Below, in pieces: positions 1-64,000 of a stretch of 64,000 nucleotides of DNA (its first letter is position 1; every line of letters begins with the position of its first letter). This stretch comes from Dokdonella sp. (GTDB lineage: Bacteria; Pseudomonadota; Gammaproteobacteria; Xanthomonadales; Rhodanobacteraceae), in NCBI GenBank assembly GCA_024707225.1, contig JANQAE010000002.1:372001-436000 (forward strand), written 5' to 3'. The translations under genes were made by a program, and so were the position numbers. The notes below the pieces were generated by a model, which was given only the letters and a program-made list of their open reading frames with translations, made no database searches and was not told where the DNA came from.

Positions 1-193
1 GGGCTTCCCCGCGCCGTTGGATGCCGGGCGGCACTGGGCATCCGATCGGGGCCCGGAAGCGCGCTCATGGCGACTGGGCGCAGCCGGGAGCCGGACACCC
101 CGATGAGAAGGGCCGGGCGGCCGAGACGATGAACCGAGGCGAGCGCGGGCATGTGCGCAGCGCAGCTTTGCAGCGGATCGGCCCGCTTCTCAA

Positions 194-213
194 CACCATC
201 CGCATGGATGGTG
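194..213. promoter_or_regulatory. Inverted repeat, likely operator of the RHH regulator
   Basis: CACCATCC and GGATGGTG form a perfect 8-bp inverted repeat around a 4-nt spacer. It lies 34 bp upstream of the regulator start at 248. A TAGGAT -10-like hexamer follows at 215-220. RHH repressors usually bind short inverted repeats at their own promoters, so autoregulation is the natural inference. Confidence 0.55.
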
Positions 214-247
214 CTAGGATGGCGAATCGATCCATTGGGGAGCCGAC

Positions 248-658
248 ATGACCGAACAGCGCGCACGGCCGCCGGTCGACAGCGAGAAGATCACGATCAA
301 CCTCGGCGTCATCGATCTGGGCCAGATCGATCTCCTCGTGCAGGAGGGGTTCTATTCCAACCGCACCGATTTCATTCGCACGGCGATCCGTCAACAGCTG
401 GGCCTCCATGGCGACGTGCTGCGCCAGGCCGTCGCCCGGCGCACCCTGATCCTGGGTCTGCACGACTACTCGCGCCAGGACCTGGAGGCGGCGCGCGACG
501 CCGGCCGGCGCCTGCGAATCCAGGCTCTGGGCCTGGTCCGCATCGCCGCCGACGTTTCCCCGGAGCTGGTCCGCGACACCATCGAATCCATCGCGGTGCT
601 CGGCGTGCTGCAGGCCAGCCCGCAGGTCAAGGCTGCGCTGGCCGACCGCTACCTTTGA
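248..658 (+). CDS. CopG/ribbon-helix-helix family transcriptional regulator
   Basis: This 136-residue protein has an RHH DNA-binding fold near its N-terminus. A beta strand (residues 15-22, EKITINLGV) is followed by helices containing the segment GFYSNRTDFIRTAIR (residues 35-49), a pattern typical of CopG-like repressors. The C-terminal half is helical and could mediate oligomerisation or ligand binding. The start is supported by a GGGGAG Shine-Dalgarno sequence just upstream. The stop lies only 12 nt before the esterase gene at 671, so the two are probably co-transcribed. CopG-type regulators are often found next to PHB-depolymerase-like esterases. The inverted repeat at 194-213 is the likely operator. 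The family is secure; the ligand and target genes are unknown. Confidence 0.85.
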   Translation: MTEQRARPPVDSEKITINLGVIDLGQIDLLVQEGFYSNRTDFIRTAIRQQLGLHGDVLRQAVARRTLILGLHDYSRQDLEAARDAGRRLRIQALGLVRIAADVSPELVRDTIESIAVLGVLQASPQVKAALADRYL

Positions 659-670
659 CAAAGGCATTTC

Positions 671-1846
671 ATGAAACCGTTGAACGATGCTCTGCGGCAG
701 GCCATGCGCCGGATCGGCACCGGCGATCTCCGGGCCGCCACCGCCGGGCTGCTGCGCGATCTGACCGGCGATCGGCCTCCGCCCGCGGGTGACGTCGGCC
801 ACCCGCGACCCGTGCCGGCCCGCGATGCCTGCGGACGCGCCGGGCCGCCGCCGGTGATCGAGGGCCAGTGGCGGGTGGTCGAGCCTGCTGACCGCAACGC
901 GACATCCCCTGAAGACCGCATCGGCCCTTCGCGCGAACGCCGGCGCGCGCCGCCGTCCGAGACGGCCGAACGCGCGTTCCGCACGCTGAACTTCTCATGC
1001 GAGGCGGGCAGCGTCGACTACAAGCTCTATGTTCCGGACGGCCTCGAAACGAGGGGTGCGCCGTTGCTGCTGATGCTGCACGGCTGCACGCAGTCGCCGG
1101 AGGATTTCGCGCGCGGCACGCGAATGAATGCACTCGCTCTGGAGCGGGGCTTCGTCGTCGCCTACCCGGAGCAGGCGTCCGATCGCAATCCCAACCGGTG
1201 CTGGAGCTGGTTCAGGCCGGGCGACCAGAAGCGCGGGCAAGGCGAGCCGGCGCTGCTCGCCGCGCTGACGCAGCATCTGACGCGGGTTCACCGCCTCGAC
1301 GACCGCCGCGTGTTCGTCGCGGGACTTTCTGCCGGCGGGGCGATGGCCGCGGTCCTCGCCCATGCGTATCCGGACATCTTCGCGGCGATGGGCGTGCATT
1401 CCGGCTTGCCGGTCGGTGCGGCACACGACGTGGCGTCGGCCTTCACGGCGATGCGGCAGGGACGATCGGTCGCCGCGCAGGGCGGGGCGCGGGCCGGCAC
1501 CGCCACCGCACGCGCCATCGTCTTCCACGGCGATCGCGATGCCACGGTGCATCCGAGCAACGGCTACGACGTCATCGCGCAGATTCTCGACAGCGATACC
1601 GCGGCGGGTTCCGCGCGGACGGACACGCCGGAGCGCGGCGTCTCGAACGGCGGTCGCCGCTACACGCGCATCGTCCACCGACGTGCCGACGACACCGTGG
1701 GCGCCGAGCACTGGATCATCGAGGGCGCCGGCCATGCCTGGTCGGGCGGCGATCCCGCGGGCAGTTTCACGGATGCGGCGGGTCCCGATGCCTCGCAGGA
1801 AATGCTGCGGTTCTTTTCCGACGGTGATCGCCTGCGACGTCGGTGA
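671..1846 (+). CDS. PHB depolymerase family esterase (LpqC-type alpha/beta hydrolase)
   Basis: A 391-residue hydrolase of the esterase/PHB depolymerase family, which cleaves ester bonds in polyhydroxyalkanoate oligomers or other small esters. Residues 1-105 are a variable, Arg- and Pro-rich extension. The catalytic domain starts near 106, with an oxyanion-hole segment LMLHGCTQ (about 134-141) and a lipase box GLSAGG with nucleophile Ser220. The likely catalytic Asp290 lies in HGDRDATVHP and His355 in GAGHAW. No signal peptide is visible, so a cytoplasmic or PHA-granule role is more likely than secretion. It is translated 12 nt after the RHH regulator. The fold and triad are clear; the substrate is inferred from the family only. 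Confidence 0.88.
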   Translation: MKPLNDALRQAMRRIGTGDLRAATAGLLRDLTGDRPPPAGDVGHPRPVPARDACGRAGPPPVIEGQWRVVEPADRNATSPEDRIGPSRERRRAPPSETAERAFRTLNFSCEAGSVDYKLYVPDGLETRGAPLLLMLHGCTQSPEDFARGTRMNALALERGFVVAYPEQASDRNPNRCWSWFRPGDQKRGQGEPALLAALTQHLTRVHRLDDRRVFVAGLSAGGAMAAVLAHAYPDIFAAMGVHSGLPVGAAHDVASAFTAMRQGRSVAAQGGARAGTATARAIVFHGDRDATVHPSNGYDVIAQILDSDTAAGSARTDTPERGVSNGGRRYTRIVHRRADDTVGAEHWIIEGAGHAWSGGDPAGSFTDAAGPDASQEMLRFFSDGDRLRRR

Positions 1847-2198
1847 GCCTGCCGACATCCCGCTGTCGCCGAGCGTGACGAACGCTCGCCGGTGCGTGTC
1901 GGAGGATAGCCGGATACGCGGCGGGCGATCACGCCACTCATCCAGCGAGGCCTTCGGCCCCTCACGGATGGATCGCCTCGCCGGCCCCGGGGCCGCGCGG
2001 CGCGCGCGGCCGATCAAGTCGACGGCCGGATCAATGCGACGGGCGTCCGCAGCCGCGCCTGCCGATCGAGCCTTCACGGCGACACGAGGCGCGACCGGCT
2101 TCCGCTCGCCTGCGCGCCCCGGCGGTCCCCGGCCGATCGGCAGGCACTGCGCCGTGATCCCGATGCGCGAAGGCGAGTCCGAGCCGCTCACCCGAGGC
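1847..2198. other. Gene-free convergent interval
   Basis: This is 352 bp between convergent genes. I found no convincing coding frame, RNA gene or strong terminator. Frames open here look like GC-driven shadows. Confidence 0.4.
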
Positions 2199-3524
2199 TC
2201 ATTCGAAGCCGTACGCGAAGATCTCGTCGATCAGCACCGAGTGGTGCGCGAGGATGAAGATGTCGGTCTTGCCGTTGCCGTCGGTGGGGTCGATGTCGGT
2301 CGCGTTGGACTCGAACACCATCGACAGGCCGGAGCCGTTGACGGCCATCGTGTAGCCGGACGGCTGGTTCCCGGGTGCGCTGCCGGTGCCGGTGCTGATC
2401 AGCTCCGGCGCGCCGGCGCCCGGTACGAACAGGAACACCTGCGAGTACGAGGACGCGCCGTTCGGCAGCGGACAGGCCATGATGACCGAGCCGATGCTCG
2501 AGATCGCCGAGACGTTGCAGCTGTCGTAGTTGCTCGCTGCGACCAGCGGCGGGCGCGGAATCGCGATCGTGGTCTGGGTCTGGCGGTCGCGCAGGTAGAT
2601 GCCGCTGTTGCTGTTGATGTTGGCGCCGTCGGCGAAGCCGAGTCCGCCGTAACCGGGTGCCTGGAAGCTGACGAAGCGGCCGCTCGGCGAGATCGCGTAG
2701 CGGTTGGGAAACGCAGTGGAGCCCGGGCCATTGGCGCCGACGCGGCTGATCAGCTCGGTGGTGTTGGTCTGCAGGTCGCGCACGTAGATCTGCACGGTGC
2801 CGGCGCCGGGCAGCATCTCGACATTGCAGTACATCGCGATGTAGCGGCCGTCGTCGGACAGGGCGTGCGGCCGCAGCTCGCAGTGGCCACCGGAGGGGCT
2901 GCCGTCGGCCTTGGCCGAGGCCATCTTGATCTGGCCGGTGACCATGTCCTTGACGAAGACTTCGCGTCCGTTGCCGGGCGGCAGGCCGAAGTTGGTCGCG
3001 GCGGTCTCGACGGCGACGTAGCGGCCGTCGGCCGAGATCGACACGGTGTCGTCGTTGGTGCCGCCGTCGGCGGGCTGGCCGGCGGCATTGGTGCTGGCCA
3101 CTTCCAGGCCGCCGGTCAGGCGATCCTTGCGTGCGATCTGCCAGCTCGGGCCGATGTTGCTGATGTCATAGGTCAGGAACGCCACGTAGCGGCCGTCGCC
3201 CGAGACGGCCGGCGCCTCGCCGCGGAAGACCGTGCCGTTGGGCATGCTCGAGACGATGTCGATCACGCCGGTCATCAGGTCGACCGCGACCGCGCGGTTG
3301 CCGTTGTACGGGTTGCCGCCCCAGTTGCTGGCGTCGCTCGAGAACACGACCGTGCGGCCGTTCGAAGATACGCTGACGTTCTTCGACTCGCCGTTGGGCT
3401 CGATACCGGCGGCCGGCGTGATGCGTCCGTAGAGGAAGCCGGCATGGGCGGCGCCGGACAGCAGCGAAAGGCCCGATACGACCAGGGCGGACACAAGGGG
3501 GCGGCGCATTGCGATGAGGTCCAT
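2199..3524 (-). CDS. Exported TolB-like (PD40) beta-propeller protein with C-terminal IFAYGFE tail
   Basis: A 441-residue exported protein. Residues 1-28 form a signal peptide ending in GAAHA. The body holds at least five PD40/WD40-like repeats, seen as SSNGRTVVFSS, SGDGRYVAFLT, SADGRYVAVET, SDDGRYIAMYC and SPSGRFVSFQA. These indicate a TolB-type beta-propeller. The extreme C-terminus reads VLIDEIFAYGFE, resembling the tail of other exported proteins in this window. The start at 3524 is supported by a GGAG sequence seven bases upstream. The gene stands alone, convergent with the esterase. No enzymatic residues are recognisable, so it may be a binding or surface protein. The C-terminal tail may be a sorting signal, which is inference. 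Confidence 0.8.
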   Translation of the reverse strand: MDLIAMRRPLVSALVVSGLSLLSGAAHAGFLYGRITPAAGIEPNGESKNVSVSSNGRTVVFSSDASNWGGNPYNGNRAVAVDLMTGVIDIVSSMPNGTVFRGEAPAVSGDGRYVAFLTYDISNIGPSWQIARKDRLTGGLEVASTNAAGQPADGGTNDDTVSISADGRYVAVETAATNFGLPPGNGREVFVKDMVTGQIKMASAKADGSPSGGHCELRPHALSDDGRYIAMYCNVEMLPGAGTVQIYVRDLQTNTTELISRVGANGPGSTAFPNRYAISPSGRFVSFQAPGYGGLGFADGANINSNSGIYLRDRQTQTTIAIPRPPLVAASNYDSCNVSAISSIGSVIMACPLPNGASSYSQVFLFVPGAGAPELISTGTGSAPGNQPSGYTMAVNGSGLSMVFESNATDIDPTDGNGKTDIFILAHHSVLIDEIFAYGFE

Positions 3525-3937
3525 GAACGGCTCCGGGGGCAGGGGTCTGCATCCCTTTACGCAGTTTCACGGCCAGACCCCCAATGTGCCGAAGTCCGAT
3601 GCGACCCGGCCTTGTTCCTGCAGGCCACCACGGCGGGCGGGCGTCGGTAGAGCCCGGTGCACCGTCTGGGAGCGGCTAGGCGGGCGGACGCGGTACCGGA
3701 GCCGTGGTCGGCCCTCCGTGCCTGGCCTGCCCAGGCGGGCCACGGCGGTGCGTCCGCGGGGATGCCGGGCGCTCGCACTCGCAATCGGGAGCCGCCGCCG
3801 CGCGCGCTGGTCCGTCTGTCCGGAGAACTGTGTACCTCGGCACTGCCCGGCCGGACCTCGCTTGGGCCGGACCCGTCGGCGGCCGCGCGCGGCCGGAGCG
3901 TCTGGCTTCGTGCCGGCTTCGGACTGAAGACGATCGC
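3525..3937. other. Gene-free interval
   Basis: This is 413 bp between two minus-strand genes, holding the promoter region of the exported propeller gene. Neither strand has a frame with recognisable protein features, and I saw no clear hairpin terminator. Confidence 0.35.
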
Positions 3938-4777
3938 CTAGCGTCCGAACAGTTTTCGCGCATTACCGACGCGAATCCTGGCCTTCTCCTCGTCGGTCAG
4001 CGGCAACCGGTCGAGCGCGTTGACGGTGCTGGCGAGGCTGATCTGCGGATAGTCCGAACCGAGCAGCACCTGGTCGATGCCGACGTTGCGCAGCGTCCAG
4101 ACGAACTCGTCCGCGAGCGGCGAGCCGGCGACGACGATCACGGTCGCCGAGACGTCGAAGTAGAGGTTCTTCATCGCGAAGCCGTCGGCGGTCCGCGCCA
4201 GCGCCAGGACGTTCCAGAACCGGAAGTTGAGGCCGCCGATGTGGGCGAGGATGAAGCGCGTCTGCGGCACGGCGACGACCAGATTGAACAGCTTCTCGCT
4301 GTCGCCGGGCAGGATGTTGGCGTTGTCGAGCAGCACCGTGATCCCCAGCGTACCGGCCTTGCGCACCAGGGCCGCGACGCGCGGATCGGCGACGTCGAAG
4401 CGCTGCGTATGCGCATGCAGCTTCAATACCTTGACGCCGGCTGCGGCGACGCGCGCGAGCTCGTCGATCGCCGCGGCACCATCGTAGGGGTGCACCGTCG
4501 CGATCGGCAGCACGGTCGGATGCCGGGCGGCCAGTGCGATCACGCCGTCGTTGCCGGCGCGGATTCTGCCGGTCTCGCCCTGGCGCGCCTGGTTCGGGCC
4601 GCCGAACCACATCGCGCCGACGCCGGCCAGCTCGAGGCCGGCGGCCTTGGCGTCCGCTTCGTAGGCGCGCAGCGAGGTCTCGCCGTCGCGCAGATGCACG
4701 TGCACGTCGAACACCGGTGCGGCCGCGGCCACGCCGGTCAGCAGCAGCATCGTCAGCAGGGCATGGGCGTAGCGCAT
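3938..4777 (-). CDS. Exported amidohydrolase-family (amidohydrolase 2) metal-dependent hydrolase
   Basis: A 279-residue TIM-barrel hydrolase. A short signal peptide (MRYAHALLTMLLLTGVAAAA) is followed at once by DVHVHLRDG, the HxH metal-binding strand of the amidohydrolase superfamily. Further barrel motifs are KLHAHTQ (strand 5-type His), ILAHIGG (strand 6-type His) and LLGSDYP, whose Asp is the usual strand-8 acid. The protein belongs to the amidohydrolase-2 group, which includes decarboxylases and lactonases; the substrate cannot be assigned. The start at 4777 is chosen because GAGGAGA lies just upstream and a signal peptide begins there. The frame stays open further upstream only as a shadow of the neighbouring gene. 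Confidence 0.85.
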   Translation of the reverse strand: MRYAHALLTMLLLTGVAAAAPVFDVHVHLRDGETSLRAYEADAKAAGLELAGVGAMWFGGPNQARQGETGRIRAGNDGVIALAARHPTVLPIATVHPYDGAAAIDELARVAAAGVKVLKLHAHTQRFDVADPRVAALVRKAGTLGITVLLDNANILPGDSEKLFNLVVAVPQTRFILAHIGGLNFRFWNVLALARTADGFAMKNLYFDVSATVIVVAGSPLADEFVWTLRNVGIDQVLLGSDYPQISLASTVNALDRLPLTDEEKARIRVGNARKLFGR

Positions 4778-4905
4778 CGTCGTTCTCCTCGGGGTCTTCG
4801 GTTCCGGGTGCGGTGGCGATCCCGACGGTGGTGGCGACCGGAGCGGCATCGCCCGCGGCCGGCAGCCGATGCGGCGCGCGTCGGCCAGGGCGCGCCGAGA
4901 CGGCT

Positions 4906-5313
4906 TCAGAGCTGCGCGATCCATTGCCGGAGGATGCCGAGCACGGCCGCCTCGTGCACGGCCAGGGCCTCGCGCGATGCCAGTGTCAGTACGCAGCGGT
5001 CGAAGGCGGGCCAGGTCAGCAGGCCGGCCGGGTCGTCGATCCGGAACCTGCGCGCGCCGCTCCTGCCCTTGGCGCCGGTATGCAGCACCAGCTGGATGTT
5101 CTTCGGCGGATGCAGCCGGAACGTCGCGAAATGGTCGTCGAGCCTGAAGCTCGGCGCATTCCATTTGATCTCTTCGCCGATGCGCGGGTCCAGGCCGAGG
5201 ATCAGCTCGCGCAGACGCTCGATACCGGCGCGGTGGGGGTGATCGGTCTGCGCGAGGCGCTCAGAGACGGACGTCGCCGCAGCGCCGGCGGATGTCGGTT
5301 TACGCGTGGCCAT
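4906..5313 (-). CDS. DUF1801 domain-containing protein
   Basis: A 135-residue soluble protein. After a short Ala/Ser-rich lead it shows the DUF1801 (YdhG-like) fold: a helix RAGIERLRELILGLDPRIGEEIKWNAPSF, then strands FATFRLHPPKNIQLVLHTGA, then a C-terminal helix. DUF1801 proteins are small, often stand-alone and have no established enzymatic role. The start at 5313 is preferred over in-frame positions further upstream because GGAGAA lies about 8 nt before it. The neighbours on the same strand, an amidohydrolase and a YqaA protein, suggest no shared pathway. Confidence 0.82.
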   Translation of the reverse strand: MATRKPTSAGAAATSVSERLAQTDHPHRAGIERLRELILGLDPRIGEEIKWNAPSFRLDDHFATFRLHPPKNIQLVLHTGAKGRSGARRFRIDDPAGLLTWPAFDRCVLTLASREALAVHEAAVLGILRQWIAQL

Positions 5314-5482
5314 CGTGGCGGTTTCTCCTGGCTCCCCATTGGTTGGACGAAAGCGACTGCACGGCGCGAACGCCGCATCGCGCGCCGCGCCGCGATGCCA
5401 TTGCAAGCTGCGGCGCGCGCGCCTCGACGCGCCGCGATCGGCCGGCGCGGGCGCCCCTCACCCAGACGCCGAGTGTGCACGA

Positions 5483-5905
5483 TCAGACGTACGCCAGTGT
5501 CGCCGCCGTCAGCGCGACGTAGCGGCCGGTCTTGGCGATCGCGACCAGCGTCACGAACACGCCGAGGCGTTCGCGCATGACGCCGGCGACCAGGGTCAGC
5601 GGATCGCCGACGATCGGCAGCCAGCTCAGCAGCAGCGACCAGCGGCCGTAACGCCGGTACCAGTGCGTCGCGCGCGCCAGCGCCGGTGGCTTGACCGGAA
5701 ACCAAGGCCGGTCGCTGTAGCGGTCGATACCACGCCCCAGATACCAGTTGACGAGCGAGCCGAGCACATTGCCGACGCTGGCGACCGTGACCAGCAGCCA
5801 CGGCACGTACCGGGCTTGCAGCAGGCCGACCAGGACGGCCTCGGACTGCGCGGGCAGCAGCGTGGCCGCGACGAAGGCGGCGATGAACAGTCCCGCATAG
5901 GCCAT
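5483..5905 (-). CDS. YqaA family inner-membrane protein (DedA/VTT-related)
   Basis: A 140-residue integral membrane protein of the YqaA family, related to DedA/SNARE-associated proteins. The N-terminus begins directly with a hydrophobic helix (AYAGLFIAAFVAATLLPAQSE). A second helix contains VTVASVGNVLGSLVNWYLGRG, a glycine-rich reentrant-like segment typical of the family. WLPIVGDPLTLVAGVMR and a last helix near the C-terminus follow. DedA-type proteins have been linked to lipid flipping and membrane homeostasis; for YqaA itself the function is unproven. The length matches the family norm of about 140-150 residues. The gene is monocistronic in appearance. Confidence 0.88.
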   Translation of the reverse strand: MAYAGLFIAAFVAATLLPAQSEAVLVGLLQARYVPWLLVTVASVGNVLGSLVNWYLGRGIDRYSDRPWFPVKPPALARATHWYRRYGRWSLLLSWLPIVGDPLTLVAGVMRERLGVFVTLVAIAKTGRYVALTAATLAYV

Positions 5906-6132
5906 CGCGCGATCTTAAAGGCAGACCGATCGGGCGACTGCGCGAGGGCGCTCCTGGCGCTGGCGCGGTGCGGTTGTGCCCATGGCCGCAACGCACGCAC
6001 CGGCAGACGGACGTCGGCGATCAGCGCCCACGATCGGGCATGTCGAGCGCGGGCGGCGGTCGTCCGTCCGCTGTAGCGACCGGGCCGCCATCGGGAGCCG
6101 GTGGCGGCGCGGGCAGGCCTCGTGCGGCCCGC

Positions 6133-6161
6133 TCGACGCGATCGAAACCAGGCGGTATAGT
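6133..6161 (+). promoter_or_regulatory. Predicted sigma-70 promoter of the Mn riboswitch transcript
   Basis: TCGACG at 6133-6138 and TATAGT at 6156-6161 are separated by 17 bp. The predicted transcription start near 6168 falls exactly at the first base of the riboswitch aptamer, which supports the call. Confidence 0.55.
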
Positions 6162-6168
6162 CCGCCGC

Positions 6169-6271
6169 GTCATTGGGGAGTAGCCGCCTCCGCACAGGAG
6201 GAGCCGACGTCAACAGACTTGGGTCGTCACGACCATGGCGTCGGCAGCATCCGCCAGGCGAGACCTTTGAC
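6169..6271 (+). promoter_or_regulatory. yybP-ykoY manganese riboswitch
   Basis: The leader carries the conserved aptamer blocks: TTGGGGAGTAGCC at 6173-6185, CAACAGACTTGG in the middle at about 6211-6222, and GGCGAGACCTTTG near 6258-6270. GTCA at 6169 can pair with TGAC at 6268 to close P1, although two central P1 pairs look mismatched. This family senses Mn2+ and turns on Mn exporters. The gene that follows is a GDT1/TMEM165-type exporter, its usual partner. About 77 nt separate the aptamer from the GTG start, enough for an expression platform. Confidence 0.9.
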
Positions 6272-6348
6272 CTTGCACTCTACAGCCGGGGCCGGCGATG
6301 GAGGGCAGGGTCATCGGTGTTCGATCGCCAGCCCCAGGATATCCCCGA

Positions 6349-6932
6349 GTGGAAGCCCTCATCGCATCGTTCGGCATGGTCGCCATCGCCGAAATCGGCG
6401 ACAAGACCCAGTTGCTGTCGTTCGTCCTGGCCGCCCGGTTCGCGGTCAGCACGGGCGCATCATCGCCGGCATCTTCATCGCCACCATCGTCAATCATCTG
6501 TTCGCGGCCGCGGTCGGCGACTGGGTCGCCGGGCACGTCAGCCCGGACGTCATGCGCTGGATCCTCGGCCTGGCGTTTCTCGGCTTCGCTGCCTGGGCGT
6601 TGATCCCCGACACGCTCGAGGAGGATGCCAAGCCGCCGCGCTACGGCGCCTTCGCGACCACCCTGGTGCTGTTCTTCCTGGCCGAGATGGGCGACAAGAC
6701 GCAGCTCGCGACCGTCGCGCTCGGCGCCAAGTACACCAATCTGGCGATGGTCGCGGTCGGCACCACGCTCGGCATGATGGCGGCCAACGTGCCGGCGGTG
6801 CTGATCGGCGAGAAGCTCGCGCAGCGGTTCCCGATCGCCAAGATGCGCTTCGTCGCCGCGGCGCTGTTCGCGCTGTTCGGTGCGCTGATCCTGCTGAAGG
6901 TCGACTTCAGCCTCGGTCTGCTCGGCCCCTGA
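6349..6932 (+). CDS. GDT1/TMEM165 (UPF0016) family Mn exporter, one frameshift
   Basis: An inner-membrane cation exporter with the two hallmark EφGDKT motifs, AEIGDKTQLL near the N-terminus and AEMGDKTQLA in the second half, within a duplicated 3+3 helix layout. The GTG start at 6349 fits the family N-terminus (xEALIAS) and has AGGAT upstream. The reading frame breaks near 6441: the text reads CGGTTC then continues correctly one frame over as RGQHGRIIAGIFIATIVNH. A missing C after 6441 would restore RFRGQHGRIIAG. The rest of the protein to KVDFSLGLLGP is intact, so assembly error is more likely than decay. The Mn riboswitch upstream supports a role in Mn efflux. Confidence 0.85.
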
Positions 6933-7047
6933 CGCGGCCGCATCGGAACCTCGCTCGCACGATGGGTTACCGGCGCGTGACGGCGTGCCGCAGCGCATCG
7001 TGCGATGCGCGTCGCCGAGCGGTCCGGACAACGATGATAGGATTCGG

Positions 7048-7827
7048 ATGATCGCCTGCGCCCACGACACGCCGCCTTTCATGGATCCGTCGCCCACCCG
7101 GGAACAGCATCTGCTGGTCGTCGACGACGATGTGGACATCCTCGATCTGGTCCGCCGCTATTTCGGCGCGCAGGGCTTCCGTGTGACCGGTGTCGCCGAC
7201 GGTGCGGCGATGCGCGCGGCGCTCGCGCAGGGTCCGGTCGATCTGGTGCTGCTCGATCTGGGCCTGCCCGGCGAGGACGGCCTGGACCTGACGCGCCATC
7301 TGCGCACGCACTGGGGCGGTCCGGTCATCATCGTCACCGGCCGCGGCGAGTCGGTCGACCGCGTGGTCGGCCTCGAGCTCGGCGCCGACGACTACGTGAC
7401 CAAGCCGTTCGATCTGCGCGAGCTGCTCGCACGGATCCGCAGCGTGCTGCGGCGCAGTCGCGGTGCCGGCACGGCCGCGTCCGCCGATGCGCCGCCGGCG
7501 CCGGACCAGGGCACCGTGCGCTTCGCCGGGTTCCGTCTCGATCCGGCCGCGCGCGAGCTGCGCACCGCCGCCGGCGAGCCGGTCGCGCTGACCGCCGGCG
7601 AGTACGCGCTGCTGCAGGTCTTCCTCGACCGTCCCAATACCGTGCTCTCGCGCGACCATCTGATCTCGCGCCTGCACGGCCGCGACGCCGGGCCGTTCGA
7701 TCGCGCCGTCGACGTGCAGATCGGCCGGCTGCGCCGCAAGCTCGAGGCCGATCCGGCGCGGCCGTCGCTGATCAAGTCGGTGCGCGGTGCCGGCTATCTG
7801 TTCGCGGCCAAGCCGCAGCGCGGATGA
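7048..7827 (+). CDS. OmpR/PhoB-family response regulator
   Basis: A 259-residue two-component output protein. The receiver domain opens with HLLVVDDDVDILDLV and carries the phospho-acceptor Asp70 in LVLLDLGLPGEDG, a conserved Thr in IIVTG and Lys in DYVTKPF. A winged-helix DNA-binding domain follows from about residue 155 and ends SLIKSVRGAGYLFA. The start at 7048 has AGGA five bases upstream; an alternative ATG at 7081 (MDPSPTREQ) would give a more typical receiver N-terminus but lacks a Shine-Dalgarno. Its stop overlaps the start of the hybrid kinase at 7824 (ATGA), so the two are translationally coupled and are presumably partners. Confidence 0.92.
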   Translation: MIACAHDTPPFMDPSPTREQHLLVVDDDVDILDLVRRYFGAQGFRVTGVADGAAMRAALAQGPVDLVLLDLGLPGEDGLDLTRHLRTHWGGPVIIVTGRGESVDRVVGLELGADDYVTKPFDLRELLARIRSVLRRSRGAGTAASADAPPAPDQGTVRFAGFRLDPAARELRTAAGEPVALTAGEYALLQVFLDRPNTVLSRDHLISRLHGRDAGPFDRAVDVQIGRLRRKLEADPARPSLIKSVRGAGYLFAAKPQRG

Positions 7828-9839
7828 CCACGCCGGCCGAGCAGGAGGCGCTGTTCCGCGCGCTGTTCGAGACCGCGCCGGACGCGATGATCGTGGTCGA
7901 CCGCGAGGGCACGATCGTGCTCGCCAATGCGCAGGCCGACCGTCTGTTCGGCTATCCGGAGCGCGGCCTCTACGGCCTCGCGCTGGAATGCCTGCTGCCC
8001 GAGCGCCTGCGCGGCGGCCACAGCGCGCATCGCGAGCGCTTCATGTCCAATCCGCGCGTGCGGCCGATGGGCGCCGGCTTCGAGCTGGTCGGCCTGCGCA
8101 GCGACGGCACCGAATTCCCGGTCGAGATCGGCCTCAGTCCCGTGCACGGCGGCGCCGCGCCGTTGTACGCGGCCTCGATCCGTGACATCTCCGAGACCCA
8201 GCGCGCGCGCCAGGCCCTGACCCGCGCGCGCTACGACGCGGTGATCGGCGAGGTCGGACGCCTGGCACTGGAGTCGCACGACTACGAGACCCTGCTCGGG
8301 CGCCTGCCGCACCGCGTCGCCGAGGCGCTCGGCATTGACGCGGTCGCGGTGCTGATCGCCGGCACCCAGCGCTACGACCTGAGCGTGCGTGCGCACGCCC
8401 AGGTGCCGCCGGCCCTGCTCGACCGCCTGCCGGACCTGCTCGGCATCATGGCCTGGAGCGCGCGGCTGGCGACGCCCGGCCGCGCGGCGCTGACACTGGC
8501 CGAATTCGACGCCCGCGACGAGGGCGGTCTGCGCGCGGCGGCGGCCGCGCACGGCTACGTCGACGCGGCGCTGCTGCCGCTGTTCGACCGCTACGAGCCG
8601 ACCGGCGCGCTGCTGGCCTTCACGAAGAACGCACGCAGTCTCGACCGCGACAAGCTCAACTTCCTGCAGTCGATCGGCCATCTGCTGAGCGCCGCGCTGC
8701 AGCGCAACCGCAGCGAGGAACAGCTCGCGCATGCGCAGCGGCTCGACGCGATCGGCCAGCTGACCGGCGGCGTCGCGCACGATTTCAACAATCTGCTGAC
8801 GGTGATCTCCGGCAATCTGCAGCTGCTCGAGGACGACACGCTCGGGCTCGAGCGCGGACCGATCATCCAGAGCGCGCTGCGCGCGGTCGGCAACGGCGCC
8901 GCGCTGACGCGCAAGCTGCTGGCGTTCGCGCGGCGCCAGCATCTGTCGCCGCGGCCGATCGCGCCGCGCGCCTGGCTGACCGATCTGTCGGCGCTGCTGA
9001 CGCGCACGCTCGGCGAGGCGGTGCGCATCCGCATCGAATGTACCTCGCCGCTGCCGGAGGTCTTCGCCGATCCGGGCGAACTCGATGCGGCTCTGGTCAA
9101 TCTCGCGCTCAACGCGCGCGACGCGATGCCGCGCGGCGGCGAGCTGACGATCGCGGCCGGCGCCTACGATGGCGGCGACGCGCCGACGGTCGAGCTCGCG
9201 CCGGGCCGCTATGTCGAGATCAGCGTCACCGACACCGGCATCGGCATGGCGCCGGACGTGCTGGCGCGCGCGCTGGAGCCGTTCTACACGACCAAGTCGG
9301 CCGGCAAGGGCAGTGGACTGGGCCTCAGTATGGTCTACGGCTTCGTCAAGCAGTCCGGCGGCACGATGGCGGTCGACAGTCAGCTCGGCTACGGCACGCG
9401 CGTCGCGCTGTACCTGCCGGCCGCGGCGGAAAGCCGCGAGTCTGCGCCGCCGCGCCCGAAGGTGGCGGCCGCACGCGGCGGCGAAACCGTGCTGGTCGTC
9501 GAGGACGAGCCGGACGTGCGCGACGTGGCGATCGCGTTCCTGCATTCGCTCGGCTATGCCAGCCGCGTCGCCGCCAGTGCCGAGGAGGCGCTGGAACGGC
9601 TGCGCGCCGAGCCGGTAGACCTGCTGTTCTCGGACGTGATCCTCGGCAGCGGCATGACCGGTGTCGATCTGGCGCGCGAGGCGCGCCGGCTCAATCCGGG
9701 CCTGCCGGTGCTGCTGGTCTCCGGTTACGAGCAGGCTCTGCTCGACGATGCCAAGGACGGCGAACTGACACTGCTGCGCAAGCCCTACGGCCGCGACGAG
9801 TTCGCCGCGGCGATCCGCCAGGCGCTCGACGCGGCCTGA
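7824..9839 (+). CDS. Soluble hybrid sensor histidine kinase (PAS-GAF-HisKA-HATPase-REC)
   Basis: A 671-residue cytoplasmic kinase with no membrane helices. The domains in order are PAS (about 8-120, ending in AASIRDISE), a GAF-like sensor (about 150-290), HisKA with phospho-His319 in GGVAHDFNNLL, and HATPase (N box NLALNARDAMP, G1 VTDTGIGM, G2 GKGSGLGLSMVYGF). A C-terminal receiver has phospho-acceptor Asp604 in LLFSDV. The GGVAHDFNN box is typical of cytosolic hybrid kinases. Because it carries its own receiver and is coupled by ATGA to an OmpR regulator, signalling may branch or the receiver may damp phosphoflow. The PAS/GAF ligand is unknown. Confidence 0.93.
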   Translation: MTTPAEQEALFRALFETAPDAMIVVDREGTIVLANAQADRLFGYPERGLYGLALECLLPERLRGGHSAHRERFMSNPRVRPMGAGFELVGLRSDGTEFPVEIGLSPVHGGAAPLYAASIRDISETQRARQALTRARYDAVIGEVGRLALESHDYETLLGRLPHRVAEALGIDAVAVLIAGTQRYDLSVRAHAQVPPALLDRLPDLLGIMAWSARLATPGRAALTLAEFDARDEGGLRAAAAAHGYVDAALLPLFDRYEPTGALLAFTKNARSLDRDKLNFLQSIGHLLSAALQRNRSEEQLAHAQRLDAIGQLTGGVAHDFNNLLTVISGNLQLLEDDTLGLERGPIIQSALRAVGNGAALTRKLLAFARRQHLSPRPIAPRAWLTDLSALLTRTLGEAVRIRIECTSPLPEVFADPGELDAALVNLALNARDAMPRGGELTIAAGAYDGGDAPTVELAPGRYVEISVTDTGIGMAPDVLARALEPFYTTKSAGKGSGLGLSMVYGFVKQSGGTMAVDSQLGYGTRVALYLPAAAESRESAPPRPKVAAARGGETVLVVEDEPDVRDVAIAFLHSLGYASRVAASAEEALERLRAEPVDLLFSDVILGSGMTGVDLAREARRLNPGLPVLLVSGYEQALLDDAKDGELTLLRKPYGRDEFAAAIRQALDAA

Positions 9840-10003
9840 GGTCTCGGTTCGTCAGCGGGCGTGTGCCGGGTCCGGATCGGACGCGTGCGCGTCCAGCGGC
9901 GCGGGCGGACGTTCCGCACACGGCGCCGCGAGCGGTCATGCGCGATCGGCTTGGATGCGCTGCGCCGTCGCTCGTGCGGGCGCAGCCGTCGCGCGGCGGC
10001 GCG

Positions 10004-10732
10004 TCAGTGCACCGCCTCGGCGCCGTGGCGCAGGCCGTCGGCATCGAGGATGCGGATCTCGCGGCGCTGCACGGCGATGTGGCCGAGCGCGTCCAGGCGC
10101 GACAAGGCGCGGCTGACGGTCTCGTGCTTGAGCGCGAGGTAGCTGGCCATGTCGGCGCGGCTCATGCGCAGGATGAAGTGCCGGCCGCTGAAGCCGAGCC
10201 GCGCGTGGCGCTCGGCCAGGTCGAGCAGGAACGCCGCGACGCGACGCTCGGCGCCGAGCGTGCCGAGCGCGAGCATCCAGAGCCGGTCACGGCGCACTTC
10301 CTCGGCCAGCGCCGAGGTCAGCCGCGCCTGCAGCACGGGAATGCGCAGACAGGCCGTCAGCATCGGCGGATACGGCAGCTCCCAGACCTCGCCGTCCTCG
10401 AGCGCGACCACGTCGCAGGCGAACTGGCTCAGGCCGATCGACTCGACGCCGACCAGGTCGCCGCGCATCCGGAAACCGGTCACCTGCTCGCGGCCGTCCT
10501 CGGCCAGCTCGCAGGTCTTGAAGCAACCGGTGTTGACCAGGAACAGCGCCGCGAACGGCTGGCCGGCGCGATACAGATACTGGCCCTGGGCGATCTTGCG
10601 GCGGACCGCCGGTACGTGCGCCTGCAGCTCGGCCAGGCCGATCTCGTCGTGACGCTCGAACGCGACTGCGGGCGTGCGGCCGATGCTGCGCGTAGCAGTC
10701 GGGGCGGAGGCGAAGGCGGTTGCGGTGGTCAT
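10004..10732 (-). CDS. Crp/Fnr family regulator, Fnr-like but lacking the N-terminal cysteine cluster
   Basis: A 242-residue Crp/Fnr-fold activator. The sensor barrel reads GQYLYRAGQPFAALFLVNTGCFKT...GREQVTGFRMRGDLVGVESIG, very close to Fnr. The C-terminal HTH carries the recognition segment ETVSRALSRLDALG, whose E--SR pattern predicts TTGAT-N4-ATCAA sites. The first 40 residues contain no cysteine, so the classical N-terminal [4Fe-4S] ligands are absent; the remaining cysteines lie within the barrel. It may therefore sense NO, redox state or a small molecule rather than O2 directly, as DNR-type members do. A near-perfect Fnr box stands in the divergent promoter region at 10866-10883. The start at 10732 gives the usual family length. 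Confidence 0.88.
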   Translation of the reverse strand: MTTATAFASAPTATRSIGRTPAVAFERHDEIGLAELQAHVPAVRRKIAQGQYLYRAGQPFAALFLVNTGCFKTCELAEDGREQVTGFRMRGDLVGVESIGLSQFACDVVALEDGEVWELPYPPMLTACLRIPVLQARLTSALAEEVRRDRLWMLALGTLGAERRVAAFLLDLAERHARLGFSGRHFILRMSRADMASYLALKHETVSRALSRLDALGHIAVQRREIRILDADGLRHGAEAVH

Positions 10733-10865
10733 CGGAATCGTTCCGGGCGGGCGCTGCTGCGCGAACGGTGCCCAGACTAGGTGCCGTCGCGCACACGGGG
10801 ACGACTGCCGTGCAACGCTCGGTAACGGACTGTAACCGGCGTGTAACCGATGCCGCGTCGCGTGC

Positions 10866-10883
10866 ACTTGATCCCGCTCAAGT
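10866..10883. promoter_or_regulatory. Fnr/Anr-type operator
   Basis: TTGAT-CCCG-CTCAA matches the Fnr consensus at nine of ten positions and sits inside a perfect ACTTGA-N6-TCAAGT inverted repeat. A GATACT -10-like hexamer at 10903-10908 would put the operator centre near -40, the usual class II activation position, for the gene starting at 10950. The Fnr-like regulator is encoded divergently next door. Confidence 0.75.
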
Positions 10884-10949
10884 CGGGTGTGCGCCGCGGT
10901 CCGATACTGGCCGCCCTCGTATCGTCCACGCCCCGAGGTCCGGGGCCCT

Positions 10950-11984
10950 ATGCAGCGCACTTCACCGTTCATCGATCCTGCCTCGGTCGAGGCCTGGGAC
11001 AGCTGGTTCCGCTGGCGCGAGCGCGGCCGCCTGCGCGATCTCGACGTCGAGGCGACCTGGCGCCGCGTCGTCGGCGCGCTGACGGCATCGCCTCGCGCGT
11101 CGGCGCCGGCCTCGGCCGAGCTGTTCGAAGCCTGCGCGTCGTGGCGGCTGCTGCTCGACGAGCGGATCCTCGCCAGCGCCGGCACGCCCGAGGCGGCCTG
11201 GCCCGACGACGGCCTGGTCGCGCTGGTCAACGTGCCGGTCTTCGTGCGCGGCCGGTTCGGCGCCGATGCCGCGATCGATCGCGCCGCACTCGCGCAGACC
11301 ACGCGGCTGGCGGTGAGCACGCTCGACGCGGCGATCGATGCGCGGTGCCGGGCGGCGCACGTACGCGCAGCCTGCGTGTCGGCCTGACCGGCATGGCCGA
11401 TGCGCTGGCGCTGCTCGGCGTCGAGTACGGATCCGAAGCGGGATGCCGCCAGGCGGCCGAGATCGCACGCCTGCTCGCGCAGGCCAGCCTCGAAGCCGGC
11501 GTCAGGCTCGCCTGCGACCGCGGCGCCGACGGTGGCGACGCCGCGCTGCCGCTCGAACGCGCGCGCCGGCGCGGCCTGCCGCCCGAACTCGTGCACGATC
11601 TCGCGCGTCACGGCGTGCGTTATGGCGCATTGACCGCGATCACTGCGCAGCCGCGCCTGTCCCTGCTTGCGAACAACGTCAGCGACGCGCTCGACCCCTT
11701 GCCGGACCCGCGTCCATCCCATGCCGGCGCGGCGGCGCGTGCGCCGGTCTCCAGGCGGCTACGCGCTCAGCCTGCGCCGCGCACTGGCCGTGCCGTCGAC
11801 GAGCGTGTCCGCGACGCGTGCCGAGTTGTCGCCGGACGCGCTGCTGGCGATGCGCGCCGCGGTGCAGCCGTGGATCGACGCGCCGATAGGCGATCCGCCG
11901 GTGCCGCTCGGCAGGGCCGACCCTGCGCAATCGGAGGCGATGCGCGTGCGGTCGGCGCGCCGGCCTCTGACCGAGTCGACCTGA
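10950..11984 (+). pseudogene. Ribonucleotide-reductase-like gene (class II/B12-type C-terminal segments), two frameshifts
   Basis: Three segments in two frames together resemble part of an adenosylcobalamin-dependent ribonucleotide reductase. The N-part (10950 to about 11345) begins MQRTSPFIDPASVEAWDSWF and runs to TRLAVSTLDAAIDAR. The middle (about 11345-11745, one frame over) reads RVGLTGMADALALLGVEYGS and later RLSLLANNVSDALDPLP, strong RNR-like signatures. The C-part (about 11745-11984, back in the first frame) reads SLRRALAVP...LLAMRAAVQPWID. The two indels compensate each other. Even repaired, the product is only about 345 residues and lacks the long catalytic barrel of full-size enzymes. 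The Fnr box upstream fits low-oxygen expression, as known for class II/III RNRs in other bacteria. The family call is by recognition and moderately secure. Confidence 0.55.
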
Positions 11985-12320
11985 GGCGCGTCGGCCCGCT
12001 CCGCTCCATGCGGGATTGAGCGGGGCGCGTTTGCCCGAAGGAATATCTCGCGGGCATCCCATGACCGCTGCTGCTTCGGATTCAGGCGGCGCGCACCGCG
12101 GGAGTCGCTCGCGCGAGCCGCGCCGGATCGCGCTTGAATGAGGTCGTTGGACGTCCGCGCGCTCCTCGCGCAGCGACGGTCCGCTCGTCGGCGGCCGCGC
12201 CTGTCGGCGTACGCGCCCCACCAATGACGCGGTGCCACGCGCCACTCGACGAGGCGCGTGCGACGCGGCGAGCTGCCGCATCGCGCGAACCCCGCTGCAA
12301 CTTGCCGGCCGGTCTCGACC
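11985..12320. other. Convergent gene-free interval with a weak hairpin
   Basis: This is 336 bp between convergent genes. CCCGCTC at 11995-12001 can pair with GAGCGGG at 12018-12024, followed by GCGCGTTTG, a weak terminator candidate. Nothing else is recognisable. Confidence 0.35.
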
Positions 12321-14492
12321 TCAGTCTTCGCCTTTGACGCGCCGGCGCCAGGCGTGCAGCAGCGGCTCGGTATAGCCGTTGGGCTGCGCGCCGCCTTCGA
12401 AGATCAGCGCGCGCGCGGCCTGGAACGCGGCCGATCTGGCGAAGTCGCCCGCCATCGGCCGATAGGCCGGATCGGCGGCGTTCTGGCGGTCGACGATGCC
12501 GGCCATGCGCTGCAGCGTCGCGTCGACCTGGGCCGCGTCGACGATGCCGTGGCGCAGCCAGTTGGCGATGTGCTGGCTCGAGATGCGCAGCGTCGCGCGG
12601 TCCTCCATCAGGCCGATGTCGTGGATGTCCGGCACCTTCGAGCAGCCCACACCCTGATCGATCCAGCGCACGACGTAGCCGAGGATGCCCTGGCAGTTGT
12701 TGTCGAGCTCCTGCTGGATCTCGGCCGCCGACCAGCGCGGCTCGGCGACGACCGGAATCGTCAGCAGGCCGGCGAGCAGCGCCTCGCCGTCGACATCGGG
12801 CAGGCCGCGCTCGGCCTCGGCCTGGATCGCGGCGACGTCGACGCGGTGGTAGTGCAGCGCATGCAGCGTCGCGGCGGTCGGCGAGGGCACCCAGGCCGTG
12901 CTGGCACCGGTGCGCGGATGGGCGATCTTCTCGGCCAGCATCGCCGCCATGCGGTCGGGCATCGCCCACATGCCCTTGCCGATCTGTGCGCGGCCGCGCA
13001 GACCGCAGGCGAGGCCGACCACGACGTTGTTGCGTTCGTAGGCGCCGATCCACGCGGCCGACTTCATCTCGCCCTTGCGCACGACCGGACCGGCTTCCAT
13101 CGCGCTGTGGATCTCGTCGCCGGTGCGGTCGAGGAAGCCGGTGTTGATGAAGACCACGCGCGCCGACGCCGCGGCGATGCAGGCGGCCAGGTTGACCGAG
13201 GTGCGCCGCTCCTCGTCCATGATGCCCATCTTCAGCGTCGCGCGCGGCAGGCCGAGCAGATCCTCGACGCGCGCGAACAGCGTATCGGCGAACGCGACCT
13301 CGTCGGGCCCGTGCATCTTCGGCTTGACGATGTAGATGCTGCCCTCGCGCGCGTTGGCGCGGCGCGCGCGGTCGTGCAGTGCGGCCAGGCTCGTGACCAG
13401 CGCGTCGACGATGCCTTCGGGCACTTCATGTCCGTCGCCGTCGAGCACCGCCGGCGTCGTCATCAGATGGCCGACGTTGCGCACCAGCAGCAGCGCGCGA
13501 CCGCGCAGCAGCAGCGGTTGCCCGTCCGGCGCGGTGTAAGAACGGTCCTCGGCCAGGCGCCGCTCGAAACTGCGGCCGCCCTTGGTCACGGTCTCGCTCA
13601 AGTCGCCGCGCATCAGGCCGAGCCAGGTGCGGTAGACGTCGACCTTGTCCGGCGCGTCGACTGCGGCGACCGAGTCCTCGCAGTCGACGATGCTGGTCAA
13701 TGCGGCCTCGACGACGAGGTCGGCGACGCCGGCGCGGTCCTCGCGACCGATCGGATGCCCGCGATCGATCGCGATCTCGACGTGCAGGCCGTGATGGCGC
13801 AGCACGATCGCCTCCGGCGCCGCCGTGTCGCCGCGATGGCCGACGAACTGCGCCGGATCGCGCAGGCCGGTCGAGGTGCCGTCGAGCGCGACGACGAGCC
13901 GGCCGTCCTCGATGCGATAGGCCATCGCTTCGGCATGCGAGCCGGACGCCAGCGGAAAGGCTTCGTCGAGGAACGCGCGCGCATAGGCGATCACCGCGGC
14001 GCCGCGTTCGGCGTCGTAGCCGGTCGCGCCGGCCGGCGGCGCGCTGCCGAGCGCGTCGGTGCCGTACAGCGCATCGTAGAGCGAACCCCAGCGCGCATTG
14101 GCCGCGTTGAGCGCATAGCGCGCATTGCTGGCCGGCACGACCAACTGCGGTCCGGCCAGCTCGGCGATCTCCGGATCGACCTCGGCGGTCGTGATCGTCG
14201 TGGGCGGCGGCACCGGCCGCAGATAGCCGATCCGCTCGAGCAGCGCGCGGTAGCCGGCCGCATCGGCGATCGGCCCCGGATGCGCGCGATGCCAGGTGTC
14301 GAGCTCGCCCTGCAGGCGGTCGCGTTCGGCCAGCAGGCGGCGATTGACCGGTGCGAGCTCGTGGATCAGCGCGTCGGCGCCCTCCCAGAAAGCCGCGGCC
14401 GTCAGGCCCGTGCCCGGCAGGGCCTCGCGCTCGATGAAGGCATGCAGTTCCCGCGCGACCTGCAGGCGGCCGGCTGCGACTCGTTCGATCAT
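12321..14492 (-). CDS. glcB: Malate synthase G
   Basis: A 723-residue malate synthase G, which condenses glyoxylate with acetyl-CoA to give malate in the glyoxylate/glycolate route. The length matches the family (about 720-730). Hallmarks are the catalytic and metal-site region [18 protein letters not shown], the loop [12 protein letters not shown], and the acetyl-CoA/active-site segment [18 protein letters not shown] followed by [25 protein letters not shown]. The reading frame is intact. No isocitrate lyase or glycolate oxidase gene is in view, so whether it serves acetate or glycolate growth cannot be told here. The start at 14492 is preceded by an AAGGTAG Shine-Dalgarno-like sequence. Confidence 0.96.
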
Positions 14493-14869
14493 CTGGGTGC
14501 TACCTTGTGGGCTGGATCAGGGTTCGTCGGCGGGTTCTCGGGTGCCGCCGGACTGCGCGGAAGTCTGACACAGACGATTTTCAGTGAAGCAGCCCCTGCC
14601 GTGAACACGGTCGGCCCGCCGGCGAGGCGTCCCGGCTGCATCGGTCCCGGCGATCCATGCCGTCGTCGCACCGGCCCGCGTGCCGATCGGGCACGTCGGC
14701 GTTTGGAGCGGTCGCGAACGCGCCTGGCGGCCTTCTCGGGCGCCGCCTCGAATCGGGTGGGCCGGGCTGCATGGCGTCGCGCCTGCCCCAAGGGGCGCTT
14801 CGAGCGGCTACGACATGGCCGCCGCAATCGGCGTCGCTGCGGGGGCGTCAGCCAGGGCCGACCGCCCGC
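14493..14869. other. Gene-free interval upstream of glcB
   Basis: This is 377 bp between two minus-strand genes and should hold the glcB promoter. I see no convincing operator, hairpin or coding frame. Confidence 0.35.
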
Positions 14870-15316
14870 TCAGCGCGGCAGCTGCTGGCGGACCCAGGCG
14901 ACGATCGCCTGCATCGGCATCGCGCCGGCCTGCCGCGCGAGCTCGCGGCCGCGCAGAAACACGGCCAGCGTCGGAATGCTGCGGATGCCGAAGCGTGCGC
15001 CGAGCGCGGGTTCGGCCTCGGTATCGACCTTGGCCAGAAGGACCTGCGGTTCGAGCACCGCCGCGGCCTGCGCGTAGGCCGGTGCCATCGTCCGGCACGG
15101 GCCGCACCACGGCGCCCAGAAATCGACGACCAGCGGCAGGTCGCTGCGCGTGGCATGCGCGTCGAAGTGGGCAGCGCCGAGCTCGAACGGTGTGCCGGCG
15201 AACAGCGCCCGGCGGCAGCGTCCGCAGACCGGTCCGTCGCCGAGGCGGGCCGCCGACACGCGGTTCAGCGCGTGGCAGTGCGGGCAGGCGATCTGGAGTT
15301 GAGCGGGAGCGGACAT
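14870..15316 (-). CDS. trxC: Thioredoxin TrxC (thioredoxin 2)
   Basis: A 148-residue cytoplasmic thioredoxin with the N-terminal zinc module that defines TrxC: C11xxC14 and C31xxC34 (CPHC, CGRC). The thioredoxin fold follows, with the redox motif W70-C-G-P-C74 in FWAPWCGPCRTMAP and the cis-Pro segment IRSIPTLAVF. It reduces protein disulfides using thioredoxin reductase and is classically induced by oxidative stress. The length agrees with E. coli TrxC (about 139). The gene looks monocistronic. Confidence 0.95.
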   Translation of the reverse strand: MSAPAQLQIACPHCHALNRVSAARLGDGPVCGRCRRALFAGTPFELGAAHFDAHATRSDLPLVVDFWAPWCGPCRTMAPAYAQAAAVLEPQVLLAKVDTEAEPALGARFGIRSIPTLAVFLRGRELARQAGAMPMQAIVAWVRQQLPR

Positions 15317-15539
15317 CGGGAGAATCGGGTCGGCCGCGACGGCTCTTAGCGTAGTACAGCGCGCGGGCCGATGTCCGGCGTGCCATCGCCAGAGGGTCGC
15401 CGAACGGCCGTCTCCGGGCGTTATCTCCGGAAGGATCGCATGCAGTCGAAGGCGTGGCGCCGCTGCGCGCGGCAGGGCTGCACCGTCGCCGTGTTCGTGC
15501 GGACCGCGCGGGAAGCGACAGAGCCCCGGCCGGCAGCCG

Positions 15540-17783
15540 CTAGAACGCGAACGTCGCCAGCCCCGCGCGTACCGCGGCCGGCGTGCAGCGGCGCGGCAGG
15601 TCGCGCAGATCGTCCTGGATCGGGCTGGCCGGTCCCGCGGTCGCCGCCAGCGCGAGCGCATGGTTGCGCAGCGCATACGCCGGCCCGCTCTGGTCCAGCG
15701 CCAGCAGCGCGCAGGCGGTACGCCCGCTGTACTCGCCGAAGTCGAGCTCGCCGCTGCCGGCCAGCGCCTCCTCCATCGCCCGGTAACGCGCCAGCGCGGA
15801 CATCGCGTCGCCGCCGGCCAGATCGAGGTCGCCCAGACTGCGCAGCACTTGGGCGCGCTCGGTCCGAGTGCCGGACGGCAGCGCGTCGAGTGCGGACAGC
15901 ACCTCGAGCAGGGCCGCGCGCGCGCCGGCCACGTTGCCGCGGCGCGCCTGCAGGCGCGCCTGCGCGGCATCGAGCGACAGCAGCCGCGGCGATTGCGCGC
16001 CGTGCCGGCGGAGCACGCGTTCGCGTGCATCGGTCAGCAGCGACTGGGCCTCGTCCAGACCCGGTGCGTCGCCGAGGCCGATCAGCAGTTCGGCCAGCAC
16101 GGACTGGGCATGGATCGCGCTGGAGTGATCGGCTCCCGAGACGCGCCGGGCGCCGTCCAGCGCGATGCGCAGCGTCTTCTGCGCGTCGTCGGCGCGGCCC
16201 GACTGACGTAGGGCCAGCACCTGGTTCAACTGCAGGAAATGGACCGTCGGCTCGTCCGGGCCGAGCCGCCGCGCCTGCGCGATCGCCTCGTCGAACAGGG
16301 CGATCGACTGTCCGAGCCGGCGGTCGTGGAAGGCCAGCGTGGCCTGGATGCCGAGCAGGTCGGCGCGTGCCTGGGCGTGCTCGATGCGCTCACTCAAGGT
16401 CGCCAGCTCGGCGGCGATCACCGCCTGGCCTTCGGCGATGCGGCCCAGATCGCGCAGCGCGGCGGCGTAGAGCTGGGTACGGCCGATGCGTTCGGTCTCC
16501 GCCAACGAGGAGCCGTGCATGGCGGCCACCGCGACGGCGCGCTCGTACAGCTCGGCAGCCCTGGCCGGATTGGACAGGGTCAGCAGATAGACGCCGCCCA
16601 GCACCGTGAGCAGCGGCTCCTGCAGTTCCGGCGCGTCGCCCAGATCGCGCATCGCGCGTTCGGCACCGGCGGCGATCAGCGTCTCCACGTCCGGCGGCCC
16701 GTCGCGTGGCTTGTCCGGGGTGGTGCCGTTGAACACGCCGACCATGAAGCCGGCGATCTGTTGTGCGGTGCGGGCCTGGTGTTCGGCCTGGCGGCGGGCC
16801 TGTTCGACCCGGCTCAGGTACCAGGCGTTGCTGGCGACCAGCGACACCGCCATCAGCACGCATGCCAGTAGCGACCAGGGATGGCGCAGCGCCAGCAGGC
16901 GCAGCCGCGCCGCCGCGCCGCTGCGGCGCGCACCGACCGGGCGCAGCGCCAGCAGCGCGCGCAGATCGCCGGCCAGCGCGTCCACGCTGGCGTAGCGGTC
17001 CTCCGGGCGCGTCGCCAGCGCCTTGGCGATGATCGCCGCGAGGTCGGCTTCGCGGCGCGGCACCGTCGCATCGGCGGTCAGCCGCGCCAGCAGCTGGCCG
17101 AGCTGGTGGATGTCGCTGGCGATGCCGGCCGGCTGACCGGCGCGCTGCTCGGGGCTGGCATAGCCGGGCGTCGCGGCGGCGGCCGCCGGATCGTCGTCGC
17201 GCTCGGTGTCGAGCAGACCGGCGATGCCGAAGTCGAGCAGCCGGACCTCGCCGCGCTCGGTCACCAGCACGTTGGACGGTTTGAGATCGCGGTGCACGAC
17301 CAGCTGCGCATGGGCGTGGCCGACCGCGGCACAGACCTGCAGCAGCAGCTCGATGCGCTCGCGCGCGCCGACGGCACGGGCCGCACAGTACGCATCGATG
17401 CGGACGCCCTGGACGTATTCCATCGCGAACCACAGCAGTTCGCCGCTGCGGCCGCCGGACACCAGGCGCGCGATGCAGGGATGCTGCAGCCGCGCCAGCG
17501 TCTTGCGTTCGCGCGCCAGCAGAATTTCGGCACGATTGCGCTCGCTGCGCGAACCGACCACCTTGAGCGCCACGCGCTGACTGAAATCCACGTCGCTGCG
17601 TTCGGCCAGGTACACCGCGCCCAGGCCGCCGCGGCCGATCTCGTGCAGCACGCGGAACGCACCGACGCGTTGTCCCGGCAGCAGCGACAGGCGTTCCTCC
17701 AGCAGTAGGTGCTGGGCCAGGCTGCTGCGCAGCGCCGCACCGGGTTCGAAACGCAGGAACGTGTCGGACGGATCGCCGCTCAT
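15540..17783 (-). CDS. Membrane-anchored PknB-type Ser/Thr protein kinase with helical TPR-like sensor
   Basis: A 747-residue kinase. The N-terminal kinase domain (about 42-270) has the glycine loop EIGRGGLGAVYLAE, VALKVV with Lys74, catalytic loop HRDLKPSN (Asp166) and DFG at 184-186. A single membrane helix lies at about 301-322 (HPWSLLACVLMAVSLVASN). The remaining ~420 residues are Ala/Leu-rich helical repeats of TPR character. The start at 17783 overlaps the stop of the sigma factor gene (ATGA), so the pair is translationally coupled, as in other Lysobacterales sigma-kinase modules. The kinase may phosphorylate the sigma factor or a partner; this is inferred from linkage. The gene is intact. 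Confidence 0.88.
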   Translation of the reverse strand: MSGDPSDTFLRFEPGAALRSSLAQHLLLEERLSLLPGQRVGAFRVLHEIGRGGLGAVYLAERSDVDFSQRVALKVVGSRSERNRAEILLARERKTLARLQHPCIARLVSGGRSGELLWFAMEYVQGVRIDAYCAARAVGARERIELLLQVCAAVGHAHAQLVVHRDLKPSNVLVTERGEVRLLDFGIAGLLDTERDDDPAAAAATPGYASPEQRAGQPAGIASDIHQLGQLLARLTADATVPRREADLAAIIAKALATRPEDRYASVDALAGDLRALLALRPVGARRSGAAARLRLLALRHPWSLLACVLMAVSLVASNAWYLSRVEQARRQAEHQARTAQQIAGFMVGVFNGTTPDKPRDGPPDVETLIAAGAERAMRDLGDAPELQEPLLTVLGGVYLLTLSNPARAAELYERAVAVAAMHGSSLAETERIGRTQLYAAALRDLGRIAEGQAVIAAELATLSERIEHAQARADLLGIQATLAFHDRRLGQSIALFDEAIAQARRLGPDEPTVHFLQLNQVLALRQSGRADDAQKTLRIALDGARRVSGADHSSAIHAQSVLAELLIGLGDAPGLDEAQSLLTDARERVLRRHGAQSPRLLSLDAAQARLQARRGNVAGARAALLEVLSALDALPSGTRTERAQVLRSLGDLDLAGGDAMSALARYRAMEEALAGSGELDFGEYSGRTACALLALDQSGPAYALRNHALALAATAGPASPIQDDLRDLPRRCTPAAVRAGLATFAF

Positions 17784-18355
17784 CGCGACTCCAGCAGGTT
17801 CGCCAGCTGCGCACGCGCCTGAAACCACAGCCGCTGCACCGTGCGTACCGAGACGCCGGCGGCGTCTGCCGTCTCGGTCTCGCTCATGCCGGCGAAGAAG
17901 CGGCACTCGACCACCCGCACCAGCGCTTCGTTCTCTTCGGCCAGCACGTTCAGGGCCTGATCGAGCGCGATGAAGCCCAGGCTCTCGGCGTCGGCACGCG
18001 TGTCCAGTTCGCGCAGGTCCACGCGCTGCCACTGGCCGCCGCGCTTGACGGTCAGACGCTCGCGCGCGTAGCTGCACATGACCTGCCGCATGATCTTGGC
18101 GCTGAGCGCGAAGAAATGCCGGCGGCTCTCCGGAACGCCGCCGGCATCGCTGAAACGCAGATACCACTCGTTGAGGAGGCCGGTGGTGTTGAGCGTGGGC
18201 ACCGTCGCTTCGCGTGCCAGCATGCGATGGGCCAGGCGCTTGAGGTCTCCGTACGTGCACTGCAGCAGATGCGCCCAGGCGTCGCGCTCGCCGTCGCGCG
18301 CCTGCCGGAGCAGGCGCGTGATGTCTTCTTCGTCACGCCCGGGCGCCCTGCTCAT
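17780..18355 (-). CDS. ECF-type sigma factor (Sig-70_X6/ECF subfamily paired with kinase)
   Basis: A 191-residue sigma-70 family protein of the type usually located beside PknB-like kinases. Region 2 is seen in LLQCTYGDLKRLAHRMLAR and SRRHFFALSAKIMRQVMCSYARERLTVKRGG. Region 4 with its HTH is VVECRFFAGMSETETADAAGVSVRTVQRLWFQARAQL. The start at 18355 overlaps the stop of the upstream exported-protein gene, and its own stop overlaps the kinase start, both as ATGA. The three genes thus form one tightly coupled transcript. No anti-sigma factor is visible, so control may depend on the kinase. Its target promoters are unknown. Confidence 0.9.
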   Translation of the reverse strand: MSRAPGRDEEDITRLLRQARDGERDAWAHLLQCTYGDLKRLAHRMLAREATVPTLNTTGLLNEWYLRFSDAGGVPESRRHFFALSAKIMRQVMCSYARERLTVKRGGQWQRVDLRELDTRADAESLGFIALDQALNVLAEENEALVRVVECRFFAGMSETETADAAGVSVRTVQRLWFQARAQLANLLESR

Positions 18356-19749
18356 CGGCCCGCTGCGCCGCCGGCCGCGGGCCGCTGCGCCCGTTCGCTC
18401 AGGTGCACGCTCATGACCAGGCCGTTGCTGGTGTGAAAGCGGGTGGTCGACCAGTCGGTCGGCTCGGACGGCATCACCGGGCACTGGCTGGCGACGTAGC
18501 TGGGACGCGACTGCGCTGCGGCATTGGTGCCGATCAGGAACTCGAAGACGCCGCGGGGAAGTTCGATCTGCACGACCAGGTCCTGGCTGGCGGGGTCTTC
18601 GATCACGGCCGGCGTGCGCACGTTGCGCACGAACTGCCGCTCGTTGCCGGACACGGCCATCCGTCCGCTGCCGATCGGCGTCATGTTGGCATAGGTCAGC
18701 GGCGCGCCGTGCGCGATGCTGAACAGCGTGACCGGCAGGCTGCCGACGGTACCGGCGCGATCGATGCCGATGTCGACGCTGTCGATGTCGACGATGCCGC
18801 TCAATCCGTGGTCGCCGGCCAGTTCGAAGCGGCGCAGGTAGAAGTTCGACTCGGCGATCTCCCCGCATGCCGCGTCCTCAATCGGCTCGACCAGGGCGGG
18901 ATCGGCGTTCTGGGTGATCGCGATGGTGCCGGCGGCCGGGCCGGCGTCGAAGGCTTCGGCGAACAGCGCGTCGTCGAGCGCCGGGCCGGGGAACGGGCAG
19001 TTGCCGGCGCCGGCGAGCTCGACCGAGTCGACCGAGACCAGCACGCCGTTGTTCAGGCCGGGCCAGTAGCCGACGTTGGGGACGTGATAGTGAAACGCCA
19101 CGCGGCCCTCGCCGGCCTTTGGCAGCACGACGTCGTAGCGGGCCCAGAAAGTCGGGTATCCGTAGGCCGGCTCCGTTCCGTCGCCGCCCTGGGTCGGGTA
19201 CAGCATCGGGTTGATCACCAGGAGTTCTTCGGTGAAGTCGCCCAGATCGTCCGGGCCGCTGCCGACCGAGTCGCACGCGCCGCTGCTGCAGGCGCGCACG
19301 TACAGACGATCGCCGAGCGGCATCGGCGTGTACACCGAGCGCGTCCAGAACGACAGCCGCGCGCCGGGTCGGAACTGGATCGTCGGCGTCAGCGTCCAGG
19401 CGCTGGCGGTGTGTTCCTCGCCGGCCACGCCGATCGCGTTGACCAGAATGCGCGAGTACGGACTGCCGCGATGCGCGCCGAACGTCAGGAAGTCGGCCGC
19501 CCCTGCCTCGGCGGTCACCGCGTCCCACAGCACGGTCGGTTCGAAACCGTTGGGAATGCCCTCGCTGGTGTTGAAGCGGGTCCAGCCGCCGCCGTCGTAG
19601 AGCGCCGGAATGTCCTCGAAGTTCTCGGTGCAGGCCGCCGGTGCCGGCGATTGCGCCGACGCCGGCGACGTACAGACCACCGCGGCGATCGTCACGACGG
19701 CCCGGGCGGCCGACAGCAGGGCGGAACAGGTCACGGCGCGCGTCTTCAT
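18352..19749 (-). CDS. Exported choice-of-anchor J domain protein, first gene of a sigma/kinase operon
   Basis: A 465-residue exported protein. A signal peptide ends near ASAQS (about residue 33). Residues 40-245 form a jelly-roll-like choice-of-anchor J domain, recognisable from TENFEDIPALYDGGGWTRFN, PGARLSFWTRSVYT and VAFHYHVPNVGY. The second half is a beta-rich domain with NFYLRRFELAGDHGLSG and regular strands. It lacks the IFxxGFE ending of other exported proteins here, although DDALFAEAFDAG occurs mid-protein at the domain boundary. The last codon overlaps the sigma factor start. Such coupling suggests the exported protein is either the main target of, or a sensor for, the module; which one cannot be decided from sequence. 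Confidence 0.75.
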   Translation of the reverse strand: MKTRAVTCSALLSAARAVVTIAAVVCTSPASAQSPAPAACTENFEDIPALYDGGGWTRFNTSEGIPNGFEPTVLWDAVTAEAGAADFLTFGAHRGSPYSRILVNAIGVAGEEHTASAWTLTPTIQFRPGARLSFWTRSVYTPMPLGDRLYVRACSSGACDSVGSGPDDLGDFTEELLVINPMLYPTQGGDGTEPAYGYPTFWARYDVVLPKAGEGRVAFHYHVPNVGYWPGLNNGVLVSVDSVELAGAGNCPFPGPALDDALFAEAFDAGPAAGTIAITQNADPALVEPIEDAACGEIAESNFYLRRFELAGDHGLSGIVDIDSVDIGIDRAGTVGSLPVTLFSIAHGAPLTYANMTPIGSGRMAVSGNERQFVRNVRTPAVIEDPASQDLVVQIELPRGVFEFLIGTNAAAQSRPSYVASQCPVMPSEPTDWSTTRFHTSNGLVMSVHLSERAQRPAAGGAAGR

Positions 19750-19806
19750 GTAAACCCCTCTGGTGGATGGCGGCGGCCCGCGCGACGGCGGGACTTCCCA
19801 TCAATA

Positions 19807-19830
19807 GGCGGATTTTCGGAAAAACCCGCC
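19807..19830. repeat. AT-rich-cored inverted repeat between two minus-strand genes
   Basis: GGCGG at 19807-19811 pairs with CCGCC at 19826-19830, and TTTT pairs with AAAA inside, with one mismatch. It sits just past the regulator gene stop at 19862 and could end that transcript, though no U-run follows the stem. Confidence 0.3.
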
Positions 19831-19861
19831 ACGCGTTCGAATCGCCCGTCGCGACCGCCGG

Positions 19862-20950
19862 TCAGGGACCGGCGCCACGGGCAGGGACCGCAAATGCCTC
19901 GGCCAGCGTCTGCACCTCGCCGCAGCGGCTCGCGTCGTAGCCGGGCAGGCGGTCGAGCTCGGCGCGGAACGCAGGGCTGCGCAGCACCTCGACCAGGCCG
20001 GCCAGCGGCGCGCGCGGCAGCAGGTCGCCGTCGCACAGGAAGAAGTAGTGCTCGGACAGGATCGGGATGAAGTCCAGTCCGTAGCGGCGCGCCGGCGGTT
20101 CCAGGCCGAAGCCGGCATCGGCCAGACCGCTGGCGACGTAGGCCGCGACCGCCGCATGCGTCAGTTCCTCGACGTCGCAGCCGTGGATGCGCGCGATGTC
20201 GAGGCCCTCGCGTGCGAGCAGGCGTTCGAGCAGCAGGCGCGTGCCCGAGCCGGGCTGGCGGTGGATGAAGCGCAGGTCCGGACGCAGCAGGTCGGCCAGG
20301 GCGCCGACGCGCTTGGGATTGCCCGATGCGAGCACGATGCCCTGGCGCCGCACCGCCAGATGAACGACGCGATCGCGCTGCGGATCGAGCCGGCCGCGGT
20401 AGTGGTCGAGCAGCTCGCGTTGCATCGGGCCGATCGGCAGATGCAGGCCGGCCAGATCGCAGGCGCCGGCGCGCAGCGCCGCCAGTGCGTCGTCGGGGCT
20501 GCGGTACTTGAGGTCCAGCGGCGTGCCGGCCTCGGCCAGGAAGCGGCGCAGGGCCTCCACGCCGAAGCCGTGCGAGGCGTGCATCCGCAGCGGCGCGGCC
20601 GGATCGGCCAGCGTGCGTTCGAGCTCGATGCCGATCTCGGCGGCGAGGCTCTCGAGCATCGGCGAGAGCCGGTCGGCGATGCGCCGGTCGGCCCAGACCA
20701 GCCGTTCGCCGAATCCGGTCAGGCGTGCGCCGCGGCCGCGCGTGGGCACCAGCAGCGGCGCGCCGAGCTGGCTCGTGGCCTGTTGCAGCAGGCCCCAGGC
20801 ATAGCGGTACGACAGGCCGCAGGCCCGGCACGCGGCCGCCAGCGAGCCGTGCTCGTGTACCGCGCCGAGCAGGCCGATCAGATGGCCGGGCAGCGGCTGG
20901 CCGCCGCGGATGCGCAGCGTCCAGTCCGGACGGATGTCGATCTCGAACAT
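19862..20950 (-). CDS. ModE-like HTH plus substrate-binding domain regulator of the fds operon
   Basis: A 362-residue one-component regulator. The N-terminal winged helix (about 20-85) reads LLGAVHEHGSLAAACRACGLSYRYAWGLLQ, the LysR/ModE-type HTH. Residues 115-350 form a periplasmic-binding-protein-like domain (LRMHASHGFGVEALRRFL, FIHRQPGSGTRLLLERLL, LDFIPILSEHYFFLCD) of the molybdate/tungstate-type PBP group. It is divergent from fdsGBA, which encode a molybdenum formate dehydrogenase. Control by formate, molybdate or a related oxyanion is therefore the likely role. A perfect 18-bp palindrome lies 24 bp upstream of its start codon. The HTH and PBP calls are firm; the ligand is inferred. Confidence 0.85.
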   Translation of the reverse strand: MFEIDIRPDWTLRIRGGQPLPGHLIGLLGAVHEHGSLAAACRACGLSYRYAWGLLQQATSQLGAPLLVPTRGRGARLTGFGERLVWADRRIADRLSPMLESLAAEIGIELERTLADPAAPLRMHASHGFGVEALRRFLAEAGTPLDLKYRSPDDALAALRAGACDLAGLHLPIGPMQRELLDHYRGRLDPQRDRVVHLAVRRQGIVLASGNPKRVGALADLLRPDLRFIHRQPGSGTRLLLERLLAREGLDIARIHGCDVEELTHAAVAAYVASGLADAGFGLEPPARRYGLDFIPILSEHYFFLCDGDLLPRAPLAGLVEVLRSPAFRAELDRLPGYDASRCGEVQTLAEAFAVPARGAGP

Positions 20951-20973
20951 GGCAATCCCGGCACGCCGGTAAA

Positions 20974-20991
20974 TAGGCTATCGATAGCCTA
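20974..20991. promoter_or_regulatory. Perfect 18-bp palindrome, likely operator of the fds regulator
   Basis: TAGGCTATCGATAGCCTA is a perfect palindrome in an AT-richer patch of the divergent fds promoter region. It is close to the regulator start (20950) and about 186 bp upstream of fdsG. A TATATT hexamer at 21068-21073 could be the fdsG -10 element without a good -35, consistent with activator dependence. Confidence 0.6.
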
Positions 20992-21176
20992 ATACTAGAC
21001 GATCCGGCGATTGAAAAGCGGCGCCGATGCGGTACCCTGGCCAGATCCCGATAAGCTGCGCACAACATATATTCGGGCCATTGCCAGCCGCTGGGAGGAT
21101 CCATGGCCAGCCACGTCCATTGCCGCGGCGCCTGCGCGCATCGCGGTGCTTCCGCCGCCGCCCGCCGGAGGGCCGC

Positions 21177-21686
21177 ATGAGCCTGGCCGTCGCCGACACG
21201 GGGGCCGCCGCGCCGCTGTCCGCGGCCGACCAGGCCCAGGTACTGGCCGTGGTCGAGCGCCTGCGCGACCTGCCCGGCGCCCTGCTGCCGATCCTGCACG
21301 CGATCCAGGACGCGCTCGGCCACGTGCCGGCCGCGGCGGTGCCGATCGTCGCGCAGGGCCTGAATCTCAGCCGCGCCGAGGTGCACGGCGTGATCAGCTT
21401 CTATCACCATTTCAGGTCCGAGCCGCCGGGCCGCCACGTGCTGCAGCTGTGCCGCGCCGAGGCCTGCCAGGCGATGGGCGCGCGCGCGCTGGAACACCGT
21501 CTGCGCGAGCGCCTGCGGATCGGCTTTCACGAGACCACGGCCGACGGCGCGGTGACGCTCGAGCCGGTCTACTGCCTCGGCAACTGCGCCTGTGCGCCCT
21601 CGGCGATGCTCGACGGCGAGGTCCGCGGGCGCCTCGGCGCCGATGCGCTCGACCAGTGGCTCGACGACTGCGGGGTGGCGCGATGA
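21177..21686 (+). CDS. fdsG: NAD-dependent formate dehydrogenase gamma subunit (NuoE-like)
   Basis: A 169-residue subunit homologous to NuoE of complex I. It binds one [2Fe-2S] cluster through Cys92, Cys97, Cys133 and Cys137 (LCRAEACQ and [11 protein letters not shown]). It relays electrons between the molybdenum subunit FdsA and the flavin subunit FdsB in the soluble, cytoplasmic formate dehydrogenase. The N-terminal helices ([42 protein letters not shown]) are typical. The start at 21177 has CGGAGG upstream. Its stop overlaps the fdsB start by 4 nt. Confidence 0.95.
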
Positions 21687-23251
21687 ACGCTTCACCGACG
21701 CCGGTTCGCGTCTACGTACCGCTCGACACCAGCGCGCGCGCGGTCGGCGCCGACGCGGTCGCGCGCGCGATCGCCGCCGAGGCCGAGCGGCGCGGCCTGC
21801 CGCTGACCGTGGTCCGCAATGGTTCGCGCGGGATGTTCTGGCTCGAGCCGCTGGTCGAGGTCGAGGCCCCGGCCGGCCGGATCGGCTACGGGCCGGTCGC
21901 CGTCGCCGACGTGCCGGCGTTGTTCGAGGCAGGCTTTCTCGCCGGCGGTGCGCATCGCCTGCGCGTCGGCGCGGTCGCCGAGCTGGCGTATTTCCGCAAC
22001 CAGGAGCGCCTGTGCTTCTCGCGGATCGGCACGATCGATCCGCTCGACCTCGAGGACTATCGTGCGCACGGCGGCTGGGCCGGCCTCGAACGCGCGCTGG
22101 CGATGGACGGCGCGGCGATCGTGCAGGCCGTGCTCGACTCGGGTCTGCGCGGCCGCGGCGGCGCGGCGTTTCCGGCCGGCATCAAGTGGAAGACCGTGCT
22201 CGGCGCCGAGGCCGGGCAGAAGTACATCGTCTGCAATGCCGACGAGGGCGACTCGGGCACGTTCTCCGACCGCATGATCTTCGAGGGCGATCCGTACCGC
22301 CTGATCGAGGGCATGGCGATCGCCGGCCTCGCGGTCGGCGCGACGCAGGGCTACGTCTATCTGCGCAGCGAATACCCGCTCGCATTCGCGCTGTTTCGCG
22401 AGGCGATCGACCGCGCGCGCGCCGCCGGCTGGATCGGTGCGGACGTATGCGGCAGTGGCCGCAGGTTCGAGCTCGACGTGCGCATGGGTGCCGGCGCCTA
22501 CGTCTGCGGTGAGGAGACCTCGCTGCTCGAGAGCCTCGAGGGCAAGCGCGGCCAGGTCCGCTTCAAGCCGCCGCTGCCGGCGCTCAAGGGCCTGTTCGGC
22601 CGGCCGACCGTCATCAACAACGTCATCACGCTGGCCTCGGTGCCGGACATCCTCGCGCACGGCGCCGAGTGGTATCGCGACTACGGCGTCGGCCGCTCAC
22701 GCGGCACGCTGCCGCTGCAGCTCGGCGGCAACATCCGCTACGGCGGCCTGATCGAGAAGGCGTTCGGCCTGACCCTGCGCGAGCTGCTCTACGACTACGG
22801 CGGCGGCTCGGCCAGCGGCCGGCCGATCCGCGCGGTGCAGGTCGGCGGTCCGCTCGGCGCGTATCTGCCCGAATCGCAGTTCGACACTCCGATCGACTAC
22901 GAGGCGTTCGCGGCGATCGGCGCGATGCTCGGCCACGGCGGCATCGTCGTCTTCGACGACACGGTCGACATGGCCGAGCAGGCGCGCTTCGCGATGGAGT
23001 TCTGCGCGATCGAGTCCTGCGGCAAGTGCACGCCGTGCCGGATCGGCTCGACGCGCGGCGTGGAGGTGGTCGCCAGGATCCAGGCCGCGCGCGAGGTCGA
23101 GCGCAACACGGCGCTGCTGCGCAGCCTCTGCGACACGATGCTCAACGGTTCGCTGTGCGCGCTCGGCGGCCTGACGCCGTATCCGGTGCTCAGCGCGCTC
23201 AACCATTTCCCCGAGGATTTCCGGCCGCGCGATCACGCGCAGGTCGCCTGA
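21683..23251 (+). CDS. fdsB: NAD-dependent formate dehydrogenase beta subunit (NuoF-like)
   Basis: A 522-residue flavoprotein subunit that passes electrons from the enzyme to NAD+. The N-terminal ~120 residues are a thioredoxin-like extension. The NuoF core includes the NADH/FMN segment [33 protein letters not shown] and [20 protein letters not shown] [4Fe-4S] cluster is bound by Cys446, Cys449 and Cys452 ([16 protein letters not shown]) plus a downstream Cys in NGSLCALGG. It starts within the end of fdsG, and fdsA follows after 54 bp. The length and motifs match FdsB of soluble FDHs. Confidence 0.95.
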
Positions 23252-23305
23252 CGGCGCGCCGGCCGGTCGCGGCCGGCCGGTGCGCGCAGCAGCGAGGTTC
23301 ACGCC

Positions 23306-26245
23306 ATGCGTTCGATAGCCGAAGCCGATTACGGCACCCCCGCCATCCAGCTCCTGTCGAGCCTCAAGCCGGTGCGGCTCGAGATCGACGGCGTCGCCGT
23401 CAGCGTGCCGCCGGGTACCTCGGTGATGCGCGCCGCCGCGCAGAGCGGCATCGCGATCCCGAAGCTGTGCGCGACCGATACGCTCGAGGCCTTCGGCTCG
23501 TGCCGGCTGTGCCTGGTCGAGATCGAAGGCATGCGCGGCTATCCGGCCTCGTGCACGACGCCGGTCGCCGAGGGCATGAAGGTCGCGACACAGACGCCGA
23601 AGCTCGGCGAGATGCGCCGCGGTGTGATGGAGCTGTACATCTCCGACCATCCGCTGGACTGCCTGACCTGTCCGGCCAACGGTCATTGCGAGCTGCAGGA
23701 CATGGCCGGCGTGGTCGGCCTGCGCGAGGTCCGCTACGGCTACGACGGCGCCAACCACGTCCAGCCCTACGTGGCCGCGGACGGCGCGATCTCCGGCCAC
23801 GGCGCCGCGACGGCGCTGGTCGCCAATCCGCTGTACGTCGCCAAGGACGAGACCAATCCGTACTTCACGTTCGATCCGTCCAAGTGCATCGTCTGCTCGC
23901 GCTGCGTGCGCGCCTGCGAGGAGCAGCAGGGCACGTTCGCGCTGACGATCCAGGGCCGCGGCTTCGATTCGAAGGTCGCCGCCAGCCAGGACGATCCGTT
24001 CCTCGCGTCCGAATGCGTGTCCTGCGGCGCCTGCGTGCAGGCCTGCCCGACCGCGACCCTGTCGGAGAAATCGCTGATCGCGCTCGGCCAGGCCGAGCAC
24101 AGCACGGTCACGACCTGCGCCTACTGCGGCGTGGGCTGCTCGTTCCGCGCCGAGATGAAGGGCGAGGAGGTCGTGCGCATGGTGCCGGACGTCGACGGCA
24201 AGGCCAATCACGGCCATTCCTGCGTCAAGGGCCGCTTCGCGTTCGGCTACGCGACGCATCCGGACCGCATCACGACGCCGATGATCCGCGAGAAGATCAC
24301 CGATCCGTGGCGCGTGGTGTCGTGGGAGGAGGCGATCGCGCACACCGCGCGCGAGTTCCGCCGCATCCAGGCCGCCTATGGCCGCGACGCGGTCGGCGGC
24401 ATCACCTCCTCGCGCTGCACGAACGAGGAGACCTACCTCGTGCAGAAGCTGGTGCGCGCCGGATTCGGCAACAACAACGTCGACACCTGCGCGCGCGTGT
24501 GCCATTCGCCGACCGGCTACGGGCTCAAGCAGACGCTCGGCGAGTCGGCCGGCACGCAGGACTTCGACTCGGTCATGGACGCCGACGTGATCATGGTGAT
24601 CGGCGCCAATCCGACCGACGGCCATCCGGTGTTCGGCTCGCAGATGAAGCGCCGGCTGCGCCAGGGTGCGCGGCTGATCGTCGTCGATCCGCGCCGCATC
24701 GACCTGGTGCGCACGCCGCACGTCAAGGCCGACTACCACCTCAAGCTCAAGCCCGGCACCAACGTCGCGCTGCTGACCGCGCTGGCGCACGTGATCGTCA
24801 CCGAAGGCCTGGTCGACGAGGCCTTCGTCGCGCTGCGCTGCGAGACCGATGCGTTCGACAAGTGGCGCCGGTTCGTCGCCGATCCGCGCCATTCGCCCGA
24901 GGTCAGCGAGGCCGATACCGGCGTGCCGGCGGCGCTGGTGCGCGGCGCCGCGCGCCTGTTCGCGACCGGCGGCAACGCGGCGATCTATTACGGCCTCGGC
25001 GTCACCGAGCACTCGCAGGGCTCGACCTCGGTCATGGCGATCGCGAACCTCGCGATGGCGACCGGCAACGTCGGCCGCCGCGGCGTCGGCGTCAACCCGC
25101 TGCGCGGCCAGAACAACGTGCAGGGCTCGTGCGACATGGGCTCGTTCCCGCACGAGCTGCCGGGCTACCGCCACGTCTCGGACGGCTCGACGCGTGCGCT
25201 GTTCGAGTCGGCCTGGGGCGTGACGCTGCATCACGAGCCGGGCCTGCGCATTCCGAACATGTTCGAGGCCGCGCTCGACGGCGAGTTCAAGGGCCTCTAC
25301 ATCGAAGGCGAGGACATCGCGCAGAGCGATCCGAACACGCAGCACGTCACCGCCGCGCTGACCGCGATGGAATGCATCGTCGTGCAGGACCTGTTCCTCA
25401 ACGAGACCGCGAAGTTCGCGCACGTCTTCCTGCCCGGCTCCTCGTTCCTCGAGAAGGACGGCACGTTCACCAACGCCGAGCGGCGCATCTCGCGCGTGCG
25501 GCGCGTCATGAGGCCCAAGGCCGGCTATGCCGACTGGGAGATCACGCAGCTGCTCGCCAATGCGCTCGGCTACCCGATGGACTACCGCCATCCGTCCGAA
25601 ATCATGGACGAGATCGCGCGGCTGACGCCGACGTTCCACGGCGTCAGCTACGCCAAGCTCGATCGCGAGGGCAGCGTGCAGTGGCCGTGCAACGAGACCG
25701 CGCCGGACGGCACGCCGACGATGCACATCGACCAGTTCGTGCGCGGCAAGGGCAAGTTCATGCTGACCGAGTACGTGCCGACCGCCGAGAAGGTCAACGC
25801 GAAGTTCCCGCTGATCCTGACCACCGGCCGCATCCTCAGCCAGTACAACGTCGGCGCGCAGACGCGCCGTACCGCCAACAACACCTGGCACGCCGAAGAC
25901 CGGCTCGAGCTGCATCCGCACGACGCCGAGCAGCGCGGCATCGCCGAGGGCGACTGGGTCGGCATCGAGAGCCGCGCCGGCGAGACCGTGCTGCGCGCGA
26001 CGATCAGCGACCGCATGCAGCCGGGCGTCGTCTACACGACGTTCCACTTCCCGTTCTCGGGCGCCAACGTGATCACGACCGAGAACTCGGACTGGGCGAC
26101 CAACTGTCCCGAGTACAAGGTCACCGCGGTCGAGGTCACGCGCGTCAGCCAGCCCTCGGAGTGGCAGCAACGCTATCGCGCCTTCAGCGAGCAGCAGCAG
26201 GCGCTGCTGCGCGAACGGCGCAAGGAAGCCGCACCGGCACGCTGA
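23306..26245 (+). CDS. fdsA: NAD-dependent formate dehydrogenase alpha subunit (Mo-bisMGD, NuoG-like N-terminus)
   Basis: A 979-residue catalytic subunit that oxidises formate to CO2. The N-terminal [2Fe-2S] ligands are Cys55, Cys66, Cys69 and Cys83. A NuoG-type His-Cys cluster follows (His115, Cys119, Cys122, Cys128 in DHPLDCLTCPANGHCE). Two ferredoxin-type [4Fe-4S] motifs come next (CIVCSRCVRACEE, CVSCGACVQACPT), then the molybdopterin-proximal cluster (CAYCGVGCSF). The molybdenum ligand is Cys399 followed by His400 in RVCHSPT, so this is a cysteine rather than selenocysteine enzyme. The gene is intact, and the length fits FdsA (about 960-980). The partners fdhD and fdsD lie 5 kb downstream instead of directly following. 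Confidence 0.96.
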   Translation: MRSIAEADYGTPAIQLLSSLKPVRLEIDGVAVSVPPGTSVMRAAAQSGIAIPKLCATDTLEAFGSCRLCLVEIEGMRGYPASCTTPVAEGMKVATQTPKLGEMRRGVMELYISDHPLDCLTCPANGHCELQDMAGVVGLREVRYGYDGANHVQPYVAADGAISGHGAATALVANPLYVAKDETNPYFTFDPSKCIVCSRCVRACEEQQGTFALTIQGRGFDSKVAASQDDPFLASECVSCGACVQACPTATLSEKSLIALGQAEHSTVTTCAYCGVGCSFRAEMKGEEVVRMVPDVDGKANHGHSCVKGRFAFGYATHPDRITTPMIREKITDPWRVVSWEEAIAHTAREFRRIQAAYGRDAVGGITSSRCTNEETYLVQKLVRAGFGNNNVDTCARVCHSPTGYGLKQTLGESAGTQDFDSVMDADVIMVIGANPTDGHPVFGSQMKRRLRQGARLIVVDPRRIDLVRTPHVKADYHLKLKPGTNVALLTALAHVIVTEGLVDEAFVALRCETDAFDKWRRFVADPRHSPEVSEADTGVPAALVRGAARLFATGGNAAIYYGLGVTEHSQGSTSVMAIANLAMATGNVGRRGVGVNPLRGQNNVQGSCDMGSFPHELPGYRHVSDGSTRALFESAWGVTLHHEPGLRIPNMFEAALDGEFKGLYIEGEDIAQSDPNTQHVTAALTAMECIVVQDLFLNETAKFAHVFLPGSSFLEKDGTFTNAERRISRVRRVMRPKAGYADWEITQLLANALGYPMDYRHPSEIMDEIARLTPTFHGVSYAKLDREGSVQWPCNETAPDGTPTMHIDQFVRGKGKFMLTEYVPTAEKVNAKFPLILTTGRILSQYNVGAQTRRTANNTWHAEDRLELHPHDAEQRGIAEGDWVGIESRAGETVLRATISDRMQPGVVYTTFHFPFSGANVITTENSDWATNCPEYKVTAVEVTRVSQPSEWQQRYRAFSEQQQALLRERRKEAAPAR

Positions 26246-26275
26246 GGCGCCGCCGCGCCAGCGGGCTGCCGCGCC

Positions 26276-26296
26276 GCCGGCCCGAATCGGGCCGGC
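26276..26296. terminator. Hairpin between convergent fdsA and kinase genes
   Basis: GCCGGCCCGA and TCGGGCCGGC form a 10-bp GC-rich stem around a single base (or a slightly shorter stem with a 3-5 nt loop). It has no U-tract, but its place between convergent stops suggests a transcription-ending or processing element. Confidence 0.45.
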
Positions 26297-26367
26297 CGGC
26301 GCTCGATCGCGGAACGACGGGTGCACACCTGCCCAAGCCGGCGCTTCGCATCGCGACGGCGTGCCGT

Positions 26368-29090
26368 TCAGCGCGTATCGGTGACCGCGTAGCGCGCGGC
26401 CCTGCCGCAGTCGCGCCGCGTCGGCCGGCAGGGCCTGCCGCAGCGCCGCCTGCGCGGCCGCCACGCGATCGCGCGCCTGCGCGTTGCCGTCGCGCCGCCA
26501 CAGGCAGCCGGCCGCGACCGCTTCGGCGTGCAGGCGCTGCGGATCGTCGGCGGCGGTCCCGGCGCGCGCGAGCACGGCGAGGGCCTCCTCGGCGAGCGTG
26601 CAGTCGCTGGCGCCGAGCGCGAGCTCCACCTCGGCACGCTCGGTCAGCGTCCTGGCCAGATGCGAGGGCTTCGGCGAGGCATGCGCGCGCAGCAGGCCGA
26701 GCGCCTCGTCGACGCGCGCCTTCGCCTCACCCAGCCGGCCCTGCTCGCGTGCCGCGCCGGCGCTGCCGGTCAGGCTGAACGCGACGTCGGTCGGATCGCC
26801 GCCGGCGCGGCGGATCGCCAGCGCCTCGCCCCAGAGCCGCTCCGCCTCGGTCCAATGGCCGAGCGCGTATTCGGTCGTCGCCAGGTTGTTGAGCGTCGCG
26901 CCGAGCTTGCGCGAGCCGGGCGGCTCGGTGGCCTGCACGCCGGCCAGCGATTCCTTCATCGCTGCGTTCGCGCCGGCGTAGTCGTGCGCGCGCAGCAGGC
27001 TGAAGGCCAGGTTGTTGAGCCGGATCTGCACGTAGCCGTGCGCGTCGCCGTAGAGCCGGCGCGTGATCGCCAGCGCCTCGCGGCGCAGCGCGACCGCCTC
27101 GCCGGCCTCGCTCGCGGCGGTATAGGTATTGGCCAGTGCGTCCAGCGCATCGGCCAGGCGCGCCGGATTCTCGTCCGGTGCCGCACGCAGCGCCGCGACC
27201 ACCGGCGTCAGCACCGCGCGCGCGTCGGCGACGCGGTCCTGCTCGTCGTAGGCCCAGCTCAGCGTGATCGCCGCGCTGGCGGTCTGGCTGTCGCCGGGCC
27301 CGCGCGTCGCGCCGAACAGCGCCACGCCGCGCGCCATGTCGTCGATCGCGCCGGCCGCGTCGCCGAGCGCGAGGCGGTTGATGCCGCGCGACACCAGCAG
27401 GTCGGCCGCCAGCTCGCCGTCGGCCGCCTCGGCCGGCAGCAGGTCGGCCGCCTCGTCCAGATGCCGCCCGGCCAGTGCCAGATCGTCGCCGCCGCCGCGG
27501 CTGCGGCCCATCAGCACCAGAGCGCGCACGCGCTTGAGCGTATCGCCGGGCAGGGCTTCGCGCTGCACGGTTAGCGCGCGCTCGAACAGCGGATAGGCGC
27601 GGCCCAGATCGCCGATGCCCAGATACGCCTCGCCCATCGCGACGAGCAGGCCGTAGCGCATCGCCGCATCGTCGAGGCGATGCCGGTCGATGCGCTCGAC
27701 GCCGCGCTGCAGCAGCTCCTCGGCGGTGACCTTGCGGCCGCGCGTCAGCGCCGGATCGGCGCTGCGGAAGATGTCGAGCAGGAACTGGATCGTCTGTTCG
27801 GCCTTGCCGCTCTCGCTGCGCGCCAGATCGCGCTGCGCGCGCGCCTCGGCGGCCTGCCAGAGCGCCGCGGTCAGGCCGGCCGCCAGCGCGAGCACGGCGG
27901 CGGCGGCCAGACCGGCGGCCAGTGCATGGCGGCGCACGAAGCGGCCGGCGCGGTAGCGCCAGCCGCCGCGCCGCGCGGCGACCGGCCGGCCGGCGAGATG
28001 GTGCTCCAGATCGGCCGCCAGCTCGGCCACCGATGCGTAGCGATGCGCCGGGTCCTTGCGCAGCGCCTTGAGCGCGATCGCGTCGAGATCGCCGCGCAGC
28101 GCGCGATGCAGGCGCCGCGACACCGGCGCGTCGGATCCGCCGCCGGCCTGCAGCACGGCCTGGCTCGGCCGCGCCGGCTCCTGGTCGAGGATCGCCCGTT
28201 CGTACGCGGCCGGCGTGCTGCGCGCGAGGCGATACGGCCGCCGGCCGGTCAGCAGCTCGTACAGCAGCAGGCCGAGCGCGTGCACGTCGACCGCCGTGGT
28301 CACCGGCTCGCCGCGCACCTGCTCGGGCGCGGCGTACTCGGGCGTGAACACGCGCGCGGCACTGACGCCGGCATCGCCGGCATCGACCAGCTTGGCGATG
28401 CCGAAATCGAGCAGCTTGACCTCTCCGGCCGGCGTGACCAGCAGGTTCGACGGCTTGAGATCGCGATGCACGATCAGCCGCGCATGCGCATGCGCGACCG
28501 CCGCGCAGACGATCAGGAACAGACGCAGCCGCGCGGCGATGCCGAGTCCGGCACGTTCGCAGTACGTGCGCAGGTCGACGCCGTCGACGTACTCGAGCGC
28601 CAGCCACGGCCGGTCCTCGCCGTCGACGCCGCCGTCGATCAGCCGCGCGATGTTGGGATGGGTCAGGCCGGCCAGGATCTGCCGCTCGGCGCGGAAGCGC
28701 GTGTGCCCGTCGGCGGCATCCCAGCCGCTGCGAATCAGCTTGATCGCGACCTGCTGCGCGAACTGGCCGTCGGCGCGTTCGGCCAGCCAGACCGTGCCCA
28801 TGCCGCCGCGGCCGATCTCGCGCAGCAGCCGGAACGGGCCGACGCGGCGACCGGCGAGATCGGCCTGGGCCGCCCTGACCGGCCAGATCGTCGAGCAGGT
28901 CCGGCGCCTGCGCGGCCAGATCGGTGCCGAGCGATCGGCCGCGATCGGCCGCCAGCAGCGCCAGCACGTCGGCGTGCAGCGCGTCCTCGCCGGGCGCCAG
29001 TGCCCGCAGGCGTTCGTGCCACTGCGCCGGCGGCGTATCGGCCAGCTCGTCGAACAGCGCGCGCACGCGATGCCAGTTCTGCGCATCCAC
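26368..29090 (-). CDS. PknB-type Ser/Thr protein kinase with TPR region (two frameshifts)
   Basis: A kinase of about 900 residues paired with the sigma factor just upstream. The N-terminal ~72 residues (MDAQNWHRVRALFDELADTP to LLDDLAGQ) are in one frame. Near 28880 the frame changes and the kinase domain follows with EIGRGGMGTVWLAE, QVAIKLI, HRDLKPSN and LDFGIAKL. A membrane helix (LAAGLAAAAVLALAAGLTAALW) and about 14 TPR-like units follow. In the kinase frame no stop occurs near the natural end; the frame runs on antisense into the fds genes. A neighbouring frame ends at 26368 as RYAVTDTR, so a second indel near 26400 is inferred. The start at 29090 and the family are secure; the exact C-terminus is not. 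Confidence 0.75.
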
Positions 29091-29135
29091 GATGTCTCTC
29101 CCCTTCTTGCCGGTTGCCGGCTTGCGGCCGCCGTT

Positions 29136-29705
29136 TCAGCCGCTGCCGAGTCGCTGTTGCAGGAACGCCTTGGCCGCCCGCGTATCGCGCTTGATCGTCG
29201 GCTCGGAGACCTCGAGCAGGGCCGCGATGTCCTTGACCTCGAGGCCGGCGAAGAAGCGCAGCTCGACGACCTTGACCAGCCGCTCGTCGAGCGCGGCCAG
29301 CGCGTCGAGCGCCGCGTCGATCGCCAGCAGCTGCTCGGCCTGCGCATCGACCGGCAGCGGCTGGCCTTCCAGCGCGTCGAGGTCGACGTGTTCGGCGCCG
29401 CCGCCGCGCCTCTCGGCCAGGCGTGCACGCGCATAGTCGATCGCGACCTGCCGCATCGCGCGCGCCGCGGTCGCGAAGAAGTGCGAGCGGTTCGCGTAGT
29501 CCATGCCGCCACCGTCGAACAGCTTGAGGTAGGCCTCGTTGACGAGCGCGCGGGTATCGAGCGTCTGCCCGGAGCGCTGCCGCCGCAGCTGCGCGCGCGC
29601 GATGCGCAGCATGTCCTCGTAGACCAGGGCGAGCAGCCGGTCGCGGCCTTCGGCGTCGTGCGCCTGGGCCAGAGCGGACGTGATCGCGGGCGATGGCTCG
29701 ACCAT
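29136..29705 (-). CDS. ECF-type sigma factor (kinase-paired subfamily)
   Basis: A 189-residue sigma-70 family protein. Region 2 is visible in LVYEDMLRIARAQLRRQ, DTRALVNEAYLKLF and RSHFFATAARAMRQVAIDYARARLAERRGGG. Region 4 is VVELRFFAGLEVKDIAALLEVSEPTIKRDTRAAKAFLQQRL. It is the same subfamily as the sigma factor at 17780-18355. The kinase gene begins 45 bp downstream on the same strand, so this is a second sigma-kinase module. No anti-sigma gene is seen. The segment NRSHFFATAARAMR is diagnostic of this group. Confidence 0.92.
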   Translation of the reverse strand: MVEPSPAITSALAQAHDAEGRDRLLALVYEDMLRIARAQLRRQRSGQTLDTRALVNEAYLKLFDGGGMDYANRSHFFATAARAMRQVAIDYARARLAERRGGGAEHVDLDALEGQPLPVDAQAEQLLAIDAALDALAALDERLVKVVELRFFAGLEVKDIAALLEVSEPTIKRDTRAAKAFLQQRLGSG

Positions 29706-29808
29706 CGCCCGATGGTAGCGATTCGCCGCTGCGCTGTCCGTGCGCGGCCGCGCCGGCTGCGCGAGTGCGGCCGGGCGGCCGCCGGACCGGGGTTCAGGCC
29801 GGCTCGGC

Positions 29809-31188
29809 TCACTCCAGCGCGTCGGTGAAGATCCGGTCGTTGCCGAGACGCGCGACGGTCAGGTCGTAGTTCTGCGGCGAGGCGTGCAGCGAATGGCCGG
29901 CGACGATCAGGCGGCCCGCCTGCGAGGCGATGCGCATGCCGTAGTCGAACTCGCCCGGCAGCACGAAATCCAGGTAGGTCCGGCCGTTGCTGCCGAACGA
30001 CGGATCGGGCGTGCCGTCGCGGCGCAGCCGCAGCACCGCCATGTCGAGCGCGAAGGCTTCCGTGGCACGGCGCGTGCCGATCAGCGCGATCCGCCCGTCG
30101 GACTGCACGAGGAGGTCATCGGCCACCAGCGAGTGGCCGTCCTCGATCAGCACGCGGCCGTTGCTGCCGAAGCCCGGGTCGAGCGTCAGCAGGGCCGCCG
30201 GTACGATCCGGTACGCGAACAGACGGTAGCGCACGCTCGAGTCGGCGATCTGCGTATTGCCGATCACCAGGATCGTGCCGTCGCGCTGCACGCGCACGCC
30301 CGTGGCGGCCTCGTCGCGATTGAACGGCGCGCCGCCGTCGATCGCCAGGCCCGCGTAACCGGCGCCGGCCTGGAAACCGGGGTCGGGATTGCCGTTGGCG
30401 GTCAGGATCGCGATCAGCGCCGAGGTGCCGTTCTCTGCATCGGGCGAGCCGAACTCGCCGACCACGACGTACTTGCCGTCCGCGGTCCGGTCGATCGCAT
30501 TGAAGCGCGTGACCGGTGTCGGCCCGAGCTGGTAGCTGCGCTTTCCCTGGATGCCGTAGGTCGCATCGAAACTGCCGTCGCCGTGCAGCCGCGCGATCGC
30601 GCCCAGTTCGACGCCGCCGGGCAGGCGCGTGGTGCCGACCAGCAGGATGCGTCCGTCCGGTTCGACCAGCAGGTCGTTGACGACGTCGGCGCGCTCCTCG
30701 TTCTGCGTGTCGAACGCGATCGTCACGCAGGCGCCGCCGATCGCGCCGAACGGCAGCGGCTGGCCCTGCGGCGTGTAGCGGCACACGTGGAAGTCGGTAT
30801 TGGTGCCGCTCACGGTGCGGAAGCCGGCGACCAGCAGGTTGCCGGCGCCGTCGAAGCGCGCGCGCCGCGCGGTCAGGTCCGTGGCGGACGAGTAGACGGT
30901 GCCGCCGACGCCGAACGACTCGTCGCGGATGCCCGCGGCGGTCAGGCGCGTGATCGCCTGGCGCGAGCCGCCGGCGGTCTGCGCCGTGCCGACCAGATAG
31001 ATCGATCCGTCCGGGGCGACCAGCGCGCCGGCCGACTGGTCGGCGTTGCCGCCGCCCTGGTCGTGGGCGATGACGTTGCGGCCGGTGCCGAAGATGCCGA
31101 AGTTCGGGTCGAGCAGGCCGTCCTGGGCGTGGACGGCGCCGGCGGCGAGGATCAGCGCGAGTGCGGGCGTAGCGATGCGGCGGTGCAT
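29809..31188 (-). CDS. Exported delta-60-repeat beta-propeller protein with IFTDALE tail
   Basis: A 459-residue exported protein. A signal peptide (MHRRIATPALALILAAGAVHA) precedes at least six delta-60-type repeats of the form DGxxLxxG. Examples are GNLLVAGFR, GRILLVGTT, GKYVVVGEF, GTILVIGNT, GRIALIGTR and GRLIVAGHS, with alternating DPxFGSNG linkers. The C-terminus reads LGNDRIFTDALE, which resembles the IFxxGFE ending of other exported proteins here. The start at 31188 has AGGAGA upstream. Such proteins are common in Lysobacterales and have no assigned enzymatic function. It separates the second sigma-kinase pair from fdhD-fdsD. Confidence 0.85.
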   Translation of the reverse strand: MHRRIATPALALILAAGAVHAQDGLLDPNFGIFGTGRNVIAHDQGGGNADQSAGALVAPDGSIYLVGTAQTAGGSRQAITRLTAAGIRDESFGVGGTVYSSATDLTARRARFDGAGNLLVAGFRTVSGTNTDFHVCRYTPQGQPLPFGAIGGACVTIAFDTQNEERADVVNDLLVEPDGRILLVGTTRLPGGVELGAIARLHGDGSFDATYGIQGKRSYQLGPTPVTRFNAIDRTADGKYVVVGEFGSPDAENGTSALIAILTANGNPDPGFQAGAGYAGLAIDGGAPFNRDEAATGVRVQRDGTILVIGNTQIADSSVRYRLFAYRIVPAALLTLDPGFGSNGRVLIEDGHSLVADDLLVQSDGRIALIGTRRATEAFALDMAVLRLRRDGTPDPSFGSNGRTYLDFVLPGEFDYGMRIASQAGRLIVAGHSLHASPQNYDLTVARLGNDRIFTDALE

Positions 31189-31220
31189 GGGGCGATCTCC
31201 TGGATGGGGCACACGCCCCG

Positions 31221-31232
31221 ATGTCCGGACAT
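31221..31232. promoter_or_regulatory. 12-bp palindrome in a divergent promoter region
   Basis: ATGTCCGGACAT is a perfect palindrome 33 bp upstream of the exported propeller start and about 210 bp upstream of fdhD. It may be an operator for either gene. Short GC-rich palindromes arise easily by chance in this genome. Confidence 0.3.
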
Positions 31233-31443
31233 ACGCAGTGCGCACCGCCCAGGGATCATCGGTCGGCCGCCCGCGCATAGGCGCGCAGCGGCCGCGCGCG
31301 CCTTAGCACGTCGCGGCGAATCCGGTAGAGTCGCTGCGGACACGCCGCCGCGTGCCGCCCGCCGCCGTCCGGCGCCGCCGAGTAGCCGTTCCGCCCATGC
31401 CGTCCGTTCCTGCCCGCGATGCATCGACGCCCGTCCGCGCCCC

Positions 31444-32259
31444 GTGCCGGACGGCGAGGCCGGCGCGGTGCGGCGCGCGATCGTGCGCCTGCGGGACGGC
31501 GCCGCGCGGCGCGAGGACGACTGGATCGCCGCCGAGATTCCGGTGGCGCTGCACTACAACGGCCAGCCGCACGTCGTGATGATGGCGACACCGGCCGACC
31601 TGGAGGATTTCGCGCTCGGCTTCTCGCTGAGCGAGGCGGTGATCGCCGATCCGGCCGAGCTGCAGGACGTCGCGGTCGAGCCGCTGCTCGAAGGCATCGA
31701 GGTCGCGATGACGGTGCCGGCCGCGCGCGCCGAGGCGGTCGCGGCGCGGCAGCGCAACCTGACCGGCCGCAGCAGCTGCGGCCTGTGCGGCACGCAGGCG
31801 CTGGAAGACGTCGTGCGGCATCCGCCGCCGGTCGGCGCCGGGCCTGTCGTCGACGCGTCGGCCGTGCAGCGCGCCCTGGCCGCGCTGGCGGCCGCGCAGC
31901 CGGTCAATGCGTTGACCGGCGCGACCCATGCCGCCGCCTGGGCCGATCCGGCCGGCACGCTGCAGCTGGTGCGCGAGGACGTCGGCCGCCACAACGCGCT
32001 CGACAAGCTGATCGGCGCGATGGCGCGCGCGCGTCTGGACGCCGGATCGGGCTTTCTGGTCGTCACCAGCCGCGCCAGCTACGAGATGGTGCAGAAGGCC
32101 GCCACCGTCGGCATCACGCTGATGGTCGCGATCTCGGCGCCCACCGCGCTGGCGATCCATCTGGCCGACTCGGCCGGCCTGACCCTGGTCGGCTTCGCGC
32201 GGCGCGACGGCCAGGCCCTCTACACTCATCCGCACCGCATCATCGCTTCGGAGCCTTGA
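31444..32259 (+). CDS. fdhD: Formate dehydrogenase accessory sulfurtransferase FdhD (FdsC)
   Basis: A protein of about 271 residues needed to sulfurate the molybdenum cofactor of formate dehydrogenase. It hands sulfur from a cysteine desulfurase to the cofactor through Cys112 and Cys115 in SSCGLCGT. Other family segments are EIPVALHYNG, DLEDFALGFSLSE, REDVGRHNALDKLIG and TSRASYEMVQKAA. The GTG start at 31444 is chosen to match the usual N-terminal length; a second GTG at 31468 is possible, and no strong Shine-Dalgarno decides. The stop lies 3 nt before fdsD, so the two form an operon. It presumably serves FdsA although the structural genes are 5 kb away. Confidence 0.92.
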   Translation: MPDGEAGAVRRAIVRLRDGAARREDDWIAAEIPVALHYNGQPHVVMMATPADLEDFALGFSLSEAVIADPAELQDVAVEPLLEGIEVAMTVPAARAEAVAARQRNLTGRSSCGLCGTQALEDVVRHPPPVGAGPVVDASAVQRALAALAAAQPVNALTGATHAAAWADPAGTLQLVREDVGRHNALDKLIGAMARARLDAGSGFLVVTSRASYEMVQKAATVGITLMVAISAPTALAIHLADSAGLTLVGFARRDGQALYTHPHRIIASEP

Positions 32260-32262
32260 CCG

Positions 32263-32493
32263 ATGGACGTCGAACGACTCGTACAGATGGCCAACGACAT
32301 CGCCGCCTACTTCGCTTCCGATCCGGATCGCGAAGCCGGCATCGAGGGCATGCTCGGCCACATCCAGCGCTTCTGGGAACCGCGCATGCGGCGCCAGATC
32401 CTCGCGCACTGGCAGGCCGGCGGTGCCGGACTATCGGCGCTGGCCGGCGAGGCCATCGCGCGGCTGGCCCAGGCCGAGCTGCGCAGCGCCTGA
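32263..32493 (+). CDS. fdsD: NAD-dependent formate dehydrogenase delta subunit
   Basis: A 76-residue acidic helical protein. It matches FdsD by its pattern ERLVQMANDIAAYFASDP...IEGMLGHIQRFWEPRMRRQILAH, and by its length. FdsD helps assembly or stability of the FdsABG complex, reportedly with FdsC. It starts 3 nt after fdhD. Its presence shows the strain has a full fdsGBA/CD set, split into two loci. Confidence 0.93.
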   Translation: MDVERLVQMANDIAAYFASDPDREAGIEGMLGHIQRFWEPRMRRQILAHWQAGGAGLSALAGEAIARLAQAELRSA

Positions 32494-32543
32494 CCCTGCG
32501 GCACGCCCGCCGATGAACGGGGGTCCGACGGCGCTGAACGAAA

Positions 32544-32561
32544 TTCAAACGAACGCTTGAA
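32544..32561. promoter_or_regulatory. PsrA-like fatty-acid operator upstream of fadL
   Basis: TTCAAACG-AA-CGCTTGAA is an inverted repeat with one mismatch and fits the PsrA-type pattern CAAAC-N4-GTTTG except for one base. It overlaps a TTGAAA -35-like hexamer at 32557-32562, so binding would repress fadL. PsrA-family TetR regulators control fatty-acid genes in gammaproteobacteria; no such regulator is in this window. Confidence 0.55.
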
Positions 32562-32632
32562 AGTTGCGGATCGAACAGGCCTGATACGCCCCGGGAGACC
32601 CAGGGCAAACCTTCAGGCATCGAGTTCGACCA

Positions 32633-33961
32633 ATGACAATATCCCCACGCATCTTCACCCTGCCGGCCCTGGCCGCACTGCCGCTCGCCGTTGCGGTCGG
32701 TCTCGGCGCCGGGCAGGCCCACGCCAGCGCGTTCCAGCTCAAGGAAAACAGCGTCAAGGCGATGGGCCGCGCGTTCGCCGGCGCCGGCGCCGCGCCGGAC
32801 GACTACGCCGTCGTCGTCAACAACCCGGCCGCGATGCTCGATCTGCCCGGCAGCGGCTTCCAGTTCGACGTGACCGCGATCCAGGTCAGCGCGAAGTTCT
32901 CCGGCAGCGGTACCGACGCGCTCGGCCGGCCGATCAGCGGCGGCAACGGCGGCGACGGCGGCGGCACCAAGCCGGTGCCGGCGATCTACTACGTCGCGCC
33001 GATCAACGACCGCTTCAGTCTCGGCGCGGCGCTGACCGTTCCGTTCGGCTTCGTCACCGACTACAACAGCGGCTGGGTCGGCCGCTATCAGGCCTACAAG
33101 TCCGACCTGCAGGTGCCGGCGCTGACGTTCTCGGGCGCGTTCCGCCTCAACGACGCGTTCTCGATCGGCCTCAGCGCGATCGCGCAGCGCGCCAAGGCGG
33201 ACCTGTCCAATGCGATCGACCTCGGCGCGGTGCTGGCCGGGCCGACCCAGGGCGCGATCCTGCCGCAGGGCGCCGACGGGCGCATCCGCATGACCGGCCA
33301 CGACTGGGCCTACGGCTGGCAGGCCGGCCTGCTCTGGAAGCCGACCGACGCGAACCGCATCGGCCTGAACTACCACTCCAAGATCAAGCACGAGCTGTCC
33401 GGCAACGCGACGTTCCAGGTGCCGGCCGCGGTCGCGCCGCTGCTCGACCCGGCGTTCACCAATACGCGCGGCCACGCCACGCTGAACACGCCGGCGTTCA
33501 CCGAGCTCAGCTGGTGGCACACCGTCAACGACCGGCTCAGTCTCGGCGCCAGCGTCGCCTATACCGAGTGGTCGAGCTTCCAGGCGCTGACGATCGACTT
33601 CGACAATCCGGCGCAGCCGCCGGCCTCCGAGCCGTTCGGCTGGCGCGACACCTGGTTCGGCTCGATCGGCGGCGACTACAAGCTCAACGAGGTCTGGACG
33701 CTGCGTGCCGGCCTGGCGGTCGACGGCACGCCGACGCATGCCGATACGCGCACGCCGCGCGTGCCGGACGCGACGCGGCGCTGGGTCAGCGTCGGCATCG
33801 GCTACAAGCCGAGCGAGACGCTCGAGATCAACGCCGGCTACACGCATCTGTTCGTCAACGATGCGCACGTCGACACCGTCAACGCGACCGGCAACCGTCT
33901 GACCGGCTCGTTCGACAACTACTCGAACCTGCTCGGCGTCTCGGGCATCGTGCGGTTCTGA
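32633..33961 (+). CDS. fadL: FadL/OmpP1-family outer-membrane long-chain fatty acid transporter
   Basis: A 442-residue outer-membrane beta-barrel. A signal peptide (about residues 1-32, ending GQAHAS) is followed by AFQLKENSVKAMGRAFAGAGAAPDDYAVVVNNPAAM. This is the FadL N-terminal plug with its NPAxM motif. Regular amphipathic strands continue to a terminal Phe (GIVRF), the usual barrel signature. It brings long-chain fatty acids or other hydrophobic compounds across the outer membrane. An operator-like repeat at 32544-32561 and a strong terminator at 33998-34030 frame it as a single-gene transcript. The length fits the family. Confidence 0.94.
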   Translation: MTISPRIFTLPALAALPLAVAVGLGAGQAHASAFQLKENSVKAMGRAFAGAGAAPDDYAVVVNNPAAMLDLPGSGFQFDVTAIQVSAKFSGSGTDALGRPISGGNGGDGGGTKPVPAIYYVAPINDRFSLGAALTVPFGFVTDYNSGWVGRYQAYKSDLQVPALTFSGAFRLNDAFSIGLSAIAQRAKADLSNAIDLGAVLAGPTQGAILPQGADGRIRMTGHDWAYGWQAGLLWKPTDANRIGLNYHSKIKHELSGNATFQVPAAVAPLLDPAFTNTRGHATLNTPAFTELSWWHTVNDRLSLGASVAYTEWSSFQALTIDFDNPAQPPASEPFGWRDTWFGSIGGDYKLNEVWTLRAGLAVDGTPTHADTRTPRVPDATRRWVSVGIGYKPSETLEINAGYTHLFVNDAHVDTVNATGNRLTGSFDNYSNLLGVSGIVRF

Positions 33962-33965
33962 GCAC

Positions 33966-33988
33966 GATCGTCCGCGCTGCGGACGATC
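33966..33988. repeat. Perfect 10-bp stem hairpin just after fadL
   Basis: GATCGTCCGC and GCGGACGATC pair around GCT, starting five bases after the fadL stop. It precedes the true terminator by nine bases and may protect the mRNA 3' end or assist termination. Confidence 0.6.
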
Positions 33989-33997
33989 GCTGAGACG

Positions 33998-34030
33998 AAA
34001 CGGCCATCCGCGTCAGCGGGTGGCCGTTTT
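33998..34030 (+). terminator. Rho-independent terminator of fadL
   Basis: AAACGGCCA pairs with TGGCCGTTT, the stem continues through a U-G wobble and CCGC/GCGG, and the loop is GTCA. A TTTT run ends it. The AAA at its left side also gives a short U-run on the other strand, so it may end the convergent tsaB transcript too. Confidence 0.88.
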
Positions 34031-34142
34031 GCCGTCGGGGCGGTGCTTCGAAGTCCCACGTGAGCGCGGCGCATCGGCGACGGGCGACCGAGGTGCGTCG
34101 CCGGAAGCGACACGATGACGCGCGACCTCTCGCGTCGCGCGC

Positions 34143-34838
34143 TCAGCCGCCGCGCCGCTGCTCTTCGAGCGTCAGCGCGACCTTGTCACGCAGATAGACC
34201 GGCAGCGCGAGCTCGGCGGCGACGCCGCGGCCGGCGCGTGCCAGCGGCGCGGCCAGTCGCGCGACCGCGCCGGCCTGCGGATAGCGATCACCGGCCGCGT
34301 ACAGCGGATCGGCCGGCAGGTGCGCACGCAATGCCTCCGGAAACGCGGTCCAGCCGGTGCCGACCACGGCCCAGCCTGCGGCCGCCGGCAGGCGCAGCGC
34401 ACTCGCCGCGCCGACGCTCTCCTCGCCGAGCGCTTCGAGGCCGCCGTCGGCGGTCGGCCGGAACGCACCGGCGTAGACCTCGCCCATGCGCGCGTCGATG
34501 ACCGCCAGCGTCGCCTCCTGGCCGGCGTCGGGCGCCTGCAGTGCGAGTGCCGCCAGCGACGAGATCGTGACGACCGGCCGGTCGAGCGCGAGCGCGATGC
34601 CCTGCGCCGCCGCAATCGCCAGCCGCACGCCGGTGAACGCGCCGGGACCGCGCCCGACCGCGATCGCGTCGAGCTGGCGCCGCGAGATGCCGGCCTCGGC
34701 CAGGACCGCCTCGCACATCGGCAGCAGCAGCTCGGCATGGCGGCGCGGCGCGAGCTCGCAGCGCTCGACGAGGCCGGCATCGGTCAGCACGGCGGCCGAG
34801 CAGGCTTCGGTGGCGGTTTCGATCGCGAGCAGATTCAC
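34143..34838 (-). CDS. tsaB: tRNA threonylcarbamoyladenosine biosynthesis protein TsaB
   Basis: A 231-residue ASKHA-fold protein. The N-terminus MNLLAIETATEACSAAVL, then AVGRGPGAFTGVRLAIAAAQGIAL and AVIDARMGEVYAG, are classical TsaB signatures. It forms the core heterodimer with TsaD and, with TsaE and TsaC, installs t6A37 on ANN-decoding tRNAs in the cytoplasm. The length matches E. coli TsaB (231). The gene is convergent with fadL and appears to be transcribed alone. Confidence 0.95.
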   Translation of the reverse strand: MNLLAIETATEACSAAVLTDAGLVERCELAPRRHAELLLPMCEAVLAEAGISRRQLDAIAVGRGPGAFTGVRLAIAAAQGIALALDRPVVTISSLAALALQAPDAGQEATLAVIDARMGEVYAGAFRPTADGGLEALGEESVGAASALRLPAAAGWAVVGTGWTAFPEALRAHLPADPLYAAGDRYPQAGAVARLAAPLARAGRGVAAELALPVYLRDKVALTLEEQRRGG

Positions 34839-35229
34839 GGCGGCGGCACGGTCGGGGGGCGGCAGGTTAGCACGCAGGTCGGCCGCGGCCGCCGCCGCAT
34901 CGGCCGCGCGGCTGCGATGTCGATGCTTCAGCCGGATGCCAGACCGTCGTGGGCGAGTACGCGGCTCATCATGACGGCGCCGATGCGGTCACGCATCGTA
35001 TGCGAGCGGATCGCGGTGATGCGTGCCGCCCGAAGCGCGGCGGCAGCGGTCGCGGCGAGCGCGACGGATCGCCCGAACGCGCCGGCGCTCGATGTCTTTC
35101 TGTCCGCTCGGTGATCGCATCGTCAGCGGGCGAACGCCCTCGACGCTGTGCGCGGTCGCAACGTCGGGATAGCATGGCGGCCGCCGGCCGCGCCCGACGA
35201 GCCGATGCGTGCACGAGGGGAGGCTCGCG
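34839..35229. other. Gene-free divergent interval
   Basis: This is 391 bp between tsaB and the phosphatidate cytidylyltransferase gene. It should carry both promoters. I saw no clear operator, RNA element or coding frame. Confidence 0.35.
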
Positions 35230-36186
35230 ATGCCGCTGGATCTGTGGATTCCGCTCGAAGTGCTGTGGACGTTCGCGGCGATCGTCGCCGTGCTGGTGGT
35301 CGCGAGCGTGATCGTCGCGCTGATGCGGCGCGGCGCCGGCGCCGGCCGGCACGCGGAGCTGGCCGCGCGCGTCAACGCCTGGTGGGTCATGGTGGCGGTG
35401 TTCGCCGTCGCGATCGCGTTCCGCCGCGGCGTGGCGATCGGCTTCTTCGCGATCCTCTCGTTCCTCGCGCTGAAGGAATACCTGTCGCTGATCCCGACGC
35501 GCCGCGCCGACCGGCGCGTGCTGTTCTGGGCATACCTGGCCGTTCCGCTGCAGTACCTGTGGGTCTACCAGGCCTGGTACCACATGTTCCTGGTGTTCAT
35601 CCCGGTCTGGGCGTTCCTGTTCATCGCGATGCGCATGGTGCTCTCGGGCGAGACACGCGACTTCCTGCGCGCGGCCGGCACGATCCACTGGGGCCTGATG
35701 ACGATGGTGTTCGGCCTGAGTCATCTGGCCTATCTGCTGGTGCTGCCCGATGCCGGGCCGGTGCGGCCCGGCGCGCCGACGCACGGTGCCGGCCTGCTGC
35801 TGTTCGTCGTGCTGCTGACGCAGTTCAACGACGTGCTGCAGTACGTGTGGGGACGTCTGCTCGGGCGGCGCAAGGTGATTCCGAGCGTCAGTCCGAACAA
35901 GACCGTCGAGGGCCTGCTCGGCGGCGCGCTGACGACGACGGCGATCGCGTTCTTCCTGGCGCCGGTGCTGACGCCGCTGACGCCGCCGCACGCCTTCGCG
36001 GCGGGTCTGATGATCGGCTTCGGCGGCTTCATCGGCGACGTGACGATCTCCGCGCTCAAGCGCGATCTGGGCGTCAAGGACAGCGGTACGCTGATTCCCG
36101 GTCACGGCGGCCTGCTCGACCGCATCGACAGCCTGCTGTTCACGGCGCCGCTGTTCTTCCACTTCATGAAGTATTTCTACTACTGA
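35230..36186 (+). CDS. Phosphatidate cytidylyltransferase family protein (CdsA-like)
   Basis: A 318-residue integral membrane enzyme. It has about eight hydrophobic helices and the CTP-transferase signature near its C-terminus: [41 protein letters not shown]. Upstream are the loop segments [21 protein letters not shown]. It converts phosphatidic acid and CTP into CDP-diacylglycerol at the inner membrane. It is longer at the N-terminus than housekeeping CdsA and is followed directly by an acyltransferase (TGATG overlap), the arrangement of the second, YnbB-like CdsA paralogue. The start at 35230 has GGGGAGG upstream. Confidence 0.9.
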
Positions 36187-37379
36187 TGGGCTTCGTGCTG
36201 CGGGCGCTGTTCTACGGCGTGATCGTGCGCGTCGTCGTACTGTTCGTGCTCGGTCTCAACGTGCGCCATCGCGAGCGTCTGCCCGGGCGTGGTCCGGCGA
36301 TCCTCGCCGCCAACCACAACAGCCATCTCGATGCGATGGCGCTGATCAGCCTGCTGCCGCTGCGCCTGCTGCCGCGTGTGCGGCCGGTCGCGGCGGCCGA
36401 CTACTTCCTGCGCAACCGGCTGCTGGCCTGGTTCGCGCTGAACGTGGTCGGCATCGTGCCGCTGAACCGCCAGCGCCGCCATCCGGACGAGGATCTGCTG
36501 GCGCCGGTCGTCGACGCGCTCGATCGCGGGCAGATCCTGGTGTTCTTTCCGGAAGGCTCGCGCGGCGAGCCCGAGCAGGTCGCCGAGTACAAGACCGGGC
36601 TGGCGCGCATCGCCGAGCGCCGGCCCGAGGTGCCGATCGTGCCGGTGTTCACGCACGGGCTCGGCAAGTCGCTGCCGAAAGGCGAATGGCTGATCGTGCC
36701 GTTCTTCGTCGACGTGTTCGTCGGCGAGCCGCTGCGCTACGAAGGCGACCGCACGCAGTTCATGGAGCGCTATCGCGCGAGCATGCAGGCATTGTCCTGC
36801 GAGAAGGGGAGGGGCCAGATGGGAATGAAGCAGGTGGGGCCGATCGGCTTGCGCCGGCGGCATGCGCGAGACGATGCCGACGCTCCCGTCGCCACCGACG
36901 GCGTGCCGGACATGCGGACGATCGGACCGGTATCGCATGCCACCGGAATCAGGACCGGATACCTGCACCGCGGCGGCCGGCAAGGATCGGCCGCTGTGTC
37001 GCGCCCGGCCGGGCTCGCCGCGGTGCTGCTGCTCGCCTGGGCGCTCGCGGCGCCGGGCGCGCGGGCCGAGTCGGAGCTGACGCTCGCCGACGGGCGCCGC
37101 ATCACCGTGATCGATCTCGTCGAGGTCGAGCCCGAGGCCGGAGCGCGGACGCTGATCCTCGAATATCGGACCGAGCTGGACCTCGGCGACCGTCCCGCGC
37201 TCGAGGCCGAGATCGATGCGGTCTGGCAGGCGCTGCGCGCCACCGTCGAGGCGGCCGGCGTGTCGAGCGCCGCGATCAAGGCGATGGCCCCGCCGACCGG
37301 CTTCCTGCGCAAGCGCTCGCGTGCGTCGCAGACCACCGTGTACCGGCGCGGGCCCGATGGTCAATGGCTGCGCCGCTGA
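36186..37379 (+). CDS. 1-acyl-sn-glycerol-3-phosphate acyltransferase-like protein with an unusual exported-type C-terminal region
   Basis: One uninterrupted 397-residue frame. Residues 1-205 are a PlsC-type acyltransferase with the NHxxxxD motif ([11 protein letters not shown]), the FPEGSRG motif and [10 protein letters not shown]. This part transfers an acyl chain to lysophosphatidate beside the CdsA-like enzyme, whose stop it overlaps. After about residue 215 the sequence changes. A linker is followed by a hydrophobic signal-like stretch ([18 protein letters not shown], about 275-293) and roughly 105 residues of a small exported-type domain. Family members normally stop near residue 210. 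Either this is a true fusion, or a lost stop or indel has joined two genes; a neighbouring frame has a stop at 36825-36827. A second start with GGGGAGGGG lies at 36819. Confidence 0.75.
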
Positions 37380-37436
37380 GCGTGCGTGCGCGCCGATCCG
37401 CTCGCACGGCGCCGACGTGATGCCGGCGCGAAAAGA

Positions 37437-37452
37437 GCAACCTAGTGGTTGC
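37437..37452. promoter_or_regulatory. ArsR-type operator copy 1
   Basis: GCAACC-TAGT-GGTTGC is a perfect 6-bp inverted repeat. The same half-sites recur at 37482-37497, 45 bp downstream centre to centre. It overlaps a possible TTGCGT -35 element at 37449-37454. Confidence 0.7.
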
Positions 37453-37477
37453 GTTTAGAAGCGGATGCGCGTAGCGT

Positions 37478-37501
37478 ATATGCAACCAGGAGGTTGCATA
37501 T
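37478..37501. promoter_or_regulatory. ArsR-type operator copy 2, enclosing the Shine-Dalgarno and start codon
   Basis: ATATGCAACC-AGGA-GGTTGCATAT is a perfect 10-bp inverted repeat. Its core GCAACC-N4-GGTTGC equals copy 1. The AGGAGG ribosome-binding site forms the centre and right arm, and the last two bases are the first two of the start codon at 37500. It may act as DNA operator and as an RNA hairpin that hides the RBS. Confidence 0.72.
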
Positions 37502-38003
37502 GTCCGATAGTACCGATCGCATCGAAAAACAGGTCGTGCTCAAGGCGCCGCGTGAGCGCGTCTGGCAGGCCATCAGCGACGCCCGCCAGTTCGGCATCTG
37601 GTTCGGCGTCGAGATCGCCGGCCCGTTCGTCGCCGGCGAGCGCGTCAGCGGGCGTCTCGTGCCGACGCGCGTCGACGAGGCGCTCGCCCGCAAGCAGGCC
37701 CCGTACGAAGGCACGGTGTTCGACTTCTTCGTCGAGCGCATCGAGCCGCCGCACCGGTTCTCGTTCCGCTGGCATCCGTGTGCGGTGGAACCCGGTACCG
37801 ACTACACGCAGGAACCGACCACGCTGATCGTCTTCACGCTGGAGGAGGTGGCGGAGGGCACGCGGCTGACGATCACCGAGTCCGGTTTCGACCAGGTGCC
37901 GCTCGCGCGTCGGGCAGCGGCGTTCGCCGCCAACGAGGAAGGCTGGCGCGAACAGCTGCGCCTGATCGAGAAGTACCTCGCGCAGACCGCGCAGAGCGCG
38001 TGA
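37500..38003 (+). CDS. SRPBCC (AHSA1-like) family protein
   Basis: A 167-residue START-like/AHSA1 domain protein. Typical segments are IEKQVVLKAPRERVWQAISDARQFGIWFGVEI near the N-terminus and VFTLEEVAEGTRLTITESGFDQVPLARR...WREQLRLIEKYL at the end. SRPBCC proteins bind hydrophobic ligands in a deep cavity; this subgroup is often encoded with ArsR regulators and has no fixed enzyme activity. The gene is followed after 4 nt by arsR. Its AGGAGG and ATG lie within a long hairpin that repeats the upstream operator. The start at 37500 is therefore well supported. Confidence 0.9.
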   Translation: MSDSTDRIEKQVVLKAPRERVWQAISDARQFGIWFGVEIAGPFVAGERVSGRLVPTRVDEALARKQAPYEGTVFDFFVERIEPPHRFSFRWHPCAVEPGTDYTQEPTTLIVFTLEEVAEGTRLTITESGFDQVPLARRAAAFAANEEGWREQLRLIEKYLAQTAQSA

Positions 38004-38007
38004 CGGC

Positions 38008-38349
38008 ATGAGGGCCTCCGCGTCCCAGGCCCGGCTGATCGAGGCCGCGCCGGTGTTCGCCGCACTCGGCGATCCGGCGCGGCTGACCCTGGTCTCGCGC
38101 CTGTGCAGCGAGGGACCGCTGTCGATCGTGCGCCTGACCGAGGGCGCGCAGATGTCGCGCCAGGCCGTCACCAAGCACCTCAATGCGCTGTCGGACGCCG
38201 GCCTCGTGCACAGCGAGCGCAGCGGCCGCGAGCGCGTCTGGCAGTTGCGGCCGCGCCGGATCGACGAGGTCCGCCGCTACCTCGACCAGATCTCGCTGCA
38301 GTGGGACGCGGCGCTCGACCGGCTGCGCGATCTGGTCGAAGACGGTTGA
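38008..38349 (+). CDS. ArsR-family winged-helix repressor
   Basis: A 113-residue winged-helix regulator. The HTH is visible in ALGDPARLTLVSRLCSEGPLSIVRLTEG and MSRQAVTKHLNALSDAGLVHSERSGRERVWQL. Only one cysteine (Cys33) is present, so the metal-binding CxC pairs of ArsR/SmtB sensors are lacking. It is thus likely to respond to an organic ligand or act constitutively. It forms an operon with the SRPBCC gene (4-nt gap). The two identical operator cores at 37437 and 37482 are its probable binding sites, giving autoregulation. Confidence 0.92.
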   Translation: MRASASQARLIEAAPVFAALGDPARLTLVSRLCSEGPLSIVRLTEGAQMSRQAVTKHLNALSDAGLVHSERSGRERVWQLRPRRIDEVRRYLDQISLQWDAALDRLRDLVEDG

Positions 38350-38436
38350 GCCGTCCGAGCCGAACGGATCGCGGCGCGTCCGTGCAGCGCGCCAGTCGCC
38401 GCCGACCCGCGCCGCCGCACCGATGCATTCCGGGCG

Positions 38437-38923
38437 TCACGGCTCGATCGGGATCGGCGTGCCGTCGGCGACCCGCGCATGGATCAGATCCATTCCCTCG
38501 TCGGTGACGCGGTGCAGCCGTCGGTCCAGTCGAACGGCCGGCACCAGGCATGGCCGCCGTGGATCATGATGTCGCCGCCTGGCGCATAGCCGCCTTGGCG
38601 TGCGTGGCGACGGTCGTCCGCATCGGGATACGAGACGCGCAGACTCAGGTGGAAGCGGCTGTCCGGATTGCGGCCGCTGATCGAGTAGGCGCCTTCGGGC
38701 GTGCGTTCGTCGCCCTCGCGCTGCTTGTGCCCGAGCGGCCGGTCGCCGAGCCGGAGCGCGTGACGCCGATCGCGTCCTCGCCGCGATAGAGCGTCATGCG
38801 ACGCGTGGCCTTCTCGACATGGATCTGCGTCGCGCGCTGCTCGGGCGCGACCAGCGCCGGTGCGACGTGCGCGAGAAGCGGCAATGCCGCGATCCGCAGC
38901 CCGGACAGCAGGGCGCGGCGCAT
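38437..38923 (-). CDS. L,D-transpeptidase (YkuD family), two frameshifts
   Basis: An exported L,D-transpeptidase of about 160 residues, which cross-links peptidoglycan or attaches proteins to it. A signal peptide (MRRALLSGLRIAALPLLAHVAPALVA) starts at 38923; an alternative start is 38971. The frame breaks near 38758, after YRGEDAIGV, and resumes as LRLGDRPLGHKQREGDERTP. The catalytic region IMIHGGHAWCRPFDWTDGC, with its nucleophilic Cys, is intact. A second break near 38509 is indicated because the current frame stops at 38484, whereas a neighbouring frame completes the family C-terminus as VTDEGMDLIHARVADGTPI, ending at 38437. Each break fits one missing base, so sequencing error is suspected. 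Confidence 0.75.
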
Positions 38924-38998
38924 CGGGCGGCCGCGGCGCTCCGATCGACGGCGATGCGCGGTTCGGGCCATCGCCTGGCGACTCGAGACGGCCGGTGC

Positions 38999-41638
38999 TC
39001 AGGCCGACACGGCGGCGGGTTCGGCGGCGAGCGGTACGGGCGCCGGACCGAGCCGTTTCACGAAGGTGGCGCGAACGCGCTCGGATTTCGTGAAATAGGC
39101 AATCCAGATGGCCGCAATCAGCGCCTGTCGGACGAGACCAGCGATGTCCTTGGTCTCGAGTGTGGCCGTCGGCAACAGGGCCATCAGTCCGGAATCGAAC
39201 ACGGTGTAGAGGACGCTGGCGATCAGCATGCGGATGTACCAGTACGGCGCGCTGGTGCGTCGCTGGTAGAAGAGCACGCAGACCAGCCCCCAGAACACCA
39301 TCAGGCCGAGGATGCCGATCACCTCGAACAGCAGCGCCGGTGCCCACAGCGGATGGTAGTTGTCGGCTCCATAGGTCGTCAGAGCCGACCACGTGGCCGG
39401 TGTCAGTGCCGATGAAAGGTTGTAGAGGCCGAACATCATCACGAACGGCGTCACCGTCACGCCCAGCGTCGCCAGCGCGAGCCAGCCGCGAAGGCCGCTC
39501 GGCGCCGAAGGCGAGGCGGGTAGGCCGATCGGCGCGGGATCGCCGTGCCAGGCACGGACCGCGAGCCAGATCCACAATCCCAGTGCCATCGCGCCGACCA
39601 TCAGTATCAGCCAGTTGATGCGGTCGGCCGGACCGCCGGCAGCCACGCGTGCCGGATCGCTCCAGGAGAGCTGATAGAACGTGTTGTCGCGTGCCTTGGC
39701 GATGTTGCCGGCATAGCGCACCGCGTCCTGGGCAGGCACTGCGTCCTTGAGCGATCGGTAGCGGTCGGTGATCGAGAGCCGCTTCGGTCCGGGGGAGATC
39801 GTGCGCTCGAAGACGAAGGCCGGATCCTCAACCACGATCCGGTCGGCCTTGATCGTCCATTCCTCGGGCAGGTTCACCTCGGTGACCACGGTCAGATCGG
39901 TCGGATGAGCCACGGCGATCGGCGCCGTGCGGGCTGCGGCGGCCGGCACGCGCAGGACTTCGAGCGTATCGGGCACCGAGAACGTCGCCGTGAAGCGTCG
40001 CTCGTCCTCGGACCAGTCGGCGAGGTCGGCGATCGAATAGTGCTCGGTGACCGTGATGCGATTGGTCCGCTCGTCGTCCTGGACCTGCATCGGTGCGGTC
40101 ACGCCGATGTCCGGATAGGCGCCGGAATAGAAATTGAGATAGGACTTCTGCAGTGCTTCACCGTTGGACGATGCGATCGCCTGGCGCAGGGCGTCGGCCC
40201 GCTCGCCCGAGGCCGTCGTGGTGACCGTCAGCGCGATCGGCCGATCCAGGCCGGCCTTGGCGTCATAGCTCAGCCGCACTTCGCGTGCCGGCGCCGGCCG
40301 ATCGTCCGGCGCCATCGGCGTCAATGCCTGCGTCTGCGGATCGACGACCAGGGCGAGGCCGAAGTCGGCCTGGGTCAGATGGGCCAGATCGGCCATCTGC
40401 GGCTGGCGGGTCGGATCCAGCCAGTACTGCGCGTCGCCGACGCGCGCCCGCACCAGCACATGGTCGAAGACGCCCGGCGAAGGCTGGCGGCCGGCGGCGC
40501 CGCGCCGCAGTTCGGTGTTGACGAAGGCGGCGCGCGCGTCGATGCCGAGGCGATCGAGCAGCGTCAACAGCAGCAGCGTCTTGTCCTTGCAGTCGCCGAA
40601 CCTGCGCTCCAGCACCGTATCGGGCGCGTTCGGCGCGTGCGAGCCGGCGCCAATCATGACGCCCAGATAGCGGATGTCGCGCTGGACGAACCGCAGCGCA
40701 GCCAGCAGGCGACCTTCGTCGCTGGATTCGGCCTGCGCAATCCGGTCCGCTTCCCGTTGCAGCGTCGTACTCGGCGAGCCGGGCGTGCGATACAGCGGCC
40801 AGGCCCACCGGGCCACGGCGTTCCAGTCGTGGAAAGCGCTCCACTGGACGGCCGGCCGCGGATCGAACCAGCCCGGTTCGTCCGCTTCGGTGATCAGCGC
40901 CGGCACGTCGTCGTGCTGCCAGGCATGCACGCGTAGGCCCTGCCGTGAGCGAATGCGCGCTTCCAGCGAGGTCTCGCGCGGCTGCAGTTCGACCGCGGAG
41001 CCCTGCGGGACGGCGATGCCGACGTGCACGCGTGCGACCGGCACGTCGAACCGCAGCCCCAGACGGCCGAACGAATGGTCGCCGAAGACCGGATTCCAGC
41101 CGCGAACGCTGTAGGCATAGTCGACGACGTCGCCGACGCGCACATCCTCCAGCAGGATGGACGCGGTCTTGCTGCCGTCGTAGATGCGCCGCTCCAGCTC
41201 GGTCTCGCGCTGGAGCATGCGGACGGTGGCGTGGCCGAGCTTGGGAATCACCGTCCCCTCGCGGATCACGTCGATCCAGTGCAGCTCCAGCGTCTGGTAC
41301 GACGGATCGAATGCGATGCTGATGTTGGCGATCGACTGCACGCCTTCGGACGTGATGGCCTGGCTGGCGATGCGGTGGAAGCGCACGCGATCGCGCGGGT
41401 CGGCTTTCTCCTGCGAGTCGCTCAGCAGGTAGTAGACGCCGCCGCTCACCTGATCGCGCAGCGAGTCGTTAGGCGTGCCGCGTTCGACTCGTGTGACCCA
41501 GTCGGGAGCCGGTCCGACGCGGTACTCCGCTGTCGCGACAGCCGGGTTCGGGTGCGCGAGCCAGGCGATGGCGAGCGCCCAGAGCGCCCGCCCCGCCATG
41601 TGGAAGCCGCGACGCGCCGTCGCGCGCGCCTGATGCAT
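38999..41638 (-). CDS. DUF3857/transglutaminase-like exported protein with C-terminal DUF2569 membrane domain
   Basis: A protein of about 879 residues. A signal sequence (AGRALWALAIAWLAHPNPAVATA) precedes a DUF3857 domain (about 60-270). A transglutaminase-like domain follows with catalytic Cys350 (FGDCKDK), His393 (FDHVLVRA) and Asp408 (YWLDPT). A beta domain (about 450-640) comes next. The C-terminal 230 residues hold about five membrane helices resembling DUF2569. The active site would face the periplasm. Such proteins are common next to cell-envelope genes, and this one directly follows the L,D-transpeptidase on the same strand in map order, but its substrate is unknown. The start at 41638 has GGCAGG upstream; ATG at 41599 or 41680 is also possible. 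Confidence 0.85.
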   Translation of the reverse strand: MHQARATARRGFHMAGRALWALAIAWLAHPNPAVATAEYRVGPAPDWVTRVERGTPNDSLRDQVSGGVYYLLSDSQEKADPRDRVRFHRIASQAITSEGVQSIANISIAFDPSYQTLELHWIDVIREGTVIPKLGHATVRMLQRETELERRIYDGSKTASILLEDVRVGDVVDYAYSVRGWNPVFGDHSFGRLGLRFDVPVARVHVGIAVPQGSAVELQPRETSLEARIRSRQGLRVHAWQHDDVPALITEADEPGWFDPRPAVQWSAFHDWNAVARWAWPLYRTPGSPSTTLQREADRIAQAESSDEGRLLAALRFVQRDIRYLGVMIGAGSHAPNAPDTVLERRFGDCKDKTLLLLTLLDRLGIDARAAFVNTELRRGAAGRQPSPGVFDHVLVRARVGDAQYWLDPTRQPQMADLAHLTQADFGLALVVDPQTQALTPMAPDDRPAPAREVRLSYDAKAGLDRPIALTVTTTASGERADALRQAIASSNGEALQKSYLNFYSGAYPDIGVTAPMQVQDDERTNRITVTEHYSIADLADWSEDERRFTATFSVPDTLEVLRVPAAAARTAPIAVAHPTDLTVVTEVNLPEEWTIKADRIVVEDPAFVFERTISPGPKRLSITDRYRSLKDAVPAQDAVRYAGNIAKARDNTFYQLSWSDPARVAAGGPADRINWLILMVGAMALGLWIWLAVRAWHGDPAPIGLPASPSAPSGLRGWLALATLGVTVTPFVMMFGLYNLSSALTPATWSALTTYGADNYHPLWAPALLFEVIGILGLMVFWGLVCVLFYQRRTSAPYWYIRMLIASVLYTVFDSGLMALLPTATLETKDIAGLVRQALIAAIWIAYFTKSERVRATFVKRLGPAPVPLAAEPAAVSA

Positions 41639-41886
41639 CGAGCCTGCCCCGATCACGAATGCCGTCCCCTGGATGTCCATCCCCAAGGACGGATCGCGCG
41701 ATGTTCCCCGATCGGCGGCGTCCAGACCAGCCCGGGGGCGGGTGTGATCACGGCGCCCCGGTGACGGTCGGCCGCGCTTGCGGCGATCGAGCGAGGATGT
41801 CGTCGGCAGCAACCCCGCTTCGAGGCGCACGGCCGTCTGTCCTGGTTCTATCCTGCGTGCCCGTGCAGCCGGAACGAGGTGACGAT

Positions 41887-42984
41887 GTGGTCGACGACCT
41901 GACATGGCCCGATACGCGCGCACTGGACCTGTTCGGGATCGAACGGCCGATCCTGCTTGCGCCGATGGCCGGTGCCGGCGGCGCCGCGCTCGCCGCGGCC
42001 GTCGCCGAGGGCGGCGGGCTCGGTGCGATTCCGTGTGCGGCGCTCGCGCGCGAAGAGGCGCAAGCCGAGGTCGCGGCGTTCCGCGCGCGTACGCGCGCGC
42101 CGCTCAATCTCAACTTCTTCTGCCATGCGCCGCCGTCGATCGATCCGCAGCGCTGGCAGGCCTGGCTGGCGCGCCTCGCGCCGTACTACGCCGAGCGGCA
42201 CGTCGCCGCACCGCAGACGATGCCGGTCGCGACACGGCAGCCGTTCGACGCGGCCGCCTGTGCGTTCGTCGAGGCGGTGCGGCCGCAGGTCGTCAGTTTC
42301 CATTTCGGACTGCCGCCGGCCGACCTGCTGGCGCGCGTCAGGGCGACCGGCGCGGTCGTGATCGGATCGGCGACGACCGTGCGCGAGGCGTGCTGGCTGG
42401 CCGCGCACGGCGTCGATGCGGTCATCGCGCAGGGCGCCGAGGCCGGCGGCCATCGCGGCATGTTCCTGACCGACGAGGTCGCCACCCAGGTCGGCCTGTT
42501 CGCATTGCTGCCGCAGGTGGTCGACGCCGTCGACGTGCCGGTGATCGCCGCCGGCGGCATCGCCGACGGGCGCGGCATCGCGGCCGCGTTCGCGCTCGGC
42601 GCCAGCGCGGTGCAGATCGGCACGGCCTACCTGTTCTGTCCGGAGGCGACGGTTCCGGCCGCGCATCGTGCGGCGCTGCGCAGCGGCGGCGACGCCGATA
42701 CCGCGCTGACCAACCTGTTCAGCGGCCGGCCGGCGCGCGGCATCGTCAACCGGCTGATGCGCGAGCAGGGCCCGGTCGATCCGGCCGCACCGCCGTTTCC
42801 GCTGGCCGGCGCGGCACTGGCGCCGTTGCGGGCGCAGGATGCGACCGGCGATTTCGGCGCGCTGTGGTCCGGTCAGGCGCGCGCCCTGGCGGTCGAATTG
42901 CCGGCCGCCGCGCTGACGCGGCGGCTCGCCGAGCAGGCGGCGGCCCGGCTGGCTCGGCCGGGCGTACCGCCGCGCATGATTTGA
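41887..42984 (+). CDS. Nitronate monooxygenase family flavoprotein
   Basis: A 365-residue FMN-dependent TIM barrel of the nitronate monooxygenase (2-nitropropane dioxygenase) family. It oxidises alkyl nitronates such as propionate 3-nitronate to carbonyl compounds and nitrite. Signatures are RPILLAPMAGAGG at the N-terminus, VVSFHFGLP, the catalytic-His segment QGAEAGGHRGMF, PVIAAGGIADGRG and GASAVQIGTAYLFCPEA, which bind the FMN phosphate. The start is set at GTG 41887 because GAGGTGA lies four bases upstream and the protein then begins close to the barrel; nearby ATGs are out of frame. Confidence 0.93.
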   Translation: MVDDLTWPDTRALDLFGIERPILLAPMAGAGGAALAAAVAEGGGLGAIPCAALAREEAQAEVAAFRARTRAPLNLNFFCHAPPSIDPQRWQAWLARLAPYYAERHVAAPQTMPVATRQPFDAAACAFVEAVRPQVVSFHFGLPPADLLARVRATGAVVIGSATTVREACWLAAHGVDAVIAQGAEAGGHRGMFLTDEVATQVGLFALLPQVVDAVDVPVIAAGGIADGRGIAAAFALGASAVQIGTAYLFCPEATVPAAHRAALRSGGDADTALTNLFSGRPARGIVNRLMREQGPVDPAAPPFPLAGAALAPLRAQDATGDFGALWSGQARALAVELPAAALTRRLAEQAAARLARPGVPPRMI

Positions 42985-43002
42985 GCCTTGTGTGCGCCGC
43001 GA

Positions 43003-43047
43003 TTGACTTCATGTGTGGAGTGAAAAGAATTTCATGCTATAAGTGAA
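43003..43047 (+). promoter_or_regulatory. Promoter and duplicated operator of the Xre-RES toxin-antitoxin operon
   Basis: TTCATG-N5-AGTGAA occurs twice, at 43008-43024 and 43031-43047, with a 23-bp period. A TTGACT -35 at 43003-43008 and AAGAAT -10 at 43025-43030 (16-bp spacing) overlap or lie between the repeats. Binding of the Xre antitoxin would block the promoter. Confidence 0.75.
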
Positions 43048-43066
43048 GTCCATTCGAGAGGTGGCC

Positions 43067-43480
43067 ATGGTGCCGATCCGATCCGTCCAGCCGGCCGCGC
43101 CGGAAACCGACACCCGCCTCATGGCGGGTGCCGCATTGCGCGCGTTCTTCCGCATCGCCGAGGCCTGGGGCCTCAAGGCCGCCGAGCAGCGCATCCTGCT
43201 CGGCAGCCCGCCCGAATCGACGTTCTTCAAATGGAAGCGCGAACGCGACGGCAGCCTGCCGCGCGACACGTTCGAGCGCATCAGCTACGTGCTCGGCATC
43301 TACAAGGCGCTGCAGCTGCTGTTTCCCGATCCGGTCCGGGCAGACGCCTGGATCCGCAAGCCCAACAGCGCCGAGCCGTTCGGCGGCGGCAGCGCATTGG
43401 CGCGGATGCTGTCGGGCCAGGTCGCCGACCTCTACGTCGTGCGCGAGTATCTGGACGGCCAGCGGGGCGGGTGGGGCTGA
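43067..43480 (+). CDS. Xre/MbcA/ParS-family antitoxin
   Basis: A 137-residue antitoxin of the RES-Xre type II system. The N-terminal half is a Xre-like HTH (AGAALRAFFRIAEAWGLKAAEQRILLGSPPESTFFKWKRER). The C-terminal half is the MbcA/ParS toxin-binding domain (ISYVLGIYKALQLLFPDPVRADAWIRKPNSAEPFGGGSALARML). This matches the DUF2384 pattern of known antitoxins. It neutralises the RES toxin and represses its own promoter. The start at 43067 has GAGAGG upstream. Its stop overlaps the toxin start by one base. Confidence 0.93.
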   Translation: MVPIRSVQPAAPETDTRLMAGAALRAFFRIAEAWGLKAAEQRILLGSPPESTFFKWKRERDGSLPRDTFERISYVLGIYKALQLLFPDPVRADAWIRKPNSAEPFGGGSALARMLSGQVADLYVVREYLDGQRGGWG

Positions 43481-44157
43481 TGAGCGGCGAGGTGCCGGTC
43501 GCACAGGTGGCCTGGACGCCGGCGCATCGGATCGTGTCGAGCCGGTTTCCGCCGGTCGGCCTGTGGGACCGCATCGCCGACCCGGCCGACTTCGAGGCGC
43601 TGGCCGCGCTCGAGGGCCTGACCAATCCACGCCTGCGCGAATCGCTCGGCCAGCTCGCGCTGATACCGCCGCAGCGCCGCGTCGCCGGTCCCGGTACGAC
43701 GCCGGTGATGGCGGCCTTCACGCATCTGGACCCGGCCGGCAGCCGGTTCTCGGACGGTCGCTACGGCGTGTTCTACGCGGCGCGCGCGATCGAGACCGCG
43801 ATCGAGGAGACGCGCTACCACCGTGAACGCTTCCTCGCGAGCACGCAGGAAGCGCCGATCGAACTGACGCTGCGCTGCTATGCGATGGACATCCGGTCCG
43901 AGCTGCACGATCTGCGCGGCGGCTATCGCGAGGCGCACGATCCGGACGACTACGCGGCCAGCCGCGCGCTCGGCCGTGCCCTGCGCGAGGCAGGTTCGAA
44001 CGGTGTCGTCTACGACAGCGTGCGCCACGCCGGTGGCGAATGCGTCGGCGTGTTCTGGCCCGACCAGGTCGGGCCGTGCCGACAGACCCATCACCTGGGT
44101 TACTGGTGGGACGGTCGGCGCATCTCGCACGTCGTGCGCAAGACGCTGGTCGGCTGA
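43480..44157 (+). CDS. RES-domain toxin (NAD+-degrading type)
   Basis: A 225-residue RES-domain toxin. Conserved family positions are visible: Arg in HRIVSSRFPP, Tyr and Glu in GRYGVFYAARAIETAIEE, and Ser in GVVYDSVRHAGGECVGVF. RES toxins studied elsewhere deplete NAD+ by phosphorolysis or hydrolysis and arrest growth. It overlaps the antitoxin gene by one base, giving coupled translation. The frame is intact, so the pair is probably functional. Confidence 0.93.
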   Translation: MSGEVPVAQVAWTPAHRIVSSRFPPVGLWDRIADPADFEALAALEGLTNPRLRESLGQLALIPPQRRVAGPGTTPVMAAFTHLDPAGSRFSDGRYGVFYAARAIETAIEETRYHRERFLASTQEAPIELTLRCYAMDIRSELHDLRGGYREAHDPDDYAASRALGRALREAGSNGVVYDSVRHAGGECVGVFWPDQVGPCRQTHHLGYWWDGRRISHVVRKTLVG

Positions 44158-44232
44158 GGCCGGAACCCTGGCCGCACGCGCCGGCCGATAGCAGCCATGA
44201 CGCTGCCGGTCGCGATACGCGATACTGACGTC

Positions 44233-46648
44233 ATGAGCTCGCGCGTCTACCAATTCTGCGGATTCGAACTCAACGCCGCGACGCGCGAGCTGCGATACCC
44301 GGACGGCCGGACCCTGGTTCTTCCGGTGCGCGTCTTCGACTGCGTGTCGCATCTCATCGAGCATCGCGATCGCGCGGTCGGCCGAGACGAGCTGATCGTC
44401 GTCGTCTGGAACCGGTCCGACATCAAGGACAACATGCTCGCGCAGCTGGTGACGCGGACGCGCCGCCTGCTCGAGGACACCGGAGAGGTCCAGCGGATCA
44501 TTCGCACGGTGACCGGTTACGGCTACCACTGGATCGCCAGGACGGCCGTATGCGCGCCTTCCGACGCGGCCGACACGTCGATCGCTCGCACTTCTTCCGA
44601 TGCCGAAAAGGCCGGTCTCGCCGCCGCCGTCGCCACCCCGCAGTCGCGCTCGTCGACGCTCGGACGCACGGCCCGGACGGTCGCCGTGGTCTGTGCGATC
44701 GGCCTGCTCGCATTCGGCGGCTGGCGATCGATGACCGGTCCATCCGAGGCGCGTGTCGCGGCCCGGGCGCCGCTGCCGGCCCAGACGCTGCCGACCCTGG
44801 TGCTTCCCGCCGTCGTCACACCGGTCGGCAGTCAGGAATGGCTGCGAATCGGCGTCATGGCGATGGTCGCCGAACGCCTGCAGCTGGCCGGGCAAGCCGT
44901 CATCAAGCCCGAAAGTTCAGTGGCGCTGACGCAAGGGGCCGACGTGGCGGCCATGCGCGAAAGCGACTTTTTCTCGTCTGGCCGATCTGGCGTCGGCCAA
45001 TGCCGTTGTGCTGGCGCACGTGAGCGAAGTCGAGAGCGGCTGGCAGGTCAGGCTGGAGCAGGTCCACGGAGAAGGCGTCATGCGGCTTGCGGTCGACGCC
45101 GTCGCGTCGCACCCGACCGATGCGGCGAGTCAGGCGACGGACCGGCTTCTCGTCGCACTGGGTTTTCCCGCGTCTCCGGCATCCTCCGGCGTCGACCGGC
45201 AGCTGATGCTGACGATGAAGCAAGTGCAGGCTGCGCTGATCGGCGGTCGAACGGATGCCGCTCGCGAACTCTTGACCCTGGCCAGGGACACGTTTCCCGA
45301 ATCATCCGAATGGGCGTACCAGCTCGCGCGAATCGAGGCCATGGAGGGCGATCTCGACTCGGCCGAGGCGTCTCTGGCGTCCGTCCTGTCCGAGACCTCG
45401 GTTCACGACGATCCGGTCGCGGCGGCTCGCGCGAAGAATCTGCTCGGGATCGTCTGCTACAAAAAAGGTGATCCCGACTGCGTGAAGCGCCATTCGCAAG
45501 GCGCGATCGATCTGTTGATCGATTCGGAGGGGGCGGCCGACGAGCTGGGCCGGTCCTATTTCGTGCGCTCGATGGCGACGTTCGCAACCGGTGAATGGGA
45601 GGCGTCGCTGGACGATCTGGCGCGTGCCCGGATGCTCTGGACGGCTTCCGGAGATCGTCTCGGCATCGCGCGCATCGACAGCAACAGGGGCATCATCTAC
45701 CGGCAGCGGGCGCGCACTCACGAGGCCGTCGCGCTGCTGGAAGACGCCGCGAATCAATTGCAGGCGTTCCATTCGGTCTCCGACGAAGCCATGGCGAGGT
45801 CGAATCTGGTCCTGGCCCTGCTCGACGAGGGCCGTCCCGTCGACGCGATCAGGCACGAGCCGCGTCTGCGAGAGCTGGCCGAGCTCGGCCGCCGCTACGG
45901 GCTGGGCGCCGGACTCGATCTGATCCGCGCCAATTTGCTGATCCGCAACGGAAGAATGACCGATGCCTCCAGGATCGTCGAAGCGCTGCACGTCTTGGAC
46001 GAGGGTGAATCGTCTCCGCCCGCCAGCGCCGAGGCCTATTCGGTGGCTGCGATCGACGCGTTGGCGCGGGAGCGTTTCGACTTTGCCGAGCGGGTGACCA
46101 GCGACGCGATCGCGCTCGACTCGAACAAGCGTTGCAACCCGCGCGGTATGGCCAAGCAATATCTGACGCTGGCCCGTCTGCGCGCGCGGCACGATCCGGA
46201 CGGCGCCGCTTCGCTGAGCGATCGCCTGATCGAGGTGCTGCCGCACGAAGGGCGTGACCAGGCCAGACTGTATGCCCATCTGATCGACGCCAATGTCGCC
46301 GTTGCACGAAACGAGCCTCGGGCCGTCCAGACGGCGCTCGACGCGGCGTATGCGCTCGCTCAGTCGAGCAGCGCGCCTTACGACCGATTGGCGGTCGCGG
46401 AGACCTTCGTGCCCTGGTTGCTCGCCAACGACGACCTCGTCCAGGCGACCCGGCTCGTCGGCAGCCTGGGCGGCATGGCCCAGCAGAACTTCGAGGCAGC
46501 CGTGCTGGAGCTGCGGCTGTACCGCGACACCGGTCCCTGGCAGGCGTGGCTGGGCGCCTACGACCGTGCGGTTGCGCTCGCGGGGGAACGGGCGGTGCCG
46601 GCCGACCTGCGTCCGCGATCGGGTCAGATCCCCCTGACGATGCGCTGA
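44233..46648 (+). CDS. CadC/ToxR-like winged-helix membrane regulator with TPR region (one frameshift)
   Basis: A regulator of about 800 residues. An OmpR-type winged helix (about 1-105) ends QRIIRTVTGYGYHWIA. It is followed by a linker, a single membrane helix (TVAVVCAIGLLAFGGW, about 160-175) and a large TPR-like C-terminal region (about 300-790), probably periplasmic. The frame breaks in a T5 run at 44968-44972; with T4 the text continues as RLADLASANAVVLAHVSE. The second frame runs intact to 46648. This layout matches winged-helix, membrane and TPR regulators of gammaproteobacteria. The large exported protein 189 bp downstream is the obvious candidate target. The start is at ATG 44233 (MSSRVYQFCGFELN). 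Confidence 0.82.
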
Positions 46649-46837
46649 CGGATATCCGCAGCGTGCCCCTGGCGGCCAAGCCGCCCCGATCGGCCCTTTT
46701 CAGAGCGCGCATCGGCCGTTAGGTACCGATTTCAGACCGTTTTCATCACACCGGAATGCGCGCTGCCGGCGAATTCACTTCAATCGGAGCGTCAACCTGA
46801 CGCGTTCGACGCCCCATTCCGATTCCGGAGATTCGCC

Positions 46838-49800
46838 ATGCGTGTGTGTCCCCTCCCTTCTGGTCGCGCTGCCGGAAGGACATCGATCCCTCAACCGCCT
46901 CGGCCTTCGCGTGTGCGCCGCAGACACCGGCTCTTCGCGGCGGCCCTGGGTTCACTGCTGGCGGCGAGCGCCTGGGCGGCCGCGTCGCCGGAAAGGCCCA
47001 CGTTGCGGGTTGCGCGAGCCGGGGAGTCGTTCATATCGACCGAAATCCCGGCCGGCACCGGAGCCCCCGCCAATCCGTGGTTCGAGTCGCAGCGGCTCGA
47101 GGGTTCGGCCAACGCCAATCGCGGCGATCAGTTCGGACGTGGCGTCGCCGTCGAAGGATCGACCGCGATCGTCGGAGCGCCCATCACGCGAGCGACCGGT
47201 ACCACGTCCTCCAAGGGCGCTGCGTATGTCTATACGCTCCAGGGCGACCAGTGGGTCGAAACGCAGTTTCTGACCGGCTCGCAGCAGTCCTCCGGAAACT
47301 CGAGCGACAACTATGGGTGGGCGGTTGCCTTGCAGGGGGATACCGCCGTCGTCTCCGCCAAGACCAGCACGCTGGGCGGCGTGCAACGCGGCATTGCCTA
47401 TGTCTATGTGCGGGAGAGCGGCACATGGATCGAGCAGGGCGTGCTGATCCCCGGCGACGGGGGGCAGTTCGACGACTTCGGTGACGTGGTGGCCATCGAC
47501 GGCGACACCGTGGTCGTCGGTGCGCGCGGCCACCGGCCCCAGGCCAATGCCTATGAAGTGGGCGCCGCTTATGTATTCACGCGCAGCGGAGGAACCTGGA
47601 CTCAGCAGGCGAAGCTGATGGCGGACGATTCGGAACTGTGGGCGGGGTTCGGGGCATCGGTCGCCATCGACGGCGACCACCTCCTGGTGGGCCGCACCGG
47701 CCGCAGCGACTACCCCCGGATCGGGACCGTGTACGCGTTCTCGCGCACCGGCACCACCTGGACACAGACGCAGCGGATCCACCGGACCGACGGCGTCGCC
47801 AACGACTACTTCGGAACATCGGTCGCGCTCGACGGTGATACGGCCCTGGTAGGTGCCATCGGCACCGCCACCAATGGGGACTATTCCGGCGCCGTCCACG
47901 CGCTGCAGCGCACCGGCGGCGTATGGACCCAGGTCCAGACCTTGGCGGCCGCGGACGCACAGCCGCTGGACCAGTTCGGCCAATCCCTGGTTCTGCACGG
48001 CGACCGCGTCGTGATCGGCGCGCCCGCCACCAGCCGAGCGTTCAACCTGGAGGGCAGAGCGTATCTGTTCTCGCGCGGGAGCCAAGGCTGGACTCAGGAA
48101 CGGCTCCTCACCAACAGCGCGCCGAGGCGGGGCGAGACCTTCGGGTTCGGTCTCGGGTTGACCGAGGAGTTCGCGTTCGTCGGCGCCCCGTTCTGGAGCG
48201 GCGCATCGGGCTTCACGGGCACCCCGACCGCCGTCATCGTCTTTCGCAATACCGACCGGCCGTACCTGTACGTCGATCCGGCCACGCTCGCCCTGCAGCC
48301 CACCGCGGCGGGCTACACGAGTCCCGTCGGAATCGCCACCATCGGCAACAGCGGTCAGACGTCCGCTCTCGTGACCGCGATCGATGTTCCGGCGGGCCCG
48401 TTCTCGCTGGTCTCGGGTTCTTGCGGGACGCTGCCGTTCAGCCTTGCGCCCGGCGCGCAGTGCACCTTGGGATTCACCTTCTCGCCGCCGTCGGTTCAGA
48501 GCTACTCGGCAGCCGTGCAGATCAGCAGCAACGCCTTGAACAAGGCCGTCACGCTGTCCTTGAGCGGTGCGGGCATTCCGCCCCGGGCGCTGCTCTCGGC
48601 GGTCGATCCGGCCGCCGTCTCGGCCACGATGACGGCCGGCGCAACCTCGAGTGCGACGGTGACGCTCGCCAACGGCGGCACCGCCGCACTCGATTGGCAG
48701 ATGGTCGATCAGGCGAGCGATCCGACGGTGAGCGTCCTGCTCGAGCCCGGCGTCAGCGATACGATCCTTCCGGAAAATACCTTGGCGTGCCTGATGCAGG
48801 GTCCGGTCAGTGCGCCAGCCCATTTCTTCCGCACCTTCGCCCTCTCCGATTTCGCCGTCGACGGCGCTTTTGCGGTGGAGCAGGTCGAGTTCGGCATCGA
48901 GCAAGCCAGCGTAGCGACCGATGTCACGGTGCGCCTGCATCGGCTCGACGGTCCCATGTCGTTCGAGAATCTCGACCTGCTCGCCGAGACCGTCGTTCAC
49001 GTGGAGCCTCAGGCGCTGAGCATGGTCACCGTGCCGATCGCTGCGGATCTCCCCGCGGGTACGACGCTGGTGGTCGAACTGATCACCCCGGACCTGCGCG
49101 AGAGCAGCGGCGTGATCATTCCCGGATCGAACCAGTCCGGTGAAAGTGCCGCTTCGTGGTTTGCGGCGCCCGCGTGCGGCTATGCCCAGCCCACCGCCTA
49201 TTCGAGCATGTTCGGCTTTCCGCCGCCCGTCGTTCACCTGGTCTTGTCGGCGAGCGGGCATCCGATCGACTGTGCGGTACCGCAGTGGCTCGATGCCGAT
49301 CCTCAGAGCGGAGGCATCGCGCCGTTCTCGAGCAGTACGTTCTCGGTTCAAATGGACAGTTCGGGGCTGTCGATCGGCGAGCACACGGCCAACCTGTGCA
49401 TCACGTCCAATGCCGCCAACAGGCCGCTCGTGGCGCTACCGGTCTCGGTCCATGTCGAGGAACCGGTCGCCACGCTGGCACTGGACCCGGGCACCGCGGA
49501 TTTCGGCGGCATCCTGGTCGGCTCCAGCAGCGGAGCGCTCGCCGTTTCGCTCTCGAGCACCGGAAACACGCCGGTCACGATCGATGCCATAGCAGCGGCG
49601 AGCGCGCCGTTCCACGCTGCGCCGGGGAGCTGCCCGGCGGCGCCGTTCACGCTCGCTCCGGCACAGACCTGCGAGCTCGTCTATACGTTCTCGCCGCTCG
49701 ACGCGGGAATCGCCTCGCAGACGCTCGCCGTCACCTCCAGCGCGGGCGACCACACGCTCGTGCTTCGCGGCGAGGGGTTGGCGCCTGCGGCGCTCGCCAT

Positions 49801-50968
49801 GATCGATGGCAGCGGGCAGGTCGCACGCGTCGGCGCACCGTTCGAGCGCCCGCTCGTCCTGCAAGTGCGTGACGGGTCCAATCGGCCGCTGGCCGGAGTT
49901 CCCGTGATGTTCTCGGCCCCCGGTCAGGGCGCCGGTGCGAGCCTCCCGGCGAGCTCGCTCGTCAGCGACGCGAACGGCATCGTCTCGGTCACCGCGGTGG
50001 CCAATTCGCAGGCGGGCGACTACATCGTCGAAGCATCGGCATCCGGTGATGCCGCGCCTCTCGCGTTCGCCCTCAGCAACCGTCTTGCCGCGGCGGACAT
50101 CGCGGTCCAGATCAGTGCCCTCGATGCGTATGCCGTACCGGGCCGTTTCGTCGATTACTGGGTCACGCTGCACAATGCAGGCCCCGACGCCGCCAGTTCG
50201 ATTCAGTTGGAGATGTCCCTCTCCGCGGCGCTCGACGCAAGCGCAACCCAGTGGATCTGCATCGGTCCGGCGTCCTCCGGTTGCACCGCCGGCGGAGCCG
50301 GCGCGCTCAGCGACAGCGTCAATCTGGTCGCGGGAGGAAGCGTGAGCTGGCTCGTCACGGCGCCGGTGCGTCTGGACACCACGGAGGCGGGCGTGCTGAC
50401 TTCGGTCCAGGTGGTCCACGCCGACGACCCCAACGGAAGCAATGACGCCGCCAGCATCTTCACGGTCACGGCATTGTTCCGCGACGGATTCGAGCCTTAC
50501 GGCATCGGCAGCGAGGAAGTGGCCGCACCCGTCCCCGCGTCGAGGTTCTGGGAAAGCGCCGATGTCCTGAGTGTGAACTGGACTGGCCCAGCGCAGCCTC
50601 AGCCTGCGCAGTCGGCAATGATCGCAACGCTGATGGAAAGCCGTGCAGCCGATGCGGCCTCCGCCGGCAGCCAGTTCCGGATCGAGCATCTGGCTGCGTC
50701 AGGTGGAGACTGGTTACGCCTGGTGAGCATCGAGACGGACGGCATGGCGCGAGCGCAGCCCTGGCAGGCGGCCTCTCCGGCCGGCGCCGTCATGATCGCG
50801 GCGGTGCGCGAAGAGGGAGCGGCTTCCGGGCGGTCCGGCACGCTGGTCGTCTCGGCCCGGGACGGCATTGCGGAATGGCAAGCGACGTTGCGTGAATTGA
50901 CCCCTGTATACGCGCTGCGCCATGCCGCTAACGTCGGGGTGTCCGTCATGTCTCGCGAACCGGAATAG
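46838..50968 (+). CDS. Giant exported FG-GAP / choice-of-anchor D / Ig-like / DUF11 protein
   Basis: A 1376-residue exported protein with an Arg-rich N-region and signal sequence (RLFAAALGSLLAASAWAAA, about 31-49). Residues about 85-470 hold seven FG-GAP-like units of the form DxFGxxVAxDGDTxxVGA, a beta-propeller with possible Ca2+ sites. Two choice-of-anchor D (ASH)-like beta domains follow, at about 475-590 and 880-985. A Big-type Ig domain lies at about 1005-1090 and a DUF11-like repeat at 1090-1205. LFRDGFE, the tail motif seen at the ends of other exported proteins, occurs internally near residue 1213 and is followed by about 155 more residues. A terminator-like hairpin lies at 50996-51027. 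It is a likely surface or matrix protein; no enzyme domain was recognised. Confidence 0.82.
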   Translation: MRVCPLPSGRAAGRTSIPQPPRPSRVRRRHRLFAAALGSLLAASAWAAASPERPTLRVARAGESFISTEIPAGTGAPANPWFESQRLEGSANANRGDQFGRGVAVEGSTAIVGAPITRATGTTSSKGAAYVYTLQGDQWVETQFLTGSQQSSGNSSDNYGWAVALQGDTAVVSAKTSTLGGVQRGIAYVYVRESGTWIEQGVLIPGDGGQFDDFGDVVAIDGDTVVVGARGHRPQANAYEVGAAYVFTRSGGTWTQQAKLMADDSELWAGFGASVAIDGDHLLVGRTGRSDYPRIGTVYAFSRTGTTWTQTQRIHRTDGVANDYFGTSVALDGDTALVGAIGTATNGDYSGAVHALQRTGGVWTQVQTLAAADAQPLDQFGQSLVLHGDRVVIGAPATSRAFNLEGRAYLFSRGSQGWTQERLLTNSAPRRGETFGFGLGLTEEFAFVGAPFWSGASGFTGTPTAVIVFRNTDRPYLYVDPATLALQPTAAGYTSPVGIATIGNSGQTSALVTAIDVPAGPFSLVSGSCGTLPFSLAPGAQCTLGFTFSPPSVQSYSAAVQISSNALNKAVTLSLSGAGIPPRALLSAVDPAAVSATMTAGATSSATVTLANGGTAALDWQMVDQASDPTVSVLLEPGVSDTILPENTLACLMQGPVSAPAHFFRTFALSDFAVDGAFAVEQVEFGIEQASVATDVTVRLHRLDGPMSFENLDLLAETVVHVEPQALSMVTVPIAADLPAGTTLVVELITPDLRESSGVIIPGSNQSGESAASWFAAPACGYAQPTAYSSMFGFPPPVVHLVLSASGHPIDCAVPQWLDADPQSGGIAPFSSSTFSVQMDSSGLSIGEHTANLCITSNAANRPLVALPVSVHVEEPVATLALDPGTADFGGILVGSSSGALAVSLSSTGNTPVTIDAIAAASAPFHAAPGSCPAAPFTLAPAQTCELVYTFSPLDAGIASQTLAVTSSAGDHTLVLRGEGLAPAALAMIDGSGQVARVGAPFERPLVLQVRDGSNRPLAGVPVMFSAPGQGAGASLPASSLVSDANGIVSVTAVANSQAGDYIVEASASGDAAPLAFALSNRLAAADIAVQISALDAYAVPGRFVDYWVTLHNAGPDAASSIQLEMSLSAALDASATQWICIGPASSGCTAGGAGALSDSVNLVAGGSVSWLVTAPVRLDTTEAGVLTSVQVVHADDPNGSNDAASIFTVTALFRDGFEPYGIGSEEVAAPVPASRFWESADVLSVNWTGPAQPQPAQSAMIATLMESRAADAASAGSQFRIEHLAASGGDWLRLVSIETDGMARAQPWQAASPAGAVMIAAVREEGAASGRSGTLVVSARDGIAEWQATLRELTPVYALRHAANVGVSVMSREPE

Positions 50969-50995
50969 GCGCCGCTCGGGTCTGCGTCACCGACG

Positions 50996-51027
50996 AAGCG
51001 GGGCACCGGGATTGGAGTGCCCCGCTT
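50996..51027. terminator. Strong hairpin after the giant exported protein gene
   Basis: AAGCGGGGCAC pairs perfectly with GTGCCCCGCTT over 11 bp around a 10-nt loop. It begins 28 bp after the stop codon. The stem ends in TT with no further U-run; as it lies between convergent genes it may serve both strands. Confidence 0.65.
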
Positions 51028-51264
51028 CCATCCGTCGCGGTGGAGGTGCCGCGACCGGGACGCTGACTCGGGACTGGCAGTCGCACCGGTCTGGAGGAAT
51101 ACCGATTTCGCTGGCGACGGATGAGGTCCGGTGCTCGTCCGGCATTCGGCTGGCCGGCGAGCACAGGCCGCATATGTCGGCCGCACGCCGGGAATGCCGG
51201 TCGATGTGACGGCGCAGCCGCACCTGATCTGCGAAACGCCGCCGCGATTGCCGAAGCGCGGATC

Positions 51265-52332
51265 TCAACGCTCGTCGCGTCGGCGCGGACCGACATCGTC
51301 GAAGTACGGTGTCAGTGCCTGGACGAACGCATTGCGCAGCACACCGAGAATCGCCTGCCAGGTGCCGGTCTGCGCGTCGCCGATCGGACCGCTGATCGGA
51401 ATGCGCGTCGCGAACTGGTCGGCCGGGTGGTTCTTGAAGATGCTGACCACGCCCTGCGCCAGCGCCTCCCAGGCGATCCGCAGCGGGTTCTTGCCCTTGC
51501 CGACGTCATCGCGCCAGCTGAAGATCTTCAGGTCGTGGAACAGCGGCTTGGCATAGCCCTCCAGGCGACCGTCGACCGCCTCCAGTTCGAGCACGATCTC
51601 GCCGCTGCCCGACTCGATGTCGAGGTTCGCATAGGCCTGGGCCAGGTCGTTGAGCTGGGTCAGGTCGATGCCGAGCACGCGCAGCGCCAGGTCGAACTCG
51701 TCCATGCGGCCGAACGGATCGAAGTGCGCGTCCAGCTCCATCGACGCATCGCCGAACATCCGGCCGCGCGCGGTCAGGCCGGCGACGCGTTCGCCGGCCT
51801 CGTCTCGCACGTTGGTCAGATTGTCGATCCGCGCCTCCACGCCGGTCATGCGCAGATCGACCGGCGGATCGGAGACGAAGTTGTGGAAGACCACGGTGCC
51901 GCCGTGGACGCGGATCTCGTCGATGCTGATCGGCACCAGGTCGTCCAGACGCTCGCGCCAGTCGACGCCGGCGCCGGTCAGACTGTCGGCCTCGTCGCTG
52001 CCGTCGACGAAATGCACGGTCGGCTGCTGGAAATCGACCTCGGCGACGACCGCGCCGTGCAGCAGCGCGCGCCAGCTGATCAGCACGTCGACGCCGGGTG
52101 CGTCGAGCAGCGGTACCGGCACACCGTCCTTCTGGATGCGCAGACCCTCCAACCGATACGCCCCGCGCCACAGGCTCAGGTCGAAATCGGCGATGCGCCC
52201 GTGGTAGGCGCCCATCGTCGCGAGCCGGTCGTTGATGACGTTCTTGAGTACCGGCGGCAGCGCGAGGCGCACGACGACCAGGACCAGCACGATGACGATC
52301 AGCGCGATCGCGCCCTTGCCGAGCCGTCTCAT
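51265..52332 (-). CDS. DUF748/AsmA-like domain protein
   Basis: A 355-residue protein with an N-terminal membrane anchor (GKGAIALIVIVLVLVVVRLAL, about 5-26). The periplasmic beta-rich region follows the DUF748 pattern: IADFDLSLWRGAYRLEGLRIQK, DVLISWRALLHGAVVAEVDFQQP, SIDEIRVHGGTVVFHNF and LRVLGIDLTQLNDLAQAYANLDIESGSGEIVLEL. DUF748 is related to AsmA/TamB-like proteins that form lipid-conducting grooves, so a role in envelope lipid traffic is possible. The start at 52332 places the anchor at the N-terminus. No partner gene is apparent. Confidence 0.82.
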   Translation of the reverse strand: MRRLGKGAIALIVIVLVLVVVRLALPPVLKNVINDRLATMGAYHGRIADFDLSLWRGAYRLEGLRIQKDGVPVPLLDAPGVDVLISWRALLHGAVVAEVDFQQPTVHFVDGSDEADSLTGAGVDWRERLDDLVPISIDEIRVHGGTVVFHNFVSDPPVDLRMTGVEARIDNLTNVRDEAGERVAGLTARGRMFGDASMELDAHFDPFGRMDEFDLALRVLGIDLTQLNDLAQAYANLDIESGSGEIVLELEAVDGRLEGYAKPLFHDLKIFSWRDDVGKGKNPLRIAWEALAQGVVSIFKNHPADQFATRIPISGPIGDAQTGTWQAILGVLRNAFVQALTPYFDDVGPRRRDER

Positions 52333-52506
52333 GGCCGCACCCCGATCGGCCGCGCGATCGAGGCGCGAGTGCCGACGCGCCCGCGCGCGGCGGGGGCGGA
52401 ATTCGCAGGGCTGGCGGAAGCAGCGGATGCGGACATGGCGATCTCCGGCACGGACCGGCACTCAGCGTGGCGCGGCGCGGATGGCTCCAACGTGAACTGG
52501 CGCCGC

Positions 52507-53004
52507 TCAGGTCAGCACCGAGGTCGCCTCGAACGGCAGCAGTCGGGCGCCGCCCGCGGTCAGCATCGCCTCGATGCGCGGCAGCGCCTCCTCCTCGGCA
52601 TCGACGACGACCAGGACGCGGCCGCTCTCGATCTCGGCCTCGAAGTGGCGGCGGATCGGATTGGGCACGGTCGAGCCGACCAGGGCCGAACTCCAGGTGC
52701 CGACGGCCGCGCCGGCCAGCGTCAGCAAGGCGACACCGGCGACCGTGATGCCGATCGGCGGCACGCTGATCGCAGCGATGCCGGCCAGCAGACCCATCGC
52801 GCCGCCGCCGGCCGCACCGCGCATCGCCGCCGGCATCAGATCGCTCTCGACGTTGATGCGGTCGTCGGGGATCTGACGCAGCTCGATGTCGGATCGGGCA
52901 ATCAGCGAGACGTCCTCGTCGGCGGCGCCGCAGGCCCGTGCCGTTGCCACGGCGGTCTCGGCGGCCGCCACGTCGTTCACCGAAAACACACGTCGCTGTC
53001 TCAT
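52507..53004 (-). CDS. Small membrane-associated stress-type protein (DUF1269/YflT-like), function unknown
   Basis: A 165-residue protein. An N-terminal alpha/beta segment (VFSVNDVAAAETAVATARACGAADEDVSLIARSD) is followed by a glycine-rich hydrophobic hairpin (GAAGGGAMGLLAGIAAISVP and ITVAGVALLTLAGAAVGTW, about 62-105). A second alpha/beta segment (RVLVVVDAEEEALPRIEAMLTAGGARLL) ends it. This layout resembles DUF1269 or general-stress YflT-like proteins, in which two ferredoxin-like halves flank a transmembrane hairpin. The start at 53004 has GGAGAG upstream. I cannot assign a function. Confidence 0.75.
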   Translation of the reverse strand: MRQRRVFSVNDVAAAETAVATARACGAADEDVSLIARSDIELRQIPDDRINVESDLMPAAMRGAAGGGAMGLLAGIAAISVPPIGITVAGVALLTLAGAAVGTWSSALVGSTVPNPIRRHFEAEIESGRVLVVVDAEEEALPRIEAMLTAGGARLLPFEATSVLT

Positions 53005-53204
53005 TGCGCTCTCCTCGCCGGAAACGAAGTCGACGTTCTGCTCGCGGACGGCTGAACCTGCGTCGAGCGGCCGTTCGATTGGGCAAGAAGCCGCGGCGAT
53101 CGGGCATTGGCGGGCTGCGGCCGCGCACGTAGGCTGTCGCACATCGGGCCAACCGTCGGATCGCGCCCCCGCCCGTCGCCCGGGGCGGGGCCCCGGCCCG
53201 GTCC

Positions 53205-53232
53205 GCCTGCTGACACCGCGTTGTCAGCAGGC
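53205..53232. promoter_or_regulatory. Long inverted repeat in a 333-bp divergent intergenic region
   Basis: GCCTGCTGACA and TGTCAGCAGGC form a perfect 11-bp inverted repeat around a 6-nt spacer. It lies between divergently transcribed genes, so it is better read as an operator or cruciform than as a terminator. The rest of 53005-53337 holds nothing else I can name. Confidence 0.5.
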
Positions 53233-53337
53233 CCTCCTTATCGTCGTTCCCATCGCGTCGCCTGCGACGGCCTGCCGCCGTGGACGTGCCGGCGCCCGAC
53301 ACGGCGATGACCTTCCATCCGGATCGAGGAAACCCGC

Positions 53338-53961
53338 ATGCGCAACATCGTCCATCTGTTCGTCTTCGACGGCTTCGCCGACTGGGGAACCGCCCTGGCG
53401 CTGTGCGAGGTCCGCCGCCCCGGCGATTACCGGGTGCGTACCGTGGGACTGCGCCGGGCGCCGGTGCAGTCGATGGGCGGACTGACCGTCGTGCCCGATC
53501 TGACGCTCGAGGAGGTCGACAGCCGCCACGGCGCGCTGATGATCCTGCCGGGCGGCACCGCCTGGGAACGCGGCGAGAACGCCGAGGTCACCGACCATCT
53601 GCCGCGCTGGCATGCGCAGGGCATGGCGATCGGTGCGCTGTGCAGCGGCGTACTGGCATTGGCGCGCGCGGGCCTCCTCGAGCGCCGCCGCCACACGGCC
53701 AATCATCCCGGCCACATCGACACCTTCGTACCCGGCTATGCCGGCGCCGCGCATTACGATGCCGACGCGCTGGCGGTCGGCGAGGCCGGCATCCTGACCG
53801 CCAGCGCGGTCGGCGGCGTCGAGTTCGCGCGCGAGGTGATCCGCCTGCTCGACCTCTACGACAGCCGCGACACCGAGGCCTGGTATCGCCTGTTCAAGTA
53901 CGGCGATCCGCCGTCCTGGCTGGTCGCCGAGACCGCGCCGGCTGCGGCCGTGGAGCGCTAG
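53338..53961 (+). CDS. DJ-1/PfpI family protein
   Basis: A 207-residue class-I glutamine-amidotransferase-like fold. The nucleophile elbow is GALCSGVLALARAG with Cys102, and the partner segment is HPGHIDTFVP. LMILPGGTAWE and ILTASAVGGVEFAREVI are also typical. Members act as glyoxalases, deglycases, chaperones or isonitrile hydratase-like enzymes; this one belongs to the PfpI-like group with no HTH domain. The start at 53338 fits MRNIVHLFVFDGF. A WYL regulator gene follows 178 bp downstream on the same strand and may be co-regulated. Confidence 0.9.
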   Translation: MRNIVHLFVFDGFADWGTALALCEVRRPGDYRVRTVGLRRAPVQSMGGLTVVPDLTLEEVDSRHGALMILPGGTAWERGENAEVTDHLPRWHAQGMAIGALCSGVLALARAGLLERRRHTANHPGHIDTFVPGYAGAAHYDADALAVGEAGILTASAVGGVEFAREVIRLLDLYDSRDTEAWYRLFKYGDPPSWLVAETAPAAAVER

Positions 53962-54139
53962 GTGCGGCCTGGCGCCGTCGCCGTCGGGCGCGGCGCGGCC
54001 GGCCGCCGGTCGCGGTAGACGCGGTGCCCGCCGCGACGCCCGCGTTCGACCGGCCCTGGCCCGAAGCGCCGGCCCGGTCGGCTGCGCCGCGGCGATCGGA
54101 CGCCTGGCGCGCGCCGCGGCGCCCGGCGATCATCGCGCC

Positions 54140-54838
54140 ATGCGCCGCGCCGACCGATTGTTCCTCATCATCCACGCCCTGCGCGGCCGCCGCACCGCGC
54201 TGCCGGCGCGGCGTCTGGCCGAGACGCTCGAGGTCTCGCTGCGCACGGTCTACCGCGACGTCGCCGACCTGCAGACCTCGGGCGTGCCGATCGAGGGCGA
54301 GGCCGGCATCGGCTACGTCCTGCGCAAGGGGGCCGACATTCCGCCGCTGATGTTCACGGCCGAGGAGATCGAGGCCCTGGTGGTCGGCACGCGCTTCGTG
54401 CGCGCGTTCGCCGGCGGCCGGCTCAACGCCGGCGCGCAGGCGGCGCTGCTGAAGATCGAGGCCGTGCTGCCGCCGGACCTGCGCGAGCGCGCCAAGCGCT
54501 CGCGCATCTACGCGCCGATGGACTGGAACGAGGCGCGCAGCGGCCTGATCGACCGCCTGCACCAGGCCATCGCGGCGCAGCAGGTGCTGCGCCTGGACTA
54601 TCGCGACGAGGCCGGACGCAGCAGCCTGCGCGAGGTCGAGCCGCTGTGCCTGGCCTGCTGGGGCGGCGTCTGGACGCTCGGCACTTGGTGCCGGCTGCGC
54701 GAGGGCTTCCGCAATTTCCGGCCCGACCGCATCGCGGCGTTCGCGCCGACCGGCGAGGTCTTCGTCGAGGCGCCCGAGCGCGGCATCGATGCGTATCTGC
54801 GTGCGTCCGGCGCCACTGCGGACGGGTTCGGCGGCTGA
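54140..54838 (+). CDS. HTH/WYL-domain transcriptional regulator (YafY type)
   Basis: A 232-residue regulator. The N-terminal HTH_11 winged helix is ADRLFLIIHALRGRRTALPARRLAETLEVSLRTVYRDVADLQTSGVPIEGEAGIGYVL. The WYL domain lies at about 130-225 (RLDYRDEAGRSSLREVEPLCLACWGGVWTLGTWCRLREGFRNFRPDRI). WYL domains bind nucleotides or small ligands to control transcription. It probably regulates itself and perhaps the DJ-1/PfpI gene upstream. The length is typical of YafY proteins. Confidence 0.92.
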   Translation: MRRADRLFLIIHALRGRRTALPARRLAETLEVSLRTVYRDVADLQTSGVPIEGEAGIGYVLRKGADIPPLMFTAEEIEALVVGTRFVRAFAGGRLNAGAQAALLKIEAVLPPDLRERAKRSRIYAPMDWNEARSGLIDRLHQAIAAQQVLRLDYRDEAGRSSLREVEPLCLACWGGVWTLGTWCRLREGFRNFRPDRIAAFAPTGEVFVEAPERGIDAYLRASGATADGFGG

Positions 54839-55042
54839 GGCCTCGGCATCGCACCGGCGCGCGGTACGCGCAGCGGCGATCGCCGCCGGGATACGGATCG
54901 GCGTCACCTGGCGAGGCGGCCGTAGGCGGTCTGCGCCAGGACGGCGATCGGGTGGCGGCGACGCGATCTTCGTGCCGTGCGAGGACGCATCGCGCGCCGG
55001 CCGCTGCACCGACGCGACGGCGCTCCGGGAGCGCAGGGACGC

Positions 55043-55690
55043 TCAGATCACGCGCAGCGTGATCGCCTTGAGCACCGCGCGCGTGCGATCGCGCGTGCCG
55101 AGCTTGTCGAGGATGTCCGAGACGTAGTTCTTGACCGTGCCCTCGGCCAGGAACAGCGAGCGTGCGATCTCCTTGTTCGAGTAGCCGCCGGCGAGCAGAC
55201 GCAGGATCGATACCTCGCGCTCGGTGAAATGCGTCTTCGGCGCGGCCTGCTCGCGGTAGGCGTAGCGCGCGCGCACCGGATCGGTCGCGACCGGCTGCAG
55301 CAGCGACTCGCCGCGGGCGACCGTGCCGATCGCCTCGATCAGGTCTTCCGGCGCCGCGTCCTTGAGCAGGAAGCCCTGCGCGCCGGCATCGACCGCCTCG
55401 AGCAGCAGTTCGCCCTCGTCGAACGTCGTCAGCAGGATCACCGGCGTGCGGTCGCCGCGGGCGCGCAGCGCGCGCACGGCGTCCGGACCGCCGAGCCCCG
55501 GCATGCGGATGTCCGACAGCACGACGTCGACCGGCGCCGCGGCCAGCGCATCGAGCAGGGCCGCACCGTCGGCGGCCTCGACGACGACGGTCACGCCGCC
55601 GACGCCTTCGAGCAGCGACTTGAGGCCGGCGCGGACCAGGGCCTGGTCGTCGGCGAGGGCGATGCGCAGCGGAGCGGGCGGGTCGGACAT
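55043..55690 (-). CDS. NarL/LuxR-family response regulator
   Basis: A 215-residue response regulator. The receiver has ALADDQALVRAGLKSLL, phospho-acceptor Asp60 in VLSDIRMPG, and LLKDAAPEDL. The LuxR-type HTH (about 148-208) reads FTEREVSILRLLAGGYSNKEIARSLFLAEGTVKNYVSDILDKL. It is encoded 7 bp after its sensor kinase gene and is the obvious cognate partner. The direct repeats at 56889-56927 in the divergent promoter region are plausible targets. Confidence 0.95.
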   Translation of the reverse strand: MSDPPAPLRIALADDQALVRAGLKSLLEGVGGVTVVVEAADGAALLDALAAAPVDVVLSDIRMPGLGGPDAVRALRARGDRTPVILLTTFDEGELLLEAVDAGAQGFLLKDAAPEDLIEAIGTVARGESLLQPVATDPVRARYAYREQAAPKTHFTEREVSILRLLAGGYSNKEIARSLFLAEGTVKNYVSDILDKLGTRDRTRAVLKAITLRVI

Positions 55691-55697
55691 GACGGCC

Positions 55698-56819
55698 TCA
55701 GCTCAGCGGCACGCGTGCGCTGATCGTGAAGCCGCGCTCGCTGGCGATGATGAGCGTGCCGCCGATCGCGGCCAGCCGCTCGCGCATGCCGGCCAGGCCG
55801 TGGCCGGTCGTCAGCGACCGCGCGCCGCGGCCGTCGTCGCGGACCTCGAGCACCAGCGCGCGGCCCTCCCGGGTCAGGCGCAGCCAGAGATTGGCGGCAC
55901 CGGAGTGGCGCGCCGCATTGGTCAGCGCCTCCTGCGCGACGCGCAGCAGCGTCTGCGCCTGCGCGATGTCGTCCACGCGCGCGTCCTCGGCCAGATCCAG
56001 ATGGACGACCGGTCGCGGAATCGGCGCGGCGAGCTGGGTGATCGCCTGGCGCAGGTCCAGTCCGTCGGCCTGGCGCAGCTGGCCGACCACGCCGCGGATG
56101 TCGCCGAGCAGGCTGTCGGCCAGGCCCGCCGCCGTCGCGACCGCCGGTGCGGCGCCCGGCTCGCGCGCGAGCAGTGCCAGCTGCAGCTTCAGCGCGGTCA
56201 GCGTATGGCCGGCGACGTCGTGCAGCTCGCGCGCCAGACGCAGCCGCTCGCGGTCGCGCGCGCTCTCCTCGAGCAGCGAATGGGTCGCCAGCAGGTGCGC
56301 ATTGACCTGCGCCAGCTCGGCGCGCGCCGACTCGGCGCGCTCGGCATAGATCGTCATCGCGGCCGCGAACACCTGGAAGCCGGCATGGATCATCGTCAGC
56401 AGCACCGGCGTGGAGCTGTGCCAGATCCGGCTGATGATCAGATACAGCGCGAGATTGATCGCGATCATCACCGCGACGAGGCCGCGCCGCGTCAGCAGCG
56501 ACGGCAACTGGGCGACCGCGATCACCAGCAGCACCGGGGCCAGGCCCTCGCGTGCGATCGTGCATGTCGCCAGGCCCAGCAGCACCTGCGCGACGACCAG
56601 CACGCGCCGCCAGCGCAGCGGCGCGCGCTCGTCGTCGATCAGCATGCCGGCGATCAGGCACAGGCCGAAGCCGCCGAGCAGACCGGCGATCAGCGGCATC
56701 AGCGCCGGCGGCGCGAGGCGGACGATGCCGAGGAGGATCGCGACCCAGGTCAGCAGGCCGGCCAGCGACAACGGCTCGATCAGGCGACGCAGGACGGGGC
56801 GGAAGGCAGCGAGAGACAT
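55698..56819 (-). CDS. NarX/DesK-type sensor histidine kinase
   Basis: A 373-residue membrane sensor. Five to six hydrophobic helices fill residues 15-160 with little periplasmic sequence, as in DesK-like intramembrane sensors. A short coiled linker leads to a HisKA_3 box with phospho-His200 (ARELHDVAGHTLTALKLQL). The HATPase follows, with RVAQEALTNAARHSGA, VRDDGRGA and GHGLAGMRERLAAIGG. Such sensors detect membrane or envelope state. It precedes its NarL-type regulator by 7 bp. The divergent DUF2141/carotenoid oxygenase genes may be its targets. Confidence 0.93.
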   Translation of the reverse strand: MSLAAFRPVLRRLIEPLSLAGLLTWVAILLGIVRLAPPALMPLIAGLLGGFGLCLIAGMLIDDERAPLRWRRVLVVAQVLLGLATCTIAREGLAPVLLVIAVAQLPSLLTRRGLVAVMIAINLALYLIISRIWHSSTPVLLTMIHAGFQVFAAAMTIYAERAESARAELAQVNAHLLATHSLLEESARDRERLRLARELHDVAGHTLTALKLQLALLAREPGAAPAVATAAGLADSLLGDIRGVVGQLRQADGLDLRQAITQLAAPIPRPVVHLDLAEDARVDDIAQAQTLLRVAQEALTNAARHSGAANLWLRLTREGRALVLEVRDDGRGARSLTTGHGLAGMRERLAAIGGTLIIASERGFTISARVPLS

Positions 56820-56888
56820 CGGGTGACCGGCGGCGGGGAGGCGCCAGCATCGCGGCTCGCCGCCGCGCGCTCAAGCGGTCGGCTGCCG

Positions 56889-56927
56889 AAGGTGACTTCC
56901 GGCAGGTCGCCAAGGTGACCCCCGGCA
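56889..56927. promoter_or_regulatory. Two 16-bp direct repeats in the divergent promoter region
   Basis: AAGGTGAC-N2-CCGGCA occurs at 56889-56904 and 56912-56927, period 23 bp (about two helical turns). They sit between the sensor kinase start and the DUF2141 gene and are candidate sites for the NarL-type regulator. Confidence 0.55.
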
Positions 56928-57000
56928 TCTGCCGGCACGGCGGCCGCGCGACCAGACTGGCCTCGTCGACACCGACCCCTCACCGCCCGGAGCCACCGCC

Positions 57001-57429
57001 ATGATCACCCGCACCGCATTCGCCGCCCTGATGCTCGCCGCCGCCGCCGCCGCCGCCGGCACCGTCGCCGCTGCCGATCTGACCGTCGAGGTCGCCGACA
57101 TCCGCGTCCAGGCCGGACAGCTCAAGCTCGCGGTCGTCGACTCGGCCGACGGCTGGGACGGCAAGGCCAAGGCCGTCGCCGGCGAAGCGCTGACGCCGAC
57201 CGGCGCGACCGCGACGTTCCGCTTCAAGGACCTGCCGCCGGGCACCTATGCGGTCCAGGTCATGCACGACGAGAACGGCAACGGCAAGCTCGACACCAAC
57301 TTCGTCGGCATGCCGACCGAGGGCTACGGCTTCAGCAACAACCCGCGTGTGATGCGCAAGCCGACCTGGGACGAGGCCAGGTTCGAGCTCGGCCCCGACG
57401 GCACGACCGTCGCCGTCCAGCTGCGCTGA
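57001..57429 (+). CDS. DUF2141 domain-containing exported protein
   Basis: A 142-residue exported protein. The signal peptide covers about residues 1-25 (Ala-rich, ending TVAAA). The mature part fits DUF2141: LTVEVADIRVQAGQLKLAVVDSADGW, FRFKDLPPGTYAVQVMHDENGNGKLDTNFVGMPTEGYGFSNN. The DENGNGKLD segment looks like a calcium-binding loop. DUF2141 is an Ig-like fold of unknown role, often encoded near carotenoid-related genes. Here a carotenoid oxygenase begins 31 bp downstream, so the two probably form an operon, divergent from a two-component system. Confidence 0.9.
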   Translation: MITRTAFAALMLAAAAAAAGTVAAADLTVEVADIRVQAGQLKLAVVDSADGWDGKAKAVAGEALTPTGATATFRFKDLPPGTYAVQVMHDENGNGKLDTNFVGMPTEGYGFSNNPRVMRKPTWDEARFELGPDGTTVAVQLR

Positions 57430-57460
57430 TCCCTGCCGACCGTATCTGCGAGGCCACGCC

Positions 57461-58967
57461 ATGAACCGCCGCCGTTTCCTCCGCGATCTCCTGTCCGGCG
57501 CCGCCGCGCTGGCCTGCACGCCGGCGCTGCTGCGCGCCGCCACCGGCAACGACGTCGCCACCGGCTTCGCCGCGGGCCTGCGCCGCCATCCGTGGATGGC
57601 CGGCTGGAAGAACATGGACGCCGAATCGCTCGGGCCGACCGCGGCGACGCTGCGCGGCCGCTGGCCGAAGGGCCTGGCCGGCACGCTGTATCGCAACGGG
57701 CCGGCGCGCTTTGAGCGCGACGGCTTCCGCTACGCGCACTGGTTCGACGGCGACGGCATGGTGCACGCCTGGCGCGTCGACGGGGACGGCGTCAGCCACC
57801 GCGCGCGCATGGTCGCCACGCCCAAGTACACGCGCGAGCAGGCCGCCGGGCGCTTCCTGTATCCGGCCGCCGGCACGACGATTCCCGACGCGCGCGCGAT
57901 CCGCAACAACGACGATGCCAACACGGCCAATACCTCGGTCGCGGTGATCGGCGGGCGGCTGTTCGCGCTCTGGGAGGGGCGGCTCGGCGTTCGAGCTCGA
58001 ACCCGATTCGCTGGTCACGCGCGGGCCCACCACCTGGCGCGAGGACCTGGCGCTGGCGCCGTTCTCGGCGCATCCGCTGCGCGATCGCGACGGCAGCTGG
58101 TGGAACTTCGGGTCGATCTCGCTGCTCGGCGGCGCCGGCTTGCTGATCTGGCACCTCGGCGCCGACGGCCGCCTGCTCGGCGCCACGCAACTGGCGACCG
58201 AGCAGCACGGCTATCTGCACAGCTTCGCGATGACCGACCGGCACCTGGTCTTCATTCTGATGCCGTTCCGCTTCAGCGAAGCCGGCGCGTTCTTCGAGCG
58301 CATGCATTTCGCACCGGACCTGCCGTGCCGCGTCGCCGTGGTGCCGAAGTCCGCACCGGACACCGTGCGCTGGTTCGACGTCGACTTCGCCGCGGTCTAT
58401 CACTTCGGCGACGCGTTCGAGCGCGGCGGCGAGATTCACGTGCGCGCCGTGCGCCACACCGACCCGGCCGGTGCGAGCTCGCCGATGGGCGCGACGATGC
58501 GCGGCGAGCGCGAACCGGCACCGACCTCGGGCCAGCTGCGCACGCTGCGGCTCGACCTGCGCAGCGGCCGCGCGCGCTGGCAGGCGCATGCCGACCACGT
58601 CATGGAATTTCCGCTGTTCGACCCGCGCACGCCCGGCGACCGCCCGGCACGCCTCTACGCGCCGACCGCGGTCGCGCCGGACGTGCCGTACTTCAACGCG
58701 GTCATGAGCTTCGATCCGGAGCGCGACCGCCGCCAGGTGCACCGCTACGGCGACCGCGTGCTCGCCGAGGAGCACGTCTTCGTGCCGCGGCCGGGCAGCC
58801 GCAAGCCCGGCCAGGGCTGGCTGGTCGGCACCCTGCTCGACGCCGACCGCGGTCGCTCGGGCCTGGCCGTGCTCGACGCCGAGCACGTCGACGACGGTCC
58901 GCTGGCCGAGGCCTGGCTGCCGTACACGTTCCCGCTCGGGTTCCACGGGACGTTCGCGGGTGCCTAG
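57461..58967 (+). CDS. Carotenoid oxygenase (RPE65/CCD family), Tat-type signal, one frameshift
   Basis: A non-haem iron dioxygenase that cleaves double bonds in carotenoids or stilbenes. The N-terminus MNRRRFLRDLLSGAAALA is a Tat-like signal. The first frame carries GTLYRNGPARFERDG and HWFDGDGMVHAW. It breaks in a G4 run at 57976-57979; with three Gs the text reads WEGGSAFELEPDSLVTRGP and the second frame continues intact. The iron-binding histidines expected in the family occur in SAHPL, GYLHSFAMT, GEIHVRAV and the terminal LGFHGTFAG. The repaired length is about 500 residues, as expected. It lies 31 bp after DUF2141. Confidence 0.85.
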
Positions 58968-59077
58968 CGGCGCATGACGCCGGCCGGCCTCGCGGCGCGC
59001 CGGTATCGCCGGCGCCGGATGCGTCACGCATGCCGAATCGATGCGATCATCGGGGCTTTGAACTGCAGGGGTTCGCG

Positions 59078-60844
59078 ATGCCCAGTCGGCGATCTGTTCG
59101 CTCGCTCTTCGTCATGGTGCTGGTCGCCGCCTTCGTCCCCGCGCCGGCCGTGGCCAACGACACCGACGATGCGTTCCGTGCGATCACCGCGCGCGAATGG
59201 ACCTGGCGCAATGCCGAGTTCGCGGGCGGCGACGACGAGGACGGCGAGGCTGCACCGTCGCGGCGGCTGCCGTCGGTCGATCCGGCCACGCACCAGGCGC
59301 GGCTCGAGGTCTGGGACGGCGTGCTCGCCGAACTCGACGCGCTCGACGTGGACGCGCTGTCGGAGGAGGAGCGCATCAATTACGAGGTCTATCGGCCGCA
59401 GGTCGAGAACCTGGCCGCGTCGGCGCGCTTCCGCGACTACGAGATGCCGTTCAACAGCGATTCCTCGTTCTGGTCGGATCTCGGCTTCATGACGCGCCGG
59501 CCGATGCGCAATGCAGCCGACTACCGCGCCTATCTGGCCCAGCTCGACGATGTGCCGCGCTACTTCGACGACCAGATCGCCAACATGCGCCGCGGCCTCA
59601 AGCGCGGTTTCAGCGTGCCGCGCGCGGTGCTCGACGGCCGCGAGGTGTCGATCGCGGCGGTCGCCGACCTGACCGATCCGGCCGAAGCCTCGTTCTACGC
59701 GCCGTTCAAGACGCTGCCGGCGTCGATCGCGGCCGACGAGCAGGCCGCGCTCAGGCGCGAGGCGGCCGAGACGATCGGCAAGCGCGTGATCCCGGCCTTC
59801 GCCAAGCTGCTGAAGTTCTTCCGGTCCGAGTACGTACCGAAGGCGCGCAAGACGCTCGCGGCCGAGGCGATGCCGGACGGCAAGGCCTGGTACCGCCAGC
59901 AGATCCGCGAGTACACGACGCTCGATCTGGACCCCGAAGCGATCCACGCGATCGGCCTGGCCGAGGTCGCGCAGATCGAGGAGGCGATGCGCGAGACGAT
60001 GCGCGAGGCGAAGTTCGAGGGCAGCTTCGCCGAGTTCCTCGCGTTCCTGCGCAGCGATCCGCGGTTCTACGCCAAGACGCCGGAGGAGCTGCTGATGCGT
60101 GCGGCGTGGATCTCCAAGCGCGTCGACGGCCAGCTCGGGCGCTTCTTCGGCCTGCTGCCGCGCGGGCGCTTCACGATCGTGCCGGTGCCGGCCGACATCG
60201 CGCCGTTCTGGACCGCCGGCCGCGGTGGCGCGACGACGTACTGGGTCAACACCTACGACCTGCCGTCGCGGCCGCTGTACAACCTGCCGGCGCTGACGCT
60301 GCACGAGTCGGCGCCGGGCCATTCGCTGCAGGGCGCGCTCGCCGGCGAGCAGACCGGCCTGCCGGCGTTCCGGCGCAAGACCTACATCTCGGCCTATGGC
60401 GAGGGCTGGGCGCTCTACACCGAGAAGCTCGGCCAGGAGATGGGCATCTACGAGACGCCGTACGAGGAGTTCGGCCGGCTGACCTATGCGATGTGGCGCG
60501 CCGCGCGCCTGGTCATCGATACCGGTATCCACCACAAGGGCTGGACGCGCGAGCAGGCGCTGGCCTATCTGCGCGACCGCACCGCGCTCAGCGAGCACGA
60601 GGTCACGACCGAGGTGGACCGCTACATCTCCTGGCCGGCGCAGGCGCTCAGCTACAAGCTCGGCGAGCTCAGCATCGTCGGGCTGCGCGCCGAGGCCGAG
60701 CGCGAGCTCGGCGAGCATTTCGACATCCGCGCGTTCCACGATGCCGTGCTCGCACTCGGCTCGGTGCCGCTGCCGGTGCTCGAGCGGCAGATTCGCCGGT
60801 TCATCGCCGAGGCGCGCGACAAGGCGGCCGAGGCGAGCGGCTGA
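59078..60844 (+). CDS. DUF885 family exported protein (putative metallopeptidase-like)
   Basis: A 588-residue exported protein. The signal peptide covers about residues 1-26 (SLFVMVLVAAFVPAPAVAN). The mature protein matches DUF885: RYFDDQIANMRRGLKRGFSVPRAVL, YEGGxL-type helices, and the signature LTLHESAPGHSLQGALA, an HExxPGH motif that looks like a zinc site. SAYGEGWALYTEKLGQEMGIYETPYEEFGRL then supplies the acidic third ligand. DUF885 proteins are long predicted to be peptidases. The start at 59078 has CAGGGG upstream. The frame happens to be open through from the upstream carotenoid oxygenase frame, but the signal peptide marks the true start. Confidence 0.9.
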   Translation: MPSRRSVRSLFVMVLVAAFVPAPAVANDTDDAFRAITAREWTWRNAEFAGGDDEDGEAAPSRRLPSVDPATHQARLEVWDGVLAELDALDVDALSEEERINYEVYRPQVENLAASARFRDYEMPFNSDSSFWSDLGFMTRRPMRNAADYRAYLAQLDDVPRYFDDQIANMRRGLKRGFSVPRAVLDGREVSIAAVADLTDPAEASFYAPFKTLPASIAADEQAALRREAAETIGKRVIPAFAKLLKFFRSEYVPKARKTLAAEAMPDGKAWYRQQIREYTTLDLDPEAIHAIGLAEVAQIEEAMRETMREAKFEGSFAEFLAFLRSDPRFYAKTPEELLMRAAWISKRVDGQLGRFFGLLPRGRFTIVPVPADIAPFWTAGRGGATTYWVNTYDLPSRPLYNLPALTLHESAPGHSLQGALAGEQTGLPAFRRKTYISAYGEGWALYTEKLGQEMGIYETPYEEFGRLTYAMWRAARLVIDTGIHHKGWTREQALAYLRDRTALSEHEVTTEVDRYISWPAQALSYKLGELSIVGLRAEAERELGEHFDIRAFHDAVLALGSVPLPVLERQIRRFIAEARDKAAEASG

Positions 60845-61075
60845 GGCGAGCGCGCGTATCCGCGGACGACGCTGTCCGCGCAAGCCGGTCGCATGCGGCG
60901 CGCAGCGGCCAGCGTGCGTGAGCGTCGGACTGCTCGCATCGGCCGAGATCGTGCACGGGGCGGCCGTCCTGCGCACCGTGAACGCGCAGCGGCCGGTGTT
61001 GTCCGGGCGTCGAGCCCGGTTGCGCACGGCCCGGCCGGATGCGGCGCCGCGGACGGCTCCGCGTAGTGCGATCGC

Positions 61076-61642
61076 TCAGTCGCGCCCGGCCAGCGGACCC
61101 ATGTAGAGCCGGTAGTAGGCGAGCTCGGCGATCGAGTCGCGGACGTCGCTGAGCGCCGTATGCGCGGCTTCCTTGACGAAGCCGCGTCCGATCTCGGGCG
61201 ACCAGCGCCGCACCAGTTCCTTGATCGTCGAGACGTCGAGGTTGCGGTAGTGGAAGTAGCGCTCGAGCCGCGGCATCAGCCGGTGCAGGAAGCGGCGGTC
61301 CTGGCAGATCGAGTTGCCGCACATCGGCGACTTGCCGGCCGGCACCCATTGCGCGAGGAACGCCACCGTGCGCGCCTCGGCGGTCGCGATGTCGATGTCC
61401 GATTCGACCACGCGCTGCCAGAGCCCGGACTTGGCATGCTGGTTGCGGTTCCACTCGTCCATCGCCTCGAGGCGCTCGACCGGGTGGCGCAGCGCGTACG
61501 CGGGCCCCTCGGCGAGCACGTTCAGATGCTTGTCGGTGATGATCGTGGCGATCTCGAGGATCGAGTCGCGGTCGGTGTCGAGCCCGGTCATTTCCAGGTC
61601 GATCCAGACCAGATTGTCCTCGTGCACCTGCGTCACCGTCAT
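61076..61642 (-). CDS. orn: Oligoribonuclease
   Basis: A 188-residue DEDDh 3'-5' exoribonuclease that degrades 2-5-nt RNAs, including pGpG from c-di-GMP turnover, in the cytoplasm. The catalytic residues are Asp15 and Glu17 ([11 protein letters not shown]), Asp115 (ICQDRRFL), His161 and Asp166 ([11 protein letters not shown]). The length is the family norm of about 180. It is an essential gene in many gammaproteobacteria. It appears monocistronic. Confidence 0.97.
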
Positions 61643-61798
61643 CGCGTCTCGCCCTTCGGAACGGAGCCCTATTCTGCCTGCAGCCGCGGGGGGCGCAAAG
61701 AAAATGCGGCCGGTGCCTTCCGTGGCCCCGGCCGCTCGGGGTAACCATGGCGAAAGAGCACCCGCGCCGTCCGTGGCACGGGCACCCGGGAAAGCGGC

Positions 61799-63260
61799 TC
61801 AGCGCGGCTCGAAGTCGCCGAGGAAGATCCGGTCCGCCCCGTACTCGTAGGCGCCGATGTCGGGCCGGGCGGCGGCGGTATTGGCCTGGTTCGGGTCGCT
61901 CCAGGCGCGGACGAAGCCGGGGCCGCGCTGGTCGGTGGTCAGGCCGCCCGGGTTGGAGCCGGCGTCGATCGCCGGGCTGGTACGTGCCAGCGCGTGCACC
62001 GGGACGAAGCCGAGGCCGCCGCCGTGCATCGCCAGCGGCCGCAGCTCGCGCGTCGGTCGCGAACCGGTTGGCGACCGACTCGCCGTTGATCGCGCCGGCC
62101 TCCGGCAGCGTGTGGAACAGCGAGTGGCGCACATGCACCGTGCTCGGGTTCTGCGGCGAGGTCGAGGCATGCGACAGGTCGGTCGCCGGCGTCGCGCTGG
62201 TGCCGTTGGTGTTGTGGTTGAACAGCGTGCTCTCGATCGTCACCGTCGTGGCGGTGCCGGACACCCACAAGGCGCCGCCCGCGCCGACCGGATCGGAGTA
62301 GGTCGGACCGTTCTTGTTGTAGGCGAACGTGCTGTTGCGGATCACCGTGTTGCCGCCGGTCAGCGACAGGGCGCTGGCGCGTCCGGACTGGTGGCGCGAT
62401 CGGTTGTCCGAGAACGTCGTGTTCTCGATGACCGCGCCGGGGTCGCCGGGATTGTTCGACACGGTCAGCTCGAGGCCGCCGCCGTGCGGCTGCCCGGTCG
62501 AGTTGGCGAAGAACGTGCTGTTGGCGATGCGCAGGCTGGTGACGGTGTTGATCGCCGCGCCGCCGCCGGTATGGTCGGCCCAGTTGTCCTGGACCAGCGT
62601 GTCGCTGATCACCACGTTCACGCGCGGCGAGCTCAGGCGCATGCCGCCGCCGAACGCGGCGCGATTGCCGGCGATGAAGCTGCGCGTGATCGTCGCGGTG
62701 CCGGCGGTGAAGTAGATGCCGCCGCCGTAGCCGGATACCTCCGAGGCGCGGTTGTCGGCGACGACGACGCCGTCGAGGCCGAGGTCGGCTTCGGTCATCC
62801 AGATCGCGCCGCCGTGGTTGGTCGCGACGTTCGCGCTCAGCGTCACCGCGACCAGATTGAGATTGTCGTCGTTGGCCCAGATCGCGCCGCCGTCGTCGGC
62901 GCGGCCGCGCCGCAGCGTCAGCCCGCTCAGCGTGACCGTGCGCGGGTTGCCGCTCTGCCGCTGCACGCGGAACAGGCGCGTGGCGCCGTTGCCGTCGATC
63001 GCGAGCACGCCGGCACCGGGGCCCCGTACGTGCACGCTGCTGCCGATGCGGATCTCGCTGCCGAGCACGATCGAGCCGGCGAGGCCGGCCTGGAACTGGA
63101 TCAGATGCGGCTCGCCGGCGCTGGCGTTGGCCTGGGCGATCGCCTCGCGCAGGCTGCCCGGACCGCCGTCGGCCAGGGTGGAGACCGTGAACGTCGCGGC
63201 GCTCGCCGCCGGAGCGGCGGCCAGCAGGGCGGTCAACAGGGCGGATCGGGCAGGTATCAT
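61799..63260 (-). CDS. Exported right-handed beta-helix (choice-of-anchor Q) protein with IFLGDFEPR tail, one frameshift
   Basis: An exported protein of about 486 residues. The signal peptide ends near PAASA (residue 21). The body is a parallel beta-helix with repeated GGAIW, GGGIYF, GGGMRLSS, GGGAAIN and GGGLELT turns and NSTF/NTTF strands, as in pectate-lyase-like and polymorphic outer-membrane proteins. The frame breaks near 62050: one frame ends ANRFATD and the other resumes as RELRPLAMHGGGLG. It continues through SPAIDAGSN and DIGAYEYG, the choice-of-anchor Q ending. The last residues, DRIFLGDFEPR, resemble the IFxxGFE tail. One extra base explains the break. Confidence 0.82.
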
Positions 63261-63314
63261 GCGGGCACTCCGTTACAAGTAGCGTTGTGGACTTGAAGTC
63301 CGGTCCATTCGGGA

Positions 63315-63328
63315 CTGGTCCGGACCAG
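63315..63328. promoter_or_regulatory. 14-bp palindrome in the divergent promoter region
   Basis: CTGGTCCGGACCAG is a perfect palindrome 55 bp upstream of the beta-helix gene. A further GGTCCGGT half-site lies at 63332-63339. It could be an operator for the divergent sigma factor or beta-helix gene. Confidence 0.4.
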
Positions 63329-63474
63329 GGCGGTCCGGTACAAGGACGGAGCGTTTCGGGGCCTCCGGCCGGACTGCGACGATCCGGGACTTCTCGCTGT
63401 CCCTAACGTCGCGCTCGACGACCAGGACGCAGTCGTGCGGAATTTCCTATCAGTGTCCGAAGTCCTTCGTACTC

Positions 63475-64000
63475 ATGACCGATCTCGCCGATGAATCACC
63501 CGCCACCCGCCGCGACGTCACCGTGCTGCTGCACGCGTGGAGCGACGGCGACGCCGCCGCCGCGGACCGCCTGACCGAGCTGGTCTACGCGCAGGTCCGC
63601 GCGATGGCCGGCAAGCACCTGCGCCAGGTCGACGCCGGCGTCACGCTGCAGGCGACCGAGCTGGCCCACGAGATGTTCATGCGCCTGCTCGAGGCCGACG
63701 TCAGTTGGCGCGACCGGCGTCATTTCTACGGCGTCGTCAGCGCGGCGCTGCGCAACATCCTGATCGACACCGCGCGTGCGCGCGGCAGCGAGAAGCGCGG
63801 CGGCCGGCAGATCCACGTGACGCTGTCGGCCGCCGACGGCGTCGCCGACGAGCGCGGCGACGCGCTGGTGCTCGACGACGCGCTGCAGGCGCTCAAGGCG
63901 GTCGACGCGCGCAAGCACGAGATCGTCGAGTTCCACTATCTGCTCGGCCTCAAGCGCGAGGAGATCGCCGAGGTCACCGGCCTGTCGGTACCGACCGTGG
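63475..64000 (+). CDS. ECF-type sigma factor (kinase-paired subfamily), truncated by the window end
   Basis: The first 175 codons of a third sigma-70 family protein of the same subfamily as those at 17780 and 29136. Region 2 is TELVYAQVRAMAGKHLRQ, ATELAHEMFMRLLEADVSWRDRRHFYGVVSAALRNILIDTARARGSEKRGG. Region 4 is VEFHYLLGLKREEIAEVTGLSVPTV, cut at the HTH. The start at 63475 (MTDLADESPATRR) is the only good in-frame ATG. By analogy a PknB-type kinase gene may follow beyond the window. It is divergent from the exported beta-helix gene. Confidence 0.9.
   Translation, partial: MTDLADESPATRRDVTVLLHAWSDGDAAAADRLTELVYAQVRAMAGKHLRQVDAGVTLQATELAHEMFMRLLEADVSWRDRRHFYGVVSAALRNILIDTARARGSEKRGGRQIHVTLSAADGVADERGDALVLDDALQALKAVDARKHEIVEFHYLLGLKREEIAEVTGLSVPTV

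Follow-up and report, generated by a model that had tools for sequence, protein, structure and literature searches.

Why do exported proteins with unrelated folds, encoded in one stretch of a Dokdonella genome, end in the same short peptide? In the window (the whole stretch of DNA that was analysed, 64,000 nucleotides, with genes called by a GC3-seeded codon model at 70% GC), the original prediction had placed four copies of a tail or motif, and all four places were confirmed in the sequence. An exported PD40-type β-propeller protein of 441 residues with a signal peptide (2199..3524, minus strand, from its open reading frame (ORF) and family reading) ends in DEIFAYGFE followed by the stop (2202-2228, minus strand). 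An exported delta-60/DUF5122 propeller of 459 residues (29809..31188, minus strand, from the gene call and family reading) ends in DRIFTDALE and the stop (29812-29838, minus strand), a degenerate, loose variant. The third tail, DRIFLGDFEPR, again followed by the stop (61802-61834, minus strand), had been ascribed to a β-helix protein; the tail was found where it had been placed (at 61799), but the protein is not encoded by a single intact ORF: a frameshift near 62.05 kb, either real or a sequencing error, splits the gene. The N-terminal part, comprising the signal peptide and β-helix (62050..63260, minus strand, 3′ limit approximate), lies in the frame of the ORF at 60801-63260 (minus strand), and the C-terminal part, a choice-of-anchor Q domain (NF041518; 61799..62170, minus strand), lies with the tail in the frame of the ORF at 61799-62170. 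The fourth copy, LFRDGFE (50474-50494, plus strand), is internal to a giant exported FG-GAP/choice-of-anchor D/DUF11 protein (46838..50968, plus strand), with 157 residues downstream.

Abundance and distribution of the tail

The tail is much commoner than had been noticed from the window. In the 4.37-Mb genome to which the window belongs, the strict pattern F..GFE-stop gave nine matches (eight with a true stop) and its reversed form none, and the wider pattern [ILVMF]F..[GDE]FE, with no stop required, gave 71 matches vs five for the reversed form; these controls reject a chance origin of the tail. The eight strict-pattern proteins all appear to be exported, judging by eye from their families or signal peptides in reads of which some are cut at the 5′ end. 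Among 69 inspected copies in this genome, 49 lie within eight residues of the stop, and one to four residues follow the motif in 34 of these 49, so that the tail is not strictly C-terminal as first described. In some proteins of the same genome the motif also occurs between domains or directly after the signal peptide.

The expectation that the tail is specific to a lineage held: it is confined to part of the order Lysobacterales, where it is found in many families, and outside this order the pattern is at background level. The 29 tail-rich genomes, which were chosen, carry 18 to 137 motif copies each, compared with 0-7 in the tail-poor genomes among the 56 compared, a gap that is partly due to choice since these 56 were picked by earlier counts.

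Proteins carrying the tail

The tail is shared by otherwise dissimilar proteins, as had been proposed: 171 tail proteins fall into 87 sequence clusters, and Met1 and the tail are almost the only invariant features across 59 cluster representatives (the invariance of F, F and E being by choice, since the representatives were chosen for the tail). Carriers include S8, M12, M14, M28 and M64 peptidases, GH44, GSDH, FG-GAP proteins and β-helices. The suggested enrichment among exported proteins was borne out, with signal peptides (scored by a simple rule, not SignalP) in 128 of 155 closed-ORF tail genes vs 395 of 1232 others (odds ratio 10); we infer a sorting role for the tail. A Tat-type signal was found by rule in one of 215 distinct tail proteins (L197), and L263 appears by eye to carry one; such signals imply that the step reading the tail would come after folding, as in type II secretion (T2SS).

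Sequence and predicted structure of the tail

The consensus of the tail is the nine-residue D-x-[ILV]-F-x-[ND]-G-F-E, and conservation starts sharply at -9 and is restricted to the last nine residues. The first logo leans to D, I and N/D because loci L120-L199 were selected with these residues fixed; in a repeat with 72 tails chosen without regard to those positions, D occurs at -9 in 34, I at -7 in 24, and N and D at -4 in 35 and 25, respectively. Third codon positions of the tail vary freely and no conservation was detected past the stop codon in the tail loci, which shows that it is the peptide that is under selection. Unrelated genes do carry the tail as a movable end, as would be expected if gene-end recombination or a DNA repeat spread a shared 3′ end with no selection for function. 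Such an origin is scarcely credible, given that loci with GC contents of 36% and 70% retain the same peptide and that it occurs in many families of the order; a DNA repeat or mobile end is refuted by the free synonymous sites and the lack of conservation past the stop.

The tail has no hydrophobic membrane helix, basic end or cleavage module, and because of this it would be a recognition element rather than a membrane anchor; its consensus contains no Cys. The [ND]-G centre between two Phe residues suggests a small exposed β-hairpin beyond the last domain. In the AlphaFold model of a tail protein with a choice-of-anchor Q domain (404 residues, 14 rows; mean pLDDT 75.6), the β-helix is confident, and pLDDT is below 50 at residues 373-404 and most of 324-371. 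The tail looks free in this model, which is not decisive as the preceding domain is also poorly predicted.

Comparison with known C-terminal signals

Family-model searches found no model of the tail, NCBIfam included, and literature searches found no paper on it; a protein search with a 22-residue tail query gave no match and carries no weight. PEP-CTERM signals have a transmembrane helix near the C-terminus with basic residues after it, whereas the tails here end in ...F-E without a helix and are conserved only from -9 to -1. The LPXTG-like motif, helix and basic tail of sortase signals likewise do not occur in this tail. The T9SS C-terminal domain is conserved over some 70-100 residues; in contrast, almost nothing is conserved before -9 across the tail clusters. 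GlyGly-CTERM, in the passages of PMC6219818 and PMC13393428 that describe it, is a C-terminal targeting signal of T2SS-exported surface proteins handled by a rhomboid-like protease, rhombosortase, and the tail shows neither the Gly/Ser-rich motif nor the hydrophobic stretch and positively charged residues given there. The tail also resembles the MYXO-CTERM/myxosortase system, in which, as described in parts of PMC11980579, dozens of exported proteins of a single lineage share a C-terminal tag, with final export by T2SS and one internal copy. MYXO-CTERM is, however, made up of three parts, among them an invariant Cys and a transmembrane helix (PMC11980579, same parts); the tail here is nine soluble residues with no helix and no Cys in its consensus.

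It is exceedingly unlikely that the tail is a degenerate form of one of these sorting signals (PEP-CTERM, IPTL-CTERM, GlyGly-CTERM, MYXO-CTERM or LPXTG). Exosortase_EpsH does score over the family cut-off in 91 of 250 genomes, including that of the window (36.7 bits), with all but three of these matches weak (about 44 bits or less). Against this, the tail has no hydrophobic helix, basic end or model match and its conservation is limited to the last nine residues, and G008, G015 and G150, with 84, 87 and 57 copies of the motif, respectively, fall outside the 91; in the examined tails the architecture rules out a known CTERM signal. A check for a co-occurring protease or ligase had been suggested; in the exosortase family, the one covered by the search, 44 of the 90 tail-positive genomes lack a PF09721 match, and exosortase is rejected as the cognate enzyme.

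Association with a PDZ-type T2SS

A candidate reader is the second T2SS (T2SS-A), encoded by gspC-gspD-gspE, with gspF in some loci, and having a GspC with a PDZ domain; locus gene names beyond those domain-scanned were assigned by eye. GspC-A of the window genome contains T2SSC and PDZ domains, and a ten-row GspC-A alignment runs through the PDZ; the two T2SS-B GspC candidates scanned gave no PDZ match. The GspC-A profile is present in 61 of 66 tail-positive genomes (at least three strict tails, at least 90% complete) vs 19 of 134 others, at a cut of E ≤1e-34 that was chosen after viewing the listing and leaves G247 (1.3e-33) narrowly outside. By genus, it is present in 31 of 32 tail-positive (median of at least three tails) vs 7 of 45 other genera, a genus being counted if any genome has GspC-A. 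The association recurs within family f1 (6/6 tail-positive vs 1/46 tail-negative genomes) and family f2 (2/2 vs 0/51), and is not seen within f8 and f10 (p 0.61 and 1; f9, p 0.09). Having a T2SS of any kind does not distinguish tail-rich genomes from tail-poor ones, since GspD exceeds its curated threshold in 53 of the 56 compared (with pilus secretins among the looser matches). Only T2SS-A, the type with the PDZ domain, follows the tail, and does so imperfectly.

The exceptions run both ways. In genus g28, tails are almost absent although 26 of its 30 genomes carry T2SS-A. Five tail-positive genomes at least 90% complete lack GspC-A (G048, G063, G097, G112 and G118): G097 has 18 motif copies, with tails in all three inspected loci; G063 has four strict tails and 17 copies by the wider pattern, with one of three inspected loci clearly a tail; and the tail-positive status of G112 looks like chance (five strict matches and two wider, neither of the latter at a proper gene end). 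On a PilQ tree of 51 genomes, five independent tail contrasts fall on well-supported branches, across which T2SS-A changes in the same direction in 2.9 on average, in the opposite direction in 0.0 and not at all in 2.1 (median sign-test p 0.25). The tree thus supports about three independent co-losses only, with exceptions; the link between T2SS-A and tail is correlational, and shared loss of two ancestral features would give the same pattern.

Export, anchoring or periplasmic handling

Among the explanations considered, T2SS recognition is our first choice and surface anchoring the second. The best explanation, adopted tentatively and at somewhat less than even confidence, is that the tail is a linear export tag carried by many unrelated proteins, which cross the inner membrane via their signal peptides; the tag would be read in the periplasm by an outer-membrane export step, most likely T2SS-A with its PDZ-bearing GspC, and the tagged proteins would thereby reach the surface or medium. 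A narrower form, possible but doubtful, is a portable linear T2SS signal on up to ~100 unrelated substrates per genome, folded as a β-hairpin and read by the GspC PDZ or the secretin. The residues after the tail and the internal or N-terminal copies make a poor fit to classical PDZ binding of a free C-terminus. According to passages of PMC12369372 and PMC7949064, the GspC PDZ is required for some T2SS substrates, including through the Ig-fold of VesB, and loop 3 of PelI/Pel3, a short exposed element (nine residues in PelI, similar in size to the tail), is a secretion signal contacting GspC and GspD; such elements act on folded proteins. These are protein-specific loops or folds, whereas the tail is a common linear sequence, and the same passages describe T2SS signals as having no common linear sequence and most substrates studied elsewhere as having no such tag. 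A portable signal would, if true, be the first general linear one, making T2SS substrates predictable from sequence across much of the order, and would allow a direct test of the long-standing puzzle of how T2SS selects folded substrates.

The tail may instead bind or attach to a putative outer-membrane, LPS or matrix receptor and so keep its protein on the cell surface, as CTERM tags do, after export via any T2SS, an alternative that is possible but rather unlikely. In the third protein of the window and in L088 the tail directly follows a choice-of-anchor Q domain, whose name points to alternative anchors; this domain is distinct from the tag, most tailed proteins having other domains. The tandem double tails in L137 and L199 would suit a binding epitope, the tails of G097 and G063 occur without T2SS-A, and dozens of tails per genome resemble the situation described for MYXO-CTERM in parts of PMC11980579. 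On the other hand, no candidate receptor, ligase or protease was found (the ligase/protease search covering the exosortase family, whose genes are lacking in 44 of the 90 tail-positive genomes), and no dedicated envelope enzyme stood out in the neighbour analysis. Such an anchor would be of a kind without a membrane helix.

PDZ proteases typically bind short C-terminal peptides, and the GspC-A profile also matches the PDZ domains of DegP/DegQ. The tail could be bound in the periplasm by a chaperone, or by a PDZ protease like DegP or Prc, and so control stability or folding rather than location. This is improbable: to our knowledge such proteases are near universal, unlike the tail with its restriction to part of one order, and the post-tail residues and internal copies misfit a protease reading the protein end. 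Whether export tag or anchor, the tail makes it possible to pick out, from sequence alone, a large group of exported proteins, probably located at the surface or outside the cell, across much of the order, and its sharp genus-to-genus difference offers a convenient means of tracing the partner.

Genes adjoining the tail genes

When the neighbouring genes were examined for a dedicated enzyme, ECF sigma factor, kinase and common genes were chiefly what emerged. ECF and kinase genes are each found no more than two genes away from a tail gene in 11 of 16 cases, more often than other genes (odds ratio 3.8, p 0.016), as expected if the tail marked a regulon controlled by adjacent ECF sigma-kinase modules. 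The signal is weak, given that p ranged between 0.016 and 0.12 over the three distances tried and that most loci had been selected around tails, and a regulon, which would account for co-expression and not for the shared peptide, is a very unlikely explanation. The delta-60 protein of the window is one such case: its gene is adjoined by that of an ECF sigma factor (PF07638; 29136..29705, minus strand), whose likely partner is a Ser/Thr protein kinase with TPR repeats (22697..29135, minus strand; real start uncertain, with the ORF extending to 29812).

Tail sites in the window and in its genome

Exported proteins of this Dokdonella sp. share a short tail (consensus D-x-[ILV]-F-x-[ND]-G-F-E) at or near the C-terminus. 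All four sequences on which the original prediction rested are present in the window: the propeller protein (2199-3524, minus strand) ends in DEIFAYGFE, the delta-60 protein (29809-31188, minus strand) in a loose version, DRIFTDALE, and an ORF with a choice-of-anchor Q domain (stop at 61799) in DRIFLGDFEPR, while the giant protein has an internal LFRDGFE (50474-50494) with 157 residues behind it. The third had been taken as one intact beta-helix protein; its end stands, but the window sequence has the gene (60801-63260, minus strand) broken near 62050, so that the signal peptide and beta-helix are read in a different frame from the choice-of-anchor Q domain and tail, through either a genuine frameshift or a sequencing error. 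Two modules of an ECF sigma factor and a Ser/Thr kinase lie on the minus strand of the window (15540-18355 and 22697-29705), and such modules adjoin tail genes in several genomes.

The sharing exceeds chance in the window's own genome (GCA_024707225.1; 4.37 Mb, four contigs). F-x-x-G-F-E before a stop (strict match) occurs 9 times, with a true stop in 8, versus 0 for the reversed pattern, and the wider motif [ILVMF]F..[GDE]FE, without a stop, 71 times versus 5. Of these 71, 69 were read, and they lie at most 8 residues (49), 9 to 25 residues (7) or further (13) from the stop. As counted from the listing, the Glu is the exact end in 9 of the 49 near-stop matches and is followed by 1 to 4 residues in 34, so the bare GFE end seen in the window is the minority form in this genome. 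Exact-end tails are common in other genera, but most such loci were picked for a stop. The 13 deep matches fall in genes with a signal peptide (8), genes without a signal-peptide call (4) or no gene (1); some of those lacking an export signal appear to be chance matches, consistent with the control count of 5.

The tail is not strictly C-terminal, contrary to what had been supposed: besides the short extensions and internal copies, the same genome has the motif at the mature N-terminus of two proteins, straight after the signal peptide (C1:1783438 and C4:608435; loci L307 and L298). One protein there has the motif followed by a proline-rich linker, 500 residues in all, a layout repeated in a homologue from another genome (G110). 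In loci L043 and L296, a common domain of ∼165 aa (39% identity) follows the motif, which contains a Cys in both; another Cys soon after the motif in L043 possibly completes a disulfide loop. Unless such copies are non-functional, the motif can therefore do without a free C-terminus. Two other loci (L137, L199) have two tail copies in tandem at the C-terminus.

Conservation and distribution of the tail

Residue preferences were read from 72 tails in which G-F-E is fixed by selection and the other sites are unselected. Position -9 is D in 34 and E in 11, position -7 is I/L/V/M in 69, F stands at -6, and position -4 is N/D/S in 72/72. The gene set of this analysis has 7 occurrences of the motif over 15 residues away from the protein end, every one in a signal-peptide protein. 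In a set of 153 tails, some of which were chosen by narrower criteria, there is little information upstream of -9, third positions vary freely in the codons for Phe, Glu and Gly, and no conservation extends past the stop. The identical peptide also occurs in genomes with fetched loci at 36% and 70% GC. Together, these patterns show selection on the peptide.

Among 250 genomes of the Lysobacterales, strict matches occur in 167, with up to 66 in the richest, versus 0 to 4 per genome for controls. Only 0 to 2 are found in 46/52 genomes of the window's own family and 51/53 of family f2. The wider motif, counted in 56 chosen genomes, occurs 18 to 137 times in 29 and 0 to 7 times in 27. The tail's presumed lineage specificity is borne out in 272 genomes of the class outside the order, with 35 matches (counted from the table) versus 31 for the control. 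Carriers among the matches listed include Marinicella, Dokdonella, Tahibacter, Pseudofulvimonas and Pseudomarimonas, and a few metagenome bins labelled Alcanivoracaceae, Sedimenticola, Chromatiales, Alphaproteobacteria (one) and Bacillota (one).

Dehydrogenase homologues were compared at 30 loci taken from a longer list of matches. Of the 21 from tail-rich genomes, 17 carry the tail or something close to it at their end and the other 4 have a different C-terminal extension; in tail-poor genomes, 8 of 9 lack the tail (most being incomplete reads or members of a distant subfamily). The ninth, from G009, ends in LIFQDRFEQ, suggesting that degenerate tails may exist in its genus, g28.

Proteins that carry the tail

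The dissimilarity of the carriers holds well beyond the window. The 171 tail proteins of the fetched loci form 87 single-linkage clusters, and 59 cluster representatives match 50 Pfam families (E up to 1e-4), 25 of which include S8, M12, M14, M28 and M64 peptidases, GH44, endonuclease, GSDH, FG-GAP and beta-propellers. In the alignment of these representatives, only Met1 is invariant besides the two F and the E of the tail (the tail residues by choice of rows), with near-invariance at the tail G and in two more columns.

The predicted enrichment on exported proteins was also found. Signal peptides, scored by a simple rule, are present in 128 of the 155 tail genes closed at the 5' end and in 4 more with a relaxed start, leaving 23 with none and 0 multi-membrane; among 1232 other genes these classes number 395, 65, 696 and 76. 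The odds ratio of 10 (p 5e-34) is enrichment within chosen loci, since most were chosen round tails; an evenly spaced sample of the own genome has tails in 4 of 311 genes, too few for an enrichment test. By eye, the 23 signal-less genes are mis-started, truncated or otherwise resemble exported families, none being clearly cytosolic. A Tat-type signal is called by rule in 1 of 215 distinct tail proteins (L197), and that of L263 looks Tat-type by eye. What the sequences show is a conserved peptide, linked to export, that unrelated proteins share.

An exported family lies within three genes of the tail gene in 5/5 cases from four genomes. The four shown (L181, L158, L061, L068) are immediate neighbours, and in the first three the tail protein next to the family member is only ∼90 aa.

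Type II secretion systems and the tail

Two type II systems occur in the order. T2SS-B forms a long operon in the loci read and is present in tail-rich and tail-poor genomes; two GspC candidates from it match T2SSC weakly (one under the cut-off), with no PDZ match. T2SS-A is a gspC-gspD-gspE cluster, to which several loci, by eye, add gspF and ftsE/ftsX-like genes. Its GspC (GspC-A) has T2SSC and PDZ domains in the own genome, and a ten-row GspC-A profile aligns across the PDZ with PDB chains of OutC, PulC and GspC.

In a profile search of the same 250 genomes, GspC-A is present in 78/90 with at least three strict tails versus 33/160 with fewer (61/66 versus 19/134 at completeness of at least 90%), and in 31/32 tail-positive genera versus 7/45 others. 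The agreement is nearly perfect within families f1 and f2, f9 provides one contrast (p 0.09), and f8 and f10 show no association within the family (p 0.61 and 1). As for a co-occurring protease or ligase, exosortase does not fill that role, being found in only 46/90 tail genomes versus 45/160 others.

A PilQ tree built from 51 genomes requires no fewer than 7 changes of the tail and 5 of T2SS-A. It yields 5 independent tail contrasts, in which T2SS-A on average follows the tail in 2.9, moves against it in 0.0 and shows no difference in 2.1 (exosortase: 1.4, 0.8 and 2.8); the direction is right for a link to T2SS-A, with too little power to reach significance. Exceptions are G097 and G063, which have tails (3/3 and 1/3 loci read) without T2SS-A, and genus g28, which has T2SS-A and few tails.

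The tail is probably exposed, and the N-G or D-G turn between two Phe suggests a beta-hairpin. A reader would act after the inner membrane, and the type II system is the best candidate because it accepts folded proteins, the occurrence of its PDZ-type GspC follows that of the tail, the GspC PDZ helps to select some substrates (PMC12369372) and PelI has a loop of 9 residues that interacts with GspC and GspD (PMC7949064). Carboxylate binding of the classical PDZ type is disfavored by the short extensions and internal copies; edge-on hairpin binding or a GspD contact would be needed. Of the sorting or anchoring role first proposed, the export-linked peptide stands and the sorting step is conditional: we favor a type II reader, though a plain surface anchor would explain the data nearly as well.

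Literature on choice-of-anchor/CTERM proteins, Xanthomonadales sorting, Dokdonella/Marinicella secretion and the tail strings, surveyed partly by title, yielded no description of the tail; papers matching the tail strings have titles on unrelated topics, and the matched strings are probably names of authors. Six tail peptides match no Pfam or NCBIfam model, and no NCBIfam family matches more than 3 of the 59 tail proteins. We therefore count it as new among C-terminal export tags. A type II signal, if true, would be the more novel case, as PMC12369372 states that these systems have no linear universal signal.

Two or three conserved exported proteins (∼480-580 and 310-385 aa) accompany T2SS-B in L309, L311, L313, L320, L326 and L327. 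By eye, they are followed by ABC-2-like transport and methyltransferase or glycosyltransferase-like genes in L309, L313, L320 and L326, and by the latter only in L327, so that cargo and modification genes may be linked here in one cluster. In the own genome, a short, weakly matching exosortase-like gene with a frame of 172 aa (C2:354539) lies ∼17 kb from T2SS-A, and the corresponding distance in G031 is ∼14 kb.
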